Source of the DNA: Eublepharis macularius
Lineage: Eukaryota > Chordata > Lepidosauria > Squamata > Eublepharidae
Length of the DNA stretch: 64,000 bases
NCBI RefSeq assembly: GCF_028583425.1
Contig: NC_072801.1
Span: 17,504,001-17,568,000, forward strand
Direction of reading: 5' to 3'
Shown here one piece after another: positions 1 through 64,000 of the stretch (position 1 is the first letter of the stretch; each line of letters opens with the position of its first letter). The notes under the pieces are model-generated. The model searched no databases, was not told where the DNA came from, and saw only the letters and a program-made list of their open reading frames with translations. A program made the translations under genes and the position numbers.

Positions 1-330
1 TAGTGTAGGCTGAACACAGGAGCCGGCGACAAAGGAGAAAGTTTCCATCTGCTGGTATCACTCTCACAGCAACAGATTACTTTTGCCCAAGAGTGTGGGA
101 GAGCGGCCTCCACAAATGCATCACGTTGGATCACATTTATTAAACTTCCAGTGTCCTTTTCAATCCCACCCCCCACCGCGCAAAGCTGATGATTTTTCCT
201 GTACATTTTGTGGACATGAAGGGCTTGGTTATACAAACAAGGATATCCCATTATTGTTGATTTAGACTTTAGTTGCACATCAAGGATATGCATCATGTAT
301 GTACGCCTTCCCCTGACCTGGATAGCCTGG
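1..330. other. Unassigned sequence
   Basis: No repeat family or exon recognised. The short open frames are not supported by codon pattern or splice context. Confidence 0.4.
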
Positions 331-868
331 GAACATAAGAACATAAGAGAAGCCATGTTGGATCAGGCCAATAGCCCATCCAGTCCAACACTCTGTGTCA
401 CACTGTGGCCGAAAAACCAGGTGTCCTCAGGACGTCTGCCCATGGGGAAGGGACACTAGAAGCCCTCCCACTGATTGCCCCCCCAACACCAAGAATGCAG
501 AGCATCACTGCCCTAGACAGAGAGTCCATCTATACCTTGTGGCTAATAGCCACTGATGGGCCTCTGCTCCATATCTTTATCCGATCCCCTCTTGAAGCTG
601 TCTATGCTTGAAGCTGCCACCACCTCCTGAGGCAGTGAATTCCATATGCTAATCGCCCTTTGGGTGAAGAAGTACTTCCTTTTATCCATTCTAACCCTAC
701 TGCTCAGCAATTTCATTGACTGCCCATGAGTTCTTGTATTGTGAGAAAGGGAGAAAAATACTTCTCTACCTTCTCTATCCCATGCATAATCTTGTAAACC
801 TCTATCATGTCAACCCTCAGTCGTTGTTTCTCCAAGCTAAAGAGCCCCAAGCATTTTAATGAGATCAG
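331..868 (-). mobile_element. CR1 LINE 3' end, minus strand
   Basis: Starts with the CR1-type tail read in reverse (repeated GAACATAA) and contains the typical 3'-region phrases GGCAGTGAATTCCATA and GTGAAGAAGTACTTCC in reverse orientation. It is the opposite-strand counterpart of the copy at 27184-28083. It is 5' truncated near 868, where a 5S-type SINE begins. Confidence 0.85.
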
Positions 869-874
869 GACAGA

Positions 875-1075
875 GAGCCTGATCTTGTCAGATCTCAGAA
901 GCTAAGCAGAGTCAGCCTTGGTTAGTAATTGGATGGGAGACCTCCAATGAAGACAAAAGTTGCAGAGGCAGGCAATGGCAAACCACCTCTGTTAGTCTCT
1001 TGCCATGAAAACCCCACCAGAGGTCACCATAAGTCAAATCTGACTTGAGGGCACTCTCTATCATCAACATGTACT
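875..1075 (+). mobile_element. 5S rRNA-derived SINE
   Basis: About 877-950 closely follows vertebrate 5S rRNA: CCTGATCT, CAGATCTCAGAAGCTAAGCAG, then TTGGATGGGAGACC. This includes the internal RNA polymerase III promoter (A box, intermediate element, C box). The 3' part (CAATGGCAAACCACCTCTG through AGTCAAATCTGACTTGAG) is shared with the squamate Sauria-type SINE body. It matches the known squamate 5S-Sauria chimeric SINE class. Confidence 0.85.
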
Positions 1076-1389
1076 CTATTAACCTGAAAGGAAGAATAGG
1101 GTGTTTTTCCACACATGCTATTAAAAAAAAGAGGGGGCTGTCTTAAATTTGCATACAAGTTACAGTTTCTTACAGTAATAACAACACTTGGCGTATAACA
1201 TTTTTTTAGAAGGATTCGCATTCAGAGTTGCCTTCTTTTCAGGTAAATAAGGTAACTGTGTAAAGTATTGCTTCATCCTGTGTGATCCAACGTGTGTCAT
1301 CACTTGTCTCCCTTGCTTCAGAAATGGTTAGAAAGTTACAGGAGAAAAAGGTCTTTGTCCTTTAGTGGCCCCATGCTGTTGGAATCCTA

Positions 1390-1520
1390 TGCTATCTGCA
1401 AGGACTTCAGGATGATAAACAACCCCCACCTCTCTCATTTTATTCTCACAACTACCCTCTGAGGTAGGTTAGGCTGAGAGAGTGACCATCCCAAAGTCAA
1501 GCATTGAGCTTCATGGCAAA
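1390..1520 (-). mobile_element. Old MIR-like SINE fragment
   Basis: Contains the reverse-strand SINE phrases ACAACTACCCTCTGAGGTAGG and CCCAAAGTCA, the same core seen in better copies at 25395, 38280 and 51440. The tRNA head is missing. Confidence 0.5.
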
Positions 1521-2500
1521 GAAGGGACCAGCGTCCGATCACTAAATATACCGATTCTTCCTCTCTATGGACGTTCCCCTCCCCAATATTGGTATAAATT
1601 GGCTGAGAGTCAAGGTTTATTTTATTCTTTATTCTTAACCACTTAGAACAGATGGGTGGAGTTAGTGTAATCAAATCTTAGAGGTTTTGCAAGGTTCTTA
1701 GAACGCTATTATATTTTAAAATATATTTTATCAGCTGTCTTCGCTCTTAACTTTTATACTGCAATTTTGGTTTTTTTCTACTGAATGATGTAAAATGTTT
1801 ATCTTTTTAGCCTCTTGCTCTGTATCTGTTTTAATTTATTGGTCAATGTGCTTCCTGCTTTTAATTGTTTAGGTATTAATGATAGATGAGGTTTTTTGAA
1901 AATGCACGCAATTAGCGTTCTATGTGAAATAATAATATGGCTGTGAAGGAGAAACCTGTGGGCCACCGGAGAGCCCTGCCAGAGCCCTTTCCTAGACCCA
2001 TTTACTCGGTTGATGGGGAGGAGAATGAAATCCTGGGTCCTTATATCAAGAATTGTAGTTTGAGGATACCGGCGCTTAATAGTTGCTTAGCTGATGCAAA
2101 AGAACAAGATGTATCCAAGCTTGTTCTAATAAAGTCCACATCGCTTAAACGTTGGCCTGTGTTAGACTTTCCCAGGGCCAACTCTTGCATTAAGAAAGTA
2201 ATGTCCGTTATGGCTTCCCAGTGGCGCTAATCCCATGAATCTGTAGTAAACAAATACACACAGAAACCACATGGAAATGAATGGGATCATGCGGAAAAGA
2301 ACCAATATGATTGTGAAAAGGGACTAGATCAGGATGATGCCATCACTGAACTTCTTCCTAGGTTCAGAGACAAAAACCCTCTGAATACCAGTTGCTGGGG
2401 GGGGGGCACACAGTGGGGAAAGCCTTCATTCCCCATTGGAGGGCTTTCCCAGAAGGGTCTGGCTGGCCACTGGTAGATGCAGGATGCTAGATTTTCAAGA
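1521..2500. other. Unassigned AT-rich sequence
   Basis: No family recognised. A G run lies at about 2397-2407. The 97-codon frame at 1937-2230 has no domain I recognise and no splice context. Confidence 0.35.
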
Positions 2501-2504
2501 TCCA

Positions 2505-2925
2505 GAGGAGATAGCCATGTTAGTCTGTAGTAGCAAAATAGTAAAGAGTACGGTAGCTCCTTTAAGACTAACCAACTTTATTGTAGCATAAGCTTTCGAG
2601 AACCACAGCTCTCTTCGTCAGATGCATCTTCAGATGCATCTGACGAAGAGAGCTGTGGTTGTCGAAAGCTTATGCTACAATACAGTTGGTTAGTCTTAAA
2701 TGCATCTGACGAAGAGAGCTGTGGTTTTCGAAAGCTTATGCTACAATAAAGTTGGTTAGTCTTAAATGCATCTGACGAAGAGAGCTGTGGTTCTCGAAAG
2801 CTTATGCTACAATACAGTTGGTTAGTCTTAAATGCATCTGACGAAGAGAGCTGTGGCTCTCGAAAGCTTATGCTACAATAAAGTTGGTTAGTCTTAAAGG
2901 GGCTACTGGAGTTTCAAGGCTAATC
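2505..2925 (+). repeat. Head-to-head plus tandem array of a hammerhead-like 66-bp unit (PLE-like)
   Basis: One inverted unit (about 2505-2632) faces four direct units whose CTGACGA cores start at 2640, 2706, 2772 and 2838, an exact 66-bp period. Each unit reads CTGACGA-A-GAGAGC-tgtg-(stem partner)-GAAA, then GCTTATGCTACAAT and AAGTTGGTTAGTCTTAAA. The core and order match the hammerhead ribozyme scheme known in Penelope-like elements. The inverted unit continues to the end CCAGAGG seen also at 39793. PLE assignment is inferred. Confidence 0.7.
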
Positions 2926-3240
2926 CAGCAGAACTCTTCTTATGTATGCAGAAGGCTATAGAGCACACATTCCCTTACAAACACCAAGTGATCCATTGGC
3001 AAACATTCCGTATTTGTTAGCAAAGGATGATGGGCTGAAACACTGTAATTCCCGCTCACGAACACCTAAAGGCACAATTGTGCCTGTTGGTTTGTGACTA
3101 TCACAATTTTTCTGTACTGTGCTAAGTGACATTACAAACAGCTTACAGCTGTGGGAGTATCTTCATTACTACTTCCAATGATTTGTTTCATCGCTGTTTC
3201 CACTACAAAGAAGAGACTGGCTTATACATAAGGTTTCTAC

Positions 3241-3732
3241 TTGCACACATTGCATACATTGGCAAAGCACCTTATGTATTTATGTCATAATGCACAAGAA
3301 AATAAATTCTCGCCTTGGTTCAAATTAATTAAGCTGGACCGTACTAGGGCACAATACCTAATCAAGATCTCAGTTAGCAAACTACGTGTAGCCTTCACCT
3401 CAGTCCGCTTTCAGTCCATGAAAACAGCCATGCTCGAAGGCCGTTATTCCAAGACTCCAGCCGCTCAGCGCCTTTGCCCGTGTGGTGGCTCAGAGCCAGA
3501 AGACTTGTGTCACTATTTACTACACTGCCCACTCTACACATCCCCCAGAAAGAATTTTTTAAGTCCAATCCTAGCTAGTTTAGGTTTCAGACAAGATAAT
3601 GAAAACATTGTTGCTGCATTAGCAGATGTGGACCCAGAGACCTCGTACTGGGCTGCTCTTTTTGCCCTTGCAGCAGGGAAAATCCGAGAGAAGGTCGTGG
3701 CAGCACAGGGCTGTCCACAGGCTATAGTGTAA
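3241..3732 (+). CDS. LINE ORF2 C-terminal fragment (intact 163-codon frame)
   Basis: The translated frame carries a Cys/His cluster typical of the C-terminus of many non-LTR retrotransposon ORF2 proteins: C79-x-C81, C90, H91-x4-C96 in RLCPCGGSEPEDLCHYLLHC. Upstream is the basic segment LDRTRAQYLIKISVSKLRVA and downstream a helical tail. The reverse transcriptase is absent, so this is only the 3' end of a 5'-truncated element. The frame reaches its own stop without interruption, which suggests a fairly recent insertion. The clade (L2, CR1, R4-like or other) cannot be settled here. Confidence 0.7.
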   Translation: MHTLHTLAKHLMYLCHNAQENKFSPWFKLIKLDRTRAQYLIKISVSKLRVAFTSVRFQSMKTAMLEGRYSKTPAAQRLCPCGGSEPEDLCHYLLHCPLYTSPRKNFLSPILASLGFRQDNENIVAALADVDPETSYWAALFALAAGKIREKVVAAQGCPQAIV

Positions 3733-3858
3733 TTCCTATAGTGTTTTATCAAGTTTGTACTGTATATTTTACCTGCATCGTCGCTCATATTTTTGTTACT
3801 GATTTATTGTTTGTAACGGCCTTTGGCCTAATGCAATAAACCTTACCTACCTACCTAT
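3733..3858 (+). mobile_element. LINE 3' UTR and tail
   Basis: Follows the ORF2 fragment and ends with TTTGGCCTAATGCAATAAAC and a short (TACC)n tail, the usual short tandem 3' tail of a LINE. The 71-bp insertion at 53156-53226 looks like the tail of a related family. Confidence 0.6.
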
Positions 3859-4147
3859 GTCGTAATGCATGGGCTAAAAATGAGCGATTACCTATTATGC
3901 TTTTTGCTATGCTGATTTTTGGAAGCCATAACTACAGTTTGAGAGAGAGAGAGAGGCACCTGCCGTTTCCTCCAGTGCTTTATCAAGTAACAGCCACTCA
4001 AAGAGGTTTAAATAGCACCAAAGTTGCTTCTTCCAAGAGAGACTGGCTCACCTATTCGTTTCTATATCATACTTGGAACAAGAGGGTTCAAGGAGCTCTC
4101 ACTCTGAGGCACTGAAGATATTCTGGATTCATATTGATAGTTGCAGG
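3859..4147. other. Unassigned, possibly older LINE remnant
   Basis: The segment AGAGAGACTGGCTCACC resembles AGAAGAGACTGGCTTATA found just upstream of the LINE fragment (about 3210), so this may be a second decayed LINE copy. Nothing firmer can be said. Confidence 0.3.
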
Positions 4148-4408
4148 CAGGGCTTTTTTTTCTGGGAAAAGAGGTGGTGGAACTCAGTGGGTTTTCCTCG
4201 GTGAAAATGGTCACATGGCCGGTGGCCCCGCCCCCTGATCTCCAGACAGAGGGGAGTTTAGATTGCCCTCCGCACCGCGCTGCGGCACGGAGGGCAATCT
4301 AATTTCCCCTCTGTCTGGAGATCAGGGGGCAGGGCCACCGGCCATGTGACCATTTTCAAGAGGTTCCGGAACTCCGGACCCCCACGTTCCAGCTGAAAAA
4401 AAGCCCTG
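4148..4408 (-). mobile_element. hAT foldback element, CAGGGCTTTTTTT family (copy 1)
   Basis: Ends CAGGGCTTTT...AAAAGCCCTG flanked by exact 8-bp duplications GTTGCAGG (4140-4147 and 4409-4416), diagnostic of hAT transposition. The interior is a long imperfect palindrome centred near 4275, with arms reading GGCCCCGCCCCCTGATCTCC and its complement. There is no transposase, so it is non-autonomous. Confidence 0.93.
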
Positions 4409-4416
4409 GTTGCAGG

Positions 4417-4600
4417 TGGGTAGCCATATTGGCCTGCAGTCGAACAGGAAGATCCGCCAACAGCACCTTAGAGACGAACTAGATTTCCAAGGTTTCACTA
4501 CCTGAAGAAGGGAGCTTTGAGTCGTGAAAGCTCACACCTTGGAAATGTATTTGGTCTTTAAGGTGCTGTTGGATTCACAGGTACAGCAACAGAGTCAAAA
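4417..4600 (+). repeat. PLE-like head-to-head unit with hammerhead-like core
   Basis: A reversed end (GGGTAGCCATATTGGCCTGC) faces a direct unit with CTGAAGA at 4502-4508 and GAAA at 4526-4529, followed by the shared 3' phrase GGTCTTTAAGGTGCTGTTGG. It has the same architecture as 2505-2925 with a different sequence. Confidence 0.6.
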
Positions 4601-6089
4601 TAGATCAGACTCCTAAGTGATAGCCTGTCATCAAAATGTATAGCCGCTAGAAGCAAAACAATGGGATACACAACCTACTTGGATGTCCTGAACTGATGTA
4701 ATCCTTCATCTCTTTGCTGATATGATGTATTAGGTGACTTGATCTGGGTGAAGGCAGTGGATACAAAGCTTCACGAGCAGGCAAAAAAAAAAAAACCTGC
4801 GGAAAACGCTCATTCAAGAGAAGGAAAACAAATTCTGAAATCTCAGAATTGATGCCAGCCCTAGGCTTCCAAAGCAATTGTAAACTCTGGGAATTGCCGC
4901 AGTAGCCATGGGAACCAAAACCCAGGGACACGGCTGGGCCTTTATAATTGTCAGCAAACTTAGCCTTCTGAGTCCACATGACAGGCTAAGAAAAAGAGAG
5001 TCGCTGGAAAGATGATGAATAGAGTCATTGGAAATGGACACCAAGGGACTCCCAGTATGAGTTATGGAAGGACAATGCCTTGGAAAGTGTGTGTGTGTGT
5101 GTGGGGGATCATTTTGAAATGAGAAGGAAAGGCAAGACGTATCAGCTGGGGGGGGGGTCTGGCTTTGTGGGAAGGATGTGCCGCCCAGGATGCATGCGAG
5201 GGAATAGGAAAGAACGAGAGTGTGAGCATCATGATAGCTCCCAAGTGCTCTCCCCCCCCCACCTTTGTCTTGTCTGCCACATTACACTGGGGAGACAGCA
5301 GTGCATTTCTTTTACTCTTCCTCCTCCAAAGATACCTTTTATTGCCCACTGGAGCTGTAAAAGTCTGAGCTGGCATGCAGATATTGGGGAAAGGTGCAGC
5401 TATTGGGGAGGGCAGGGCAAGGGGGAGAAAATCAACAGCAGGGTTTTTTTTAACCAAATTTGGAAGATGCGGAGGGACGGGAGTTTCATGTCCTGCCTCC
5501 CTGGTATGTTGAGGTTTCCAGGAGCTTTGGCAGAGAAATAAACCTTCCCCACTGTTCACTCCTGGCGGGAATTCCAGCAATCTTCTCCATTTGTCATGAG
5601 ACGGAATATCCATGGTGTTTACAGCTACGGAAGCGTGGGGCGTGGGGGGGGGGGATGAGGAAGATGAGCAGAGCACACTGTGTGTGTGAAAATGAAAAAA
5701 GAAAGAAAGCCTTCCAGTGCAATGTTTGGAGTCTCTTTTTAAAAGCATTTTAAGACTGTTTAGGATTGTATTTCTAGATAGCACCTCTGCAGAGGCTTAA
5801 GGTAGTTCTCTGAAACTCTACCAGGAGAAGAAGGGTCCTCCCTTAACCATTCCAGATAAGGCCTTCGGTGCTGCTTTTTAGTAAAGCAAAGAGATCTAAA
5901 TATTATCTTCATTGGCTGGCAATTTCTGCCAATTCCCTATTGCTGCTGCTGCTCCCTGATCCCCTGAAATTTTCATTCCGGATAGTCATAGGTCTCCAGG
6001 AGAAACATAAAGGACGAAGTGGAGATGTGCAGTGGGCGGAGACAGCATAAATCACAGCCTCCCTACCCCCCCCCAAGTAAATTAAACGT
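4601..6089. other. Unassigned with simple repeats
   Basis: Contains an A run near 4784-4796, (TG)n at about 5088-5102, and G, C or T homopolymers near 5150, 5252, 5435 and 5646. The 240-codon minus frame at 5062-5784 is low complexity (Ser/Pro/His rich) and not supported as a gene. Confidence 0.4.
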
Positions 6090-6320
6090 GGGTGGATGCA
6101 AGCCAGTGTTTTACTTAGATGGATGAACAGGATGGACTTCACCTGGTGCCTAAACGTGGATAACATAGATGCCAGGTGAATTTGGGCACTGAGGGAAAGA
6201 GTTTCAAAGCAAAGGCGCCACCACAGAAAAGGTGCTGCATCCAGTAACCACCTACCTAATTTCTGACAGCAGGGGTACAATAGAAGGGTCTTGGCAGATG
6301 GTATTAATTGCCATGCCAAT
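6090..6320 (-). mobile_element. L2-like LINE 3' UTR fragment
   Basis: Resembles the reverse strand of the L2/CR1-type 3' region also seen at 39345-39780, with phrases such as GTTTCAAAGCAAAGGCGCCACCA and AGAAAAGGTGCTGCATCC. The match is recalled, not aligned. Confidence 0.4.
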
Positions 6321-6461
6321 TTCTACAAGAGAGACCCATATGTGAAATGATCTGGTCCCAAGCTATTTTGTATCAGACCATTTCCACCTGAGAGTATTTG
6401 GATGAACGTACAGTAGCTGTGTTTCAAGGGCTGCGTCCCTAATATGGAAATCTGAATAGAT

Positions 6462-6830
6462 CAGAAGTGGGCACGAACTGGGAAAATACTGAAGCGTGCG
6501 GTTCGTGGTTCATTGCATTTCATGAACCATGAACTTTCGCAAACCTGCCCCAGTTCGTGAACTGGTTCATTTGGTTCGTGAAAATGTCACTTCCGGGGCA
6601 GTGGAAAGTCACTTCTGGGGCTGCAGAAAGGCCCCCCCGTTGCCTAAGAAACTGATTGATTGGCGCTGGGCTGTCTGCAGTGATGAACCAAAAAATGAAC
6701 CAAATGAACCAGTCTAAATTTCATGGTGGTTCGTCAGAAATGGGTTCTGACAAACCGCTGGTTCGTGAACCACAAACCAGCCCAGTTCGTGACAAACTTT
6801 GGTTTGTATTTTGGTTCATGCCCATCTCTA
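6462..6830. mobile_element. Non-autonomous DNA transposon with GGGCACGAAC ends
   Basis: The left end AGAAGTGGGCACGAACTGGG and the reverse complement of the right end (AGAGATGGGCATGAACCAAA) form terminal inverted repeats. The interior is rich in GGTTCGTGAA / TTCACGAACC inverted motifs. No clean target duplication is visible, so the superfamily (hAT likely) is unproven. Confidence 0.65.
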
Positions 6831-8016
6831 ATCAGGATCCTACCCGTAATGCAAACGTAATTTACATATTGGCTTATGAAAGCATTCAGTGCGACAGACT
6901 CTCTCTTAAACATAAAAAAGGTCATTTATTACCCTTAGTTGCAAACTAGTATATTTTTAGCCAGATTATAACAAAATTACCACAGGATATCCTCCCCTCC
7001 AAAGAAATATTAATACAAGGAAGTGTTTTAGAAAATTGTATATACATAACGTTTTAAAATTATGTAACATAAAATGGTTTAAAATAATACAGTTTGTTTA
7101 TAGAAGCAGATCTGACTATCATATATACATACTAACGTCAGAATTAATACCATATTTCCTATGTTCAAATCTAAACAAATTGAAAATCCAGTTTGTATCA
7201 TTTGGTGACCTGGTCCCAGGTATAAAAGTACTTATTCCTTTTAGCATTTTAAACTTTATAAAGGTTTGGATGAGTTGCATTTTTGCAGTTCCCATTTTTC
7301 CTGTTTTTTTCTTTGCCATTAGAGCTACCCAGCTTTAACCATTTTCAATGATTCGATACTAGGGAAAAGTGTCAGCAAATCATCATTACTGGATGATCAC
7401 CATGGAATGCAATGCACAAATGAATGGATTATATGTAGACCAAGACGCCTCAATGCAAATCTAGGCAAGAGTGATTTCTCCTTTCATGGAGAATGTTTCA
7501 GTCAATACATGTCAATACACAGTGGAACAAGCAAAACAGAAATGATTAATATAGGAACTGAACATTATATTTGTAAAGCTTGCCTCGAAGATAAACTTGC
7601 ATGTAAAGTGGGGGACATGGCAATTCCAACTACCCACTTGATAATCCGAACATATAAATCATCTTGACAATGAGGTCATATCATGCATCCAAGATTAAGA
7701 GGCTAATTACAGCAGGCAATAATCCATTGGCATGAGTTACTCTGATTTGCTGCTGCTCGTCACTTAAAACTGAAATAGGGGGATGCAGGAAGGCAGTCCC
7801 GTCCACCCCAAATCAGCAGGGCTTTCTCACTGCACTGCTACGAAAGGGAAATGGAGCCAGTGCACTCATGGAGCCACCTGAGACAGAAACGCAAACCCCA
7901 TGCATGCCCAGGTCGTAGTCGAGGTTGTAATGAGCATGTCAATTCCCCCAGGGAACCTTAGCCACATAGGTGAGTCAATAATGCCATCTTTTGAGCCGAC
8001 CTAACCCACTATTAGG
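6831..8016. other. Unassigned, largely single-copy-looking
   Basis: No repeat family recognised. AT-rich and without long homopolymers at 6850-7340. The frame at 7407-7667 is not recognised. Confidence 0.35.
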
Positions 8017-8310
8017 AGAGCCCCGTGGTGCAGAGTGGTAAGCGGCAGTACTGCAGCCCAAGCTCTGCTCACGACCTGAGTTTGATCCCGGCGGAAGCCA
8101 GCTCAAAGTTGACTTAGCCTTCCATCCTTCCGAGGTCGGTAAAATGAGTACCCAGTTGCCTGGGGGTAAAGTGTAGATGACTGGGGAAGGCAATGGCAAA
8201 CCACCCCGTAAAAAGTCTGCCAAGAAAATGTCATGATGCGACGTCCCCCCCCCCCATGGGTCAGTAATGACTCGGTGCTTGCACATGGGATTACCTTGAC
8301 CTTTACCTAA
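8017..8310 (+). mobile_element. Sauria-type SINE (tRNA head, Bov-B-like tail)
   Basis: The tRNA-like head GAGCCCCGTGGTGCAGAGTGG has an A box, followed by a B box (GAGTTTGATCCC). The Sauria SINE body follows (CTTCCGAGGTCGGTAAAATG, GGGAAGGCAATGGCAAACC, GGTCAGTAATGACTCGGTGC). It ends in TACCTTGACCTTTACCT, the Bov-B-like tail used for LINE-assisted mobilisation. Nearly full length, with little divergence. Confidence 0.92.
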
Positions 8311-8339
8311 CTCACTATTGTCTACTTTGACAGGTGGCA

Positions 8340-8720
8340 ACTCTGGCAGGTTTCAGGCATAGAAACACCAGCTATCTGAGATCCTTTTAAAACCAGAAAT
8401 GTTTTTGGGCAGAGGACCTCCTGAATGCTCTACCTCTGAATTATGGCTCCTCTCCATAATTTTTTAGTATGGTATATGTTCGACTAGGAGATTGTCTTAT
8501 GCAATCAGACCACTGAAATATCTAGCCCAGTATAGTCTACGCCACTATGCCAACCAGCAGCTTCTTGCCAAAGTCTGAGGCATAAATCTTTCCTATGCTT
8601 ACCATCCAATATCTTTTAAAATTGGAAATGCCAAGAATTGAATTTAGGACCTTCCACATGCAAAACATGTGTTCTGGTCACTTAGTTATGACTCCTACTC
8701 AACACAGGCAAATTCTACAG
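8340..8720 (-). mobile_element. Diverged tRNA-Ala-derived SINE copies
   Basis: Two degraded stretches read in reverse contain the phrases AGACCACTGAAATATCTAGCCC, GCCAAGAATTGAATTTAGGACC and CATGCAAAACATGTG, the counterparts of the better copy at 15379-15568. Confidence 0.5.
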
Positions 8721-9420
8721 GGTCAAGGTACCAGGAAACAGAAGAAAACTAATAAAAGGAAACAAGCAAAAATTTAATATTTCCTTAATATGTAATAAAA
8801 TATAACATTTCTTTTTCAAAAAATCATACTTAACTTCAATATATTAAAATGATAATTCAGACATGTCAGATCTGGAATGTCACAAAGCTAAGGGAATTAC
8901 AGAATATTACTAAATTAATATAGAGGAAAGAAGAAAAGGCCAGAAAACGCAATGAGAAAATGAGAAAGGAGTCAGAAGTTAACTATTCCTTCAAACTGAA
9001 GTGATGGAGCGTCAATGTTTTCAAACTCACTCAAAGACCAAAAGGCAGGCAATTTTCTTATTGTCCTGAAATGAAACACACTTTTCCCCTCTGATAAAAT
9101 CACAGTTCTCACCTTCATTTTAGATAATTCCTGTAACTCGGCAAATAAGGAAACAGCAATGCTCAAGTTTATGAAATGGATAATATTGGTCTTAGTTCCA
9201 TCCACCTCTTACCACTGTTGCTCTTTAATTTCCGATAAAGCTGATTGTTTGAATATTCTCAGACTAGCTTGATACTTGTGCTTCACTATGGAATTTAACT
9301 ACTTTAAATTCAGTTATGGTTTTTTTTGAGTTGGCAACTCTAGTGAACTTTTTAGGGGAAGACTGGGAGGTGCATATGACCTTAGGACACATTCAATGAC
9401 TTCCAATAGCAACTGCATAG
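8721..9420. other. Unassigned sequence
   Basis: AT-rich; no repeat family or exon recognised. Confidence 0.35.
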
Positions 9421-9815
9421 TGTTTAGAATGTGGGGGTGAGGACCAATCAGGATGCATACACAAATGACCCCTGTCTCAGGGGCGGGGGGGGGGAGATAA
9501 AGCGTGGAACGTTGTGAGCCCCAATCAGCCCGCATATGCAAATGACCTTGAAAGGCTGGCCCAATCAGGGAAGAGAGGCTGAGCTGGCAGTGGGCGGGGG
9601 CACAAGCAGGCAGTAGCCTGCCAGCCACACAGGGAAGCTGTATCCCTTTGGGGAAACACATTTGACCCCTTTAGGGGGGCAAATTGTTGAAAATGCCTTC
9701 TTAGTTGGTGTTTACATCATGAAAGGAAGGTTCTCCCCAAATTTCATGTTTCTAGGTCCAGGGGTTTGGGCTGGGTGTTGATGAGTCCATCAGGACACTT
9801 GTTTTTATATAGATA
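9420..9815 (+). repeat. Unclassified repeat with CCAAT and octamer motifs and a GATA tail
   Basis: GC-richer block with two CCAATCAG motifs (about 9443 and 9560), a further CCAATCAG near 9522, the octamer ATGCAAAT (about 9536) and a G run. It ends in GGGTGTTGATGAGTCCATCA and TATATAGATAGATA. The tail looks like the 3' end of a dispersed repeat, but I cannot name the family. Confidence 0.35.
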
Positions 9816-11574
9816 GATAATAGTTTGAAATATGAAATTGTGGGTTATCATGGGGATATCCAACACGGAATCAGAAACACCCAAGTGAGTATGAAAGGAA
9901 AAATGGCCAGGAACCTGAGAATTACTAAGTGGGACTTCTGTTCTTTCAAAAGTAGATTTGTATGCCGAGTCATAATCTGTTTTTGAAAGTCCCCAATTTT
10001 GGTGGTGGGTTGCCACACTGGAAGACTGATTGCTATACAAACGAAAATCCAGATTTGGGCAAAAAATGGGGGGGGGGGCACGTTTGGGGTGGGAATCCTT
10101 GCCACAATCTAGAAAAGCCAAGTACAACAGAATTAGAAACTAGGTAACTCCATTGAGAACAACAGAATTCTTGGGGTGGTTGGAAGTCAAGGTTTAAATC
10201 ATGGTGCCTTTAGAGGTATGGATGGGAGAACTTTTAAACTGAGCTATGAATGAAAAAATATCTTATGCTTAATGAGACACAGAGGACAGATTTCAGACTA
10301 CACAGAAATCCTTTTTGGAACTAAATGCTAAGGTTTTTACCTGCTGCAAATGGTAATTGTAGATGGGTGATTAGCTTCGCTGACTCTCTTTTCTGATTTC
10401 TCCTCTGCTTTTTTCCTCTCATCTTTTTCTTCTACTTTTTTGTGGGGCCTGGGGGCAAGATGTTTTTGGACTTCCTTAGTGCATCAAACTTGACAATTGT
10501 TAAAGGCATATTGGATTAAAGTATTTTAAGATTTTTTTTAAAGTCTGGCTGCACATTCTCTATTAACTATATACAATAATGTCAGAATTCCACTTAGAAT
10601 ATCTCTTTCCTAGTAGCTAAAATATCAGAAGCACCAAACAGGACTTACCTCTATCACACCTTACCTCTTACCTTCCACCAATGTCCTTTTTAAAAAATAA
10701 AATAAAAAATTCTCCATCTGGTCTGAAACTCACACGGAGTTTTCAGATTTGAAAGGATGGTATCATTCCTTTAATCATTAATATGATGTGACAGGCAACA
10801 TCTCATTACTAGCTCAGTTGGCACACATTCCAAGTCCCATTTATTATCGCTGCACCGAGCTAGTCATCGCGAGTCCTTAATAAGTTCCTATTCATTTCAT
10901 TTGACAGCTAACAACTAAACATTATTTTCCCTCCCCTATACAATGAAGTGTTCGTTTCAGGATGGCAAACTGAACCTTTGCATATTGGGGTTTTCTCGGC
11001 AAGCCAATTTTTTTTTCCAGAATTTACAGCTCCTGAGTCTTATCTCTCACTGGCTTGTGGTATTAAGCTCTGTCACCATGTTTTATGACTAGCAGTCTAT
11101 TTCTCAAATTGATGCAATTTGTTTATTGCTTCCTTTCTGGCAATATGTTGTACAAACGGGATCAGCTTCAAAATTATTAAACCTTGTTAACAAGATGTGA
11201 TATAACAACTTGTTTTGTTATGCTTTCCATACGGTTTCATTATGGCACCTTAGATAAATCTTGGTGGTTGTTGGGGTTTTTTAAACTAAATGGGAAGTTC
11301 TGTTTAATGGAAGGGTACAGTTCCCTATATAAGGGATGTTTCTCAAGCTCTCGAAATGCTGTGATGCCGTAGGAGGAAAAAGCTCCCCCCGATACCTGAC
11401 AGGAGAGAAAATCTCTTTCTAAATAATCTACTCATTGCCCTGCCCAATTTATTCCCTGCTTCCTTGACTCAGGTGAATAGCCGTGTCATTTTTTTCAGAG
11501 AATACTGAAAATAGCCCTCAAAAAGAGTGACTAACCTGTATCCTTTCTCTTGAAAGCAATTTATAATAACAATA
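9816..11574. other. Repeat-poor interval, candidate conserved non-coding DNA
   Basis: No transposon recognised. About 10720-11120 is of mixed composition without low-complexity decay and looks single-copy. This is outside the coding part of SNX29. Conservation is a guess that needs an alignment. Confidence 0.3.
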
Positions 11575-11665
11575 ACAGTAATACTGTCGAAGGCTTTCAC
11601 GGCCGGAGAACGATGGTTGTTGGGGGTTTTCCGGGCTGTATTGCCGTGGTCTTGGCATTGTAGTT

Positions 11666-11706
11666 CCTGACGTTTCGCCAGCAGCTGTGGCTGGCATCTT
11701 CAGAGG
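11666..11706 (-). ncRNA. Hammerhead-ribozyme-like motif (PLE end, inverted copy)
   Basis: Same motif on the minus strand: CTGAAGA is the complement of 11697-11703 and GAAA the complement of 11673-11676, with the same perfect six-bp stem II and CCT/AGG stem I. Confidence 0.6.
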
Positions 11707-11774
11707 TGTAACACCAAAAGACAGAGATCTCTCAGTGTCACAGTGTGGAAAAGATGTAGGTCATTTGTATCTAC

Positions 11775-12230
11775 TCAGGAGGGGTGGGGTTGAGCTGAGT
11801 CATTCTGTAAGAGTTTCCCAGGGTGTGGAATGCTAATGGCGGGAGGCTTCACTGTATCCTGAGGAGGGTCTTTTGCATATGGATTGGTGCTTGATGTGCT
11901 AATCTTCTCTGCAGGGCTATTGTCGGGTGTGGAGTGTTTTGTTGGCCTGGTGTTTTTCAGAACTGGAGCCCATGCTCTGTTCATTCTTAAGGTTTCTTCT
12001 TTCCTGTTGAAGTTTTGCTTATGCTTGTGAATTTCAATGGCTTCCCTGTGCAGTCTGACAAAGTAGTTGGAAGTGTTGTCCAGTATTTTGGTGTCCTGGA
12101 ATAAGATACTGTGCCCTGTTTGAGTTAGGCTATGTTCAGCCACTGCTGATTTTTCAGGCTGTCCAAGTCTGCAGTGTCTTTCATGTTCTTTTATTCTTGT
12201 CTGGATGCTACGCTTTGTGGTCCTGAGAGA
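11775..12230 (-). pseudogene. PLE GIY-YIG endonuclease C-terminal coding remnant
   Basis: The minus-strand frame reads RIKEHERHCRLGQPEKSAVA, then EHSLTQTGHSILFQDTKIL, then YFVRLHREAIEIHKHKQNFN and RKEETLRMNRAWAPVLK. This follows the PLE endonuclease pattern: R-x3-H, then SAVAEH...GH, then REAIEI-x-KH-x2-NFNR. The frame is open for at least 122 codons from the ATG at 12143 and stays open upstream in the same frame to about 12230. A Ser/Pro/Thr-rich tail follows. Only the C-terminal third of the domain is present, because of 5' truncation. Confidence 0.85.
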
Positions 12231-12251
12231 TCTCTGTCTTTTGGTGTTATA

Positions 12252-12292
12252 CCTCTGAAGATGCCAGCCACAGCTGCTGGCGAAACGTCAGG
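12252..12292 (+). ncRNA. Hammerhead-ribozyme-like motif (PLE end, direct copy)
   Basis: Stem I CCT/AGG (12252-12254 with 12290-12292). CTGAAGA at 12255-12261, one extra T at 12262. Six-bp stem II GCCAGC/GCTGGC (63-68 with 76-81), GAAA at 12282-12285, then CG and TC. All core blocks occur in hammerhead order. The extra base before stem II departs from the canonical core, so activity is unproven. Confidence 0.6.
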
Positions 12293-12347
12293 AACTACAA
12301 TGCCAAGACCACGGCAATACAGCCCGGAAAACCCCCAACAACCAACA

Positions 12348-12806
12348 GTAATACTATTTGATTTATATACCGCCCTTCAGGACAACTTAATGTCCACTCA
12401 GAGTGGTTTAAAAAGTGTGTTATTATCCTCTTAAGAATCACACTGTGAGATGGGTGGGGCTGAGAGAGAGCTCTGAGAGAGTTGTGACTGAGCCAAGGTC
12501 ACCCAGCTGGCTTCAAGCAGAGGAGTGGGGAATCAAACCCGGCTCTCCAGGGCCGTTTCCAGACGGCTTACCTTCTGCCGCTCCATGCCGCAACGCCGCG
12601 GCTCGTTCTGTGGCGAACGTGAAATATCGCGTTTTCTCGTGCGAGTTTTGCGCAATGTTGTGCAAAACTCGTGTGAGAAAACGCGCTATTTTGCGTTTTC
12701 TCCGGCACGAGCCGCAACGTTGCGGCATGGAGCAGCAGAAGGTAAGCAGTCTGGAAACGGCCCAGATCAGAGTCCTACCACTCTTAACCACTACACCAAA
12801 CTGGCT
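12348..12806 (-). mobile_element. tRNA-derived L2-tailed SINE (MIR-like), interrupted
   Basis: Read on the minus strand: the head AGCCAGTTTGGTGTAGTGGT type, the B-box GGGTTTGATTCCCC type, the core GGTGACCTTGG..., and a 3' end resembling squamate L2 (GGGCGGTATATAAATC). A 212-bp palindromic MITE is inserted at 12551-12762. Confidence 0.88.
12551..12762. mobile_element. Palindromic MITE, GGCCGTTTCCAGAC ends
   Basis: A 212-bp foldback element nested in the SINE. The arms GGCCGTTTCCAGACGGCTTA and TAAGCAGTCTGGAAACGGCC are near perfect, with arm similarity running to the centre. CAG flanks both sides (12548-12550 and 12763-12765), and the empty SINE site has one CAG, so the target duplication is 3 bp. 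CpG-rich. A 3-bp duplication would suit PIF/Harbinger, which is a tentative assignment. Confidence 0.85.
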
Positions 12807-12911
12807 TTTCTTGGTTGCTTTCAGGTCCAATTCAAGAGACTGGATTTAATCCACAAAGCTCTACGCAACTTTGGACCCACACACTTTAGAGAGCCTCTTT
12901 CCCTGTATCAT

Positions 12912-13155
12912 ATAACAATATTCGATTTATACGCCGCCCTTCAGGACAACTTAATGCCCACTCAGAGTGGTTTACAAAGTGTGTTATTATTATCCTCATG
13001 ACAATCACCCTGTGAGGTGGGTGGGGTTGAGAGAGCTCTGGAAAAGCTGTGACTGACCCAAGGTCACCCAGCTAGCTTCAAGCGGAGGAGTGGGGAATCA
13101 AACCTGGCTCTCCAAATTAGAGTCCTGCCACTCTTAACCACTACACCAAACTAGC
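12912..13155 (-). mobile_element. tRNA-derived L2-tailed SINE (MIR-like)
   Basis: Uninterrupted neighbour of the previous copy in the same orientation, from the L2-like tail (TTATACGCCGCCCTTCAGG) to the tRNA head (CCACTACACCAAACTAGCT). Confidence 0.9.
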
Positions 13156-13454
13156 TCTCAGTGCGAATAAAAAAGGCTTACTCCCAAGGAAGCGACAATA
13201 GGATTATGACTTTAGTTGGGATAAGACAGAATAACTATGGGTAACAGTTATGGGTAAGAGTTGGCCAGATTTCAGGGGGGCCACCTACAATAATTGGACC
13301 CCCCCTTCCCCAAATCTTTTAATGGAATAAAATAATATTTGGGAAAGGAGAGAAAATAAAAATAACCATTACTGTTGTTTGAACATAATGTGCAGTGACA
13401 TTGGATTCTTCCAATAAGTTAATCTCCAAGCCCCCCCCCTCCAATGCTACTCTT

Positions 13455-13890
13455 TTTGTCTTAAGCTGAGTCAGACACACTAGTCCATCTAAGCTCAGGG
13501 TTGTCTATACTGATAGATAGCAGCTTTATTTACGGATATCAGTTAGTTCATCACGGGGCTCGGTTGAGCCTTTTCTTTTCTAGCTTTTTCCATGATTCTC
13601 TCCTTTTGCTTACTTCCAGTGTCTCCAGCAAAGAAAGATCTTTTCCATCACTTTCTGCCCAATATCCTTGATGCTGAGCACTGAAGTAGGGACCTTGTGC
13701 ATGAAGGGGCCATTACGAAGCTGCCTTGAACTATGTGGAAAGGTAGGGTATAAATGCTTAAATAAACAAATAAATAAGTGCCTGAAGTTGCCTCGTACTG
13801 GCCCACCTTGACTATTCCAATTGGCAGTGGCTTATCCAGAGTCTTGGGCAGAGAAAGCTCTCTTTGAATACCTGCCACTAGTTGAACTAC
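13455..13890 (-). mobile_element. tRNA-Ala-derived SINE fragments
   Basis: Two reverse-strand pieces (about 13455-13700 and 13780-13890) share GAGTCAGACACACTAGTCCATC, GAAGTTGCCTCGTACTGG and the ATTGGCAGTGGCTTATCCAG-type phrases with the copy at 15379-15568. The right piece stops near the PLE insertion target. Confidence 0.55.
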
Positions 13891-13902
13891 TTTACCCAGC
13901 AA

Positions 13903-14702
13903 CGAGAGAGGAATCCACTCAAAAAGATAGCGAGAAAGGTGAAAACACACGAGTAGGAAGTAATAGTAAATCAATGAATACAAAATAATCAAAACAGTAT
14001 ATTGGAGTGTAGAACTCTCGATATAATCAAGGAATCACAAAAGTAGCTGTAACAATAAATCATACATCGAAGTCAAAACTTAGTGCACCTATGAAAATCA
14101 CAAGACAAATTGTAGTACTCCGGGCTTTTTTTTCAGCTGGAATGCGGTGGAATGGAGTTCCAGAACCTCTTGAAAATGGTCACATGGCTGGTGGCCACGC
14201 CCCACGGAGGGCACTCTAAGCTCCCCTCTGTCTGGAGATCAGGGGGCGGGGCCACCAGCCATGTGATCATTTTCACCAAGGGCAACCCACTGAGTTCCAC
14301 CACCAGTTTTCCCAGAAAAAAAGCCCTGGTACATAGTACAGTAAGGAAGACATCCAACAGGAAAGTATCCTAAATAAAGTCAATAATTTTTATATTCTTT
14401 CTTTCCAGGTGGAGCTGTAACCGGTGGGATGCAGTAGACAGAGCCCATAATGCCCAACATGCAGTGCTGGCTTGATTCTGCTGTTTCGTATCGACAACTT
14501 CCTCAGGGGCAAGATGTATCCACCACAACAGTCACAAAATCTTGTGATTTTCATAGGTGCACTAAGTTTTGACTTCGATGTATGATTTATTGTTACAGCT
14601 ACTTTTATGATTCCTTGATTATATCGAGAGTTCTACACTTCAATATACTGTTTTGATTATTTTGTATTCATTGATTTACTATTACTTCCTACTCATGTGA
14701 AG
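13903..14702 (-). mobile_element. Young PLE-like insertion with 170-bp inverted arms
   Basis: Flanked by an exact 15-bp duplication TACTTTACCCAGCAA (13888-13902 and 14703-14717). The arms, about 13940-14107 and 14530-14698, are inverted copies with about three differences in 165 bp. The central part, read on the minus strand, has CCCCTGAGGAAGTTGTCGAT and ACGAAACAGC, a hammerhead-like CTGAGGA...GAAA order. A hAT element is inserted at 14120-14328. PLE assignment (Neptune-like) is inferred. Confidence 0.65.
14120..14328 (+). mobile_element. hAT foldback element, CAGGGCTTTTTTT family (copy 2), nested
   Basis: Starts with the slightly decayed end CCGGGCTTTTTTTTCAGC and ends AAAAAAAGCCCTG. It is shorter than other copies because part of the palindrome centre is missing. 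No exact target duplication is left. It lies inside the PLE-like insertion, so it is younger than that element. Confidence 0.85.
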
Positions 14703-14985
14703 TACTTTACCCAGCAATCGAGGGAATGTACATAAAAAGCATGTGACATCAAGCCATAGCCTGAAATTATTACATGAAAACTGAGCTTTCCAGGAAAATG
14801 CTAAAAAGCAGCATCTAATGCCTGACAAGCGGATCATAAAAGATTAAAAAATGTTGACCAAAAAAGCATTCAGGACTTCCAGATATCAGCTTGCTGGAGC
14901 CCAAACACAACCAGGCATTTGAAGAGTCAGCCTCGGTGAGGAAAAATATCCTTAACTTCTATAATCTGCCCTGGAATCTTCTTGT

Positions 14986-15249
14986 CAGGGCTTTTTTTTC
15001 AGCTGGAATGCGGGGGAACGGAGTTCCGGAACCTCTTGAAAATGGTCACATGGCTGGTGGCCCCGCCCCCTGATCTCCAGACAGAGGGGAGTTGAGATTG
15101 CCCTCCGCACCACTGGAGCAGCGCGGAGGGCAATCTAAACTCCCCTCTGCCTGGAGATCAGGGGGCGGGGCCACCAGTCATGTGACCATATTCTCTGAGG
15201 ACGACCCACTGAGTTCCACCACCTCTTTTCCCAGAAAAAAAAAGCCCTG
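14986..15249 (+). mobile_element. hAT foldback element, CAGGGCTTTTTTT family (copy 3)
   Basis: Complete ends with the exact 8-bp duplication CTTCTTGT (14978-14985 and 15250-15257). Palindrome centre at about 15116. No coding capacity for a transposase. Confidence 0.93.
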
Positions 15250-15378
15250 CTTCTTGTCATTATCTGCCGACAGTCACATTTTAAATATGACCTTGTAGGA
15301 AAGAACACAGACTTCTGAAGGAAGGAAGAGCATAGCAATTGTAGCGCAGAATAATTTTTCATGGCACAGAAGGCCACA

Positions 15379-15568
15379 CAGAGCTGCCTTATGGCAAATC
15401 TGATTTTTAGTTCATCAAGATCAGTCTTACCTACTCTGACTGGCAGAGGTTCTCTAGGTCTCAGGTCACCTACTGCCTGGTCCTTTTCCTCTGGAGATGC
15501 TGGGGATCGAACCTGGGACCTTCTGCGTGCCAAGCAGACATTCTACCATGGAGCCCATGGCCCCTCCC
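15379..15568 (-). mobile_element. tRNA-Ala-derived SINE
   Basis: The minus strand begins with a tRNA-Ala(UGC)-like head: GGGCTCCATGGTAGAATGTC, then GGTCCCAGGTTCGATCCCC as B box. A lineage-typical body ends near CATAAGGCAGCTC. Pol III promoter boxes are still readable. Confidence 0.78.
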
Positions 15569-16961
15569 TTTCTTGCAGCCATCCCCTCATCTACATACAT
15601 CCTCTGTGCAAGGATTCTGTTGTATCCGTGATCCAGAGTTTTGTGTTCTTAGAGCTGCACTGGACTGGATGTTCTGCAAATCTCAGCTGGGAAGTGGCCA
15701 CAGATGCTTGTCTTTGTATCATGCAACACCTGAGCCAGAGACATGGTTGTAGCAAAGCTTTTCCCAAGTAGTTTCTGTTGTTCACATGGCTGAGACTCCA
15801 GCCTGACCATTCATATTTTAGAGAAATGTAGGTCTGTGGCACAAACCACACTTTTAATGGTGGGAGACAAACTGCAATTTACAGGGCACTTAGTTGTTGT
15901 TGTTTTTAAATGCTTGGAGTGTGTGGTTGTGTATTTAGTTACTGCAAAAGCAAACGGAAAAAAGAAGGTTTGCATGCAGCAGCATGAGTAATGGTTGGCT
16001 GCCATACGAGAGGTTATTTTATCAATGCTTTAATATATGGCCAGGTCATCCTGCATTTTGCTTGTGGCTCTTTTTACAAAATTAAATTTCCTTATCATTT
16101 CGAAAGGCCAAAGAGAAAAAGCTGCATGCAGTTTTCTGAAGATAAATGCTACAGATACACACAAACTCTACTGCCCTGCAAGATTTCATACAGTCTAACC
16201 TGCACCTCATCGTGTTAAAAAAGGCAAAATGAGGCTTGGAAACAGCTCAGGATGCTTGTGTCAATCAAAAGGTGTCAATACTTTTTTGGGGGGTAAGGTG
16301 TGACTCTTGAGTGCTACCAAGGTGAGCATCACACTCGTCCAGTAAATGTCAGATGCCAGACCAAGGAGACAGGCAATCTTTTTTAAGAGAACCAAAAAGG
16401 ATTTGAAGGCGCTACCTATTGTGTGCACTTCTATCCCACGATTGTCCCTGGCCATACAGATTTTGCAGGTTTTGAAACCAATATAAAACCCTGAAAAAAA
16501 CTGTTAACCAGGAGTGAAAATAGGACAAATACACACACTGTGAGCAGCGCTCCCTGATTCAAGCTCAGCTACTGTCTGTCACTAGCCTCAGAAGTTGGAA
16601 GAAGTGTCGGCTTCCAGCTGTTTGTAAGGCACCTGCAAACTGCTGGTTTGTCAGGTGTTGGGTGAACTTTTAACACAGCAGAGATCACTCGAGGCATGCT
16701 GCCGCACCTGTGCACAGGGGTTGAATTCCATAAGCAGGAATGCTGCAGAGGGAAATTCTAACGTGGCAAGCCGCAGCGTGATTTTTCCCTCTCCGGGGCG
16801 GCTTCCCTATCGGGGTGCATTCTTAGGTATAACAGAAAGGGCTTTTTTTTGTCTCCTGAAGTCAGGGCACCCTATAAAGACCAGCACCATTCAAGACAGG
16901 GAAGAGAAAGAACTTTCACACAAGGCATAATCAAATGTACGGATTTTGTTGTTGTTGCAAG
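15569..16961. other. Unassigned sequence
   Basis: No repeat family or exon recognised. It may be gene-flanking DNA or part of a long SNX29 3' UTR. Confidence 0.3.
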
Positions 16962-17213
16962 AAGTGGCAATGGCCACTAGTTTATATGGCTCCAAAAAGG
17001 GACTAGATGGATTCCTGGGGGCCAGATCTATCAACAGCTGTTAGATAAGATGGCTGTATGGGACATCTGAGTTAGGGGGCAGCATGCTTTCATCAAGGGG
17101 TGGTTGCTTTCATCCTCTGATGGTGGGCTCCCCAGAGCCAGCCAGGTGGATGCTACAGGGAAAATGATGCTGGTCTAGATGGACTGATCCATCAGGGCTC
17201 TGTTTATAGGTAG
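16962..17213 (+). mobile_element. CR1 LINE 3' end remnant
   Basis: Contains the CR1 3'-region pattern AAAAAGGGACTAGATGGATT, then ATCTATCAACAGCTGTTAG, and ends GGTCTAGATGGACTGATCCA followed by TCAGGGCTCTG. Diverged, and shorter than the 27184-28083 copy. Confidence 0.65.
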
Positions 17214-17726
17214 ACTACGGTTTCTTCCAGTAACCTCTTTTCCCAGCTTTTCTCTTGCTGATGATTTGGTTAACCGAGGCTCTGTCGGCAAGCTTTTACT
17301 CAACTGATGCAGCTCACCCTGAAGATTTGCAGTTAGAAAACAGAAAAACAAATTCCTTTGCTTAACATCTTGTTGTTCAGACAAAAGTCAAGACTAAATA
17401 AGGTTTCCCGGGTGTGAGGAGGTGGCAGCGGCAAAGCAGGAACATGTGACCTTGTTCTATCAAGTTCTCTTCCACGTAAATGAGCTCCCCCAAGTCAGGC
17501 AAAGTGGCTCACAACCTGCGCAAAATACAAGTCATGCGGCTTCAGCATCAAACACGCACACAATTTTGACCCGTTGATCCACCAGTTCTGCAAACGCTGT
17601 TTGAGCAAAACGGTTATGGCCAGGACATGCCTCCCCTTAGGAAATCTCCAGGATTACTGCTGCCAGCAAGAGCTGCTCTTTGCAACTCATGCCAAGCAGA
17701 CTGAAGTCTGAGTTTCAGTTAAACAT

Positions 17727-19012
17727 TTTAATAATACTGCTATGGAAGGGTGCATTAATAACTGGAATACATACATGTCTCTGGAAAAGCAGTTTGATAT
17801 CTGTGGAAGAGGGACTGCAGTTTAGTAAGACAGTGGGGCAATAAAGCTCAGACATCATAACATGATCGAAGGGAGCTGCCCTGGTAGAGAGGAGAGGCAC
17901 GTACAGTTCTTCAAAAAAAAAAAACCAGAGGAATGCCAGGCAAGGCTTACTGAGGAAAGTAAAATAGTAAAGGTGTCATTTACGGTCCATGGAAGTGCAG
18001 TGCCTGGGCATGGCCATTTGCATTCCAGTTAATACATACCACGAACACCCACCGCGTGTAACAGAACCTTTCCCTAGTTTCCTTTCAATTGTCTGTCCCC
18101 ATCTACACTAGAAACATATCAGTAAAAAGAGATGAGCAATAGGCACTTTCGTTAGGCAGTTCTCAGCAATGTAGTTTCATGTGTCTTCGGAAACAGTGGA
18201 AAGGATGCCCCCAAGCCTTGCCTTATTTGGATGCTGAGAAAGTGTTTTTCTAATACACCAGCAAGAAATCAATAACAGAGTCCAGGCGAACAGCTGGAAA
18301 GCTATCCCGGCCTTGTGTAAAATCCTCAAGCTTTTTTGCCCTTGATTTCTTCACTTGCCTTGAGGAACTTAATAATTCAAAGTTTTTGGCTTCAACAAAA
18401 AAAAAGGCAACATTTCATTTGTGAAGCAACAGATTTGATAAAATTCACTTATTGTAGGGTGGAAGATCTGGGAATATCTGAGCAGAAACTTGGTTAGATC
18501 ATTCTCTGTTATCTCTTGTCCTTTCTTATGCATGAAGTAAAAGGAACATTTTGGAAATGAAGAAAGATAGGAAGGTTTAAAAATAAATAGCCCTACCATT
18601 CTAGCTGTAATGATAAAGGGGTGGGGGAAATTACATTCTAATGACACAAAAGCCTTTGGAAGCGAAGAAGATGTGAAGGTAAGGACATCACATCAAAACC
18701 AAAGAAACTCCCAACATAGTGAAGAGAAAGAAGAACGTGCCATTTGGCAAACCAGTGAAAACAAGGACTGATTCTCGAGGCTGTGGCTGAAAAGATCTTC
18801 TGCTGATTTGGAAAACGGTTGCTACATCCAAAAAAAAAAAAAAAAGTGACCGGCTGAATCAGAACAGGGATTCTTACCACAGAAGGGTTTCCCTTCTGGC
18901 TATAAACTCAATGAAGTTCCCACAGGCTTATGTAATCAAGCCGCAGGGGACAGAACAAAATCACTGGGGCTGCTTCATGTACACGCTCCTAGTGGTTGCA
19001 ATTATCCAGAAG
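17727..19012 (-). other. SNX29: Probable SNX29 3' UTR, end uncertain
   Basis: Sequence downstream of the TGA on the minus strand. It has no recognisable transposon until the CR1 remnant at 16962-17213, which is unusual for this window. No AATAAA is present on the minus strand down to about 14.6 kb. The first variant polyadenylation signal I see is ATTAAA (plus-strand TTTAAT at 17727-17732). The end is therefore an inference; the true UTR may be shorter or longer. Confidence 0.4.
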
Positions 19013-19142
19013 TCAAAGGTCACCACTCTGAGGTTCCGGGTTCCGTGGCTCTCTTTGATGACTCCGAGACAGTCGTGGAAATCGAGGCGTCGCTCGCTGG
19101 TGATTGCTTTTGCTTGCTGATTCTCCAGCGGGTTGGAAATCA
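19013..19142 (-). CDS. SNX29: SNX29 terminal coding exon with stop codon
   Basis: On the minus strand a long pyrimidine tract ends in TTTGTTTAG, then the exon. In the phase set by the upstream exon (AT + T) it reads IDFQPAGESASKSNH, QRATPRFPRLSRSHQREPR, NPEPQSGDL and a TGA at 19013-19015. That is 42 full codons after the split Ile. The basic, Ser/Pro/Arg-rich tail ending in EPQSGDL matches the SNX29 C-terminus as I remember it (human ends in VEPQSGDL). The tail follows the PX domain and has no known fold. A different frame is also open through this exon (18961-19179), but it is not phase-compatible with the upstream exon. CpG-containing codons are retained, unlike the decayed repeats around it, which suggests constraint. 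Confidence 0.9.
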
Positions 19143-19194
19143 CTAAACAAAAAGGGGAGGGGGATAAAACAGGTTGCAAATAAGTTCACGGTGT

Positions 19195-20475
19195 GCGTTA
19201 AACAACCCTGTATTATTCCCCAATGCTACCCGTAGGTGAAAGAAGTAAATATTATAAAACAAAGCAAGATGACTCATCACACACAATTAGTTCGACTAGA
19301 TAGGCCATTTTTTGGGTAGCAAACTAGGGAATGAATTGCAAAATGTATTCTTGGAAAATGCATTAGACTGAAATGACAACTCCATGGCCTGAAATTCAGA
19401 AGCAATGTTATCAGACACACAGGCAATTGTTTTTAATGAGCCAGTGATGGTGCTCTAGAGAACACTGTTCTTATGATGGACAGATGTATTGACAAACAGT
19501 GATGCACGTTAGTAATACATCCACCTTCCAGGCACTTCTCAGTCTATTCGGGCCCCACAATAGACTGACCTTTTCATGAACAAGGTGCTCAAAAGGAACT
19601 TACTTGAGAAGCAATTCTTTACCACAGACAATTATCAGAAGATGTTGCTTATCTAGCAGTCATTCACATGCTACGGACTCGTCAGAAAACTAAAGTACAA
19701 AAGGAATAAGGCTGTACTTTCTGCCAGTGGTCCCCCGCACAATGTCTCTGCAAAGCTCACACAATGGTGCACAGATGGACAGCATTTCTGACTGAGCATT
19801 CCTACATACAAAATAACAGCATTAATTCTCAGTACACAGAAAATGAGCAACACAAGGAGAAGGACTGGAACCTTTGACACTCTAGTTTTCTATGTGCAGA
19901 GAATTTGTGTGTGGGGGGGAATCATTCTATCAGGTGAAGCACCACTTGCACAGTGAAACGGTATTGTCTGAACACAGATTTATCATTCCATCTAAAAACT
20001 AATGTTACCCTTAGGGGGCACGGGAGCCTCAGAATGGGGGACGCTCAGTCCCTGAGTGGACCTTGTGGGTGCCCTCCTATCTCTTGCTCAGTCCTGTTTC
20101 TTTTCTGTTACAGGTTAACTTTACGATTCCTGTGCCTCGACTAGCTCCCCCATCATACACTGGTCTGCCTCCCTCCCATCTGTCATCCTTCTGCCTGATA
20201 AATGCCACCTCTAGAGATGAGGTGCCCCCTAGTCCACCCATTGGCAACTTCTCCTTCACTCTGGTCTCTCCAGGAGGTTGGTTACCTACCCTCTTCTGCT
20301 GGGTCTCCCACCTCCTTTCTCTCAGGCTTGCTTCCTTCTCTTGAGCCAGTGAGCCACTTCTGGCCGGGCTGTGTTTACATTTGGCCAGACCGGTTAGAAT
20401 GCTTGGCTGCCCTCCAAGATCTATGCCCCCCACCCTAACCCCAGCTCATAACTGCATTAATCTATTGGCCCTCCT
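19195..20475. other. Intron sequence without recognisable repeats
   Basis: Directly upstream of the terminal exon acceptor. No transposon or further exon seen; a Pro/Leu-rich frame around 20063-20438 is not supported. Confidence 0.35.
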
Positions 20476-20757
20476 TTAACATCTTATAAAACAAATTGGT
20501 TTGTTTAGCCCAAATGGTTTTTTACACAGCAACCTTGTCCATCCTGAGAAGGATGAAGCTGGTAGACACACAAACACATTAGCCAAGTATATTAGGGAAT
20601 AAATCAAAGCAACAAAGCAAAAAGTGAAGTCAACAAACAACATAAATAGGATACAGAGTACAAAATTTAATGCAAACTTGAATGCTAGCTGGAACATTAA
20701 CATACAGATTCTGTGCATAATCCAAATTGTAGTCTAGGGGTCTGCCTGTGGACACTT
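20476..20757 (-). repeat. Unclassified dispersed repeat, copy A
   Basis: The minus strand from GTCCACAGGCAGACCCCTAG through TTATGCACAGAATCTG to TTTGTACTCTGTATCC matches 31185-31295 (plus strand) over about 110 bp with few differences. It continues as AT-rich sequence to about 20476. Family unknown. Confidence 0.6.
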
Positions 20758-21422
20758 CTAGAATTTAGATAACTGGGAATGGGTGCCACCCACAAAATGG
20801 CTGCCATGGAGGGCTGGGACCAATCATAAAACAGCTGCTATGGGGTACAGGGGCCAATCACAAAATATTGGGAAATCACAAGACAAGCATCCTTCAACTT
20901 GGAAGTCAGTTTTTCTGGGTCCTTCTATCCCAATGAAGAGGAGGAAAGCCAGGGTTGGCTCTTTGCTTTGGGGAAGAAGCAAACCGGTAATAGGAAATCT
21001 ATTGCCAGGCACCATGGAGCCCACGTCTGCCACATTGGGAATCACTGTTGTAGTCATTTACTCTTCAGGTGGACACAATCCTCAATCCTTGCTCATGCCT
21101 GAGAAATTAAGCCAAATGTTTGTGGAGTCCCACAGTTATCAGAAGGAGTGCAATCAGTTGTTTACTGCTATTGTTTCCAATTGTTTCCTATTGTGTAATC
21201 CAAAGTTTAGCCTACCTGACCCTAAAACTTGGTAAAAGCTGAAAAATATTTTATGGTTGCTAAGGCCCCATGGTTGACAAGGTTATGGTAAGCGTGGTTG
21301 CACCCAACACACAGGGATACTGCCAAATTTCATATCCAGTATGATTTGATTTGAAACAAGTTCCTTTTATAATTCCTTCTGCTCTTGGGATTAAATCACA
21401 GTTGCCACCCCCTCCATATTAA

Positions 21423-21648
21423 TAGGGCTGCCAGCTCCAAGTTGGGAAATTCCTGGAGATCTGGGGGGGGGGGGTGAAACCTGGAGAAAGTGGGGTTTGG
21501 GGAGGGAAAGGACCTTGGCATGGCATAATTCCGTAGAGTCCACCCCCCCAAAGTAGCCATTTTCTCCAGGTGAACTGATCTCTGTGGCCTGGAGACCAGT
21601 TGTAATTCCAGGCGATCTCCAGGCACTACCTGGAGGCTGGCAACCCTA
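21423..21648. mobile_element. hAT element with TAGGGNTGCC ends
   Basis: TAGGGCTGCCAGCTCC at the left and GGCTGGCAACCCTA at the right, with the exact 8-bp duplication CATATTAA (21415-21422 and 21649-21656). The subterminal repeats GGAAATTCCTGGAGATC and GATCTCCAGG are shared between ends. Non-autonomous, 226 bp. Confidence 0.92.
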
Positions 21649-22520
21649 CATATTAATGAAAAATCAACAGAAATACTGCCAGTAAAAATTACATCTGCTT
21701 GACATCAGCAGCATATAAATGGTGTAAAAACAACCATTTAAGTGTATAAATGACATATAAACGCAGTTAAAAAACAAAACAAAATGATGTCTCCACTTTC
21801 CAGCCATGCAGTGAAAAAAAAACACATTTGTATATCTCATTAAAGAAATAAAGGGCCAATGGGCGCACAGAACCTCCCCCCCTGCAATAATTCTTTGTTA
21901 ACAACCTTTACAAATGCCTGACATTTCAAGAATGCCACCTTGCTTTTTTAGAGCAGGAACATTTCAGGCCATTTTTTTTTAAAAACAGAGAGGGAGGTGG
22001 CTGGTGTGTGCCCACTCCACCGTTCTCCCTTTCTGGGTTCCATCTTGGTACAGGGTAGATTTTTTTTTCAAGATCACCACCACTCCTAAACTTGCTGAAG
22101 CAATCCCGGGGGGGGGGGGGGGCGGGGGGGCCGGAGATATCCAATCTCTGTACCAGTGACTGCAAGCAAAGCAGAGTATTAAAAGAGAATAACGTAAAGA
22201 AGCTATTATTTGAGAAAGTGTTATAATTAACACCTTCCTTAATTAGGTAGAAGGGCTCTGAACTTAAAAAGAACTGTTCTATCTCATTTGTCTTGGATGT
22301 TTCTGATGCTAACAGTTCAGTCTCTGAAGCACACATAGGGATGCCTGGGCTTGGTGAGAGGGGCTGAAAAGTGCATTGGATAGGAAGAAATCACCGATCC
22401 GCTATTCGTTTGACCTGCTGTCTTCCTGGAAAAAATGGCAGCAGGACTGACGTCCAAGGTTTGCAAAGCATCAGCTGAAACTTGCCACCAGCCAGAGAGA
22501 ATTGGTCCATCTGGTCTCAC
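21649..22520. other. Unassigned, with homopolymer block
   Basis: Contains runs of A near 21815 and 21970 and a G/C run at about 22108-22130. No family recognised. Confidence 0.35.
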
Positions 22521-22949
22521 CAGGGGTCATTTCATAGAAAAAGAACTGGAGAAACTTATTAGCATAACTCATTAGCATATGCCATGCCCCTTGCCATCAC
22601 CAGAAGTGTGTCATTAGCATAACTGATTTGCATATGCCACACCCCCTGGCATCACCTATCCTGGCTGTTTTGGACCCAATCTTGGCCATTCAGGGCCGAA
22701 ATTGGGCCCAAAATGGCAAAAAGGGGCTGAAAATGGCTGAAAAGGGGCCCAACATGGTCAGGATCAAGCCACTGTTGAGTGGGAGAGTGATCCACTACCT
22801 GTCAGAGGTCGTCAGAGGAGCGGCGTGGAGGGCAATCTTAACTCCCCTCTGTCTGGAGATCAGGGGGCGGGGCTACCAGCCATGTGACCATTTTCTCCGA
22901 GAGCAACCCACTGAGTTCCACCACCTATTTTCCCCCCAAAAAAGCCCTG
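22521..22949. mobile_element. Chimeric hAT element (CAGGGGTC end joined to CAGGGCTTTTTTT-family end)
   Basis: Left part starts CAGGGGTCATTTCATAG and holds two direct copies of a TTAGCATAACT...GCATATGCCA module. From about 22809 to 22949 the sequence is the right half of the CAGGGCTTTTTTT family, ending AAAAAAGCCCTG. Flanks GGTCTCAC (22513-22520) and GGCCTCCC (22950-22957) agree at 6 of 8 positions, consistent with one transposition of the joined element. Confidence 0.7.
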
Positions 22950-24299
22950 GGCCTCCCAAAGATAAGCAGAAGAAAGCATTCAAAAAAAACGTATTTGCTA
23001 ATCTGCCTGTTGTGAAGAAGGAACATAGATTGATGTAATTGCTGGCTGAGATTCAGAGAATGGCATGTTGGATTCTACTGATGGAACATGGTTTCCAACC
23101 TTTCCATGTGCCCCACTGAACAGCTGTTCCTGAGAGATGGGGAATGTAGTCAGGGAATCCATGAAAACTGAGAACTCATTGACACAGAGGCACAATTTCT
23201 TTTAAATGCAAGCCTTCGTTGTGTTTCTGAAAAGAAGAAACCACAACATGAAGCATAGAAACCTTGTACAGTGGGAAAATGGATGTATGCTCTTCAGCAA
23301 TATTAACAAAGGGCATTTTGTTGTTGTTAGTTTTTCATTAGAATACTTCCATATTGACTTTGCCAAAATGAAGATGACTTGCTCATACAATGGCTGGGAT
23401 GTGACACCGAAGCAAGCATCTCTTTGGTTAGAGTCCATTGGACACAGGGGTCTAGAGAGTCACCAAATGTTCCAAAGGTTTGTGTATGTTTGTGCACGAG
23501 AAAGAAAGAGTAAGAGAGAAGACGGAAACAGAAGACGATTGTGATATACAGCATACAATATGCACCCTTGCCTCAATCCAGATGTAACGTATGCAACTAG
23601 ACAGAGAGGGCACATCGGAAGGAGTCTTCTCACAAGCTTGCCTTGCCAACTTGCACCTCCGACTCGTGAAAGTAAGGTGTGGTCTTCCAAAACAACTTGG
23701 TAATTTAACAGTGGAAGAAAAGGGGAGTCACACAAGTATGCTGTCAAAGAGATATGCAAGAAAAGAATCCAGATGTGCTCGTGCCTCTCTCTTGCACAGT
23801 TTCCTTGGGCTGAGCCAATTCTGTTTTCAAGGCTGTCCCAAAGAAATTTTGTTGCTCTCAGTGGCTAGAAGTGGCCATTGTAGCATCCTTACAATGCTGC
23901 GTTGTCCTCTGGGGACCCTGGGATACAGCACAAGCGACATCCTGGCTCATATATTGTGGCTGAGGAATTCCTAAGATACATTACCTCTCCTTGGGTAGGC
24001 TTATGCAGAAGGAGCCGCTTCTGTCTAAATACTACATTTATTAACTAGGCAGCACTGCAGGGCTGCCCCCTAAAACTGAACAAGACCTTGCCAGGACAAA
24101 TGCATCCAACTACAAATCAAACTTGGAAGGGGTTGGGGGTAAAGAGAATGTAATTAACTAAACTAATTGGCTCAAGGATAATACCGCAAGGACTCTGGGT
24201 GAATGCAAGCCCTTGTGTCTCAGTTAGCAGCATGCATCCTTAATGCAGCTGCGCCTCCTGCTGGTAAATGCATAAAACAGTGGTCACATTGCCTCAGAG
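22950..24299. other. Unassigned sequence
   Basis: No repeat family or exon recognised. Several short frames overlap at 23200-23970 without domain features. Confidence 0.35.
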
Positions 24300-24400
24300 C
24301 AGGAGTCTGCAACCTACGGCTCCAGAGCTGACTGTGGCTCAATATGGAACCAAAGAGGGCTTTTTAAAAAGAAAATCAAATTTTAAAGATGTACTCGAGG
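24300..24400. mobile_element. Possible hAT end fragment
   Basis: CAGGAGTCTGCAACCTACGG resembles Charlie-like hAT ends. The phrase TTTTGGCTCTTTAAT at about 25065 could belong to its other end. No matching duplication found. Confidence 0.35.
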
Positions 24401-24716
24401 GTTAGGTATGTATGCTAGAATAACCCATCTGTGAAAGGAGTGTTGGGCAAAAGTTTTTATGGAATTACAGGGCTTCTTAGGGATGGCTTTACAGAAAGAG
24501 AAATGATAGAGGTGAACATTTGGCAGTAATTCAGCTACACATCATGTACTGATTTATGCCAGTGCACAAAAGTATTCAACACAAGGTGCTCTTGTGTATA
24601 TTTATTGCTTCTTGTGAGACCTCATGTGTGTGCCACTTCCTATGAAAAGACTCACAACAACCAGCGTTTAGACTGCAGAAATTTGCTAGATTATTGACTG
24701 ACATGTCAATCATCAA

Positions 24717-24971
24717 TAGGGTTGCCATTCCCCCGCTAAGGGGTGGGGGATCTCCAGATCCCCCCCTTCCCCCCCTGCACCCACTTACATGGCTGGCGTG
24801 GCCACTCACTCTCACTGCCGCCACTGCCTGCCCCTGTGCGCCAAATGAGAGCGAGCGAGCGGGAGTGTGGGAAAGGAAGCCAGGGTAAGTGCTGGCTCCC
24901 AATCCCCCGCCGGAAGACTACAGGGGCCTGAGGATCCCCTGTCGAGGGACCCCAGGTCCCTGGCAAATCTA
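24717..24971. mobile_element. hAT element with TAGGGTTGCC ends
   Basis: TAGGGTTGCCATTCCCCC at the left and CCTGGCAAATCTA at the right, exact 8-bp duplication ATCATCAA (24709-24716 and 24972-24979). 255 bp, GC-rich interior, no transposase. Confidence 0.92.
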
Positions 24972-25394
24972 ATCATCAAGTAAAGTTCAGTTGTACAGTT
25001 TAAGTTACTCAAACAGGTTGTCTTATATAGGCTCTTTTTTATCTCTTCTGAATTTTGCCATTGTTTTGGCTCTTTAATTATAAAAGGGGGCTGAGCCCGT
25101 CCTTGCCCATTTTGGGGGGACAAAAGCTCTATTTTAAAATGGTCTTCTAAAACGGATAGGAAAAGTTATGGAAAGTCTTCAGAAAGACTTCAGCGTAGCG
25201 TTTTGCATCGATAAAAAGGCAGACAGCCAATAAGCTTTGCAAAATCTGGAATTCCCCTTCAAGAGAACTGCGATCACACACAGTGGGGCTCCTTACTTTG
25301 CAGTTATTAATTAGGTCAACTGGTAACTGATAACTGCTTGTTTCACAGCATATTATTATACTTAGATAGATGGGAGTCTATACATTCCATTTTT

Positions 25395-25575
25395 ATCCTA
25401 CTATTCCTCCAAGAAGTTCTGCGTGGTGAACATGGTTCTCCCCTTCCTTACAACAACCCTTTGAAGTAGACTAGGTTGAGAAAGAGGAACTGGCCCAAAG
25501 TCACCCAGTGAGCTTTGTGGTTGAGTGGGGGCTTGAACTCAGGTCTCCCCAATCCTAGCCCAACAATCTATAATC
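25395..25575 (-). mobile_element. MIR-like SINE, old copy
   Basis: Reverse-strand SINE core: ACAACAACCCTTTGAAGTAG, AGTCACCCAGTGAGC, then GGGCTTGAACTCAGGTCTCC (B box). Confidence 0.65.
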
Positions 25576-26409
25576 CCTGTACTCACTCTATAATTGTGTA
25601 TCCCCCTCCACTGGCTCTCTAAGCGAACTCACCAGGAAGCAAGGCTGATTTCAAAAAAATGGGTTATAATTGGACAAGTAATTCAGCAAGGGTTCAAATT
25701 CCAAAGATAAAAAATCTAAGATAGGGGTTAAAAAATGGGTTTCTCTCTTTCACATGGAGGCTCTCGGGAACTACCCTTAACAGACTGCTGCCTGCCCAAG
25801 GCTTGACTCTAAAGCACATTTCACACTGATCGTTAATCCAGGCTCACAATTCTCATAATGAAAACATTGCTCTAATTAAGAAATGTCCACAATATATAAA
25901 CAGAAATGGGATTTCCAGGCAGCCAGAGTTCTTTTCTATGGAAACAACTACAAGCAGCCGAATTACCATTTTAGCTGCTGGTGGCCAGACCTGCTTCCAT
26001 GGAAACAAATGTTATACGGGCAAAAAAAGAAAAGAAAAGTGAAAGGCTTTACAATCTATACACTCCTCTTTATTTTTTCTTTTAAAAGGACCCTATGTTT
26101 TTCTCTATAAGCTCATTCTACCTCCATTTTCTGGAGAACCAGGAAGGAGGGGCAAAGCTGCCAGAGCTTCTGTGTCTGAATCCTCTCGCTTGTCAATCTC
26201 TCCTGCAGGCTGCCTGCTGAGCAGGGAAGGCCGCTACCTGTAAACAGTCAGCAAGCTGGAGGAGCTGCTACAAAAATTAAATTTGGAAAACGTAGCGAGC
26301 AAAAAAAAAAAAAAAAAAAAAGGAACCAGGAAGCATGCTGCATTTCCTTATAATGATCTCCTCTCTCGTTGACAGAGGCCATGATTTGAGCTCTGATGTG
26401 GGATCGTGT
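25576..26409. other. Unassigned, with an A run
   Basis: An A run of about 21 lies near 26301-26321. Nothing else recognised. Confidence 0.35.
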
Positions 26410-26740
26410 AGGGAGCCAGGATGGTGGTGTGGTTAGAACACCGGACTGTGAATGGGGGGAGGGGCTGGATTCCACCCCACCAACCTGACACTGGCGGATT
26501 CTGCACACGTTGGATAATGCACTTGCAATGCACTTTATCAATCGTTTGAGGTGGATTTTTTGTTCCGCACACGAAAAAATCCGTTCCAAATGATCTATAA
26601 AGAGGATTGGAAGTGCATTATCCAATGTGTGCGGAATCAGCCGCTGGATAACCGTAGGACAGCCACCCTCTCAGCCACTCCCCTCACCTACTTCACAGGG
26701 ATGCTCTGAGGGCAAAATGGGAAGGAGAAAAACCATGCAG
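26410..26740 (+). mobile_element. MIR-like SINE, interrupted
   Basis: The tRNA-like head (GATGGTGGTGTGGTTAGAAC) lies left of a MITE insertion. The SINE continues at 26644 with CTGGATAACCGTAGGACAG and TCACAGGGATGCTCTGAGG. Confidence 0.65.
26494..26643. mobile_element. Palindromic MITE, GATTCTGCACACG ends, nested in SINE
   Basis: The arms GATTCTGCACACGTTGGATA and CCAATGTGTGCGGAATC are inverted copies around AAAAAATCC. The same element occurs at 43147-43295. CTG (or CTGG) flanks both sides (26491-26493 and 26644-26646) and the SINE consensus has one, so a 3-4 bp target duplication is likely. Confidence 0.82.
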
Positions 26741-26857
26741 GAAAGCAACCCGGGAGGAAGGATAGGGAAAAGAGGAGGCGGAACTCTCGAGAGGGAAATG
26801 AGGAAGAAACACACGGGATTCTCTGAAATAATATTATTTTCATGCTCTATTGCCAAG

Positions 26858-26915
26858 TATTTTCAAGAGGTGCCGGAACTCCGTTCCACCGCGTTCCCGC
26901 TGAAAAAAAGCCCTG
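26858..26915 (-). mobile_element. hAT foldback family, 3' terminal remnant
   Basis: Only the outer part of one end is present: TTTTCAAGAGGTGCCGGAAC through AAAAAAAGCCCTG. The palindromic interior and other end are missing. Confidence 0.8.
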
Positions 26916-27029
26916 ATTACAATTACTTTTGTTCAACCAACGCTCTGCATTGGCGGGGGGTGGGGGTGGGGGTGGGGAAGCAAGCAAACCGATAAATGGA
27001 CATGAATCTGACATTAAAACCCCACAATA

Positions 27030-27183
27030 CTCAGAAACCAGTGGGAGAAGGATTTTAATCTTCCAGGATATTCTGCTGCTAACCTAAGAGCAGCAGATCT
27101 TCTACAGAGAAGCTTCAAAGGGAGATTAGAATGGGAGGCTGTGGAACTAGAATCCATTAACAAGTTCAGGACAACGGACCTCC
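27030..27183 (+). mobile_element. PLE-like fragment
   Basis: Phrases GAAGCTTCAAAGGGAGATTAG and CATTAACAAGTTCAGGAC belong to the same element as 46480-46860, where the reverse-strand counterpart TCTAATCTCCCTTTGAAATT is present. Confidence 0.5.
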
Positions 27184-28083
27184 CCTAGGACTTGAGGCTC
27201 TTAAGCTTGGAGAAACGATGATTGAGGGGTGACATGACAGAGGTTTACAAGATTATGCATGGGATACAGACAGTAGAGAAAGAAGTATTTTTCTCCCTTT
27301 CTCACAATACAAGAACTCGTGGGCACTCAATGAAATTGCTGAGCAGTCGGGCAGGGCCGGGGCCACCGTTGAGGCCATGAGGCGGAGGCCACGTGCGCCA
27401 TGGGGCCGGAGGGGGTGCTGGGGGTGGAGGCGCGCGTCCTGCGCCACCGCTGGCCAGCCCCGTGCTGATGCCGGCCAGCTCCGTGCCGCCGCCGCCACTG
27501 CCGCCCGCCCCCAGTCAGGCGCAGCAGACACAGGCCAGGAACGACAGGTGGCCGGGGGTGGCGTGCAGCACGCGGGCAACCTCTTCGGTCCGCCCCAGCC
27601 ACCTGCCAGTGACGCTGTGTGATGACGTCATCATGTGATGACATCATGCAGTCCGGGGCCGCATGCATGCTCTCGCCTCCAGCGCTAGAAACCCTGGTGC
27701 CAGGGCTGCAGTCGGGTTAGAACGGATAAAAGGACTTCTTCACCCAAAGAGTGATTAACACATGGAATTCACTGCCACAGGAGGTGGTGGCAGCTTCAAG
27801 CATAGACAGCTTCAAGAGGGAATTGGATAAACATATGGAGCAGAAATCCATCAGTGGCTATTAGCCACAAGGTATAGATGGAACTCTCTGTCTAGGGCAG
27901 TGATGCTCTGTGTTCTTGGTTTTGAGGGGGGACAATCAGTGGGAGGGCTTCTGGTGTCCCTTCCCCACTGGCAGACCTCCTAAGGACACCTGGTTTTTTT
28001 GGCCACTGTGTGACACAGAGTGTTGGACTGGATGGGCCATTGGCCTGATCCAACATGGCTTCTCTTATGTTCTTATGTTCTCT
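27184..28083 (+). mobile_element. CR1 LINE 3' end, interrupted by hAT
   Basis: Sense-strand CR1: GCTTGGAGAAACGATGATTG, AGGTTTACAAGATTATGCAT, then after the insertion GGACTTCTTCACCCAAAG, GAATTCACTGCCACAGGAGG and GTTGGACTGGATGGGCC. It ends in the tail TTATGTTCTTATGTTC. Well preserved. A GC-rich hAT lies at 27352-27708. Confidence 0.9.
27352..27708. mobile_element. GC-rich hAT element nested in CR1
   Basis: CAGGGCCGGGGCCACCG at the left and ACCCTGGTGCCAGGGCTG at the right, with the exact 8-bp duplication CAGTCGGG (27344-27351 and 27709-27716). The interior is CpG- and GC-rich, which creates several overlapping Arg/Ala/Pro-rich open frames that are not genes. Confidence 0.88.
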
Positions 28084-28184
28084 TAAAAGGGAAATTACAA
28101 ATGCTAATTTGTAATATTCTGCATTTCCCACTTCTGTGCACATCTCCTAGCTCTGATCAAGCTGATTATGGTACCTCTACATCT

Positions 28185-28370
28185 GGACTCCAACTCGTCC
28201 TTCTTGGTAAAAACCCTCCCACCTTCTCACTTGGATATAAAGACTGATCTTCATTCTCATTTGTATCTAATGAAGTGAGCTTTGACTCATGAAAGCTTAC
28301 AAACTTGGAAAATTCTGTTGGTCTCTAAGGTGCTACTGTTCTGTTACAGACTAACCCACCTTTAACTTTT
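28185..28370 (+). repeat. PLE-like unit with decayed hammerhead-like core
   Basis: CTAATGA-A-GTGAGC-tttga-CTCAT-GAAA at about 28267-28294, then TTGGTCTCTAAGGTGCTACTG and ACAGACTAACCCACC. One core base differs from CTGATGA. Confidence 0.55.
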
Positions 28371-28396
28371 GTTCAAACAAGTGACTTCCTAATACC

Positions 28397-28644
28397 CAGG
28401 GCTTTTTTTCAGCTGGAACGCAGGGGAATGGAGTTCTGGAACCTCTTGAAAATGGTCACATGGCTGGTGGCCCCGTCCCCTGATCTCCAGACAGAGGGGA
28501 GTTGAGATTGCCCAGCGGCGCGGAGGGCAATCTCAACTCCCCTCTGTCTGGAGATCAGGGGGCGGGGCCACCAGCCATGTGACCATTTTCTCCTAGGGCA
28601 ACCCACTGAGTTCCACCACCTCTTTTTCCAGAAAAAAAGTCCTG
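28397..28644 (+). mobile_element. hAT foldback element, CAGGGCTTTTTTT family (copy 4)
   Basis: Both ends present. Flanks CTAATACC (28389-28396) and CTAATACT (28645-28652) agree at 7 of 8. Palindromic centre at about 28516. Confidence 0.92.
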
Positions 28645-31184
28645 CTAATACTATACTGAAACATCTATTGACACCAGTGTTGGGATTTGGGGCCCATGCC
28701 TGTGAACTGGCAGCATTAGCTGTGTGGATTTTTCAAAATAATGTTCCTACAAGATGGTAGTCAAGGCAGAAACTAAGGATTTTGGGGAGGGAACTAGAGA
28801 AGGGAAGATTGCAACTTGACTCCAGAGGGTTTCAGTGAAGCCTTCAGGAAATAGTAGGCACTTTGCAGGAGCTGTAAAGTACCAGCTGACTAGGGACATA
28901 AGCCAAAAAATGAGAGCATAAGGGCTCTTAGCCTGTGGTTTTTAAGCCCTGGCATCACAGCCCAAACTAGCAAATAGAAAATCTGAGGGGGGGGGAGTAT
29001 ATGCCATGCCTATTTTGTTATCAAGCATTGCACTTATTTTAGTGGTTTAACAACATAACATAAAAAAGCTGTACTATCAAGTGTATTTATTGAATTTAAA
29101 AGCATAAATGCCCTCATTTTCCACTTGGACCTGTCCAATCCCAAAAAGTGGCAGTACATGAAAGCCCTTGTGCACAACACTCATAGAACATCATTTTTTT
29201 TCCACTGAAAAGCATTAAAATCACAAATACAAGAAGAGACACTTTTGCACCAAGTTTCACTCATATCAAAGCAACGGGACTGGAAGTCGAATTTAACAAA
29301 GGAGTCGTTTCAACAGGCTGATGTGAATTTCGTTTACAGCCCATATCCTGAGACGTCTGTACTTGCAAGACACGAGCATGTAGAAAAGAGGCAGGCAGAG
29401 CTTCTGCCTGCCTTAATTACCTATTTAACTTTTAAACAACTCATGGTCAATCTGTTTTGAGGAATAGAAGGGAACCACCCACCCACCCCAATGAAACAGA
29501 AGAATTGCAAAGCACTCACATGGCTTATGGAAGATTCTTTTCAAAAAGGGACCCGTCACATGACAAAAGGCACTGTATCAAACTTCACATTTCATAATAG
29601 TTGATGGAAAGCCACCATATCTCCCTCTTGTACTCCAGGGGCAAGAAAGGAAGATATATCCGTCATCGCTGTGCTTGCCATGAGTCTCAGCCGAATATCT
29701 GAGAATTTTCAGTCTCTGATGCTCTCTGCCACTGATGTCTCTAGAACGGTGCTGTCACTCAGCATTAAAAAGCTGGCTTATGCTCAGCATTTGTGTTGGC
29801 CTACTGACCCTCAAGCTGCAAGAACGTCCCACCCCATCCTAACAACAGGGAAGTCCACACAGGCCAACTCTTGTACAGCTTGCTAGTACTCCCTACCTCC
29901 CACCAATTACTTGTGCTTCATAGATATTAACGTTACATTGCATATTTAAACACACACACAGACAGTCTGCTTTCCACATGTGTAGCTAAAAGCTGAACTA
30001 TCTCAGAAGTGTTTTTTTTTTCCCAGTGGGTATACAGGGTAATAGGTGGTATGCAATATGTTAAACAGCCATTTTTAAATTTCTGATTGCTGCTAGAGCT
30101 GGGGCTAGTTTTTGTCACCAGCACAACCATGTCAGGTTTGGGGAGCGGAATGGGGGGCCTGTACTGTTTCAGAAGACAGGTAGGAGGAATGGAGGTCAAT
30201 AAAAACCCTGACACACTAGTTTTCTCTGTGCTGGTAGAAAAAAACACAAAGGCAAGAGCTCGCCGGCCACAACAGTAGCCTTTACAAAAATATGATAAAT
30301 GTGTCCCATTATACCTACAAGTGAACAGTAGCAGCCTGTTAAATGGAAGCTGTGATAAAAACCTGTTTTGTTAATCTGAGAAAGACCCTGAGAATTAAAA
30401 CCACTCCTTCAAATGAAAGATTTTCAGCTGCTTTAATGGAGTAAACTTCACACAATGCAAACCGGCGTAGCCATCAATGGCAGAGAAGACACAGAGGGCT
30501 CAGAACTCCATCACCTGTTGTGCTAACAGCATGGACAGAAAAACCACAGGAAGAAGAGAGGAATCTGACTCCATCTCCATTAAAAGAAATTTCCAAGCCT
30601 TCTTTGCTAAGTGCAAATCACAATTCCTGGGGTTTTCCTCCAGCAACCTCAAGATAAAGAAACTGGGAATCCCGCAAAAGAGATGAACAATAGGTGCTCC
30701 ACTCGTCCACCCATGGAGTGACATGGCAGCCCCCCCTCTGACCCTCTTTGCCTTTTAGCAACCCCACAGCCATAGTGCAGCCCCTCCATTGCCCCCCTCC
30801 CCCGGATCTGCAGCCTTCCTCCTCCTCCCAACTACCTGAACAAGTTCAGGCCACAGAAAAGGGGTCTGAGGACAAGTGACAGGAACGGGAGAATCTGTGC
30901 TTGTGGGGCTATCAGAGAAAGGAAGGTTATGTGCAACAGTAATAATGACTGGCTATGGCAGGCAGATCTAAAGGTGTGCCAACAGAATTTCTGTTGATCA
31001 TACAGATTCCAAAAAATGGGTTCTCCTATTAGGAAAAGAAGTTGTATACGCTCTCTCTCTCAGCGCTCTTATTGTTTAAGAACTTGAGGGCAGGAGTGTG
31101 CTTTCCATTGCTATGGCATTTCTCCTCTCCCATTTCCCTGGCTGGGAAGAGTAATAATGGTGCTGAAATTTTAAACAGCAATAA
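28645..31184. other. Unassigned, largely repeat-poor intron
   Basis: No transposon recognised with confidence. Homopolymers lie near 28988, 29200, 30010 and 30732. Frames in this interval lack domain features. Confidence 0.35.
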
Positions 31185-31295
31185 CAGTCCACAGACAGAC
31201 CCCTAGACTACAATTTGGGTTATGCACAGAATCTGAACGTTAATGTTCCAGCCAGCATTCACGTTTGCATTAAATTTTGTACTCTGTATCCTAAA
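31185..31295 (+). repeat. Unclassified dispersed repeat, copy B
   Basis: Inverted counterpart of 20643-20757: GTCCACAGACAGACCCCTAG through AAATTTTGTACTCTGTATCC. It stops at a short A-rich run. Confidence 0.6.
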
Positions 31296-31551
31296 AAAAG
31301 AAGGGAAAAAAAGCAATAACGGGCAGTGGAAGAGGCACAACAAAAAGGCAAGATGCTTGAGAGACACCTGAAGCTGGAGGTCTCTTGGGGTCCAAAGGTG
31401 AACCGCCCTGGATGCACGCCTGACCTCTCTCCAGGCCTCTGTTTTTATTAGAACTGAATTCCTTCTCTTGTTGGCTCATTGGGTACGCAAAGAGGTATGT
31501 GCACAGATGGAGTCTCTGGGACTGGCCAAGGGGTTTCTTTTCTTTCATTTA

Positions 31552-31640
31552 CATTATTTATAGTCCACCTTTCTTACTGAGCCTCAAGGCAGACTACACA
31601 GCATAAGTCCATACATCCATCAACTGGGGCATTCAATAAA
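31552..31640 (-). mobile_element. LINE/SINE 3' end fragment (L2-like)
   Basis: TTTATAGTCCACCTTTCTTA and TGAGCCTCAAGGCAGAC, also present at 48195-48290 in the same orientation. Confidence 0.45.
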
Positions 31641-31879
31641 CAATACACTAGGGTAAGGATATCAGAAGTTTGGAAACAAGCCGAAATCTGATACAGAGCT
31701 AGAAAAGATGCTGAAACCAACTGATACAACGTAATTGATATGACACATTAACGATATGGAAATAGTCCAGTAGGAGCATACTTGCAGCCACAGGCAGCAC
31801 ACAGTGCTTTACTACATCTCTCTGAACCATTTACTATTATCAGTTTATGAAGGCCCTCCTGAATAATTCGGTTTGCAGG

Positions 31880-32250
31880 CTGGAATAAACCCAAATAAGA
31901 CACGTGAGCCAAAGGGCTTCCTGGTTCAGTCTCATCACGAACAAACAAACCTTGGTTTGTTCATGATGTCTTCCTCAGCAAGGCACAAGACTTACCACCT
32001 TTAAAAGTGGTAAGTTTTCTTGAAAGTGTTCTGAAAAAAGCACTCTACCAAGTACTGCGCCAGTGGAGGATGGCATATTTGACCAGCTCCCCACACACCG
32101 GCATAGATTGGCTGGTTTTTCCCCCCTTTAAATTGGGAGGACCATCAAAAACATGCCATCCTCCCCAGCCTTTTGAAGTGCTTTTTGTTTGAATGTTTGA
32201 ACCGGCACCTGACCTGTGGATTCAACATGGTTATAAATACTCTGACTTAA
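31880..32250 (-). mobile_element. PLE-like remnant with long-stem hammerhead-like core
   Basis: The minus strand has GCTGAGGAAGACATCATG, then a long hairpin (AACAAACC / GGTTTGTT), then ATGAGACTGAACCAGG. CTGAGGA is present, but GAAA is not preserved. The flank 32000-32250 looks like the same element's internal sequence. Tentative. Confidence 0.4.
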
Positions 32251-32542
32251 TTTAGGGTTTATTTAGATCATAAGATTTTAGAACAGGAGGGGTCCTACAG
32301 CCGATAATGATTGTTTTCCAAGCCAAATACATATTTGTCAAGATGCACTGCGACCAACATAGACACCCTGTCAGACTATCAGGCCTGCAATGGCCCACCG
32401 AAGAAATACTCAGCACATTCCAGTCTGTCTTTCTTAAAACTGCTATTGGATGCATGCTAAAATAAAGTGTTATTTAATTATTGTTAGTAAAGAATACAAT
32501 AGGCATAAGTACTGGGTATCTTTGAGAAACACAGACTAGTTC

Positions 32543-32959
32543 TAGGGTTGCCAGGCCCCTTGAGTCCCCCGGCAGGGGACTGGGAGCCTGGCACTTACCC
32601 TCCAAAGTCCTTGGTGCATCTCCTTGTGCATGCGTACTCCCGGCGTGCGTGATGACATCACTTCTGGCAAATGATGTCATCATGCGGGTCAAAGGGCAGC
32701 CTGGCATGCGCTCCTGCACTTGCCAAAGGGCTGAATTGTCCCCCCACGGGCTTGATTTGGCCCGAAATGGGCCCCTTGCAGGGTGCAGGGGAACACTGCA
32801 GTGGGGTGCGGGGGTGCACTGCGCCACCTGGGGGTGCGCCATGCTGCCAGGGGTGCCCTTATGGTGCACCCCCCCATGCACTGGCCATGTAAGTGGGGTT
32901 GGGGGGGAGGAGGTCATAGCAGGGGATTCCCCACCCCAGGTGGGGGATTGGCAAGCCTA
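32543..32959. mobile_element. hAT element with TAGGGTTGCC ends
   Basis: TAGGGTTGCCAGGCCCC to GATTGGCAAGCCTA, duplication ACTAGTTC / ACTGGTTC (7 of 8; 32535-32542 and 32960-32967). 417 bp, GC-rich, non-coding. Confidence 0.88.
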
Positions 32960-32971
32960 ACTGGTTCTCAA

Positions 32972-33300
32972 TAGGGTTGCCAGATTAAATTAAAAAAATA
33001 AACCAGATTCCAGAATTCTTTGTGTGCATGCTCCTTAGCCCAGCGCGATGATGTCACTTCCAGAGTGACGTCATTGCTAGCCACTCCCGGGCCGCCTGGA
33101 AGGCCGGGCTGCCTGGAAACAGAGAGGAGGAAGAGAAGGTGCAGCTGGCACAAAAAGGCCTGCTGGCGCTGCCACCAGCAAATGGATGCCAGCAGCCCCT
33201 CCTCCCCTACACTAAAAAATATCGGACATTTATATGTCCAGTATTTTAACTGCATTTCCCCTGGATAGTTCCAGGGAAAACCAGACACCGAGCAACCCTA
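32972..33300. mobile_element. Second hAT element, 12 bp from the first
   Basis: TAGGGTTGCCAGATTAAA to ACCGAGCAACCCTA, flanks GTTCTCAA and GTACTGAA (6 of 8). Its left duplication overlaps the right duplication of the previous element, so the two inserted side by side. Confidence 0.82.
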
Positions 33301-35073
33301 GTACTGAAGTGCAAATTACCAAACTAAAAACCCGAGCTTCATTAAACTGTATGCTCTTTCATTGTTGTTTCCTCCAAAACATAAAGTTTGTTTTTTTGAG
33401 AATACCGTCTTGGGACTTGGGAAAGATTGTCATACCAGGGCTATTAAACCCTGCAGCCCAATAGAAGTCAAGCTGGAAATCTGTGATCAGAGGGGAAATA
33501 CCACAAACGAACATTGCAGAAATTATTTATGAAGTAACTATTTAGCTTTGCTTTATTGTTTGGGGAATGCACATAACGACGAGAGGCAGTTTCATATGCT
33601 TATGTAGAAAGGAATCTTATTCCAACTTTATCTGCACAAACAGAATTATTGAAAAGAGAAGCTTTGGAGTTTCCTTTTTTCCTCAGTCATAATTAGTGTT
33701 GCTTTGGCTACAGGAGGAATTCAGGGCAACCTCAACAGCAGGGTAAATTTTAAAATTTGCAAAAAGAATCTCTTTAAAGTGCTTCCCAAAGACACAGAAG
33801 ACTTCTTTTTCGAAATTGTTTTGCAATTAAATACCAGCTGAATCCCCCCCCCTTTTTTTGCAAGGGGGGATGCAACCAACTTTTATTCTAATTGAGAGAG
33901 AGCAGCTCTCTCTGTGCCACTTATCTACTTAGTATCTATAACAGCACCTCATTTTTCCCAAGGGCGAGCATGTCAGTGACTGAAGATGAATCAGACAGGG
34001 ATAAAGGTTAATTAAACTACAATAAGGAGCTGCGAATTCGGCAAATATTCCCATTGAAGTATTCTGGAACACAGTGGGAGGCCTCCTTGTTCAACTGCCC
34101 TAAGTGTGCATGGAGAAGCACCGTTAACGGATGTTTAGGCTAAGTAACCCATACTATGCCTGAACGCACAAGGCTGCAAGGTTGCATTTCTAAGGCCTGT
34201 TAGTAGCAGAGATAATGGTACAGTTCAGACATAGTAGCTTCAGGTTAAATTATGGTCGCTTTGGCTTAAATGAATGAATATGGGGTGGGGGAATCCATGG
34301 GTTCACATTCTTACTTCCCTCCCCCTGCAATGATCTAATGAAATACTTCTGAAGTAAGCCACATGCTGTAGTTACATGTTAACCACAAATAGTCCGCAGT
34401 CAGGGTGGGGTATCCCCTGATCCCAGCCACCACCCCCTGCTGCCCCTTACCTGGCTGGTGGGAGGGAGGTACAAAGCACGGGAACACCAGAGGGCTCTCC
34501 TGCGTGCTCCAGAACCTTCCTTGTTGTGCCAGGAATGACATCATTCCTGGTAAATTTCCCCAGCAGGTGTCCCCCCCACCCCCGTAACCCTTCTCTCCTG
34601 TTCTGAAGTGTACAACTTCTAATGAAGACAACCAGAAAGAGGACTGACCAGGACACACGTTCCACCAAATGACTGAAGCATACGGGCCTTCCTGACTTTC
34701 TCAAGCAGTCATGTTGCTAACTACGGCTTGCTGCAAAGGCTCAAGTCTTTCATGAAGTCATCACAGGAAGAAGGAAAGAGACATGCAAGCCAAAGAGGAT
34801 TTACTTTTTATTTTACTTTGAACAACAGATCCCCATTCCGTATCTCAAACTTTTTGGGAGAGTCCCTAAGATTCAAACGCTAGGGGCCTAAAAGCCATCT
34901 TTGAAGCACGGAACCAGTTTTGCAGTTCGCAGATCGGAGCAACAAACCCAGGTGGATTCAGTTCGTTCATCCAGAAAACAGCATGCACTACTGTGAACAC
35001 TCCCTTCTAGCTAGTTTGAAGCTGCAGAAAGCTGTCTTTGAGTCTTATTTAGAAAACTGGTATTTCGTCCCTC
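33301..35073. other. Mostly repeat-poor intron; candidate conserved block
   Basis: About 33510-34060 is balanced, single-copy-looking sequence. About 34400-34600 resembles the GC-rich interior of TAGGGTTGCC hATs, but ends were not found. Confidence 0.3.
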
Positions 35074-35349
35074 CAGGGCTTTTTTTCTGGGAAAAGAGGT
35101 GGTGGAACTCAAGACCGCACAATGATGTCACTTTGGGTCAGCTGGAACAAGGGGGGAGTTTTTTAAAGTTTAAATTGCCCTTGGCAAAAATGGTCACATG
35201 GCTGGTGGCCCCACCCCCTGATCTCCAGACAGAGGGGAGTTTAGATTGCCCTCTGTCTGGAGATCAGGGGGTGGGGCCACTGGCCATGTGACTATTTTTA
35301 AGAGGTGCCGGAACTCCGTTCCACCATGTTCCTACTGAAAAAAAGCCTG
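35074..35349 (-). mobile_element. hAT foldback element, CAGGGCTTTTTTT family, subfamily with insert (copy 5)
   Basis: Ends present. Flanks CGTCCCTC and TGCCCCTC agree at 6 of 8. It contains an extra block (CGCACAATGATGTCACTTTG through GGGGGGAGTTTTTTAAAG) shared with copies at 48649 and 59000, defining a subfamily. Confidence 0.9.
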
Positions 35350-35688
35350 TGCCCCTCAATCATCAATCCCCCAAATAAGCACATTTCCAATATTAAGAAT
35401 CTCCTCTTTCTGATAATAGCTCTACAAGGCAGCAAATATACATCAAATCAGACAGCAAGGGACAGAATGTGTGCAAGAGCATGAGAAAGTACACAAGCGT
35501 TTCTGCACCACAAAATGAGCCCCCTTAAGCTAATTCACAGCTGCTCTCCCCCCTACCCAAACTGCTTTTCGGTCACACATATGCCTTTGACCCAGCTGAG
35601 AGTGGTCACCTACTTCAGGCTCTCCATTCTTGAACAGAAACATCAGGAGATCATCTCCTAAAGATTACTATCCACAAAGAAAGGATAT

Positions 35689-35869
35689 GGGCCAAGCTAC
35701 AAGTGACGAATGACACTTGAACGGCAAGTGAACAGACTCACGTGTATTCCTCCCTGTTCACTTGTGCTCCACTTGATCACATCAAGTGGAGCACAAGTGA
35801 ACAGGGAGGAATACACGTGAGTCTGTTCACTTGCCGTTCAAGTGTTATTCGTCACTTGTAGCTTGGCCC
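35689..35869. mobile_element. Near-perfect 181-bp palindromic MITE, GGGCCAAGCTACAAGTGACG ends
   Basis: Each arm of about 88 bp is the reverse complement of the other with a single difference (AATGAC versus AATAAC), meeting at about 35779. The same ends occur in a larger element at 43791-44026. The target duplication is unclear. Confidence 0.85.
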
Positions 35870-36889
35870 ACAGGCTCTGGTTCTCAGCAGGTATGGCCAA
35901 AACCAGTACGGACAGAACAAGGTAAAGAACTTGGACAGCAAGACCATTTCATAGATTTTTATGTAACTCTTCTATTTCTGGAGGGCTTTGCATGTGGCAC
36001 AGATACACAAACCTGATGCACCGCAAGGTAAGCCAGATAGTACACTGGATTGGCAAAAGAACCTCTAAAAAATTCCCTGTCAACTTCTGCGTGGTGCAGA
36101 ACTTCTCTCTCAACGCAGCCAAAGAATGACTTGACAAGACAGACCATTAGGATCCATCTTTACAGAGATCTCTGTGTAATGGGCTGCTTAGAAAGCTTTC
36201 CCATTCTTGCCAACTATATATTGGGGAGTTGAACAAGGCAGTATATTTTGTGACCTGTATTATTTTTCCGCAAAGCCAACAGAACTGCTGTTTGGCAGGG
36301 ACGCTATGTAAAATAAAAATTATCAGCAGCATTATTAATTTCTGAAGTGTCTGTGCTGCTTTGAGAGTGGCCTGCAACTTTGCAAGTAGGAATGTATTTA
36401 ATGGACTCCGAAGGGCAACAAAACTCAAATGCCAGACCTATTAAAAACGTGCAGCGGAAACGGGAACTGAAAGAGCCGCAAGCTCTCACTCCTAGCTGAT
36501 GGATTAAGAATGCCGTTACTGAGTTATGGTTTTTGAACATTTTATTGGTGGCGGCCCAGAGATAACAGCATGCTGCTTTCAATACCAGAGACGGACAGAA
36601 GCCAGATTTTCCTAGAAAAGCTTAAACGAAAGGAAGAAGCCAAGTATGTTCCTTTTGCCAAATTGTGCAGCAAAATTACTCCTCACTGGAGGACAGCCAC
36701 ATGCCCCTTCTCTCCCATTTCAGGAAAGCAATGCCATTTCATTTCTAGGAAACCTCACCTTATAGCACCAGGCAGATTATTTCACCTGCACATTTGAATG
36801 GATGCATAAATATTCATGCTGCAAATCCAGTGTCTATAATCTTGAGAGCAGAGTCCCTGAATTAGCATTAAAATAACTTCATCATAAGT
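35870..36889. other. Unassigned intron sequence
   Basis: No repeat recognised; low homopolymer content. Confidence 0.35.
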
Positions 36890-37490
36890 ACATCCCAGTC
36901 TGCAAACTGAAGAAAATGTAGGAAAGGGCAACCAAAAATGATCAAAGGATTGGAGCACCTTCCCCAGGGGTGCCCAGGCTTTGGAATTTTGACAGGAGGT
37001 GGTGAGCACCACCCCAAAATGGCTGCCACAGGAGGCTGAGCCAAATACCAAAATGGCTGCTGTAAGAGGTGGAGCCAAATAAAATGCTGCCCTTCTTGCT
37101 CTGCACCCGCGGAAAACCCTTTCATTTGAACGAGTGCAGCTAAAGAAACCCTGCCTGCTTTACAATGACTCCACCCACTTTATGAAAATCTCAGCATGCA
37201 TCAAAGGAGGAACTGGCAAGTGGTACATTGGAGAACCCTGACCTTCTCTATGAGGTAAAACTTAACACATTTTGGGATTTGGAGTTAAGAAAAAAGACTA
37301 ATAAAAAAGAGAATGCGTATGTGTGACGTGAAAGAAGCTCATAAAAATTATACATAGGGGAGAGAAAAATATTAGAACTTTAGATACCCAATGAAACTGA
37401 TGGCGAGAGGTCTCGGATCGGCTTAAGGAAGGGCTTCTTCACACAGTGAATATTTCATTAGATGCTGTAGGGATCTTATCTTTTCTTTAC
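36890..37490 (+). mobile_element. CR1 LINE fragment, interrupted by hAT
   Basis: AAAGGGCAACCAAAAATGATC and GGATTGGAGCACCTTC continue after the insertion as TCTATGAGGTAAAACTTAAC and later GGGCTTCTTCACACAGTG. This is the CR1 sense strand upstream of its 3' end. Old and diverged. Confidence 0.7.
36965..37240. mobile_element. hAT element nested in CR1
   Basis: CAGGGGTGCCCAGGC to GGAGAACCCTG, duplication ACCTTCCC / ACCTTCTC (7 of 8; 36957-36964 and 37241-37248). Removing it restores CR1 continuity. Confidence 0.85.
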
Positions 37491-38279
37491 AAACCTTGAT
37501 ATGGGTTATAAATGAACAGGGCAAAGAAGATAACGATATTTAAAGCAACGCTACTGGGATAGCTCATGTTGGATGGAGAGAGGGAACTCACAGACTGCTG
37601 AAGAAACAGGTGCATATCTGGTTAAGTGGCTTTTCTCATGCAGCTTTAGGGGGTGGCAGCAGATACCCTTGATCCCTCCCACAACAGAACAACGGGAATA
37701 ATTCCTGAAAAACTCAGTTATAGCAAACCCCAACATTCATTTAATATATCATAAAAAGATAATCGCATATAGAAACAGAAACCAACCATACCTCTCAAAT
37801 GCAGCATTCAGTCCAGACAATCCTAATAACTGATATTATTCATGGTAAAGCTAGTGAAGGTAGAGTTGTTTGGTCTGAATTTTCATGGGCTTGCTTTCAG
37901 GGTAAAAACAGACGAGTTCCACCAGAAGCATGCAAAGCTGAGACTGGACTAGATCATTTCAGTATGATGATTTTACTTATTTCATATAATTCACTTTAGA
38001 CATTTTTTTTTCACTGGTCACGATTATTTTGCAGTGTTTTGGAGGTATCATTAGGTATCTTAGTGTTAAATTGAGAAAGTGTTTATTTTCTTAAGCTGCC
38101 AGTCCCTAGGAATGTGAAGCACGACAGATACTTTTAGTAAGAGAAGTTTAATAGATGTGGAACTCCTCTGTTGAGAGAGGCAAGAGGCATACCCTCCATC
38201 TTTCTTTTCCCTAGTTGGGAGTTGGTCATATCTCCTTTGACCGTTCTTTAAATCTCATGCCTGGATCTCCTTTCTACTT
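37491..38279. other. Unassigned intron sequence
   Basis: No repeat recognised. Confidence 0.35.
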
Positions 38280-38490
38280 ATGTTTTGCACAATTTATTTA
38301 CTACATTTATAAAATCCCACTCTTACTCCAAGGAGTTCGGGGCAGATTACTTTGGTCTTCCCTCCTCCATTTTTTTACCCTTATGAAAACTTCTCTATGA
38401 GGTAGGGTTAGGCTAAGAGAATATGACTGGCTCAAGGGTCACCTAGTACGCTTCCTGGAAGAGTGGGGATTTGAACCTGGGTTCTCCCAT
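38280..38490 (-). mobile_element. MIR-like SINE, old copy
   Basis: Reverse-strand SINE core with CTCTATGAGGTAGGGTTAGG, AGGGTCACCTAGTACGC and GGATTTGAACCTGGGTTCTC. Confidence 0.65.
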
Positions 38491-39344
38491 ATATGACATA
38501 TCTATGCACATCTTGGACCATTCAGTCTTCAGGCCTTATTGTGTAATAATATTGCCTCCTGCCTTGCCCCTTCTTTTGTTTGTCCACACCCCCCCAGAGA
38601 ATCTGCTGACTGAGTGCAACGCTTTGTGCATCTGACACAACTCTGAAGTTTAATAAAGTCAGAATAATGCCATATTAAGTCTTTAAGGTGCCATAAGACA
38701 CTGAAATATAATCGGGATGAACTTCTGATGATGTTCCTTACCACATTTCTTTCTACAGTTTGGCAGAAGCAACTTGATCACCGGCAGAATTATAATATTC
38801 TGAAAGTCTTGCTAATAAACAACTGATTAATGGCAGAGGAAAGCTTTGATGTCTTCCCCATGACAAAATTGATCTTGAGAGGCCTTGCTGTTCCATGGCA
38901 TACACATAAAGGCAGGCTGAGTTTGTGTGCGCATAAAAATATCAATTTAGGAGCTTGAACTCGTTCAGAGCAACTGATGTATGTGAAACTCTCTGCTCGT
39001 TTAGAACTCCTTCAATTAAATTTCCTCATTACGGCAAAACGTTGTCCTCAAGGGCAACTCAAACTGATAGTGACATTTCAAGAGGCTTATATAGCAAGAA
39101 GTACAACGGCTCAAGAGGAGCGTCTGAACCGTTTCCAAAAATGGATTACATAATCACCCAATTGCAAAAATTTGTTTGCCTATACCAAATTCTAATTGTG
39201 AGGCCTCTTGGAAACAGAGATTAGGATTCAAAGAGTTGTCTTAGATTCGCCAAGTGAGATTTTTGGCTTTTGAGGTTAAGCTGCAGATATAATGAAACAG
39301 ATTGTGATTTGATGTTTTAGAAACAGATTTCAAACATTTGATTT

Positions 39345-39781
39345 ATTTACAAGATTTGTATTTTGCCTTTCTGCCCGATCAGGGCCTCCAAAGCACAGGT
39401 AAAACAAAGCATTGTAAAAACACACCATAATAAAAGCAATGAATAAAAAAAACAATCAAAGCATAAATGAAAACACATAAAGAATATAAAATAGTAAATT
39501 AAAACACAGGGCAGGGAAGAGGGACCGCTGACGGAATGCCAGATGCTGGCAGAAGACCAGGACAGAAAGGGACAGATGAATACTCCTAGAGTTCCATAGT
39601 TTTGGAGCCACGACCAAGAAGGCTGTCTCAAGGTTGTCACCCACCTAATCTCAGACCCCAAAGCAGGCCTCGGAAAACAACTGTAGTGGTTGGGTAGATG
39701 CCTTCCACGATTTGGTGGATGACATTCTTTGTAAGTTGTATGAAGAAACAACACAGAGGGTACTCCACAATGAGAGCCATC
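39345..39781 (-). mobile_element. L2-like LINE 3' UTR
   Basis: Begins with the reversed tail/3' end (TTTGCCTTTCTGCCCGATCAG) and contains CATAGTTTTGGAGCCACGAC and GGCTGTCTCAAGGTTGTCACC, typical of squamate L2/CR1-type 3' UTRs. Confidence 0.55.
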
Positions 39782-39792
39782 TTGTCTACTGA

Positions 39793-39915
39793 CCCAGAGG
39801 AGTTAGCCGAGTTAGTCTGTAGTTGCAAAATAGAAAAAGAGTCCAGTAGCACCTTTCAGACTAACCAACTTTACTGTAGCAAAAGCTTTCGAGAATCACA
39901 GTTCTCTTTGTCAGA
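39793..39915 (-). repeat. Compact 123-bp hammerhead-like retroposed unit with 11-bp target duplication
   Basis: The exact duplication TTGTCTACTGA flanks it (39782-39792 and 39916-39926). On the minus strand it starts TCTGACAAAGAGAACTGTGA, then CTCGAAAGC (hammerhead-like core), GTTGGTTAGTCTGAAAGGTG, and ends ACAGACTAACTCGGC...CTCCTCTGGG. The core has CTGACAA, one base off CTGANGA. Confidence 0.75.
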
Positions 39916-40214
39916 TTGTCTACTGAGTAAGAGACTCCCATATCAGATTCTGCGGGCTCCTAGTGGCAGTTCATCACTGCTTGGTGGAAAGCTGCATTAC
40001 CTCTCCTGTGGTTGCACAGTTGAGATTATGCCAGCATCTGTGCCCACGTGGTGAGTTGTACAGGGATGAAGGCACCCAGATCCTACCATTAGAGGCCACA
40101 GCTGAAGCCCCTTGGCACAGCTAACTAACGACTCAAGCGCAAAAGTGCTTGAGCAATTTGTTAGCTATCAGCTCAACTATAACCTCAAGTATATGAGGGG
40201 CTTACCTTGTTAGC

Positions 40215-41205
40215 AGTCCAACACTCCCCCGCGCTGAAAGGGCAGTTTATGAATATGGTGATATCATAAATCCCTCTCCTCATGTGCTTCAAGCACATGG
40301 CATGTTGCCTGGCTAGTCAGAACATTTCCTGATCCGACTGGAAAGGAAAATTACTGGAGCATGAGTCATGAGGAGCCCCATACCCTGGAGATGTGAAAAG
40401 ATGTAAAGACACAAGAGGTCTTTCAGGAGTTCCTGAGTTAATCTTATCCACATCCTGCCGAACTTCTCTCCCTTCCTCCTTCCCAATCAGAGTTAATTGG
40501 GGACCTGATAACTCGTCCCTTCTGCTAATCACGGGGCATCACTTTTCTAACTTTTAGTTACGCCTAGGAAGGTATAATCAAGCCTTTCCCACTTTATTTT
40601 CTCACCTCCAGAGACAGACATTAAGCTATTGTTTTGGGGGCAGAAGACGTGATGCTGCTGCCCCAGGGTATGTACCACAGTATAATTGGACTGCCCTGCT
40701 ATACGTGTGTGTGTTCTGGGACCCATCCACACACCCTCAGATCATGAATGAGCCGTCTTCTTGTTGCGAAGCACTGGTCACTCAGCCACTACTCTCCACG
40801 GATGTCCACTGTCTCCTAGACTGGTAAATATCACCCAACCCTAATCTCTCCCCCTTTTCCTCTCTATTTTCTGGTTAGCTATGTGTGTATGTTGTGTGTG
40901 ATTTCATGTGTTTGCTTTCACTGTCCCTTTAATAAAACCATTCCTGTTGAACTCTTGCCTGGTTCTTTCAGAGTTTTCTCTAAGGGAATGATTCTGGTAT
41001 ACATTGGCGGAAATCTTGCGAGTTCCTCGCACGGCTTCTCCTTGTTTGCTAATTCCCCCAACTCACAAGGAGGCTCCCCCATTTGGGTAACAACCTCACG
41101 CTCCTTATCTGTGGTAGGTGGACTATACAGGTTATTTTCAGGATTAGCAAGTCAACTAAGTGCTTTGAGCAGACAGGAAAGGCATAAATATTTGTTATGA
41201 CCAGT
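40215..41205 (+). mobile_element. Possible solo LTR (fossil LTR retroelement)
   Basis: About 1 kb of sequence with an LTR-like order: promoter-like region, a polyadenylation signal AATAAA near 40931, then a U5-like segment. No internal coding region or second LTR found. Ends and family are uncertain; it is broken or solo. Confidence 0.3.
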
Positions 41206-42087
41206 GTTGCAATGTTGATTGTAAACTGGTAGGGAGTAAGTCACCATGAAAGAACTGAGTTTCAATTCAAATAAGGAGCTCAGGAATCAGGATCATAGTC
41301 TAGGCTTTAATTTGTTCAAAACCAACACCCAACTTTTAAAAAGTAAAGTGCTAGCAGCAGATTTTTTTTCCAGTCACTCTCCTGTGAGACTATTTCTAAC
41401 CACGACTTTTTCTTTGCCTCAAAATAACAGATGCCTTCCAGGTCTGTTGTAGTTCTCAAACTAAATTTGACATCTTCTGTGCAATAAGGAAGTGATGCCA
41501 ATTTTGTCTTCTGTTCTTTAATCCCAGCCAATGTTAAAAATTATTCTTGGCTGGAGTTTGTTCTACAATTCTAATTTTAGAAAATGGCCTCCTAAAAACT
41601 CCTCCCCCACCAAGTAATTGCCCATAAATTTTGCTGTAAGCCATTTCCCTTTAAAAAAAAAAAGAAAGACTGGTTTGCTTAGTTACTCAGGGCAAGGGAA
41701 ATACTAAGGTAACAGGGAGCTCCTATCTTAGCAAATAACTTCACTCAACTGTTTTGGAAGGCATTTATAATAATTAAAAACCCTGTGTTCTAATAAGAAC
41801 CAATTTACTCTCTAATAGCAGTTCTGCTCCCTTTTGGATAAATGTGCTCTGCTCTGCTGTTAACTTAAAAGCTCCCCTGAAGTTTTGGGGAATATATTTG
41901 GGCTTTGGATTAACTTCTTCTAATTAACCCTAAAGGAAAAAGTTCATTCTGCATGTATTGTTTTTGTACTCAAGAATGTTAAGTTGGAGAAATCAGAAAC
42001 ACCCAAAATACTGAATCAGCGGAGAGGGTTCCTAAGTCCAAAGAATCCCAAACTCTGACTGTCATGGGCAGGGCCTGGTGATGGCTC
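41206..42087. other. Unassigned intron sequence
   Basis: AT-rich; no repeat recognised. Confidence 0.35.
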
Positions 42088-42094
42088 ATTGTGG

Positions 42095-42800
42095 AACAGT
42101 GTAGTGTAGAGCAGAATTTCCCAACATGGTGCCTGTGGGTGCCACACGACATTCACAGACCCCTTTCCTGATGCCTGCCAAGTTTTTAGAAAGTGAACAG
42201 GGCCAGGTGAGCCTTTTTCCCAGCAGAGTTTCTGATTGGCCATTGGAAATCTGATTGGCTATGCAGATTTTTAACAACTTGCTTTGGCAGGAGCTGCTTC
42301 CATCCACACCGCAAGGAGCTTCACAGTATAACTGAAGATAGGCTGTGTATATGCAAGAAAATATTTTTATACAATATGCTCATTTGAAAAGGCATCCTGT
42401 TTAGCAGAGCTTCTGCCTGAAACATTGAAGACTTATTATTAGAGTTCTGCATGACTTCCCTTCCTGAGATTTTGTGGTTAGCTCCGCCTCTTGTGGAAGC
42501 CATTTTGTGGGTGTGCCCACTATCCAGTGCCAGAATTCCAAAGGTGCCTGCAGGCTCAAAAAAGTTGGAGACCCCCTGGGGTAGAGGTTAGAGTATCAGA
42601 CTAGCACCTGAGAAACTCATGTTTGAATCCCCACTTGGCCATGAAGCCCACTGGATAATCTTCAGGCACATTCTTTCCACTTAATCCACTTGCTTGTGTT
42701 GTTGTGAGGATAAAAAGGCGAAAGAAAGAAAAACATACATTGCCACCCTCAGCAATCTTGGTGGTAAAGAAGGCCTTGAATATAAGTTGCTTCAGTTTCA
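42095..42800 (+). mobile_element. MIR-like SINE interrupted in its A box by hAT
   Basis: The head AGTGTAGTGTAGAG is split by a hAT element and resumes as GGGTAGAGGTTAGAGTATC, then GTTTGAATCCCCACTTGG (B box) and GTTGTGAGGATAAAAAGG. Confidence 0.7.
42112..42578. mobile_element. hAT element nested in SINE
   Basis: CAGAATTTCCCAACATGGTG to AGTTGGAGACCCCCTG, duplication GTGTAGAG / GGGTAGAG (7 of 8; 42104-42111 and 42579-42586). 467 bp, no transposase. Confidence 0.87.
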
Positions 42801-43097
42801 GTCTAAATGTTTTCCAAAAACACTGCAAGATTTGGGCCAGTTTGTGATGGGTTGGTTTAAACAGGTATAGTCTAATTTTGTTTCTAATATCTCAGTAAAA
42901 GGCAGCAAATTTATATGGCTCAATGCAATTAACTTTTAGGATCTTTTAACTATTGCTTGTTGTTTCCGGAGTTACCATTGTATGACATTCTGTTGCTTGA
43001 TCTGATAAATTTTAATCCATTTTTGATTACCAATTTCTATTCTGAGTCTTCTCATTTTGATGATTTTTACTATATTGCTTTTCTCTAATTTTAGCTA

Positions 43098-43455
43098 ACC
43101 CTTACAAGAAGCAGCCTTAAACTGAGTCAGACAGTTAGTCTATCAATGGCTGATTCTGCACACGTTGGATAATACACTTTCAATGCACTTTATCAATCGT
43201 TTGAGGTGGATTTTTGTTCCGTACACAAAAAAAATCCGTTCCAAATGACCTATGAAGAGGATTGGAAGTGCATTATCCAACGTGTGCGGAATCACTCAAA
43301 GTCGCTATTGTCTGCTCTGACAGGAAATGGCTTTTCAGGGTTTCAAAAAGAGGACAGTCTTTCACAGCCCTTACTAACTGGAGATGTTAAGGTTTTAACC
43401 TAGGATATTATGCAGGCAAAGCAGGTGCTCTGCCACTGTGCCACGGCCTCTCCCC
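43098..43455 (-). mobile_element. tRNA-Ala-derived SINE with nested MITE
   Basis: The reverse strand carries the tRNA head (GAGGCCGTGGCACAGTGGCA with GGTTAAAACC in the B-box region). The body ends at AAACTGAGTCAGACAGTTAG. A palindromic MITE interrupts it at about 43147-43295. Confidence 0.7.
43147..43295. mobile_element. Palindromic MITE, GATTCTGCACACG ends (second copy)
   Basis: Matches 26494-26643 almost base for base: GATTCTGCACACGTTGGATA and AACGTGTGCGGAATCA at the ends, AAAAAAATCC at the centre. Confidence 0.82.
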
Positions 43456-43458
43456 ACA

Positions 43459-43645
43459 TGAAGCTACCTTCCACTGAGTCAGCCCAGTGATTTATTAAGG
43501 TCAATATTGTATATTCTGAAGTGACTCTCAGAGGTCTTAGGCAGAAATCTGTCACATCACCTACTACACGATCTTTTAAACTAGGGATTGTACCTGGGAT
43601 TTTGTATATGCAAAGCAGATGCATCATAGTTGCCTCTTTAAAGTT
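43459..43645 (-). mobile_element. tRNA-Ala-derived SINE, second adjacent copy
   Basis: Begins GAAGCTACCTTCCACTGAG and ends with a degraded tRNA head (GATTGTACCTGGGATTTTG, ATGCAAAGCAGATGC). Same orientation as its neighbour. Confidence 0.65.
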
Positions 43646-43790
43646 ACTTTGAACAGGGCACATGGAAGAGGAGCTAACAAACTGCCCTAAATAAATACTT
43701 GATGGGAATGATACAGAGGCTGATTGCTAGAAGCAACTTCATTTCATTAAGTAAGAACTTGGGCACCCATGAAAACTCCTGAAACTCTTA

Positions 43791-44026
43791 GGGCCAAACT
43801 ACAAGTGACGCCTGACACAGGTTGGACACTTGTCAGCTTCCCTCAACATTTGATGGGAAATGTAGGCAGCTTGGCAGAATGTTGGACAAGTGACAGTTGA
43901 AAAGTCCATTGGACGGCAGTCAGAGAGCCAAGCTGCAAGACCAGGACGCCTACATTTCCCATCAGAACTTGAGGGAAGCGGACAAGTGTGTCCAACCTGT
44001 GTCAGGCGTCACTTGTAGCTTGGCCC
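43791..44026. mobile_element. Foldback MITE, GGGCCAAGCTACAAGTGACG family, 236 bp
   Basis: GGGCCAAACTACAAGTGACG at the left and CGTCACTTGTAGCTTGGCCC at the right. Inner inverted segments GACACAGGTTGGACACTTGT and CCCATCAGAACTTGAGGG extend the palindrome around a less symmetric centre. Confidence 0.85.
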
Positions 44027-45209
44027 TCAGACTCAGCATTCCAAACAATCTAGGAATAATAGCACTGGTCTCCCTTACAGAGCTGTGGTAAGGACAACGG
44101 AGATAAATATCATGGTTTGAAAAGAAAAGTGCTACATTGTTAGTGCTAACATGAAATGTTTTTATTGTACAGAGAAGACAGCAACTTGGTGGAGGAAAAT
44201 AAGACTTAAAAACTGACACAGTTTGGGAGAGGAGTGGAAAATGCTGATATGACCAGTACAAAAATATTTAAACACTGACAGTCCCTTCACTCTCTCTAGG
44301 CTTATAATCAAATCATCTGAGGCAAAGAAGAGGGAGTTTCTGATCATATTTTCCTCATTTCTGTCTTCAGAAATAGATATTCCCTTATTGGCTAGGGACC
44401 TCAATCTTTGCTAATAGATTTCAAGAGCCACCTGTGACCATAACAGACCGACCACATATCAGGAGTGCTCCACTTTGAGAGAGAGACAGAGGATGGCAGT
44501 TGCTTGTTACCAAGGAAACCAGATCACTGCAGTAAAGACCTAAAACTTCAAGCGGTTACGTGTTCTACTTCGGAAAAAATTCTCATTTTAACCTGTTCCT
44601 AGGCTGCTGAAACATTAAGGACATCATAGCAATGACAAGAATGGTCCCCCACCCAAACTAAAATCCCAAGTTAACAGTCACTGCTGTTAGTAAAAAAAAA
44701 AGAGAGAGAACGAGAGAGAGAGAGCGCAAACGTTAATTGTTATACTAGTTCTATGGCAATAGCTCATTATCTAGTCCTGGGGAATGAAAATAAAAGCACT
44801 TTGTTGGTATGTGGAAGGAGCATACAGCCCTAGAGAGTTTTGATGGAACAGGCACATAACAGTAGCTACTTATTGATTTTTTTTAAAAAAAACCTGAAAA
44901 CATATCTCCCCCCCCCATGTTTAAAATAAGAACTGTCATGTTTGCAAATTAAAAGCCCTAGTTTTTTGGGGGGAGGGTTTGCAGGTGGGGCAAAACAGAG
45001 TTCCAGCCAAGGCAACAACCTCAGCCTGGTGGTGGGGCATTTGTTCTCCATCTTCAACCTTTACCTGCCCAATTTAGCGGAAACAACCAAGCCAGGGAAA
45101 TATTATGACAAGTGTTACTGATGAGCGAAGGCCAGTGATCCCTTGAGAAGGGAATCTGCCGTCATAACTACCTTCTTTGGTTATTGAAAGAGAAAGCGAG
45201 AGGCAAGCA
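44027..45209. other. Unassigned, with (GA)n stretch
   Basis: AG-rich microsatellite at about 44700-44725; T and A runs near 44876-44891. No transposon recognised. Confidence 0.35.
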
Positions 45210-45455
45210 AGCAAGCAAGTGCGGAACTCTCATCTGGAGAATCGGGTTTGATTCCCCCCTCCTCCACTTGAAGCCAGCTGGGTGACCTTGGGTCAGTCAC
45301 AGCTTCTCAGAGCTCTCTCAGCCCCACCCACCTCACAGGGTGATTGTTGTTGTGGGAATAATAGTAACATACTTTGTAATCCGCTCTGAGTGGGTGTTAA
45401 GTCATCCCGAAGGGCGGTATATAAATCAAATGTTATTTATTATCATTATCATTAA
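45210..45455 (+). mobile_element. tRNA-derived L2-tailed SINE (MIR-like)
   Basis: CTCATCTGGAGAATCGGGTT, CTTGAAGCCAGCTGGGTGAC, GTCAGTCACAGCTTCTC, CCGCTCTGAGTGGGTGTTAA and the tail GGGCGGTATATAAATC followed by (TTAT)n-like sequence. Confidence 0.9.
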
Positions 45456-46385
45456 GCATGTCTCTTTAATGACCTGGCATGTTTGCCTAGTACCTACACA
45501 AACGTACCAGCCAAGAAGGGCCACTTGTGAGCAGCTGGTGTGCTCTTGCGGGCTCTTGCCTTTTTCACTTTTGAAACAACTGAGGGGAGGGGAGCATGAG
45601 GAGCTCCACTGGACGCAGGGTGGTGTTGGTTGCGTGCTCTGAAAGCTTAAGAGTTAAAAAGTGGAAGACCCATCCGTTACTTTCTGTATTCTGGAAAACG
45701 AGTTTAAAATGATAGCAATGTAAAAAAAAAAATCAAACTACAACAATGGGAATAAATTTTCACAAGGAAGATTTTGGCAGAAGAGGGAGACTCGAGTGGA
45801 ACACACTTTGAAGCAGGCCCCAACCTATAGAGTTTTTGGCAGCTGGGTCCTTATTTGCTTTCCTGCCCAGTGTTCAGAATGCAATCAGAGTATGAAAATG
45901 GCTGCGGTGGGAGGAGTTGCTAGGGAGAGGAACCCCCCTCCCGTCCTCCTCCTCACTTTTAAGCTGAAGTGAAGGATGAGAGACTGCAGCCTTGCCTGGG
46001 AAGGGAAGGAGGCGGGCACCATCACACATGCACTCTCTGACCACAATTCCACGCAGTATCACACTTTGTGGTAAGCAGCTTCCCAGTTTGTTAATTAGGG
46101 ACATATCCTTCAATCCTAATGAATATATTTTAGGTAACATTTAAATTGCCTCCCCCCCAAAAAAACAGTTTAAAGAACCTCACATTGTGTTAGGGGGCTG
46201 AATATACCCATAACACATCTCCTAGATTTCTATCAATGACTAGGTTGAAAGAGAAGCAAGCATTACATCCACCAGGGGGACAGGTTTTCTGTCCGAACTC
46301 TGCTGTCCCATTACCAGGAGTCCTGCTTCGGCCTTCTCTGGGAACACCCCCACCCCCCAGTTTGGGAAGAAGTGAACTGGGACTC
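45456..46385. other. Unassigned intron sequence
   Basis: No repeat recognised. Confidence 0.35.
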
Positions 46386-46862
46386 CCTTAGAAAAAAGCA
46401 AGAGTCCAGTAGCACCTATAAGACTAACAAAATTTTTGGTAGGGTATGAGCTTTCATGAGCCATAGCTCACTTCTTCAGATACAGCTAGAATGTAAGACC
46501 ATCTGTCCTTATATCTTGGAGAGTGGAGTGATTGCAGAAGCCGAACGATAATAGCCGGGGAATGGCAACGGCAGGTGTGATGGGATAGGGTGGGGTATGC
46601 AGAGGGGTGGTGGATGTGGAGAAATCAGCATTGGTAATGAGACAGAAAGCCAATGTCTGTGTTCAGTCCATGTGGTTGCATCGTCTTGAGCTTCATGATC
46701 AACTGCAATTCAGCAGTCTCTGTCTCTTTCTAATCTCCCTTTGAAATTCCTCTGCAGAATAACTGCTACTTTTAGGTCAGCAACTGAATGTCCTGGAAGG
46801 CTAAAATGTCCGCCCACTGATTTTTGAATGTTTTAGTTTCTGATGTTGAACTGATGTCTTAT
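46386..46862 (-). mobile_element. PLE-like 3' region with hammerhead-like core
   Basis: The minus strand ends CTGAAGA-A-GTGAGC-tatg-GCTCAT-GAAA (complement of 46452-46479), then TTTTGTTAGTCTTATAGGTG and CTACTGGACTCTTGC. Upstream is decayed PLE-like coding sequence to about 46862. The stem II sequence differs from other families but still pairs. Confidence 0.65.
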
Positions 46863-46869
46863 GATGGGA

Positions 46870-47080
46870 CTAGAGCTGCCAGGTCCCTTGACTCCCTTGG
46901 CAGGAGATTGGGAGCCCGGCACCTACCTCGCTGCGCCCCTGGGTCCTGGTTTTGTGTGGGCACACCTGGCTTGCGAGATGACATTACTTCCAGGAAGTGA
47001 CATCATCATGCAGGTCAAAGCAGCTCAATTCTGCTGTCTATGCAACTCTCAGTGCTCAAGCTCTGGAGCTGGCAACCTGG
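46870..47080. mobile_element. Probable hAT of the TAGGGTTGCC group, weak ends
   Basis: TAGAGCTGCCAGGTCCC at the left and GAGCTGGCAACCTGG at the right resemble the 32543 element. No target duplication found. Confidence 0.5.
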
Positions 47081-48194
47081 TAGTAAATAGCCCTGAGCTT
47101 CACATTTTGAATCCTGTGGATAAAAACATTTATAACTGCCAATAGCATTACAAATATATTTGTAAACAGCAATGGGCCTTTGATTTCTCAAATCTGCACC
47201 AACAAATTGTAAATTCATCACTGTCAATGTGGCAGGACTTTTGTTCTCTTTTATTAGCTAATATGTGGGATCCTCAAACTCTTATTGCTTAAAAGAGAAC
47301 TTGTAAACCATGATAAGGTCCTAAATTCCAATGACTCTATGTAAAGCATCCAGATGGGAGTTCTGCAGGCACAAAAAACGATTCCAGCACAAGAGTTTTC
47401 TCAGAAAAGGTAGCTTTGCATACAAAGGAGCTCAGCTGAATTTGCTCTGTGGGAATAGATTTCATAAATACCCATGATTTATCTATTTGGGGAGGATTGT
47501 TGAACAATCCACAGCAATTAACTCCAGTGAGCAACATCTTATTGCTTTTATTTAGATGCTAATCTTGCTTAAGAGCCACGGGGTTTGAAATCTAAGCAGA
47601 TTCCAGCTTTATGGAGAGATTTAATATCAAGTTGGGATTTTATAGTACCTCTTATCTTACAAAACAGAGAAATATGACATGCTTGTTCTATGCACCACCA
47701 AAGAAATCTCAAACAACTCACACAGATGCCTTCATGGTGGTGCGTCAGTTCTGGAATCAATTATCAGGGCTACGGGCAGATCCAGGGGGTGGGCAATATT
47801 TTTTATAAAATACATGCAACATACCTCTTCCAAATCATATTTAGTTTAGACTGCAGAACACTACTGCAGCAGGGCTTTAAAATCACTCAATACATTTGAA
47901 AATCTCGATGGAGTAATTTCCAAATGCATTTGTTATATTCTCCACTATGTGATTTGCTACTAATGAAAACTGTCAGGTTGACGTAGGCTAACATTGCAGA
48001 GGAAGGCAGAAGAAGCAAGTGTACCAGGCAGCACCTTTCCGAAACGTTTTTTGGGCTACAATCTTACGGATTCTTACTTGGGAGTAAGCCCCATTGAAAC
48101 TGGTGGTCGTTCTTCCAAGTAAATACAGCAGTGAACAGTCTTACAGAAGTGGACACTCTTACATCCAGATAGTCACTGTAATTTGCCCCCCACC
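47081..48194. other. Repeat-poor intron, candidate conserved block
   Basis: No transposon recognised. AT-rich, non-repetitive sequence. Confidence 0.3.
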
Positions 48195-48290
48195 AAATTT
48201 TATTTACTTTATTTATAGTCCGCCTTTCTCACTGAGTCTTAAAGCAGATTATAAAGTGGCCAGATTTTAAAACACAGTCTCAAAGCAAGT
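48195..48290 (-). mobile_element. LINE/SINE 3' end fragment (L2-like)
   Basis: TTTATAGTCCGCCTTTCTCAC and GAGTCTTAAAGCAGATTA match 31552-31640. Confidence 0.45.
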
Positions 48291-48648
48291 CTATGGAGAT
48301 CTCAAAATTTATATTCATTTAACAAATTAGCATATGCAAATGATATGTAGTTTTCCAGCCTAGAGCCCTGAGGAGTTGCTGCCAACACTGAGCCAGATGG
48401 CATTACTCAGCGCACAAGGCAGCTTCGTCTGTATAAATCGAACCTGGGTTACGATTACACCAGCGGTGTACTCCCCACATAGCGCAGGCATGCGCGCGCA
48501 CACACATATATAAAAGAGCTTAAGGACAAGCCTGAAATGAATTTCACTACCCCCCCTTTATTTTAGAGCAAGTTGCTGGCTGCCATTCCTTTGTGCAAAG
48601 GAGCTGTGGGTACTCTGGCAAAATGCAGTTTGGCATTTGGCAAATCAT

Positions 48649-48932
48649 CAGGGCTTTTTTTCTGGGAAAAGAGGTGGTGGAACTCAGGACCGCACAATGA
48701 TGTCACTTTGGGTCAGCTGGAACAAGGGGGGAGTTTTTTAAAGTTTAAATTGCCCTCAGAGAAAATGGTCACATGGCCGGTGGCCCCGCCCCCTGATCTC
48801 CAGACAGAGGGGAGTTTAGATTGCCCTCGGCGCCGCTCCCTCTGTCTGGAGATCAGGGCCACCGGCCATGTGACCATTTTTAAGAGGTGCCGGAACTCTG
48901 TTCCACTGCGTTCCCGCTGAAAAACCCCCCTG
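48649..48932 (-). mobile_element. hAT foldback element, subfamily with insert (copy 6)
   Basis: Exact 8-bp duplication CAAATCAT (48641-48648 and 48933-48940). The right end is slightly decayed (AAAACCCCCCTG). Carries the ATGATGTCACTTTGGGTCAG insert. Confidence 0.93.
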
Positions 48933-49499
48933 CAAATCATTAACTTACAGTTAGATGCATTACTGCTGTTGTGGAGACTCAAACCTTTTCACCATTACAA
49001 ATTTTAACAACTGCACTGCTAATCTCTAGCCCTTTCAGAGCATTCGGAATTTGGAAGCTTATTGTTAGCCAGACATGCCCCCAACGGAGGACTCTTGGCT
49101 CTGCACTCTGCTAAATATGATAAGCTTCGGTAAACAAGCCTACCTTGTTATCCACTGCCCCAGGAACTCTTAGCTGGAGCGCCAAACCTTACTGGGGTTT
49201 TGGGAGGAGGAGAGACCAATGCCAGTGTTGCTTGTTCTGCAACTTCTCTGCCAAGCTGAGGCAGAACTAATGTGATTGTGGCTCAAGAAACATCAGCAAG
49301 TTGATCAAATGTGCTTGGAATTTCAAGTAGTAGAGTTTGTAACAAGCACGGTCTTGGCAGAATCAAAGGGCTCCTGGGCCAGAAGTTCACAGTACAGGAA
49401 AGTACCCATCAGAATGTCCAAGTAGTTTCTGCCGGGGCCACAATGAAGGCAAATCCAATGTTGCTCAAACAAGGGAGTACCAGAAGAGTAAAACAGGGT

Positions 49500-49870
49500 T
49501 GCACTTACCAGAACTGTTGCTCATCGGGTGGACTTCTGTGCAGGCACACAATGGGACTGTGCACATGCAGTCCAGCCACAGAGAAGATTTCCAGAGCTTT
49601 CTAGATGACTAGGAGTGCCCCTCCTCCCTTTGGCGGTTTCCTGCCAAAAAAATCACATGACCAGGAGGAGGCGTGCTATTTCCTCAGTTCTCTCCATGCC
49701 ACCACCAGAGCCCCCCCGCCCCAGAACTAAGGTTCCAGAGAGTTCATAGCAGGGCAGGAGGGAAGGATGTGTGCCTGCACAGAAGACCGCTTGATAATCA
49801 ACAGTTTCAGATAGGTGCAATCCTGTTTTTCATCTTCGTGGCTTCTGGGCAGTCCCACACTGGGAGAGTA
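49500..49870 (-). repeat. Dispersed repeat, inverted partner of 53560-53870
   Basis: CACAGAGAAGATTTCCAGAGC, AATCACATGACCAGGAGGAGG and TATTTCCTCAGTTCTCTCCA occur as the reverse complement at 53714-53868. Class unknown. The left side (GGGTTGCACTTACCAGAACTG) looks like an element end. Confidence 0.6.
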
Positions 49871-51439
49871 GCAAGCTCACTTACTGAAGGAATTGGGTGA
49901 AAAGCTCTCAAAGTAAGAGACTATGGAGGAACACCTTCCCAACAGCTGCGGAGTATCTTACTGACATTCACTCAGAGGTGTTTCTAAAGAAGCCGGGAGC
50001 TCTCCAAAAGTGTCCCTGCCAAAGTACAAGCAGGAATGCGACAAGGAAAAAACAGCACTCTGGTACAGAGTGCCGTGCTAGGTAAAGGGCATTGAACAGT
50101 CATGCACTCAAGGGAGAGTGTGATACACTCTACCAACCCACAAAGGAAGGGTTGTGTGAGGATACTGCCAGGTCTCTCTTGGACCCTGAATTACAACTGA
50201 TAGATTTGTGAGACATGAAAGCTGAAATTCAATCCTTTGTAAGGAATCCCAGCCAGAGCACTGGACACATTAACATTGAAACTCTATGAATGGGGGAACA
50301 TAGGTTAGAATCCACAATATCCTTATTCCACAGGTAGAAACGCTGTACACTAAAATGAAGCACCAGGGAGGTAAAAAAAAAATTAACAAGGGGTTACGCC
50401 CCTACTTGGAATGTCTTTGGAGATCCAATAAGGAAGAGGAAAGTTGAGTGTTTGAGTCCCCAGCACAAGAAACAGGGTCCAAGTCCTGCTATAGCCTCAG
50501 TACTGACTCTTATACACTTACAGGTGCAAGATATGGTAGTCAAGGAGCAGCAGTTGCTACTAAAACAAAATGAGACTGCTGCTATAGTGCAGGGGAAAAG
50601 AGCCAGCCAAAATTGCTGAAGTCATCAGCAAGAGTGAAAACACAGTAGATCCACACCAGAATAATGAAACCACTGAAGCAGGTATGATGGGGCCAAAGAA
50701 AGGACAGACGGTATGTATCATAAATGAACCTTGATCTGCTAGTAGAGAAATCTGCGCAGCAAAAACAGCCAGGGGATAAAACATAGAAACAGATTACCTT
50801 GCCAGTGGATTAGCAAGGGTATTCCTAGCATGGACTAGGGCAGTCTAAAGCACTGGCCCAGGTTAAAGGAACAGACCTGTCACATACACTACAGTTATAG
50901 ACTGAAACTCACATAAATCTGAAGAAGTAAGCTGAACTCACAAAAACTTGTATCAAATATATGGTAGGCCTCAGAGAACCACTGGGCTTTTTATCTTATA
51001 CAAAGAGGCAATCTGCTATTCGAGATGTTCAATGGCCTCAATTTATAACACTTTGGCCAATACCCATTATTCCCCAGGGTGGGGTTAAAACATGTCCATG
51101 CTTCCTTCAAAGGGAATGCTAAAAGGATCTTAAGGACTTGTTGATAAGCAGCTTAAAGGAAAAATACAGGAGGGGAATTCTGCTTCCCACATAGGCCAAC
51201 AGCTTACAGCATTAGCAGTCTACAGTGACTGAACTACACATGAAGTGCTAGTTAATCTGCAGGTCATGAACAATAACCACTGGAATGAAGCATAAATTTG
51301 CTAAAGGACTAAAACTGGGGCCCCCTGACAAAAGCTAATTTAATGAAAGTTTGTGTGTCAAGGACTTCTTGCCCTGAGGCACCCTTTCTGATTAGAAACA
51401 TAAGATCTTCTTTAAAAAGATGAGTGGGGAGTTTATCTA
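49871..51439. other. Unassigned intron sequence
   Basis: No repeat recognised apart from an A run near 50373. Confidence 0.35.
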
Positions 51440-51645
51440 AACCCCACCCTTCAGCCCCAATGGGGATTCAAAGTGGCTACAAATTCTTATACTTTTTTCC
51501 ATTTCATCCATACAACAATCCTGCAAAACAGGTGGAGCCGAGAGAATGCGATGGGCCCAAGGTCACAGGCAAGCCCTTCCAGTAGAATGGCATTTCAAGC
51601 TGGATCTTCCAGATCCCAGCCCAACGTTCCAACCACTATACCAAA
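51440..51645 (-). mobile_element. MIR-like SINE, old copy
   Basis: ACAACAATCCTGCAAAACAGG, GGCCCAAGGTCACAGGCAAG and CAACCACTATACCAAATGG on the reverse SINE strand. Confidence 0.65.
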
Positions 51646-51848
51646 TGGTGCGATACAGGAACGACCCCAGAGATAGGATGAACACAGATGCCATAGGAAC
51701 TCTCTCCTAGCAGTAGAAATTGTAATGCTATACAGTCTGTTTCATGTTACTCCCGGGATTCTAGAACTGGAGCAGCTCCAGTCCAGGTTTTACTCATGTG
51801 TATGTCAACTGGCTGAAGGGCTGCTAGGAAAGGCCTGTGCTAGGATCC

Positions 51849-51883
51849 TTCTTCTTCTTCTTCTTCTTCTTCTTCTTCTTCTT
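51849..51883 (+). repeat. (TTC)n microsatellite
   Basis: About eleven uninterrupted TTC units. Confidence 0.95.
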
Positions 51884-52199
51884 GCTTCTCCAGAATAAAG
51901 TTAGTCTCTGCACATTCCCAAATGACTGCTGAATCTTACAGCAATGAGACTGAGAACCTAGGGAGAGCCAGCACCATTCTCTTGTAGGAAAAAGGGAGTG
52001 TGGGCCTACATGGCAGCAACAGGAAAAAAAAACTGCCTTCAAAAAGCATTGGGCAGAAGCTGCTGAGGAGCCCTAATCATTACACTGAAGGTTCCAGGGT
52101 TTTATTTCACTGTGTTAGCTGTATTAACTCCTGACTCCAGGGACAGAACCTCAGAACTAAGGAGAGCCTGGGAGGAGGAGGGATTCCTTGAGTCAGGCC

Positions 52200-53140
52200 G
52201 GCACATTTCCAAAGGCCTTGGTGTTATGCACAAACTTGTGCCTTAGGTGTCCCTCTCACCAATCACAGTAAGACACACACACACCATGGAGTCCTGTAGA
52301 ATGAAGCATTGTTTAATTTAAACAATGGAGGAGCCCTTTTACACAGGAGTAGGTGGTCTCCTTGTGTCCAAAGCTCATCAAAGCTACAATAGAAGTGCAA
52401 AGCAATTTATACCTTCAGGTTAATTATAATAATATCACAATATTCTAATATTTGTTATCTTCTGGCTTGCAGTCTTTGACACAGGTGTCTAGGGTTAATT
52501 TGATTGGAAGAGCAAGTTTAGGTCAGCTAATTAATTGGGGGAATTCCAAGATTTGCAGCTCCTTATCTTGTCCTTGTGCTTGTTCCCCTTGGAAGGACAC
52601 CTGCCTCCTCCTGCCCACCTCCCTTTTGCTAATGTTACCTTCGACGGCACCGTGAAGTCTCATCTTGGCAGCCTTGTGGGGGGGCCTTCAGATAACTGAG
52701 GTCCGTGGACAGACAGGAATGTTCCCCCACTTCTGCACTCTCTCTCCTCTTTGCAGCCTTGAGAGAGAGAATGCCACAGGTGGCTGACCTAGCTTGCTAC
52801 ATTACTCAGTTTCTTCAAAAAACATTTGTGTGACATTTCTACAGGTGCCTCTCTAGAAGCAATATATTGTTTAGCCCTCAGTTCTTACAGAGTTTTAACA
52901 TGTTTTAACATACATTCTTCTTTGATCTTCTTATTTCAAGTGTCATATTATTGCAGGTTGCATCACAAATACTACAATGGCTCCTGAGCATAGAAAAGGT
53001 GCAAGGCATATAATACTGAAATGGTATATATAATACTGGTATATATAATACCGAAAGGCACAGAAATGGTATATAAAATCCCTTTCTTCAAATCCATATT
53101 CCTCATTGGGGAATAGCCTGTCAGCCTCAGATCCCAGGCG
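52200..53140. other. Unclassified, with microsatellites
   Basis: (CA)n near 52273 and TATATAATAC repeats at about 53008-53055. The rest may be an old dispersed repeat, but no family was recognised. Confidence 0.35.
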
Positions 53141-53155
53141 CTGTTAAGTTACATC

Positions 53156-53226
53156 AATCAATCAATCAAGTACCTTTAATGGCATACAAAGATCTAAGAC
53201 AGCAAACAAGTCACTATAAAATTACA
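53156..53226 (-). mobile_element. 71-bp severely 5'-truncated LINE 3' end with 15-bp target duplication
   Basis: The exact duplication CTGTTAAGTTACATC flanks it (53141-53155 and 53227-53241). The minus strand ends ATGCCATTAAAGGTACTTGA and then (TTGA)n, a LINE-type tail. Hallmark of target-primed reverse transcription. Confidence 0.85.
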
Positions 53227-53559
53227 CTGTTAAGTTACATCTTCAGGTGTCTCCCTTCAGAGCTGACACAGCCAAGGAGGGGAAGGGCCTTTATTCAGGC
53301 AGGCATGCAGGCCAAGCCTCTGGGAAAAAACCTTGGAACTGAGGGCTCTCAGGCCACATTTCCAGGCTTCCCCTTTGGAACTGAGGAGGAAAGTGCCTGT
53401 AATCAGGCTGGCACGAAGCCACAGCCTTGGAGAAGGAGCCATGGTAAGGAGGCTCTGACAGGGTTCCAGGGAGGGAGCAGGTGCCTTCAATCGGGCTGGT
53501 GTTTTCCAGGATCCTGAAGAAGCCTCTCTTGAGCCATGACGACAAAGGGAAAGACAGAA

Positions 53560-53870
53560 ACTTTTCTTCTTTAAAAGTAGTTGTATTCTTCACTAGGAGG
53601 AATACTGATGGTTAAAAATCTTTAAAAGAAAGAATTCTCCTCCTCAAGGATGAGGTAAGGGAAAAGCTGAGAACAGCAATGGAGATCCTCTCTCTGCAGT
53701 AGCAAAAAGAGAACTGAAGAAATAGCACCTGTCCTCCTGGTCATGTGATGTTTTTGGTGGGAAATCACCAAAGGGAATAAGGGCACTTCTAGTTTACTAG
53801 AAAGCTCTGGAAATCTTCTCTGTGGCTGGTCTGCATGCGCGCAGGCTCAATGTGTGTCTGCACAGAAGCC
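53560..53870 (+). repeat. Dispersed repeat, partner of 49500-49870
   Basis: GGAAATCTTCTCTGTGGCTGG and CCTCCTGGTCATGTGATG are shared in inverted orientation, at an estimated 85% identity by eye. Confidence 0.6.
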
Positions 53871-53881
53871 AATGAAGATGA

Positions 53882-54126
53882 GCCAGTTTGGTGTAGTGGT
53901 TAAGAGTGTGGGACTCTAATCTGGAGAGCCAGGTTTGATTCCCCACTCCTCCACTTGAAGCCAGCTGGGTGACCTTGGGCGAGTCACAGCTTCTAGGAGC
54001 TCTCTCAGCCCCACCCACCTCACAGGGTGTTAGTTCTGGGGATAATAATAATATACTTTGTAAACTTCTCTGAGTGGGCATTAAGTTGTCTTGAAGGGTG
54101 GTATATGAATGAATGTTGTTGTTGTT

Positions 54127-54176
<50 letters not shown>

Positions 54177-54177
54177 C
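53882..54177 (+). mobile_element. tRNA-derived L2-tailed SINE with (GTT)(AAC)n tail
   Basis: Complete copy: GCCAGTTTGGTGTAGTGGTT (A box), GGTTTGATTCCCCACTCC (B box), core, and the L2-like end AAGGGTGGTATATGAATG. The tail is four GTT units followed by about eighteen AAC units, which fold back on each other. Confidence 0.92.
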
Positions 54178-54585
54178 TATGTATGATGGACAGGACTGGT
54201 TCCAGCTCCACCTCCCCTCAGAAACAGCCAATGAGACCTGGTGGAATGCTGGACCAGTGACAGTTGGAGTCGGTTGGAAAGCAGTTACTGAGGGGAGAAG
54301 GTTTTGAGGCTGCTAGGGAGAGGCAGCAGAGAGATATAGCTGGCTGTTAAATCTGGTTCTGTTAGATAGTAATCTTCCATGTGTAATCCCAATAGATCTC
54401 TTCCTCTCAGGCTCACTCCTCACTCCTATGTTCTATTTTATAAACATTTATTCTTTCTTCATTCTGGCTGGCGTGAAATTGTTGGCTGAGGGGAAATAAA
54501 ATATACACACAAAACTTAAACACTCTGGTCATAACAAATGGGCCAGGTTTAATGAAATGGTGGCAGTGTATTATTAGGGAGAGCA
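54178..54585 (+). mobile_element. Possible LTR-type fossil fragment
   Basis: Contains an LTR-like end region and the phrase AAATGGTGGCAGTG after it, which may be a leader region. No coding part. Low confidence; family unknown. Confidence 0.22.
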
Positions 54586-54589
54586 AATA

Positions 54590-54835
54590 ACAACAACAAC
54601 AACAACAATTTATATACCACCCTTCAGGACAACTTAATGCCCAATCAGAGCAGTTTACAAAGTATGTCATTATTATCCCCACAACAATCTCCCTGTGAGG
54701 TGGATGGGGCTGAGAGAGCTCTGGAGAACTGTGACTGACCCAAGGTCACCCAGCTGGCTTCAAGTGGAGGAGTGGGGAATCAAACCTGGTTCTCCAGATT
54801 AGAGTCCCATCGCTCTCAACCACTACACCAAACTA
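54590..54835 (-). mobile_element. tRNA-derived L2-tailed SINE with (AAC)n tail
   Basis: Reverse-strand copy from CAACAATTTATATACCACCC to CCACTACACCAAACTAAG. Full length. Confidence 0.92.
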
Positions 54836-55529
54836 AGTTCCCTTTCCCCAGTAGCCCTGGGCTGTAGCTGAGTGATGGGAAGTAAATGGGACCGTGTATA
54901 GATTTGGGTCAGAGATCTTTGGGTCAGGGCTGGTGTGTTGTGACTGCCCTTAACTGCCTGGGAAGTCTCCAAACCTGTGAAGGGAGGTCTCTGCTGCGTG
55001 GCAGTGTGTAAGGGGGTCACACCGTGTTAGTCAATTGTACCAAAATAAAACAGAAGTCTAGTGTTCCAAACACTGTTCTAAACAAGGGAGCCCTTTCTTG
55101 GGCAACAAAGTTTTAGAATGCTCACATGTCACTATATTCATTTTTTTAAAAAAATGTTCATAAGTGTGTAGGAGTAAAAGTGAGCAAAGGTACTGCACCC
55201 ACCCATCCGCCCACCCACATACGTCAGTGGACTGCACGTTTTTCTGCTTGAGATCCCCTACAGAGACGCTGCTAGAGCAGACAGTTGGACCGACCGTCAG
55301 ACTTGTTATAAGACAGCTTTATCCATTCATAGTGCCTAAGGCATTCGTTCTCAGCATGAAATAAGAGACTCTGTGAGACTGAATTTTCTAGGTCGGTGCT
55401 TTATTTTGACGAATCTATCTAGTAGATTTTTTAAATCCTCAAAGTCTTGTACAATTATTGAAGATCAAATGCTTGCCTAAACTGAAAGATTTAAACTGCC
55501 TCCCAGAATGGACACAGTTTCTGGTCTTG

Positions 55530-56060
55530 GCAGATTTCTTGATGGCAGGGAGCTCTGTAACTACAGGGCCATCAGGGAAGACCTATTCATAGTTGAGGAC
55601 AATTGTATCTCAAATGCTGGTGGAACCCCATAAAAGAGGGTTTTTACTGAACTTGACCTCAGCAGATTGGGAAGTATACATGGCAGAAGATAGCTTGCAC
55701 CTGGGCTGTATTTGTCTCCAGCGGTAAAAACCAGCATTTTAAATTTTCCTTAGGGACTTACTGACAACCGATGGCACCTTTTCAGAACTGGGCTATAAGC
55801 TTCCAGCAACCTACAAAAGTGGCATCTGTCTGCAAAATTCATGATCAGTTGATGACCCCAAGCTGTTCCCGGAGCAGCCCCACAAACAATACATTATAGT
55901 AGTCTAAACCAGAGGTTTTGGGGAGCTGTGAGTTCTGTGTTCTGCCTATGTGAGGCTTATTGAAAGTGGGACACATTTGAAGGAAGACTTGGACAATCCC
56001 AGCTGGATGCTTATGAAAATTGGGAAAGGTTGCTACTTGAGGTAGGTGGCTATCCACCTC
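55530..56060 (-). mobile_element. L2-like LINE 3' region
   Basis: GATGGCAGGGAGCTCTGTAA, GATGACCCCAAGCTGTTCCC and TTATAGTAGTCTAAACCAG are reverse-strand L2-type 3' UTR phrases. Old. Confidence 0.5.
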
Positions 56061-57175
56061 CCCCCCGGCCCCCCTAGTGATGAATCAGTCTAAATAAGTA
56101 AGTCCTAAAGAGTAGGAGGCAATGGATGAAGGACTGGGACAGAATACTATAGAGAAGCAGGAGTGGAGAGAAGAATTAACATGTGCCAAATTTTTACCTG
56201 CCCTTCAGGATAAGATTCCATACTACACTTTGCCTAGAGCAAAGTAGCTACTGGAATTCTTTGTATTTGTAATACCAGGTTTTGGATAAGAGACAGATGA
56301 TTCTACAGAAAATAGCCAACGCATGATATTTAGATGCACAAGTTGAAAACTGACAGGTATAACTTTAGTTTGCAAGTACAGATTGCTTCTGGCTCGAAAA
56401 GTATACAGAAACACCACTGAGATTTAAAGAGAATCAGCAAAAAAAAAAAAAATCCCCACTCTCTCCACCGAATCAATATGTCAGATGCAGTCTAAGACAT
56501 GGAGCGAGCAAACTCATTAAAAACTTGAAGGCATTCATATATTTTTATTTTATTTTATTTCATTTTTTGAACAATAAAAGCCCTTTGGAACCTGGTACAA
56601 GCATCTTGAAATTATGGAAATTTCCCTGTCAGGAAATGTGACAGGCTGACTTGTACTAAGCAATACATTTTAAGCCCCAGTCTCTCTCTCTCCCCCCTTT
56701 TTCCATCGTCAAAGCTCTCTTTCTACAGATCTCAGATGTGAATAATATTACATTCCATGTGCAAATTTCACCTACTCAGACACAACTGGTACATCCTACA
56801 GCTCAATTAAGCACACACAAATGGAAGAAGTTTTCTCTAGTTACAGTATATCATATTTAATTGGGCCCAAATAGAGTGAACAGATCCAGATCCACAGGGA
56901 TGGATTCCTAAGTCCTGTGAGTACTTGTCTAGAGTCGGAAAGACCGTATAATGCTTAGAGCAGTGAGACTAACTCTAGAAGCCACGTGTAGCTCTGATAT
57001 GCTGTTTATGGCTCTTCTGAGCACTTTTCTCCAGTGTGGCACCTCCCCCATGTTTTAGGAAATTGGGCAAGTCTCATGCCTAATGGGGCTGGCAGGGGAT
57101 TCCCCCCCTTGAAATAGCTGCTGCCAGAGGATCTGGTAAGCTGTAGCCTCCCTGAGGTGCAGGTATTATGGTAGG
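56061..57175. other. Unassigned intron; weak hAT-like end
   Basis: (TTTTA)n near 56540-56570. About 56960-57050 (GAAGCCACGTGTAGCTC...) resembles a decayed Charlie-like hAT end. Otherwise nothing recognised. Confidence 0.35.
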
Positions 57176-57436
57176 CAGGACTTTTTTTCTGGGAAAAGAG
57201 GTGGTGGAACTCAGTGGGTTGCCCTCGGAGAAAATGGTCACATGGCTGGTGGCCCCGCCCCCTGATCTCCAGAGGGAGGGGAGTTTAGATCGCCCTCCGT
57301 GTCGCCGGAGCAGTGCGGAGGGCGATCTAAACTCCCCTCTGTCTGGAGATCAGGGGCCAGGGCCACCAGCCATGTGACCATTTTCAAGAGGTGCTGGAAC
57401 TCTGTTCCACCACGTTCCTGCTGAAAAAAAGCCCTG
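57176..57436 (-). mobile_element. hAT foldback element, CAGGGCTTTTTTT family (copy 7)
   Basis: CAGGACTTTTTTT at the left and AAAAAAAGCCCTG at the right, flanks ATGGTAGG / ATGCTAGG (7 of 8). Palindromic centre at about 57308. Confidence 0.92.
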
Positions 57437-58099
57437 ATGCTAGGTATGTAAGTAAATGTGGTTCTTTTGGCTGATGGACCTCCATGAGCCATGGAGTGCA
57501 TATAACTGATCTGGGGCACTCACAAAGGGAGGAGCTGCATCTGACCTGGTGGCATGTCCAATAGCACAGCTGAAATTCAGTAAATTGCACACTGGTGCAA
57601 TTTACTGAATTTTGTGCTGATCCAGGGACTCGGATGCAGGAGGAGAGGAAAGTATTGGTGTTCTTCTCTCTGCAGATATGATAACGGGCAAGGATACAAA
57701 ATGATGCATTATGGGGTTAAAAATCCTCAAATACTGTGATCAGAATAAATCATCCCAAGAGAACGAAATCTACGTCTGTTTTACTTACTTCATATATAAA
57801 CTAACTTGTTTCCAAGATGTCAGCTTCCAAATAAATTGTCATTCTTTTCAACAAACATTAGGATAGGAGAGGCAAGAGATAATTCTGGCCTCAGGAAAAG
57901 GAAACAACACCCCCCCTCCCAAACCAAGACCCTTCTCCAAAGGTTAAGTGAGGAACAGCATGCTAAGGAAATCCCCTGAAGGACTCCATGGAAGTCCAGG
58001 GCCAAATTTTTTTTTCAGGCAATGAATGGGGATGGGTGGCAAGTGCCACTACTCCTTGGAGCATGTACATTACACAACATTATTCTCAAAGGAGTAATG

Positions 58100-58265
58100 G
58101 ACAGCCAACATGTGTAGTGGTTAGAGCATTGGACTAGGATCTGGAAGGCTCAGGTTTAAATCCCCACTCTGTGATGGAAGATTGCTGTGTGACTTTGGGG
58201 CAGTCACACTCTCTGTGAGGAAGAAATGGAAAGGAGAATGATAGAAGCAGCTTTGGGTCCCCATT
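58100..58265 (+). mobile_element. MIR-like SINE, diverged
   Basis: TGTGTAGTGGTTAGAGCATTG (A box), CAGGTTTAAATCCCCACTC (B box) and GTGTGACTTTGGGGCAGTC. Confidence 0.75.
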
Positions 58266-58999
58266 GCGGAGAAAAGGGATGCTAATAAACAAATAAAGGA
58301 CGGAAGGCAGGTGTATGTGGAGGAGAGAGATCAAACTGATCTGGGTCCCCATCAGATTGAGGGTCCCCAACGCACTGCTTCATACTGCCTAAGGTTAGAG
58401 GTCAACCAAGGTTGCTCTGATCTGCTCCTTCACCTTTGATCTTCAGGTGACTTACAGAATCAATAGGAAGCCTATTCCCTAGTTAATTCATGTTGATTAA
58501 TAAGTTTATCATCTTTAAATACAACATGCTAAACTATACAATGCATGTGTTGCATTAATATTTCATGAAGTTAAATTAACCATGTTGTCTATTGACAGAA
58601 TGGGGGAGTGTGCAAGAGGAGGGCCCAAGACCATTTTTGCCTTTGGCCCTAAGTTACCACTCTTCAGCCCTGAGGAATCTCCGTACAAAATTTTAGGTAT
58701 TCAGCCACAGAAAGTTTGTTTAGAAGTTGCAGTAGATAGAGGGACATTACAACATGGTGGGCAGAACTGCCAATAAAGCTGCCCTCCCGATTACATCCTT
58801 TAGAATGATCATGTTTCTCACCTAGCAAAAGCGGGACCTTTTCCGTGGTGCCTCCTAGAGTTGTGGAATGTGCTTCCTTGAAAAGTTCATGCAGGCTCGG
58901 GATCTCTTTTCTCATGCAGGCAATTTTTGCTCAGCTCAGCATTTGGGAATTAGCTCAATTTACTGTTGTTTTTCTGCAGTTTTAAAATATTGGTTTTAT

Positions 59000-59270
59000 C
59001 AGGGCTTTTTTCCTGGGAAAAGAGGTGGTGGAACTCAGTGGTGGAACTCAGGACTGCACAATGACGTCACTTTGGGTCAGCTGGAACAAGGGGGGAGTTT
59101 TTAAAAGTTTAAATCACCCTCGGAAAAAATGGTCCGCACTAGAGCAGTGCGGATGACAATCTAAACTCCCCTCTGTCTGGAGATCAGGGGGCGGGGCCAC
59201 CGGCCATGTGACCATTTTCAAGAGGTGCCAGAACTCCGTTCCACTGCGTTCCTGCTGAAAAAAAGCCCTG
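59000..59270 (-). mobile_element. hAT foldback element, subfamily with insert (copy 8)
   Basis: CAGGGCTTTTTTCCTGGG to AAAAAAAGCCCTG, flanks GGTTTTAT / GGTTTATA. A short internal duplication of GTGGTGGAACTCAG is present near 59026-59050. It lies only 457 bp from the SNX29 exon donor. Confidence 0.9.
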
Positions 59271-59726
59271 GGTTTATACTGTTTTTAATTGAATTCATGT
59301 TATACTTTTTTATTTTTTAACACCCCTGCCCTGTGAACAATTGTAGTTGAAAGCCTATCTAGAAATAATGTATATTTAAAAAGCAAAAAAGACACAGCTA
59401 CACACCACCAGTTTCCTGGAATGCTAGCTACTACCAGCTACATGCTTTTCCTCCTGCTTTAATTTCCGTCAAAATATATATAATTTTAAGCCACAGAAGC
59501 TGTACAGCTATTGTTAAAACAAACTGTGTTCTTTTATAATGCACTTCACCACCAACAACCAAACCACCTGAATTCTAATGTGTGATTTTCATTTTTAAAC
59601 TAAACCCAACCCTACTTACATTGTGAATATTTCAGAACAGCCAGTGTTAATATTTTAAAAATTGCATCAGAAGGAAAAATAATTTTAATAATGCATGCTA
59701 TATATATTCATTTGAGCAGTACTCAC

Positions 59727-59866
59727 ATAAAAAAGGGCATCAGTTGGATAAGAGTCTCTTTTTTAGGATTGGCAGTGAATTCTGGCACAGTCTGGATTAC
59801 TTTATTCATAACATTTCTCAGGTAATTCTGAAGGTGTTTCCGCCGTTCCTCCACAAACTTGGCGTC
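59727..59866 (-). CDS. SNX29: SNX29 penultimate coding exon (C-terminal part of PX domain)
   Basis: Read on the minus strand, a CTTAG acceptor is followed by an open 140-nt exon and a strong donor, AT|GTGAGT. It translates to 46 codons plus two bases: DAKFVEERRKHLQNYLRNV, then MNKVIQTVPEF, then TANPKKETLIQLMPFF. The pattern F-V-E-E-R-R-x3-L-x2-Y-L is the helical C-terminal half of a PX (phosphoinositide-binding) domain, and I recognise the whole segment as sorting nexin 29, an endosomal RUN+PX protein. The final AT joins the first T of the next exon at 19142 as ATT (Ile), keeping frame. No other PX exon is visible up to 64000, so the rest of the gene lies to the right of the window. Membership of the SNX29 family is recalled, not searched; the splice phase and the terminal exon support it independently. 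Confidence 0.9.
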
Positions 59867-60344
59867 CTAAGGGAAGGAGGTGAGGGAAAGCAAACGGAAT
59901 TAATTTTTTTTACTTTAAAGTGTCAAGCAAAAACATAAGCTTTAATTATTGATTAGAAGCATCTTTGTACTAGGAGAAAAAAAATGGTCAGGATGGAACA
60001 TGGTTACCATTCTAGCGCATAACCTGTGATAAAACTATTATCACAAGCCAAGGACCCCATCCACAGCAGTATCAGTCACAAGGCTTGGGAGCTGAACTGC
60101 TGCAGCAACCTAAACATTGTGTAGCAACTAGTAGTTAATGATGCCGTATTGTCATAAGCTTTGCAACAGCTCCATGCTACGTCACTGAGCATCTTGTGCA
60201 CGATTATGCACACCTTTCTCATTTGGTCATTTAAATTCTCTTTACACAGTCACCATGAAGACAGAGGCAGTGAAGCAAGGATGAGGACTTTCAAGGGTCA
60301 AACCTTCATATAAGCATAGCAACAACTTATTACTGACTATTTGA

Positions 60345-60412
60345 GATTGCCCTCACTTGGATGGCCCAGGCTATGCTGATCTCATCAGGTCTTGGAAGCT
60401 AGTCAGCTGCAG
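60345..60412 (+). mobile_element. 5S-derived SINE fragment
   Basis: TTGGATGGCCCAGGCTATGC, then CTGATCTCATCAGGTCTTGG and AAGCTAGTCAG follow the 5S-type SINE head; truncated. Confidence 0.65.
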
Positions 60413-61302
60413 TTTGACAGCAGTTTATACACATACATTTGAGATTAGGTCACTGGCCTATCCCAACTAATTGATAAAGAACAAGTCTTAAGGAATATTC
60501 GGGTTCTTCGAGGTCAGGGGGTCTGCAACCAAGGAGTGTGCCACTTCATAGTAAAGTCTTGCAACAGCCAATGTTTGGGGCTGCAAAAGCATTATGGATC
60601 AGCCTGACAATTATCAGTAACATTAAGATGTATATTTTCATGTATGCTAACAAGCATACATCTCTTTGTTGCTCTCTTGATCTGGATTTTGACATAGTTT
60701 GGCCTTTAATTCTAAAAGAGTGCTGACTCCCGTTGTGGTGCAAGAAATAGTGGATTTTTTTTAGGAGTTGGGTTTTTGTGTGCAAGATATATATTCAACT
60801 GATGATTTACTATGGCAGCTTATCCTTGCGTAGTGGACCACTACAAAGGGACAACCTGAAGTAGTCACAATTCCCATTTCTATACAAAGTCCTGGTACCA
60901 CTATTACCATCCTTATCAACAAAGTATTATAAGACAAATAAAGGTTTTCCAAATTTCCACGAGAAGCCATTACTGGGGAGCTGGCAGGGAAACAGACAAC
61001 TGAACAAAACACAACAGCAACCAACAATGGACCAACGAAAAAATGCAGTTGAAAAGTAATATTAAAGCTTAGTGGAAATTCTATTCAACGTTTTATGAGA
61101 AACATTTTATTAAGGTGTTGGGGAGTGGTGGTTTGTATTTGAACGAACAGTATTTTCTTTCAATGCCTCAGTGTAGGGGGAGAAAGTAATTTAAAGTTCC
61201 TCCATGTTTTAGAACCCAAAAAAGTGTGAAAGCATAGATGACCCACAAAAGTCCTCTTAACAAAAACAAATAACAGATAGGAAGGTTAATAACCATCAGG
61301 AC
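60413..61302. other. Unassigned intron sequence
   Basis: No repeat or exon recognised. Confidence 0.35.
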
Positions 61303-61524
61303 CAGGGCTTTTTTTCAGCTGGAACGCGGTGGAACGGAGTTTCGGAACCTCTTGAAAATGGTCACATGGCTGGTGGCCCCGCCCCCTGATCTCCGAAGCA
61401 CAGAGGGCTATCTAAACTCCCCTCTGTCTGGAGATCAGGGGGCGGGGCCACCAGCCATGTGGCCATTTTCTCCGAGGGCAACCCACTGAGTTCCACCACT
61501 TCTTTTCCCAGAAAAAAAGCCCTG
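61303..61524 (+). mobile_element. hAT foldback element, CAGGGCTTTTTTT family (copy 9)
   Basis: Exact 8-bp duplication ATCAGGAC (61295-61302 and 61525-61532). Part of one palindrome arm is missing relative to other copies. Confidence 0.95.
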
Positions 61525-61989
61525 ATCAGGACCATTTAGATTCTTTAACAGCCAGCAACGTTTTTAGAATGATAATCTTGGCATCAATATTCCAGTACAT
61601 TACACTACTAAACATTAAAACCTCTATGACTGTTTGATCAATGAATGGAATTACTTGGCTTCAGTATCTTCCACGGTCCTATCGCCAAACTCGCTGAACT
61701 CAAAAGCAACTACCAGTAAGCTATTGCAATAACCTAATCACCCTCTCCTTTCTGGTTCTCACTCAGTTCTTTATCATCTTGCTGCATAAATATGCATTCT
61801 GTTCTATGGGACGGTAATTACAGTGGGCAACAGCCCGTTCTGTGCCTTCTACCCTCTGCTGGGTGTCAAGCTTATTTATTTATTTACCTCAGGCACTCTT
61901 GCTGAGTTTGTAGCTTGACAGAATCTCGGGTTGCCTTTTCTTTTTTAAACAAGGCATACTGAAATGAAGAACATGGCAAGGGTCAGAGC

Positions 61990-62249
61990 CAGGGCTTTTT
62001 TTCAGCAGGAACGTGGTGGAACAGAGTTCCAGAACCTCTTGAAAATGGTCACATGGCTGGTGGCCCCGCCCCCTGATCTCCAGACAGAGGGGAGTTGAGA
62101 TTGCCCTCTGTGCCGCTCAGCGGTGCGGAGAGCAATCTAAACTCCCCTCTGCCTGGAGATCAGGGGGCAGGGCCACCAGCCATGTGACCATTTTCCCTGA
62201 GGGCAACCCACTGAGTTCCACCATCTCTTTTCCCAGAAAAAAAGCCCTG
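61990..62249 (+). mobile_element. hAT foldback element, CAGGGCTTTTTTT family (copy 10)
   Basis: Exact 8-bp duplication GTCAGAGC (61982-61989 and 62250-62257). Both ends and the palindrome centre are intact. Confidence 0.95.
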
Positions 62250-62257
62250 GTCAGAGC

Positions 62258-63925
62258 CATGGAGTTATCCCCACTAAGCAACCTCACCATCCAACTAGTA
62301 CTCTGCTCGCACATCAAGAAAGAAGCCTGGAGCCATGACACCCCTTGCTCTGTAATGCATGCACACCGGCACCTTCCAAAAGGCAACTCCAAAAAAGGGA
62401 GCTCTACAGGAGCTCTTGCAATCCAGCAGGCAGCACTCCACAACTCACCCGAGAGCACCAACCCATGGCTTGAAGGTAACTTTTTAAGAGGAAGGGTAGG
62501 ATACAAACGTGATAGAGATAATAGCGCTCTGTAGATTTTATCTGCTGTCTGTATAGACGCTCAGAAACATTATCTTACCCCTCTCCCCACCACCACTCAT
62601 CAAAATGGGTTTTCACAGCATCCCGTATCACTGTTTTTGTAGGAACCAAGATATCTGGCCAAGGATTATATTTACATCTGCATGAACTGAAGCATCACAA
62701 TTTATTTGAATCTATCTGATTCGGCTCCTAGGGTCTCTAGTCAACAATGCATTAGAAACAAGAAATCTGGACAGAAGCCCAGAATTGAAACTGCCAGAGC
62801 TCTGGTAGTCACTTAATGAAGTTTAGCAGTTCATAATTTTACTACCTTGCTGCAGCTTGTGTACGGGGGAAAAAAACACAGCTGCCAACTGCATGGTCCA
62901 CAGGGGAAATGGGTGAATCAAAAATAAACAACGATGAAGCTGGCTTATCCAGGGATTCTGTTTCGTTAGGCACTTAGAACGAAGCCATGCACCTCCGAAA
63001 CAGACTGAAGGTGGGCACAATGCATAGCTTATTAACAACTCTAATAACTATATATATTATATATGGTCGGATATTGATATCTAAAGGTTAAGTATACTTT
63101 GATATAACAAGTCTGGGGGTTGCAGATCTTTCCTGCCAATATAATCAAAGAAGGGCCACTATTTGTCAAAGAATTGCGATACACTTGAAGATGAGATTTT
63201 TTGTTGTAAGTTATCTGTTATTTTTTGGCCCATGGTATTTGACACATTTCTGTGCTCTAAGACATTATGGTGACCCATTCTGGGCTGGCCTAAGAGATTG
63301 AGAAGGTGTAGGGCAGAGCGCAGGGTTGAGGAGATGTGGGAAGATAGCAGATGAGGTGGGTCAGGAAAGCGGTGGGTGGCAAGTGGCTCAATGCAGTACA
63401 TCTCCCACAGCAGGTAGAGGGCAATGAAGCACTGCAGGGGGCTCTGCGAGAAGTTGGGCTATTAAGGAGCAGCACCAAGACAGACCCTATGCTCACACAT
63501 GCCACTTTCCTCCTCTCACTTTTCCATGCGCTGAACAGCTCCCACCCAAACTCTAGCCTTCCCCCCTTCTTCTAGCTACTATTGTCAAGTTACTAGTTGC
63601 CAGACAGCCCCCCCCCCCTTATTATTATCACAAAGGGGTTAGGCAAGGCAAGAATGTGAGAAGCTGGAAAGGAAGAAGAGGAGAGAAAAGGAAAGGTGCA
63701 AAGGGCAGGAGCCACCATTAAAGATGGCTGGCCTGTGACCCGCTTTCACAGGCTTCGCAACCACCCACAGGTTGGGAAACACAGCTCTAGAAGGCTCTGC
63801 TTACAGAAAAGCTGTAGAGTCAAGACAACTGAGGATGGCATACAGATCAGACCATGAGATCAAACTTAGGACTGGAGGAAAAAAATCAGGGAGGCCTCAG
63901 CCTCAACTGTGTGGTCTCCAAAATA
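62258..63925. other. Unassigned intron sequence
   Basis: (TA)n-rich stretch near 63052-63065. No exon or transposon recognised. Confidence 0.35.
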
Positions 63926-63927
63926 AA

Positions 63928-63930
63928 ACA

Positions 63931-63962
<32 letters not shown>

Positions 63963-63970
63963 CCACCATC
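63928..63970 (+). repeat. (CAT)n microsatellite
   Basis: About eleven CAT/ATC units followed by CACCACCATC. It produces a spurious poly-His frame. Confidence 0.95.
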
Positions 63971-64000
63971 AGAGCTGACAAAAATTCAAGATTGCTAGGA

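Follow-up and report, generated by a model that had tools for sequence, protein, structure and literature searches.

One-base-longer minimal hammerhead motifs in two Penelope-like element lineages of Eublepharis macularius

The window, the whole 64,000-nt stretch of DNA that was analysed, carries a recurrent motif whose copies are very probably minimal type I hammerhead ribozymes in the pseudo-LTR of Penelope-like elements (PLEs) and, in a Poseidon-like lineage, at the start of the ORF. The motif is real, yet mostly of a known kind, namely a small, one-base-longer PLE hammerhead. The original prediction had assigned it to four unrelated-looking repeat families. The families are not unrelated, because the supported copies fall into two PLE lineages: the copies at 11703 (minus strand) and 12255 (plus strand) belong to the Poseidon-like lineage, and the others form one older lineage, called AGCU here, that encodes a GIY-YIG protein. 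Alignment joins all copies in the window except 11703, 12255 and 14506 into one family, which has an L012 subfamily. The features of the window are:

2585..2627, minus strand: head-to-head partner of the 66-nt array (box 2621-2615), at a junction inverted repeat
2634..2898, plus strand: array of four 66-nt units with one motif each (boxes 2640, 2706, 2772 and 2838), hits of model R1
4496..4538, plus strand: diverged AGCU-lineage member with interrupted stem II (homology, model hit)
11659..11711, minus strand: Poseidon-like minimal hammerhead motif, in the register of Anolis PAc
11775..12287, minus strand: 3' part of a 5'-truncated Poseidon-like PLE ORF, 170-aa frame, matching the L029 frame
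12247..12299, plus strand: inverted second Poseidon-like motif at the opposite end of the truncated element (129-nt arms)
27054..27137, plus strand: second remnant of the AGCU-lineage GIY-YIG-side ORF (61% identity over 28 aa)
28261..28303, plus strand: decayed AGCU-lineage motif, box CTAATGA (homology, model hit; folds otherwise)
39878..39920, minus strand: decayed AGCU-lineage motif, box CTGACAA (homology, model hit; stem II alone folds)
46443..46485, minus strand: AGCU-lineage motif, stem I GTAT/ATAC (model hit, folding)
46713..46832, minus strand: remnant of the AGCU-lineage GIY-YIG-side PLE ORF, 40-aa frame, 228 nt upstream of the motif

The boxes predicted at 2640, 2706, 2772, 2838, 4502 and 12255 on the plus strand and at 2621-2615, 11703-11697 and 46479-46473 on the minus strand were all present. 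Among the weaker sites proposed, 28267 and 39914 are decayed members by homology, and the 81-nt surroundings of the latter motif share 89% identity with 2543-2623. The site at 14506 (minus) was rejected: only 2 bp adjoin its box by eye, it has no hammerhead fold and no relative in the 288 kb sampled, and it is absent from the 40 model hits (E <= 1). The first array unit (box 2640), with its interrupted stem II, and the copy at 4502 both failed a test of four consecutive stem II pairs; the minimum-energy fold of the latter is another structure, and the copy sits within an 11-bp inverted repeat, ATTTCCAAGGT/ACCTTGGAAAT. The array and its head-to-head partner join at the inverted repeat ATGCATCT-TC-AGATGCAT, which has a 2-nt centre. 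Rfam miRNA matches over 2552-2706 were far below the gathering scores and are due to the inverted repeat there. Head-to-head motif pairs and arrays of 41-, 65- and 66-nt units are also present.

The order of the motif is [stem I strand]-CUGANGA-one extra base-stem II-GAAA-(GC or CG)-U-H-[stem I strand]. The core CUGANGA ... GAAA encloses stem II and is lost in several older copies. Where a type I hammerhead has a stem III hairpin, merely the palindromes AGCU or ACGU stand between A14 and H17, before the expected cut. The claim that a clear stem I is lacking was not borne out, as a 4-bp stem I is paired in 76.8% of its cells in the AGCU lineage (28 distinct rows), and GCAT/ATGC, GTAT/ATAC and, in the Poseidon-like lineage, CCT/AGG were found. 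U16.1-H17 appears as GCTT or GCTC in most intact AGCU copies and as UC in all seven aligned Poseidon-like copies; some copies lack it, such as the array units of locus L015, which read GCTG. The motif departs from the standard type I form by one base between A9 and stem II, and the Rfam hammerhead models, the check originally suggested, gave zero matches to it even at E <= 10. The diminished stem III and the location in or beside PLE sequence agree with a PLE-associated minimal hammerhead.

For recurrence against chance, a loose pattern matched the window 11 times, against a mean of 2.4 over 100 shuffles (largest 7). Seven of the 11 matches are family members, and those at 14506, 17319, 42332 and 44350 look like chance. 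We also sampled 288 kb, comprising the window, 20 round-number 10-kb stretches and eight loci chosen for the exact core. There, exact CTGANGA boxes with four or more consecutive stem II pairs occurred 26 times with one extra base, three times with none and three times with two; the last two groups are alternative parses of one L012 array. Nine of the 26 matches came from the selected loci, in which L001-L004 and L006 are duplicates, and one, L017 with its 4 bp and 14-nt loop, probably arose by chance, leaving 25 accepted copies. Three Markov shuffles gave 2-3 matches each with all spacings pooled. No exact box of a canonical hammerhead without the extra base occurred in the 288 kb besides the alternative parses of that array, and with one mismatch allowed in the box, spacings of 0 to 3 stayed near the shuffle level in this sample. 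The extra base is thus real, as originally described, and constant among the intact copies found. Genome-wide, a 19-base core pattern had 9,418 exact matches (reversed control, 0), and a rough count gives some hundreds of thousands of motif copies; a search of IMG/VR with two patterns returned 0 matches.

The proposed link to the hammerheads of Penelope-like elements held, as PLE coding sequence lies beside both lineages and one of them has the register published for PAc, the Poseidon of Anolis carolinensis. In the window, the 170-aa frame at 11775..12287 is 89% identical to residues 725-884 of the 884-aa frame (stop to stop) of L029, a locus elsewhere in the genome, and the inverted arms of 129 nt (11614-11742 and 12216-12344) are 97% identical. 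The layout of 11659..11711 (minus) is CCT-CTGAAGA-T-GCCAGC/GCTGGC-GAAA-CG-U-C^AGG. L029 is a tandem element whose two motifs are separated by 2,669 nt; L029 and L030 show partial copies, tandem or inverted, with a pseudo-LTR. The motif overlaps the start codon: the L029 ORF reads ATG(=A9, U, G)CCAGCC... and runs for 863 aa from there. The predicted cut lies 26 nt past the start codon. This ORF matches RVT_1 (E 1.9e-12); its GIY-YIG letters were read by eye, with T5orf172 below the cut-off (17.1 vs 20), and a profile comparison with the AGCU-lineage GIY-YIG region was weak (probability 37%, E 3.5e-4). Six of the seven Poseidon-like copies are identical from the box up to and including the last base ahead of the cut; the remaining copy differs at a single position within ACGU. 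The positions C3, G5, G8, G12, U16.1 and H17, which are important for hammerhead catalysis, are kept in 7/7 aligned copies. The Poseidon-like motifs are best read as young and probably competent.

For the AGCU lineage, relatives of the 40-aa remnant frame (46713..46832) were sought in the genome, which gave 10,372 first-look candidates, 150 of them scored. Eight loci (L031-L038), chosen for long open frames among the 150 listed and not at random, were inspected, and in seven of them the matched GIY-YIG-side fragment is followed downstream, on its own strand and at a distance of 222-240 nt, by a model hit. The Pfam GIY-YIG cut-off was exceeded by two of the three AGCU-lineage proteins scanned. 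The second remnant in the window (27054..27137) is followed by the 28267 motif 1.1 kb downstream. The AGCU-lineage motifs are largely decayed; the earlier suspicion of a dead form is likely for most older-lineage copies, but it is not established for the Poseidon-like copies, whose cores are identical in six of seven and whose Anolis relative cleaves in vitro in the presence of its protein (PMC11167929).

Among nine sequences folded, the A and D monomers formed both stems (z -1.1 to -2.0), and L012 gave z 0.4; 28261 and 4452-4560, the two with z below -2, fold otherwise. In the predicted Poseidon-like monomer (z -1.8), CUGA pairs with UCAG across the cut site, which is an inactive form. Cofolding of monomers, as a check for a double-hammerhead dimer, favoured long duplexes and is not decisive on dimer cleavage. 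An Rfam match of the Poseidon-like motif to Hovlinc (9.2 bits, E 9.9) is just a lead, about one such match being expected over 4,227 families by a rough estimate. When the 26 Hovlinc consensus letters were compared with the loci, the 11 places with at least 18/26 were all PLE motif copies (background maximum 17).

The CChMVd viroid hammerhead reportedly has an extra nucleotide between A9 and stem II, as described by De la Pena and Flores in 2001, but it is a full-size hammerhead of a viroid. Minimal PLE hammerheads were reportedly described by Cervera and De la Pena in 2014 and by Lunse and colleagues in 2017, the latter as ones that "cleave RNA as dimers". According to the reviews PMC6155905 and PMC7761336, minimal PLE hammerheads share with the window motifs the type I order, a diminished stem III, the PLE association and tandem copies; the latter review calls the role of PLE hammerheads unknown. 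The closest known case is PAc (Frangieh et al. 2024, PMC11167929). Its hammerhead lies at the pLTR-ORF junction, the ORF beginning at stem II; C3 and G8 precede the start codon, and cleavage takes place 26 nt beyond that codon. The Poseidon-like motif of the window shares this register, whereas genome and element differ, and the identity of the PAc extra base is inferred from a nucleotide count.

The recurrence might reflect shared ancestry of short repeats and chance stems, with the fold under no selection, which we regard as improbable. Subfamily differences count many times because the copies are related, and two of five covariation measures (two-sided change and further pair types), which count pairs, were no better than shuffles that ignore relatedness. 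In contrast, 80.4% of the AGCU-lineage stem cells pair, against 28-45% in slid structures, and the covariation score (0.288, against 0.007-0.146 in the slid ones) lies above all 500 shuffles. Furthermore, subfamilies differ in both strands of stem I as well as of stem II (UA/CG, UA/AU), and a third set of stems, again paired but distinct, occurs in the Poseidon-like lineage. The AGCU-lineage values come from alignment A6 (30 rows, 28 distinct, AGCU lineage only), which omits array duplicates, truncated hits, L007 and the duplicates L002-L004 and L006; here the sixth position of stem II fails to pair in 17 of 28 rows. A smaller alignment, A2 (16 rows), is A1 (20 rows) minus four with an upstream cut or array junction.

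It is unlikely, though deserving of some weight, that the motif is a former hammerhead kept as a structural or translational element of PLE RNA, such as a hairpin that binds the RT or another protein, or a start-codon context. The extra base fixed in both lineages, the silence of Rfam and the burial of CUGA are compatible with this, as are the Anolis data, in which RNA-seq gave no ends at the PAc cut site and catalytic mutants still insert (PMC11167929). Against it, the catalytic positions persist in every aligned Poseidon-like copy, and PAc, in the same register, cleaves in vitro solely with its protein present and obeys the C3/G8 double-mutant test (PMC11167929). There is very little chance that the arrays are retrozyme-like elements making tiny ribozyme circles. 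Tandem motif units do occur in the window, L012 and L015, and tandem type I hammerheads without a protein of their own are common to both systems; yet the units of 41, 65 and 66 nt in this DNA are far below the 170-400 nt of the animal non-LTR retrozymes with circular RNAs described in PMC7229834, and the arrays are short and often head-to-head.

If the copies act as hammerheads, the RNA of a tandem transcript would cut itself after H17 (GCUU^, GCUC^ or CGUC^). Cutting by a monomer would be slow or would not occur; a second copy may assist, the two motifs then sharing a palindromic stem III, or, alternatively, the element's own protein may do so, as measured for the Anolis Poseidon. In the Poseidon-like motif, A9, the extra U and the opening base of stem II make up the start codon, and therefore the uncut RNA would be translatable; after the cut, which would take this AUG away, another in-frame AUG would stand 10 nt from the new 5' end. 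Reverse transcription would start in the "tail" just downstream, carrying the motif to new sites. A speculative and rather doubtful extension is that the fixed base separating A9 from stem II is the mark of a protein-gated hammerhead subclass common to two deeply diverged PLE lineages. The bare RNA would stay uncut, with CUGA buried in the predicted fold, and hence be translated and copied, until the element's own protein, bound near the tail, switched cleavage on; the Poseidon-like cut would also reset the start to the second in-frame AUG.

The more interesting details are the fixed insertion and the start-codon overlap, in a motif that the Rfam models overlook despite its roughly estimated abundance. 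With a tandem Poseidon-like element of young age and an older lineage carrying the same insertion in one genome, it can be asked whether the insertion imposes protein dependence, and whether the cut is used in translation, in RNA processing or for nothing at all.

Pairwise searches and a 20-row alignment placed the hammerhead-like motifs (CTGANGA box, one extra base after A9, stem II, GAAA, predicted cut after H17) in two lineages, instead of the four or more unrelated-looking families of the original prediction. The AGCU lineage is one superfamily, which also includes the family of locus L012, and its copies have in common, with variation, GAAAGCTYAYRC and the downstream GTTAGTCTTWAAGGTGCTACTGGA. 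The second, Poseidon-like lineage carries GAAACGTCAGG and had matches in L016, L021 and L027. Judged from their proteins, the lineages are far apart, because BLASTP of one lineage's protein against the other's gave just 22% over 73 residues (E 0.15).

Features of the window.
2640-2838, 4502, 28267, 39914 and 46479: motifs of the AGCU lineage
46713-46832 (-): 40-aa remnant, AGCU lineage
11703 (-) and 12255 (+): motifs of the Poseidon-like lineage
11775-12287 (-): 170-aa frame, Poseidon-like lineage
4155-4409, 14114-15250, 28390-28647, 57176-57442, 61296-62252 and others: abundant repeat with large inverted arms (D1-D4 families and I1-I2 pairs), GGGCTTTTTTTCAGCTGGAACG..., outside the hammerhead families
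35737-35821: 85-nt inverted repeat; either strand matches miRNA models, with scores under the gathering cut-offs

A loose hammerhead pattern resulted in 11 matches in the window against 2.4 expected, and seven of the 11 were family members. In 288 kb (the window, 20 round-number 10-kb stretches and eight core-selected loci), 26 exact CTGANGA boxes had one extra base before stem II, three had none and three had two, whereas three Markov shuffles each gave 2-3 matches with all spacings counted; nine of the 26 came from loci chosen for the exact core, and one is probably chance. The exceptions come from reading a single L012 array in another way. Among the copies examined the extra base is therefore constant, as had been proposed, being A in one lineage and T in the other. 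The Rfam hammerhead families, suggested as a check on the original prediction, gave no match in the window at the gathering threshold or at E<=10, and none in focused scans of the window array or of L029. No mention of the extra base in Penelope-like element (PLE) motifs was found in the literature surveyed, which has little bearing on novelty because the two main papers lie outside that survey.

Stem I, which had been thought missing from most families, was found in both lineages under a type I reading. In the AGCU lineage it is GCAT/ATGC or GTAT/ATAC, directly flanking CTGANGA and following GAAAGCTY; in the Poseidon-like lineage it is CCT/AGG around GAAACGTC. Between A14 and H17 stand four bases, AGCU or ACGU, both palindromes, which replace the stem III hairpin. 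Across 28 distinct AGCU-lineage rows, 80.4% of the cells in ten named pairs showed standard pairing (76.8% in stem I and 82.7% in stem II); sliding the partner by 1-3 columns lowered this to 28-45%. The sixth stem II pair was open in 17 rows. The covariation score for these rows was 0.288, while slid versions reached no more than 0.146. It also exceeded 500 of 500 shuffles, which take no account of relatedness among rows. But the counts of pairs changed on both sides and of further pair types were not outstanding (171 and 167 of 500 shuffles as high, respectively). A 15-row version of the stem test was in agreement.

Nine sequences were folded. Both stems formed in two copies of the A subfamily (a subfamily of the AGCU lineage) and in the D copy, with z from -1.1 to -2.0, and also in L012 (z 0.4). 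The 39878 sequence formed just stem II, whereas 4452-4560 and 28261 adopted other structures. The candidate at 14470-14520 was rejected as a hammerhead, with neither stem in its predicted fold. In the Poseidon-like monomer, stem II gains a further pair between the extra U and G12, and CUGA pairs with UCAG across the cut site; this modelled fold would be an inactive form.

Searched genome-wide, the 170-aa frame gave 64,749 first-look candidates, and 150 of these were scored. L029 is a tandem element in which 2,669 nt separate the two motifs. Its 884-aa stop-to-stop frame contains RVT_1 (E 1.9e-12) and, by visual inspection, a stretch resembling GIY-YIG. Pfam did not call GIY-YIG there, the nearest being T5orf172 (17.1 bits, cut-off 20); a profile alignment of this stretch with the AGCU-lineage GIY-YIG region had a probability of 37% (E 3.5e-4). 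A9, the extra T and the opening base of stem II together form the first ATG, and the frame from there is 863 aa; the predicted cut falls 26 nt past this start codon, with an in-frame ATG 10 nt downstream of the cut. Six of seven Poseidon-like copies were identical over the stretch that begins with the box and ends at the last base before the cut; the L021 copy has a single change there, ACAU in place of ACGU. Of the pair in L029, one differs immediately past the cut. The register agrees with that of the hammerhead of Poseidon of Anolis carolinensis (PAc; PMC11167929), so the Anolis motif very probably also carries the extra base. PAc cleavage occurred only with protein present, catalytic mutants left insertion unchanged, and no RNA-seq ends fell at the cut site (Frangieh et al., PMC11167929). 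Additionally, L029:860-906 weakly matched the human Hovlinc ribozyme in Rfam (9.2 bits, E 9.9, gathering 42.3), sharing 20 of 26 printed consensus letters. At this level the match is probably chance; if real, it would bear on whether part of hovlinc derives from a PLE.

For the AGCU lineage, the 40-aa remnant gave 10,372 first-look candidates, of which 150 were scored. The lineage looks old and decayed, because the longest open frame among the matches listed is just 279 aa. Two of three proteins scanned reached the Pfam GIY-YIG cut-off of 22.6 (23.9 and 28.7), and the third fell below. In the window the motif lies 228 nt downstream of the remnant on the same strand. At seven of eight loci chosen for long frames, R1, a model built from 16 aligned AGCU-lineage rows, had a match on the same strand as the matched fragment and 222-240 nt downstream of it; L037 had none.

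In the genome (2.24 Gb, 72 contigs), a 19-base A-subfamily core pattern had 4,753 + 4,665 matches and none in a reversed control; on contig C1, several neighbouring places with the pattern are 41 bases apart. R1, 10 of whose 16 rows were drawn from the same stretches, resulted in 26 matches at E<=0.01 in 11 of the 20 round-number stretches (200 kb). This density scales to the order of 290,000 copies, a crude figure, as matches cluster in arrays and pairs and R1 was itself partly built on these stretches. Short arrays at L015:5056-5254 and L012:3621-3793 have periods of 41 and 65 nt, against 66 nt in the window.

On C1, 28 neighbouring Poseidon-like ORF pairs lay <5 kb apart among 102 places, themselves from the 150 scored candidates: 26 divergent, two tandem at 2,669 nt and none convergent. 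Starts of divergent pairs are 0.7-4.4 kb apart. The 899-nt arms of L030 are 100% complementary and therefore very young. With units of one array treated separately, 21 of 35 AGCU-lineage model matches carried, <=200 nt upstream, their own downstream sequence in inverted orientation, and nine carried it in direct orientation. Head-to-head pairs were seen at window 2565-2900, L001, L006, L008, L013, L015 and L026 (L001-L004 and L006 are duplicates of one segment with flanks in common); those of the A subfamily frequently have the stem I palindrome ATGCAT at their centre. Given that the Anolis protein cuts and extends both strands, such copies fit a pair of cDNAs, one primed on each target strand; the two would then be joined in the middle.

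The anatomy, PLE context, stems and register of the motifs are established here. On sequence grounds they belong to a known kind, PLE minimal hammerheads beside PLE coding sequence, and the tie drawn in the original prediction was correct. The reviews PMC6155905 and PMC7761336 describe PLE hammerheads as lacking helix III, arranged in tandem, possibly self-cleaving as dimers, and with no known role. In tandem transcripts, the RNA is predicted to self-cleave after H17, a second copy or protein may assist, and reverse transcription from the tail would carry the motif to new sites. The fixed insertion and the start-codon overlap are the features worth attention.
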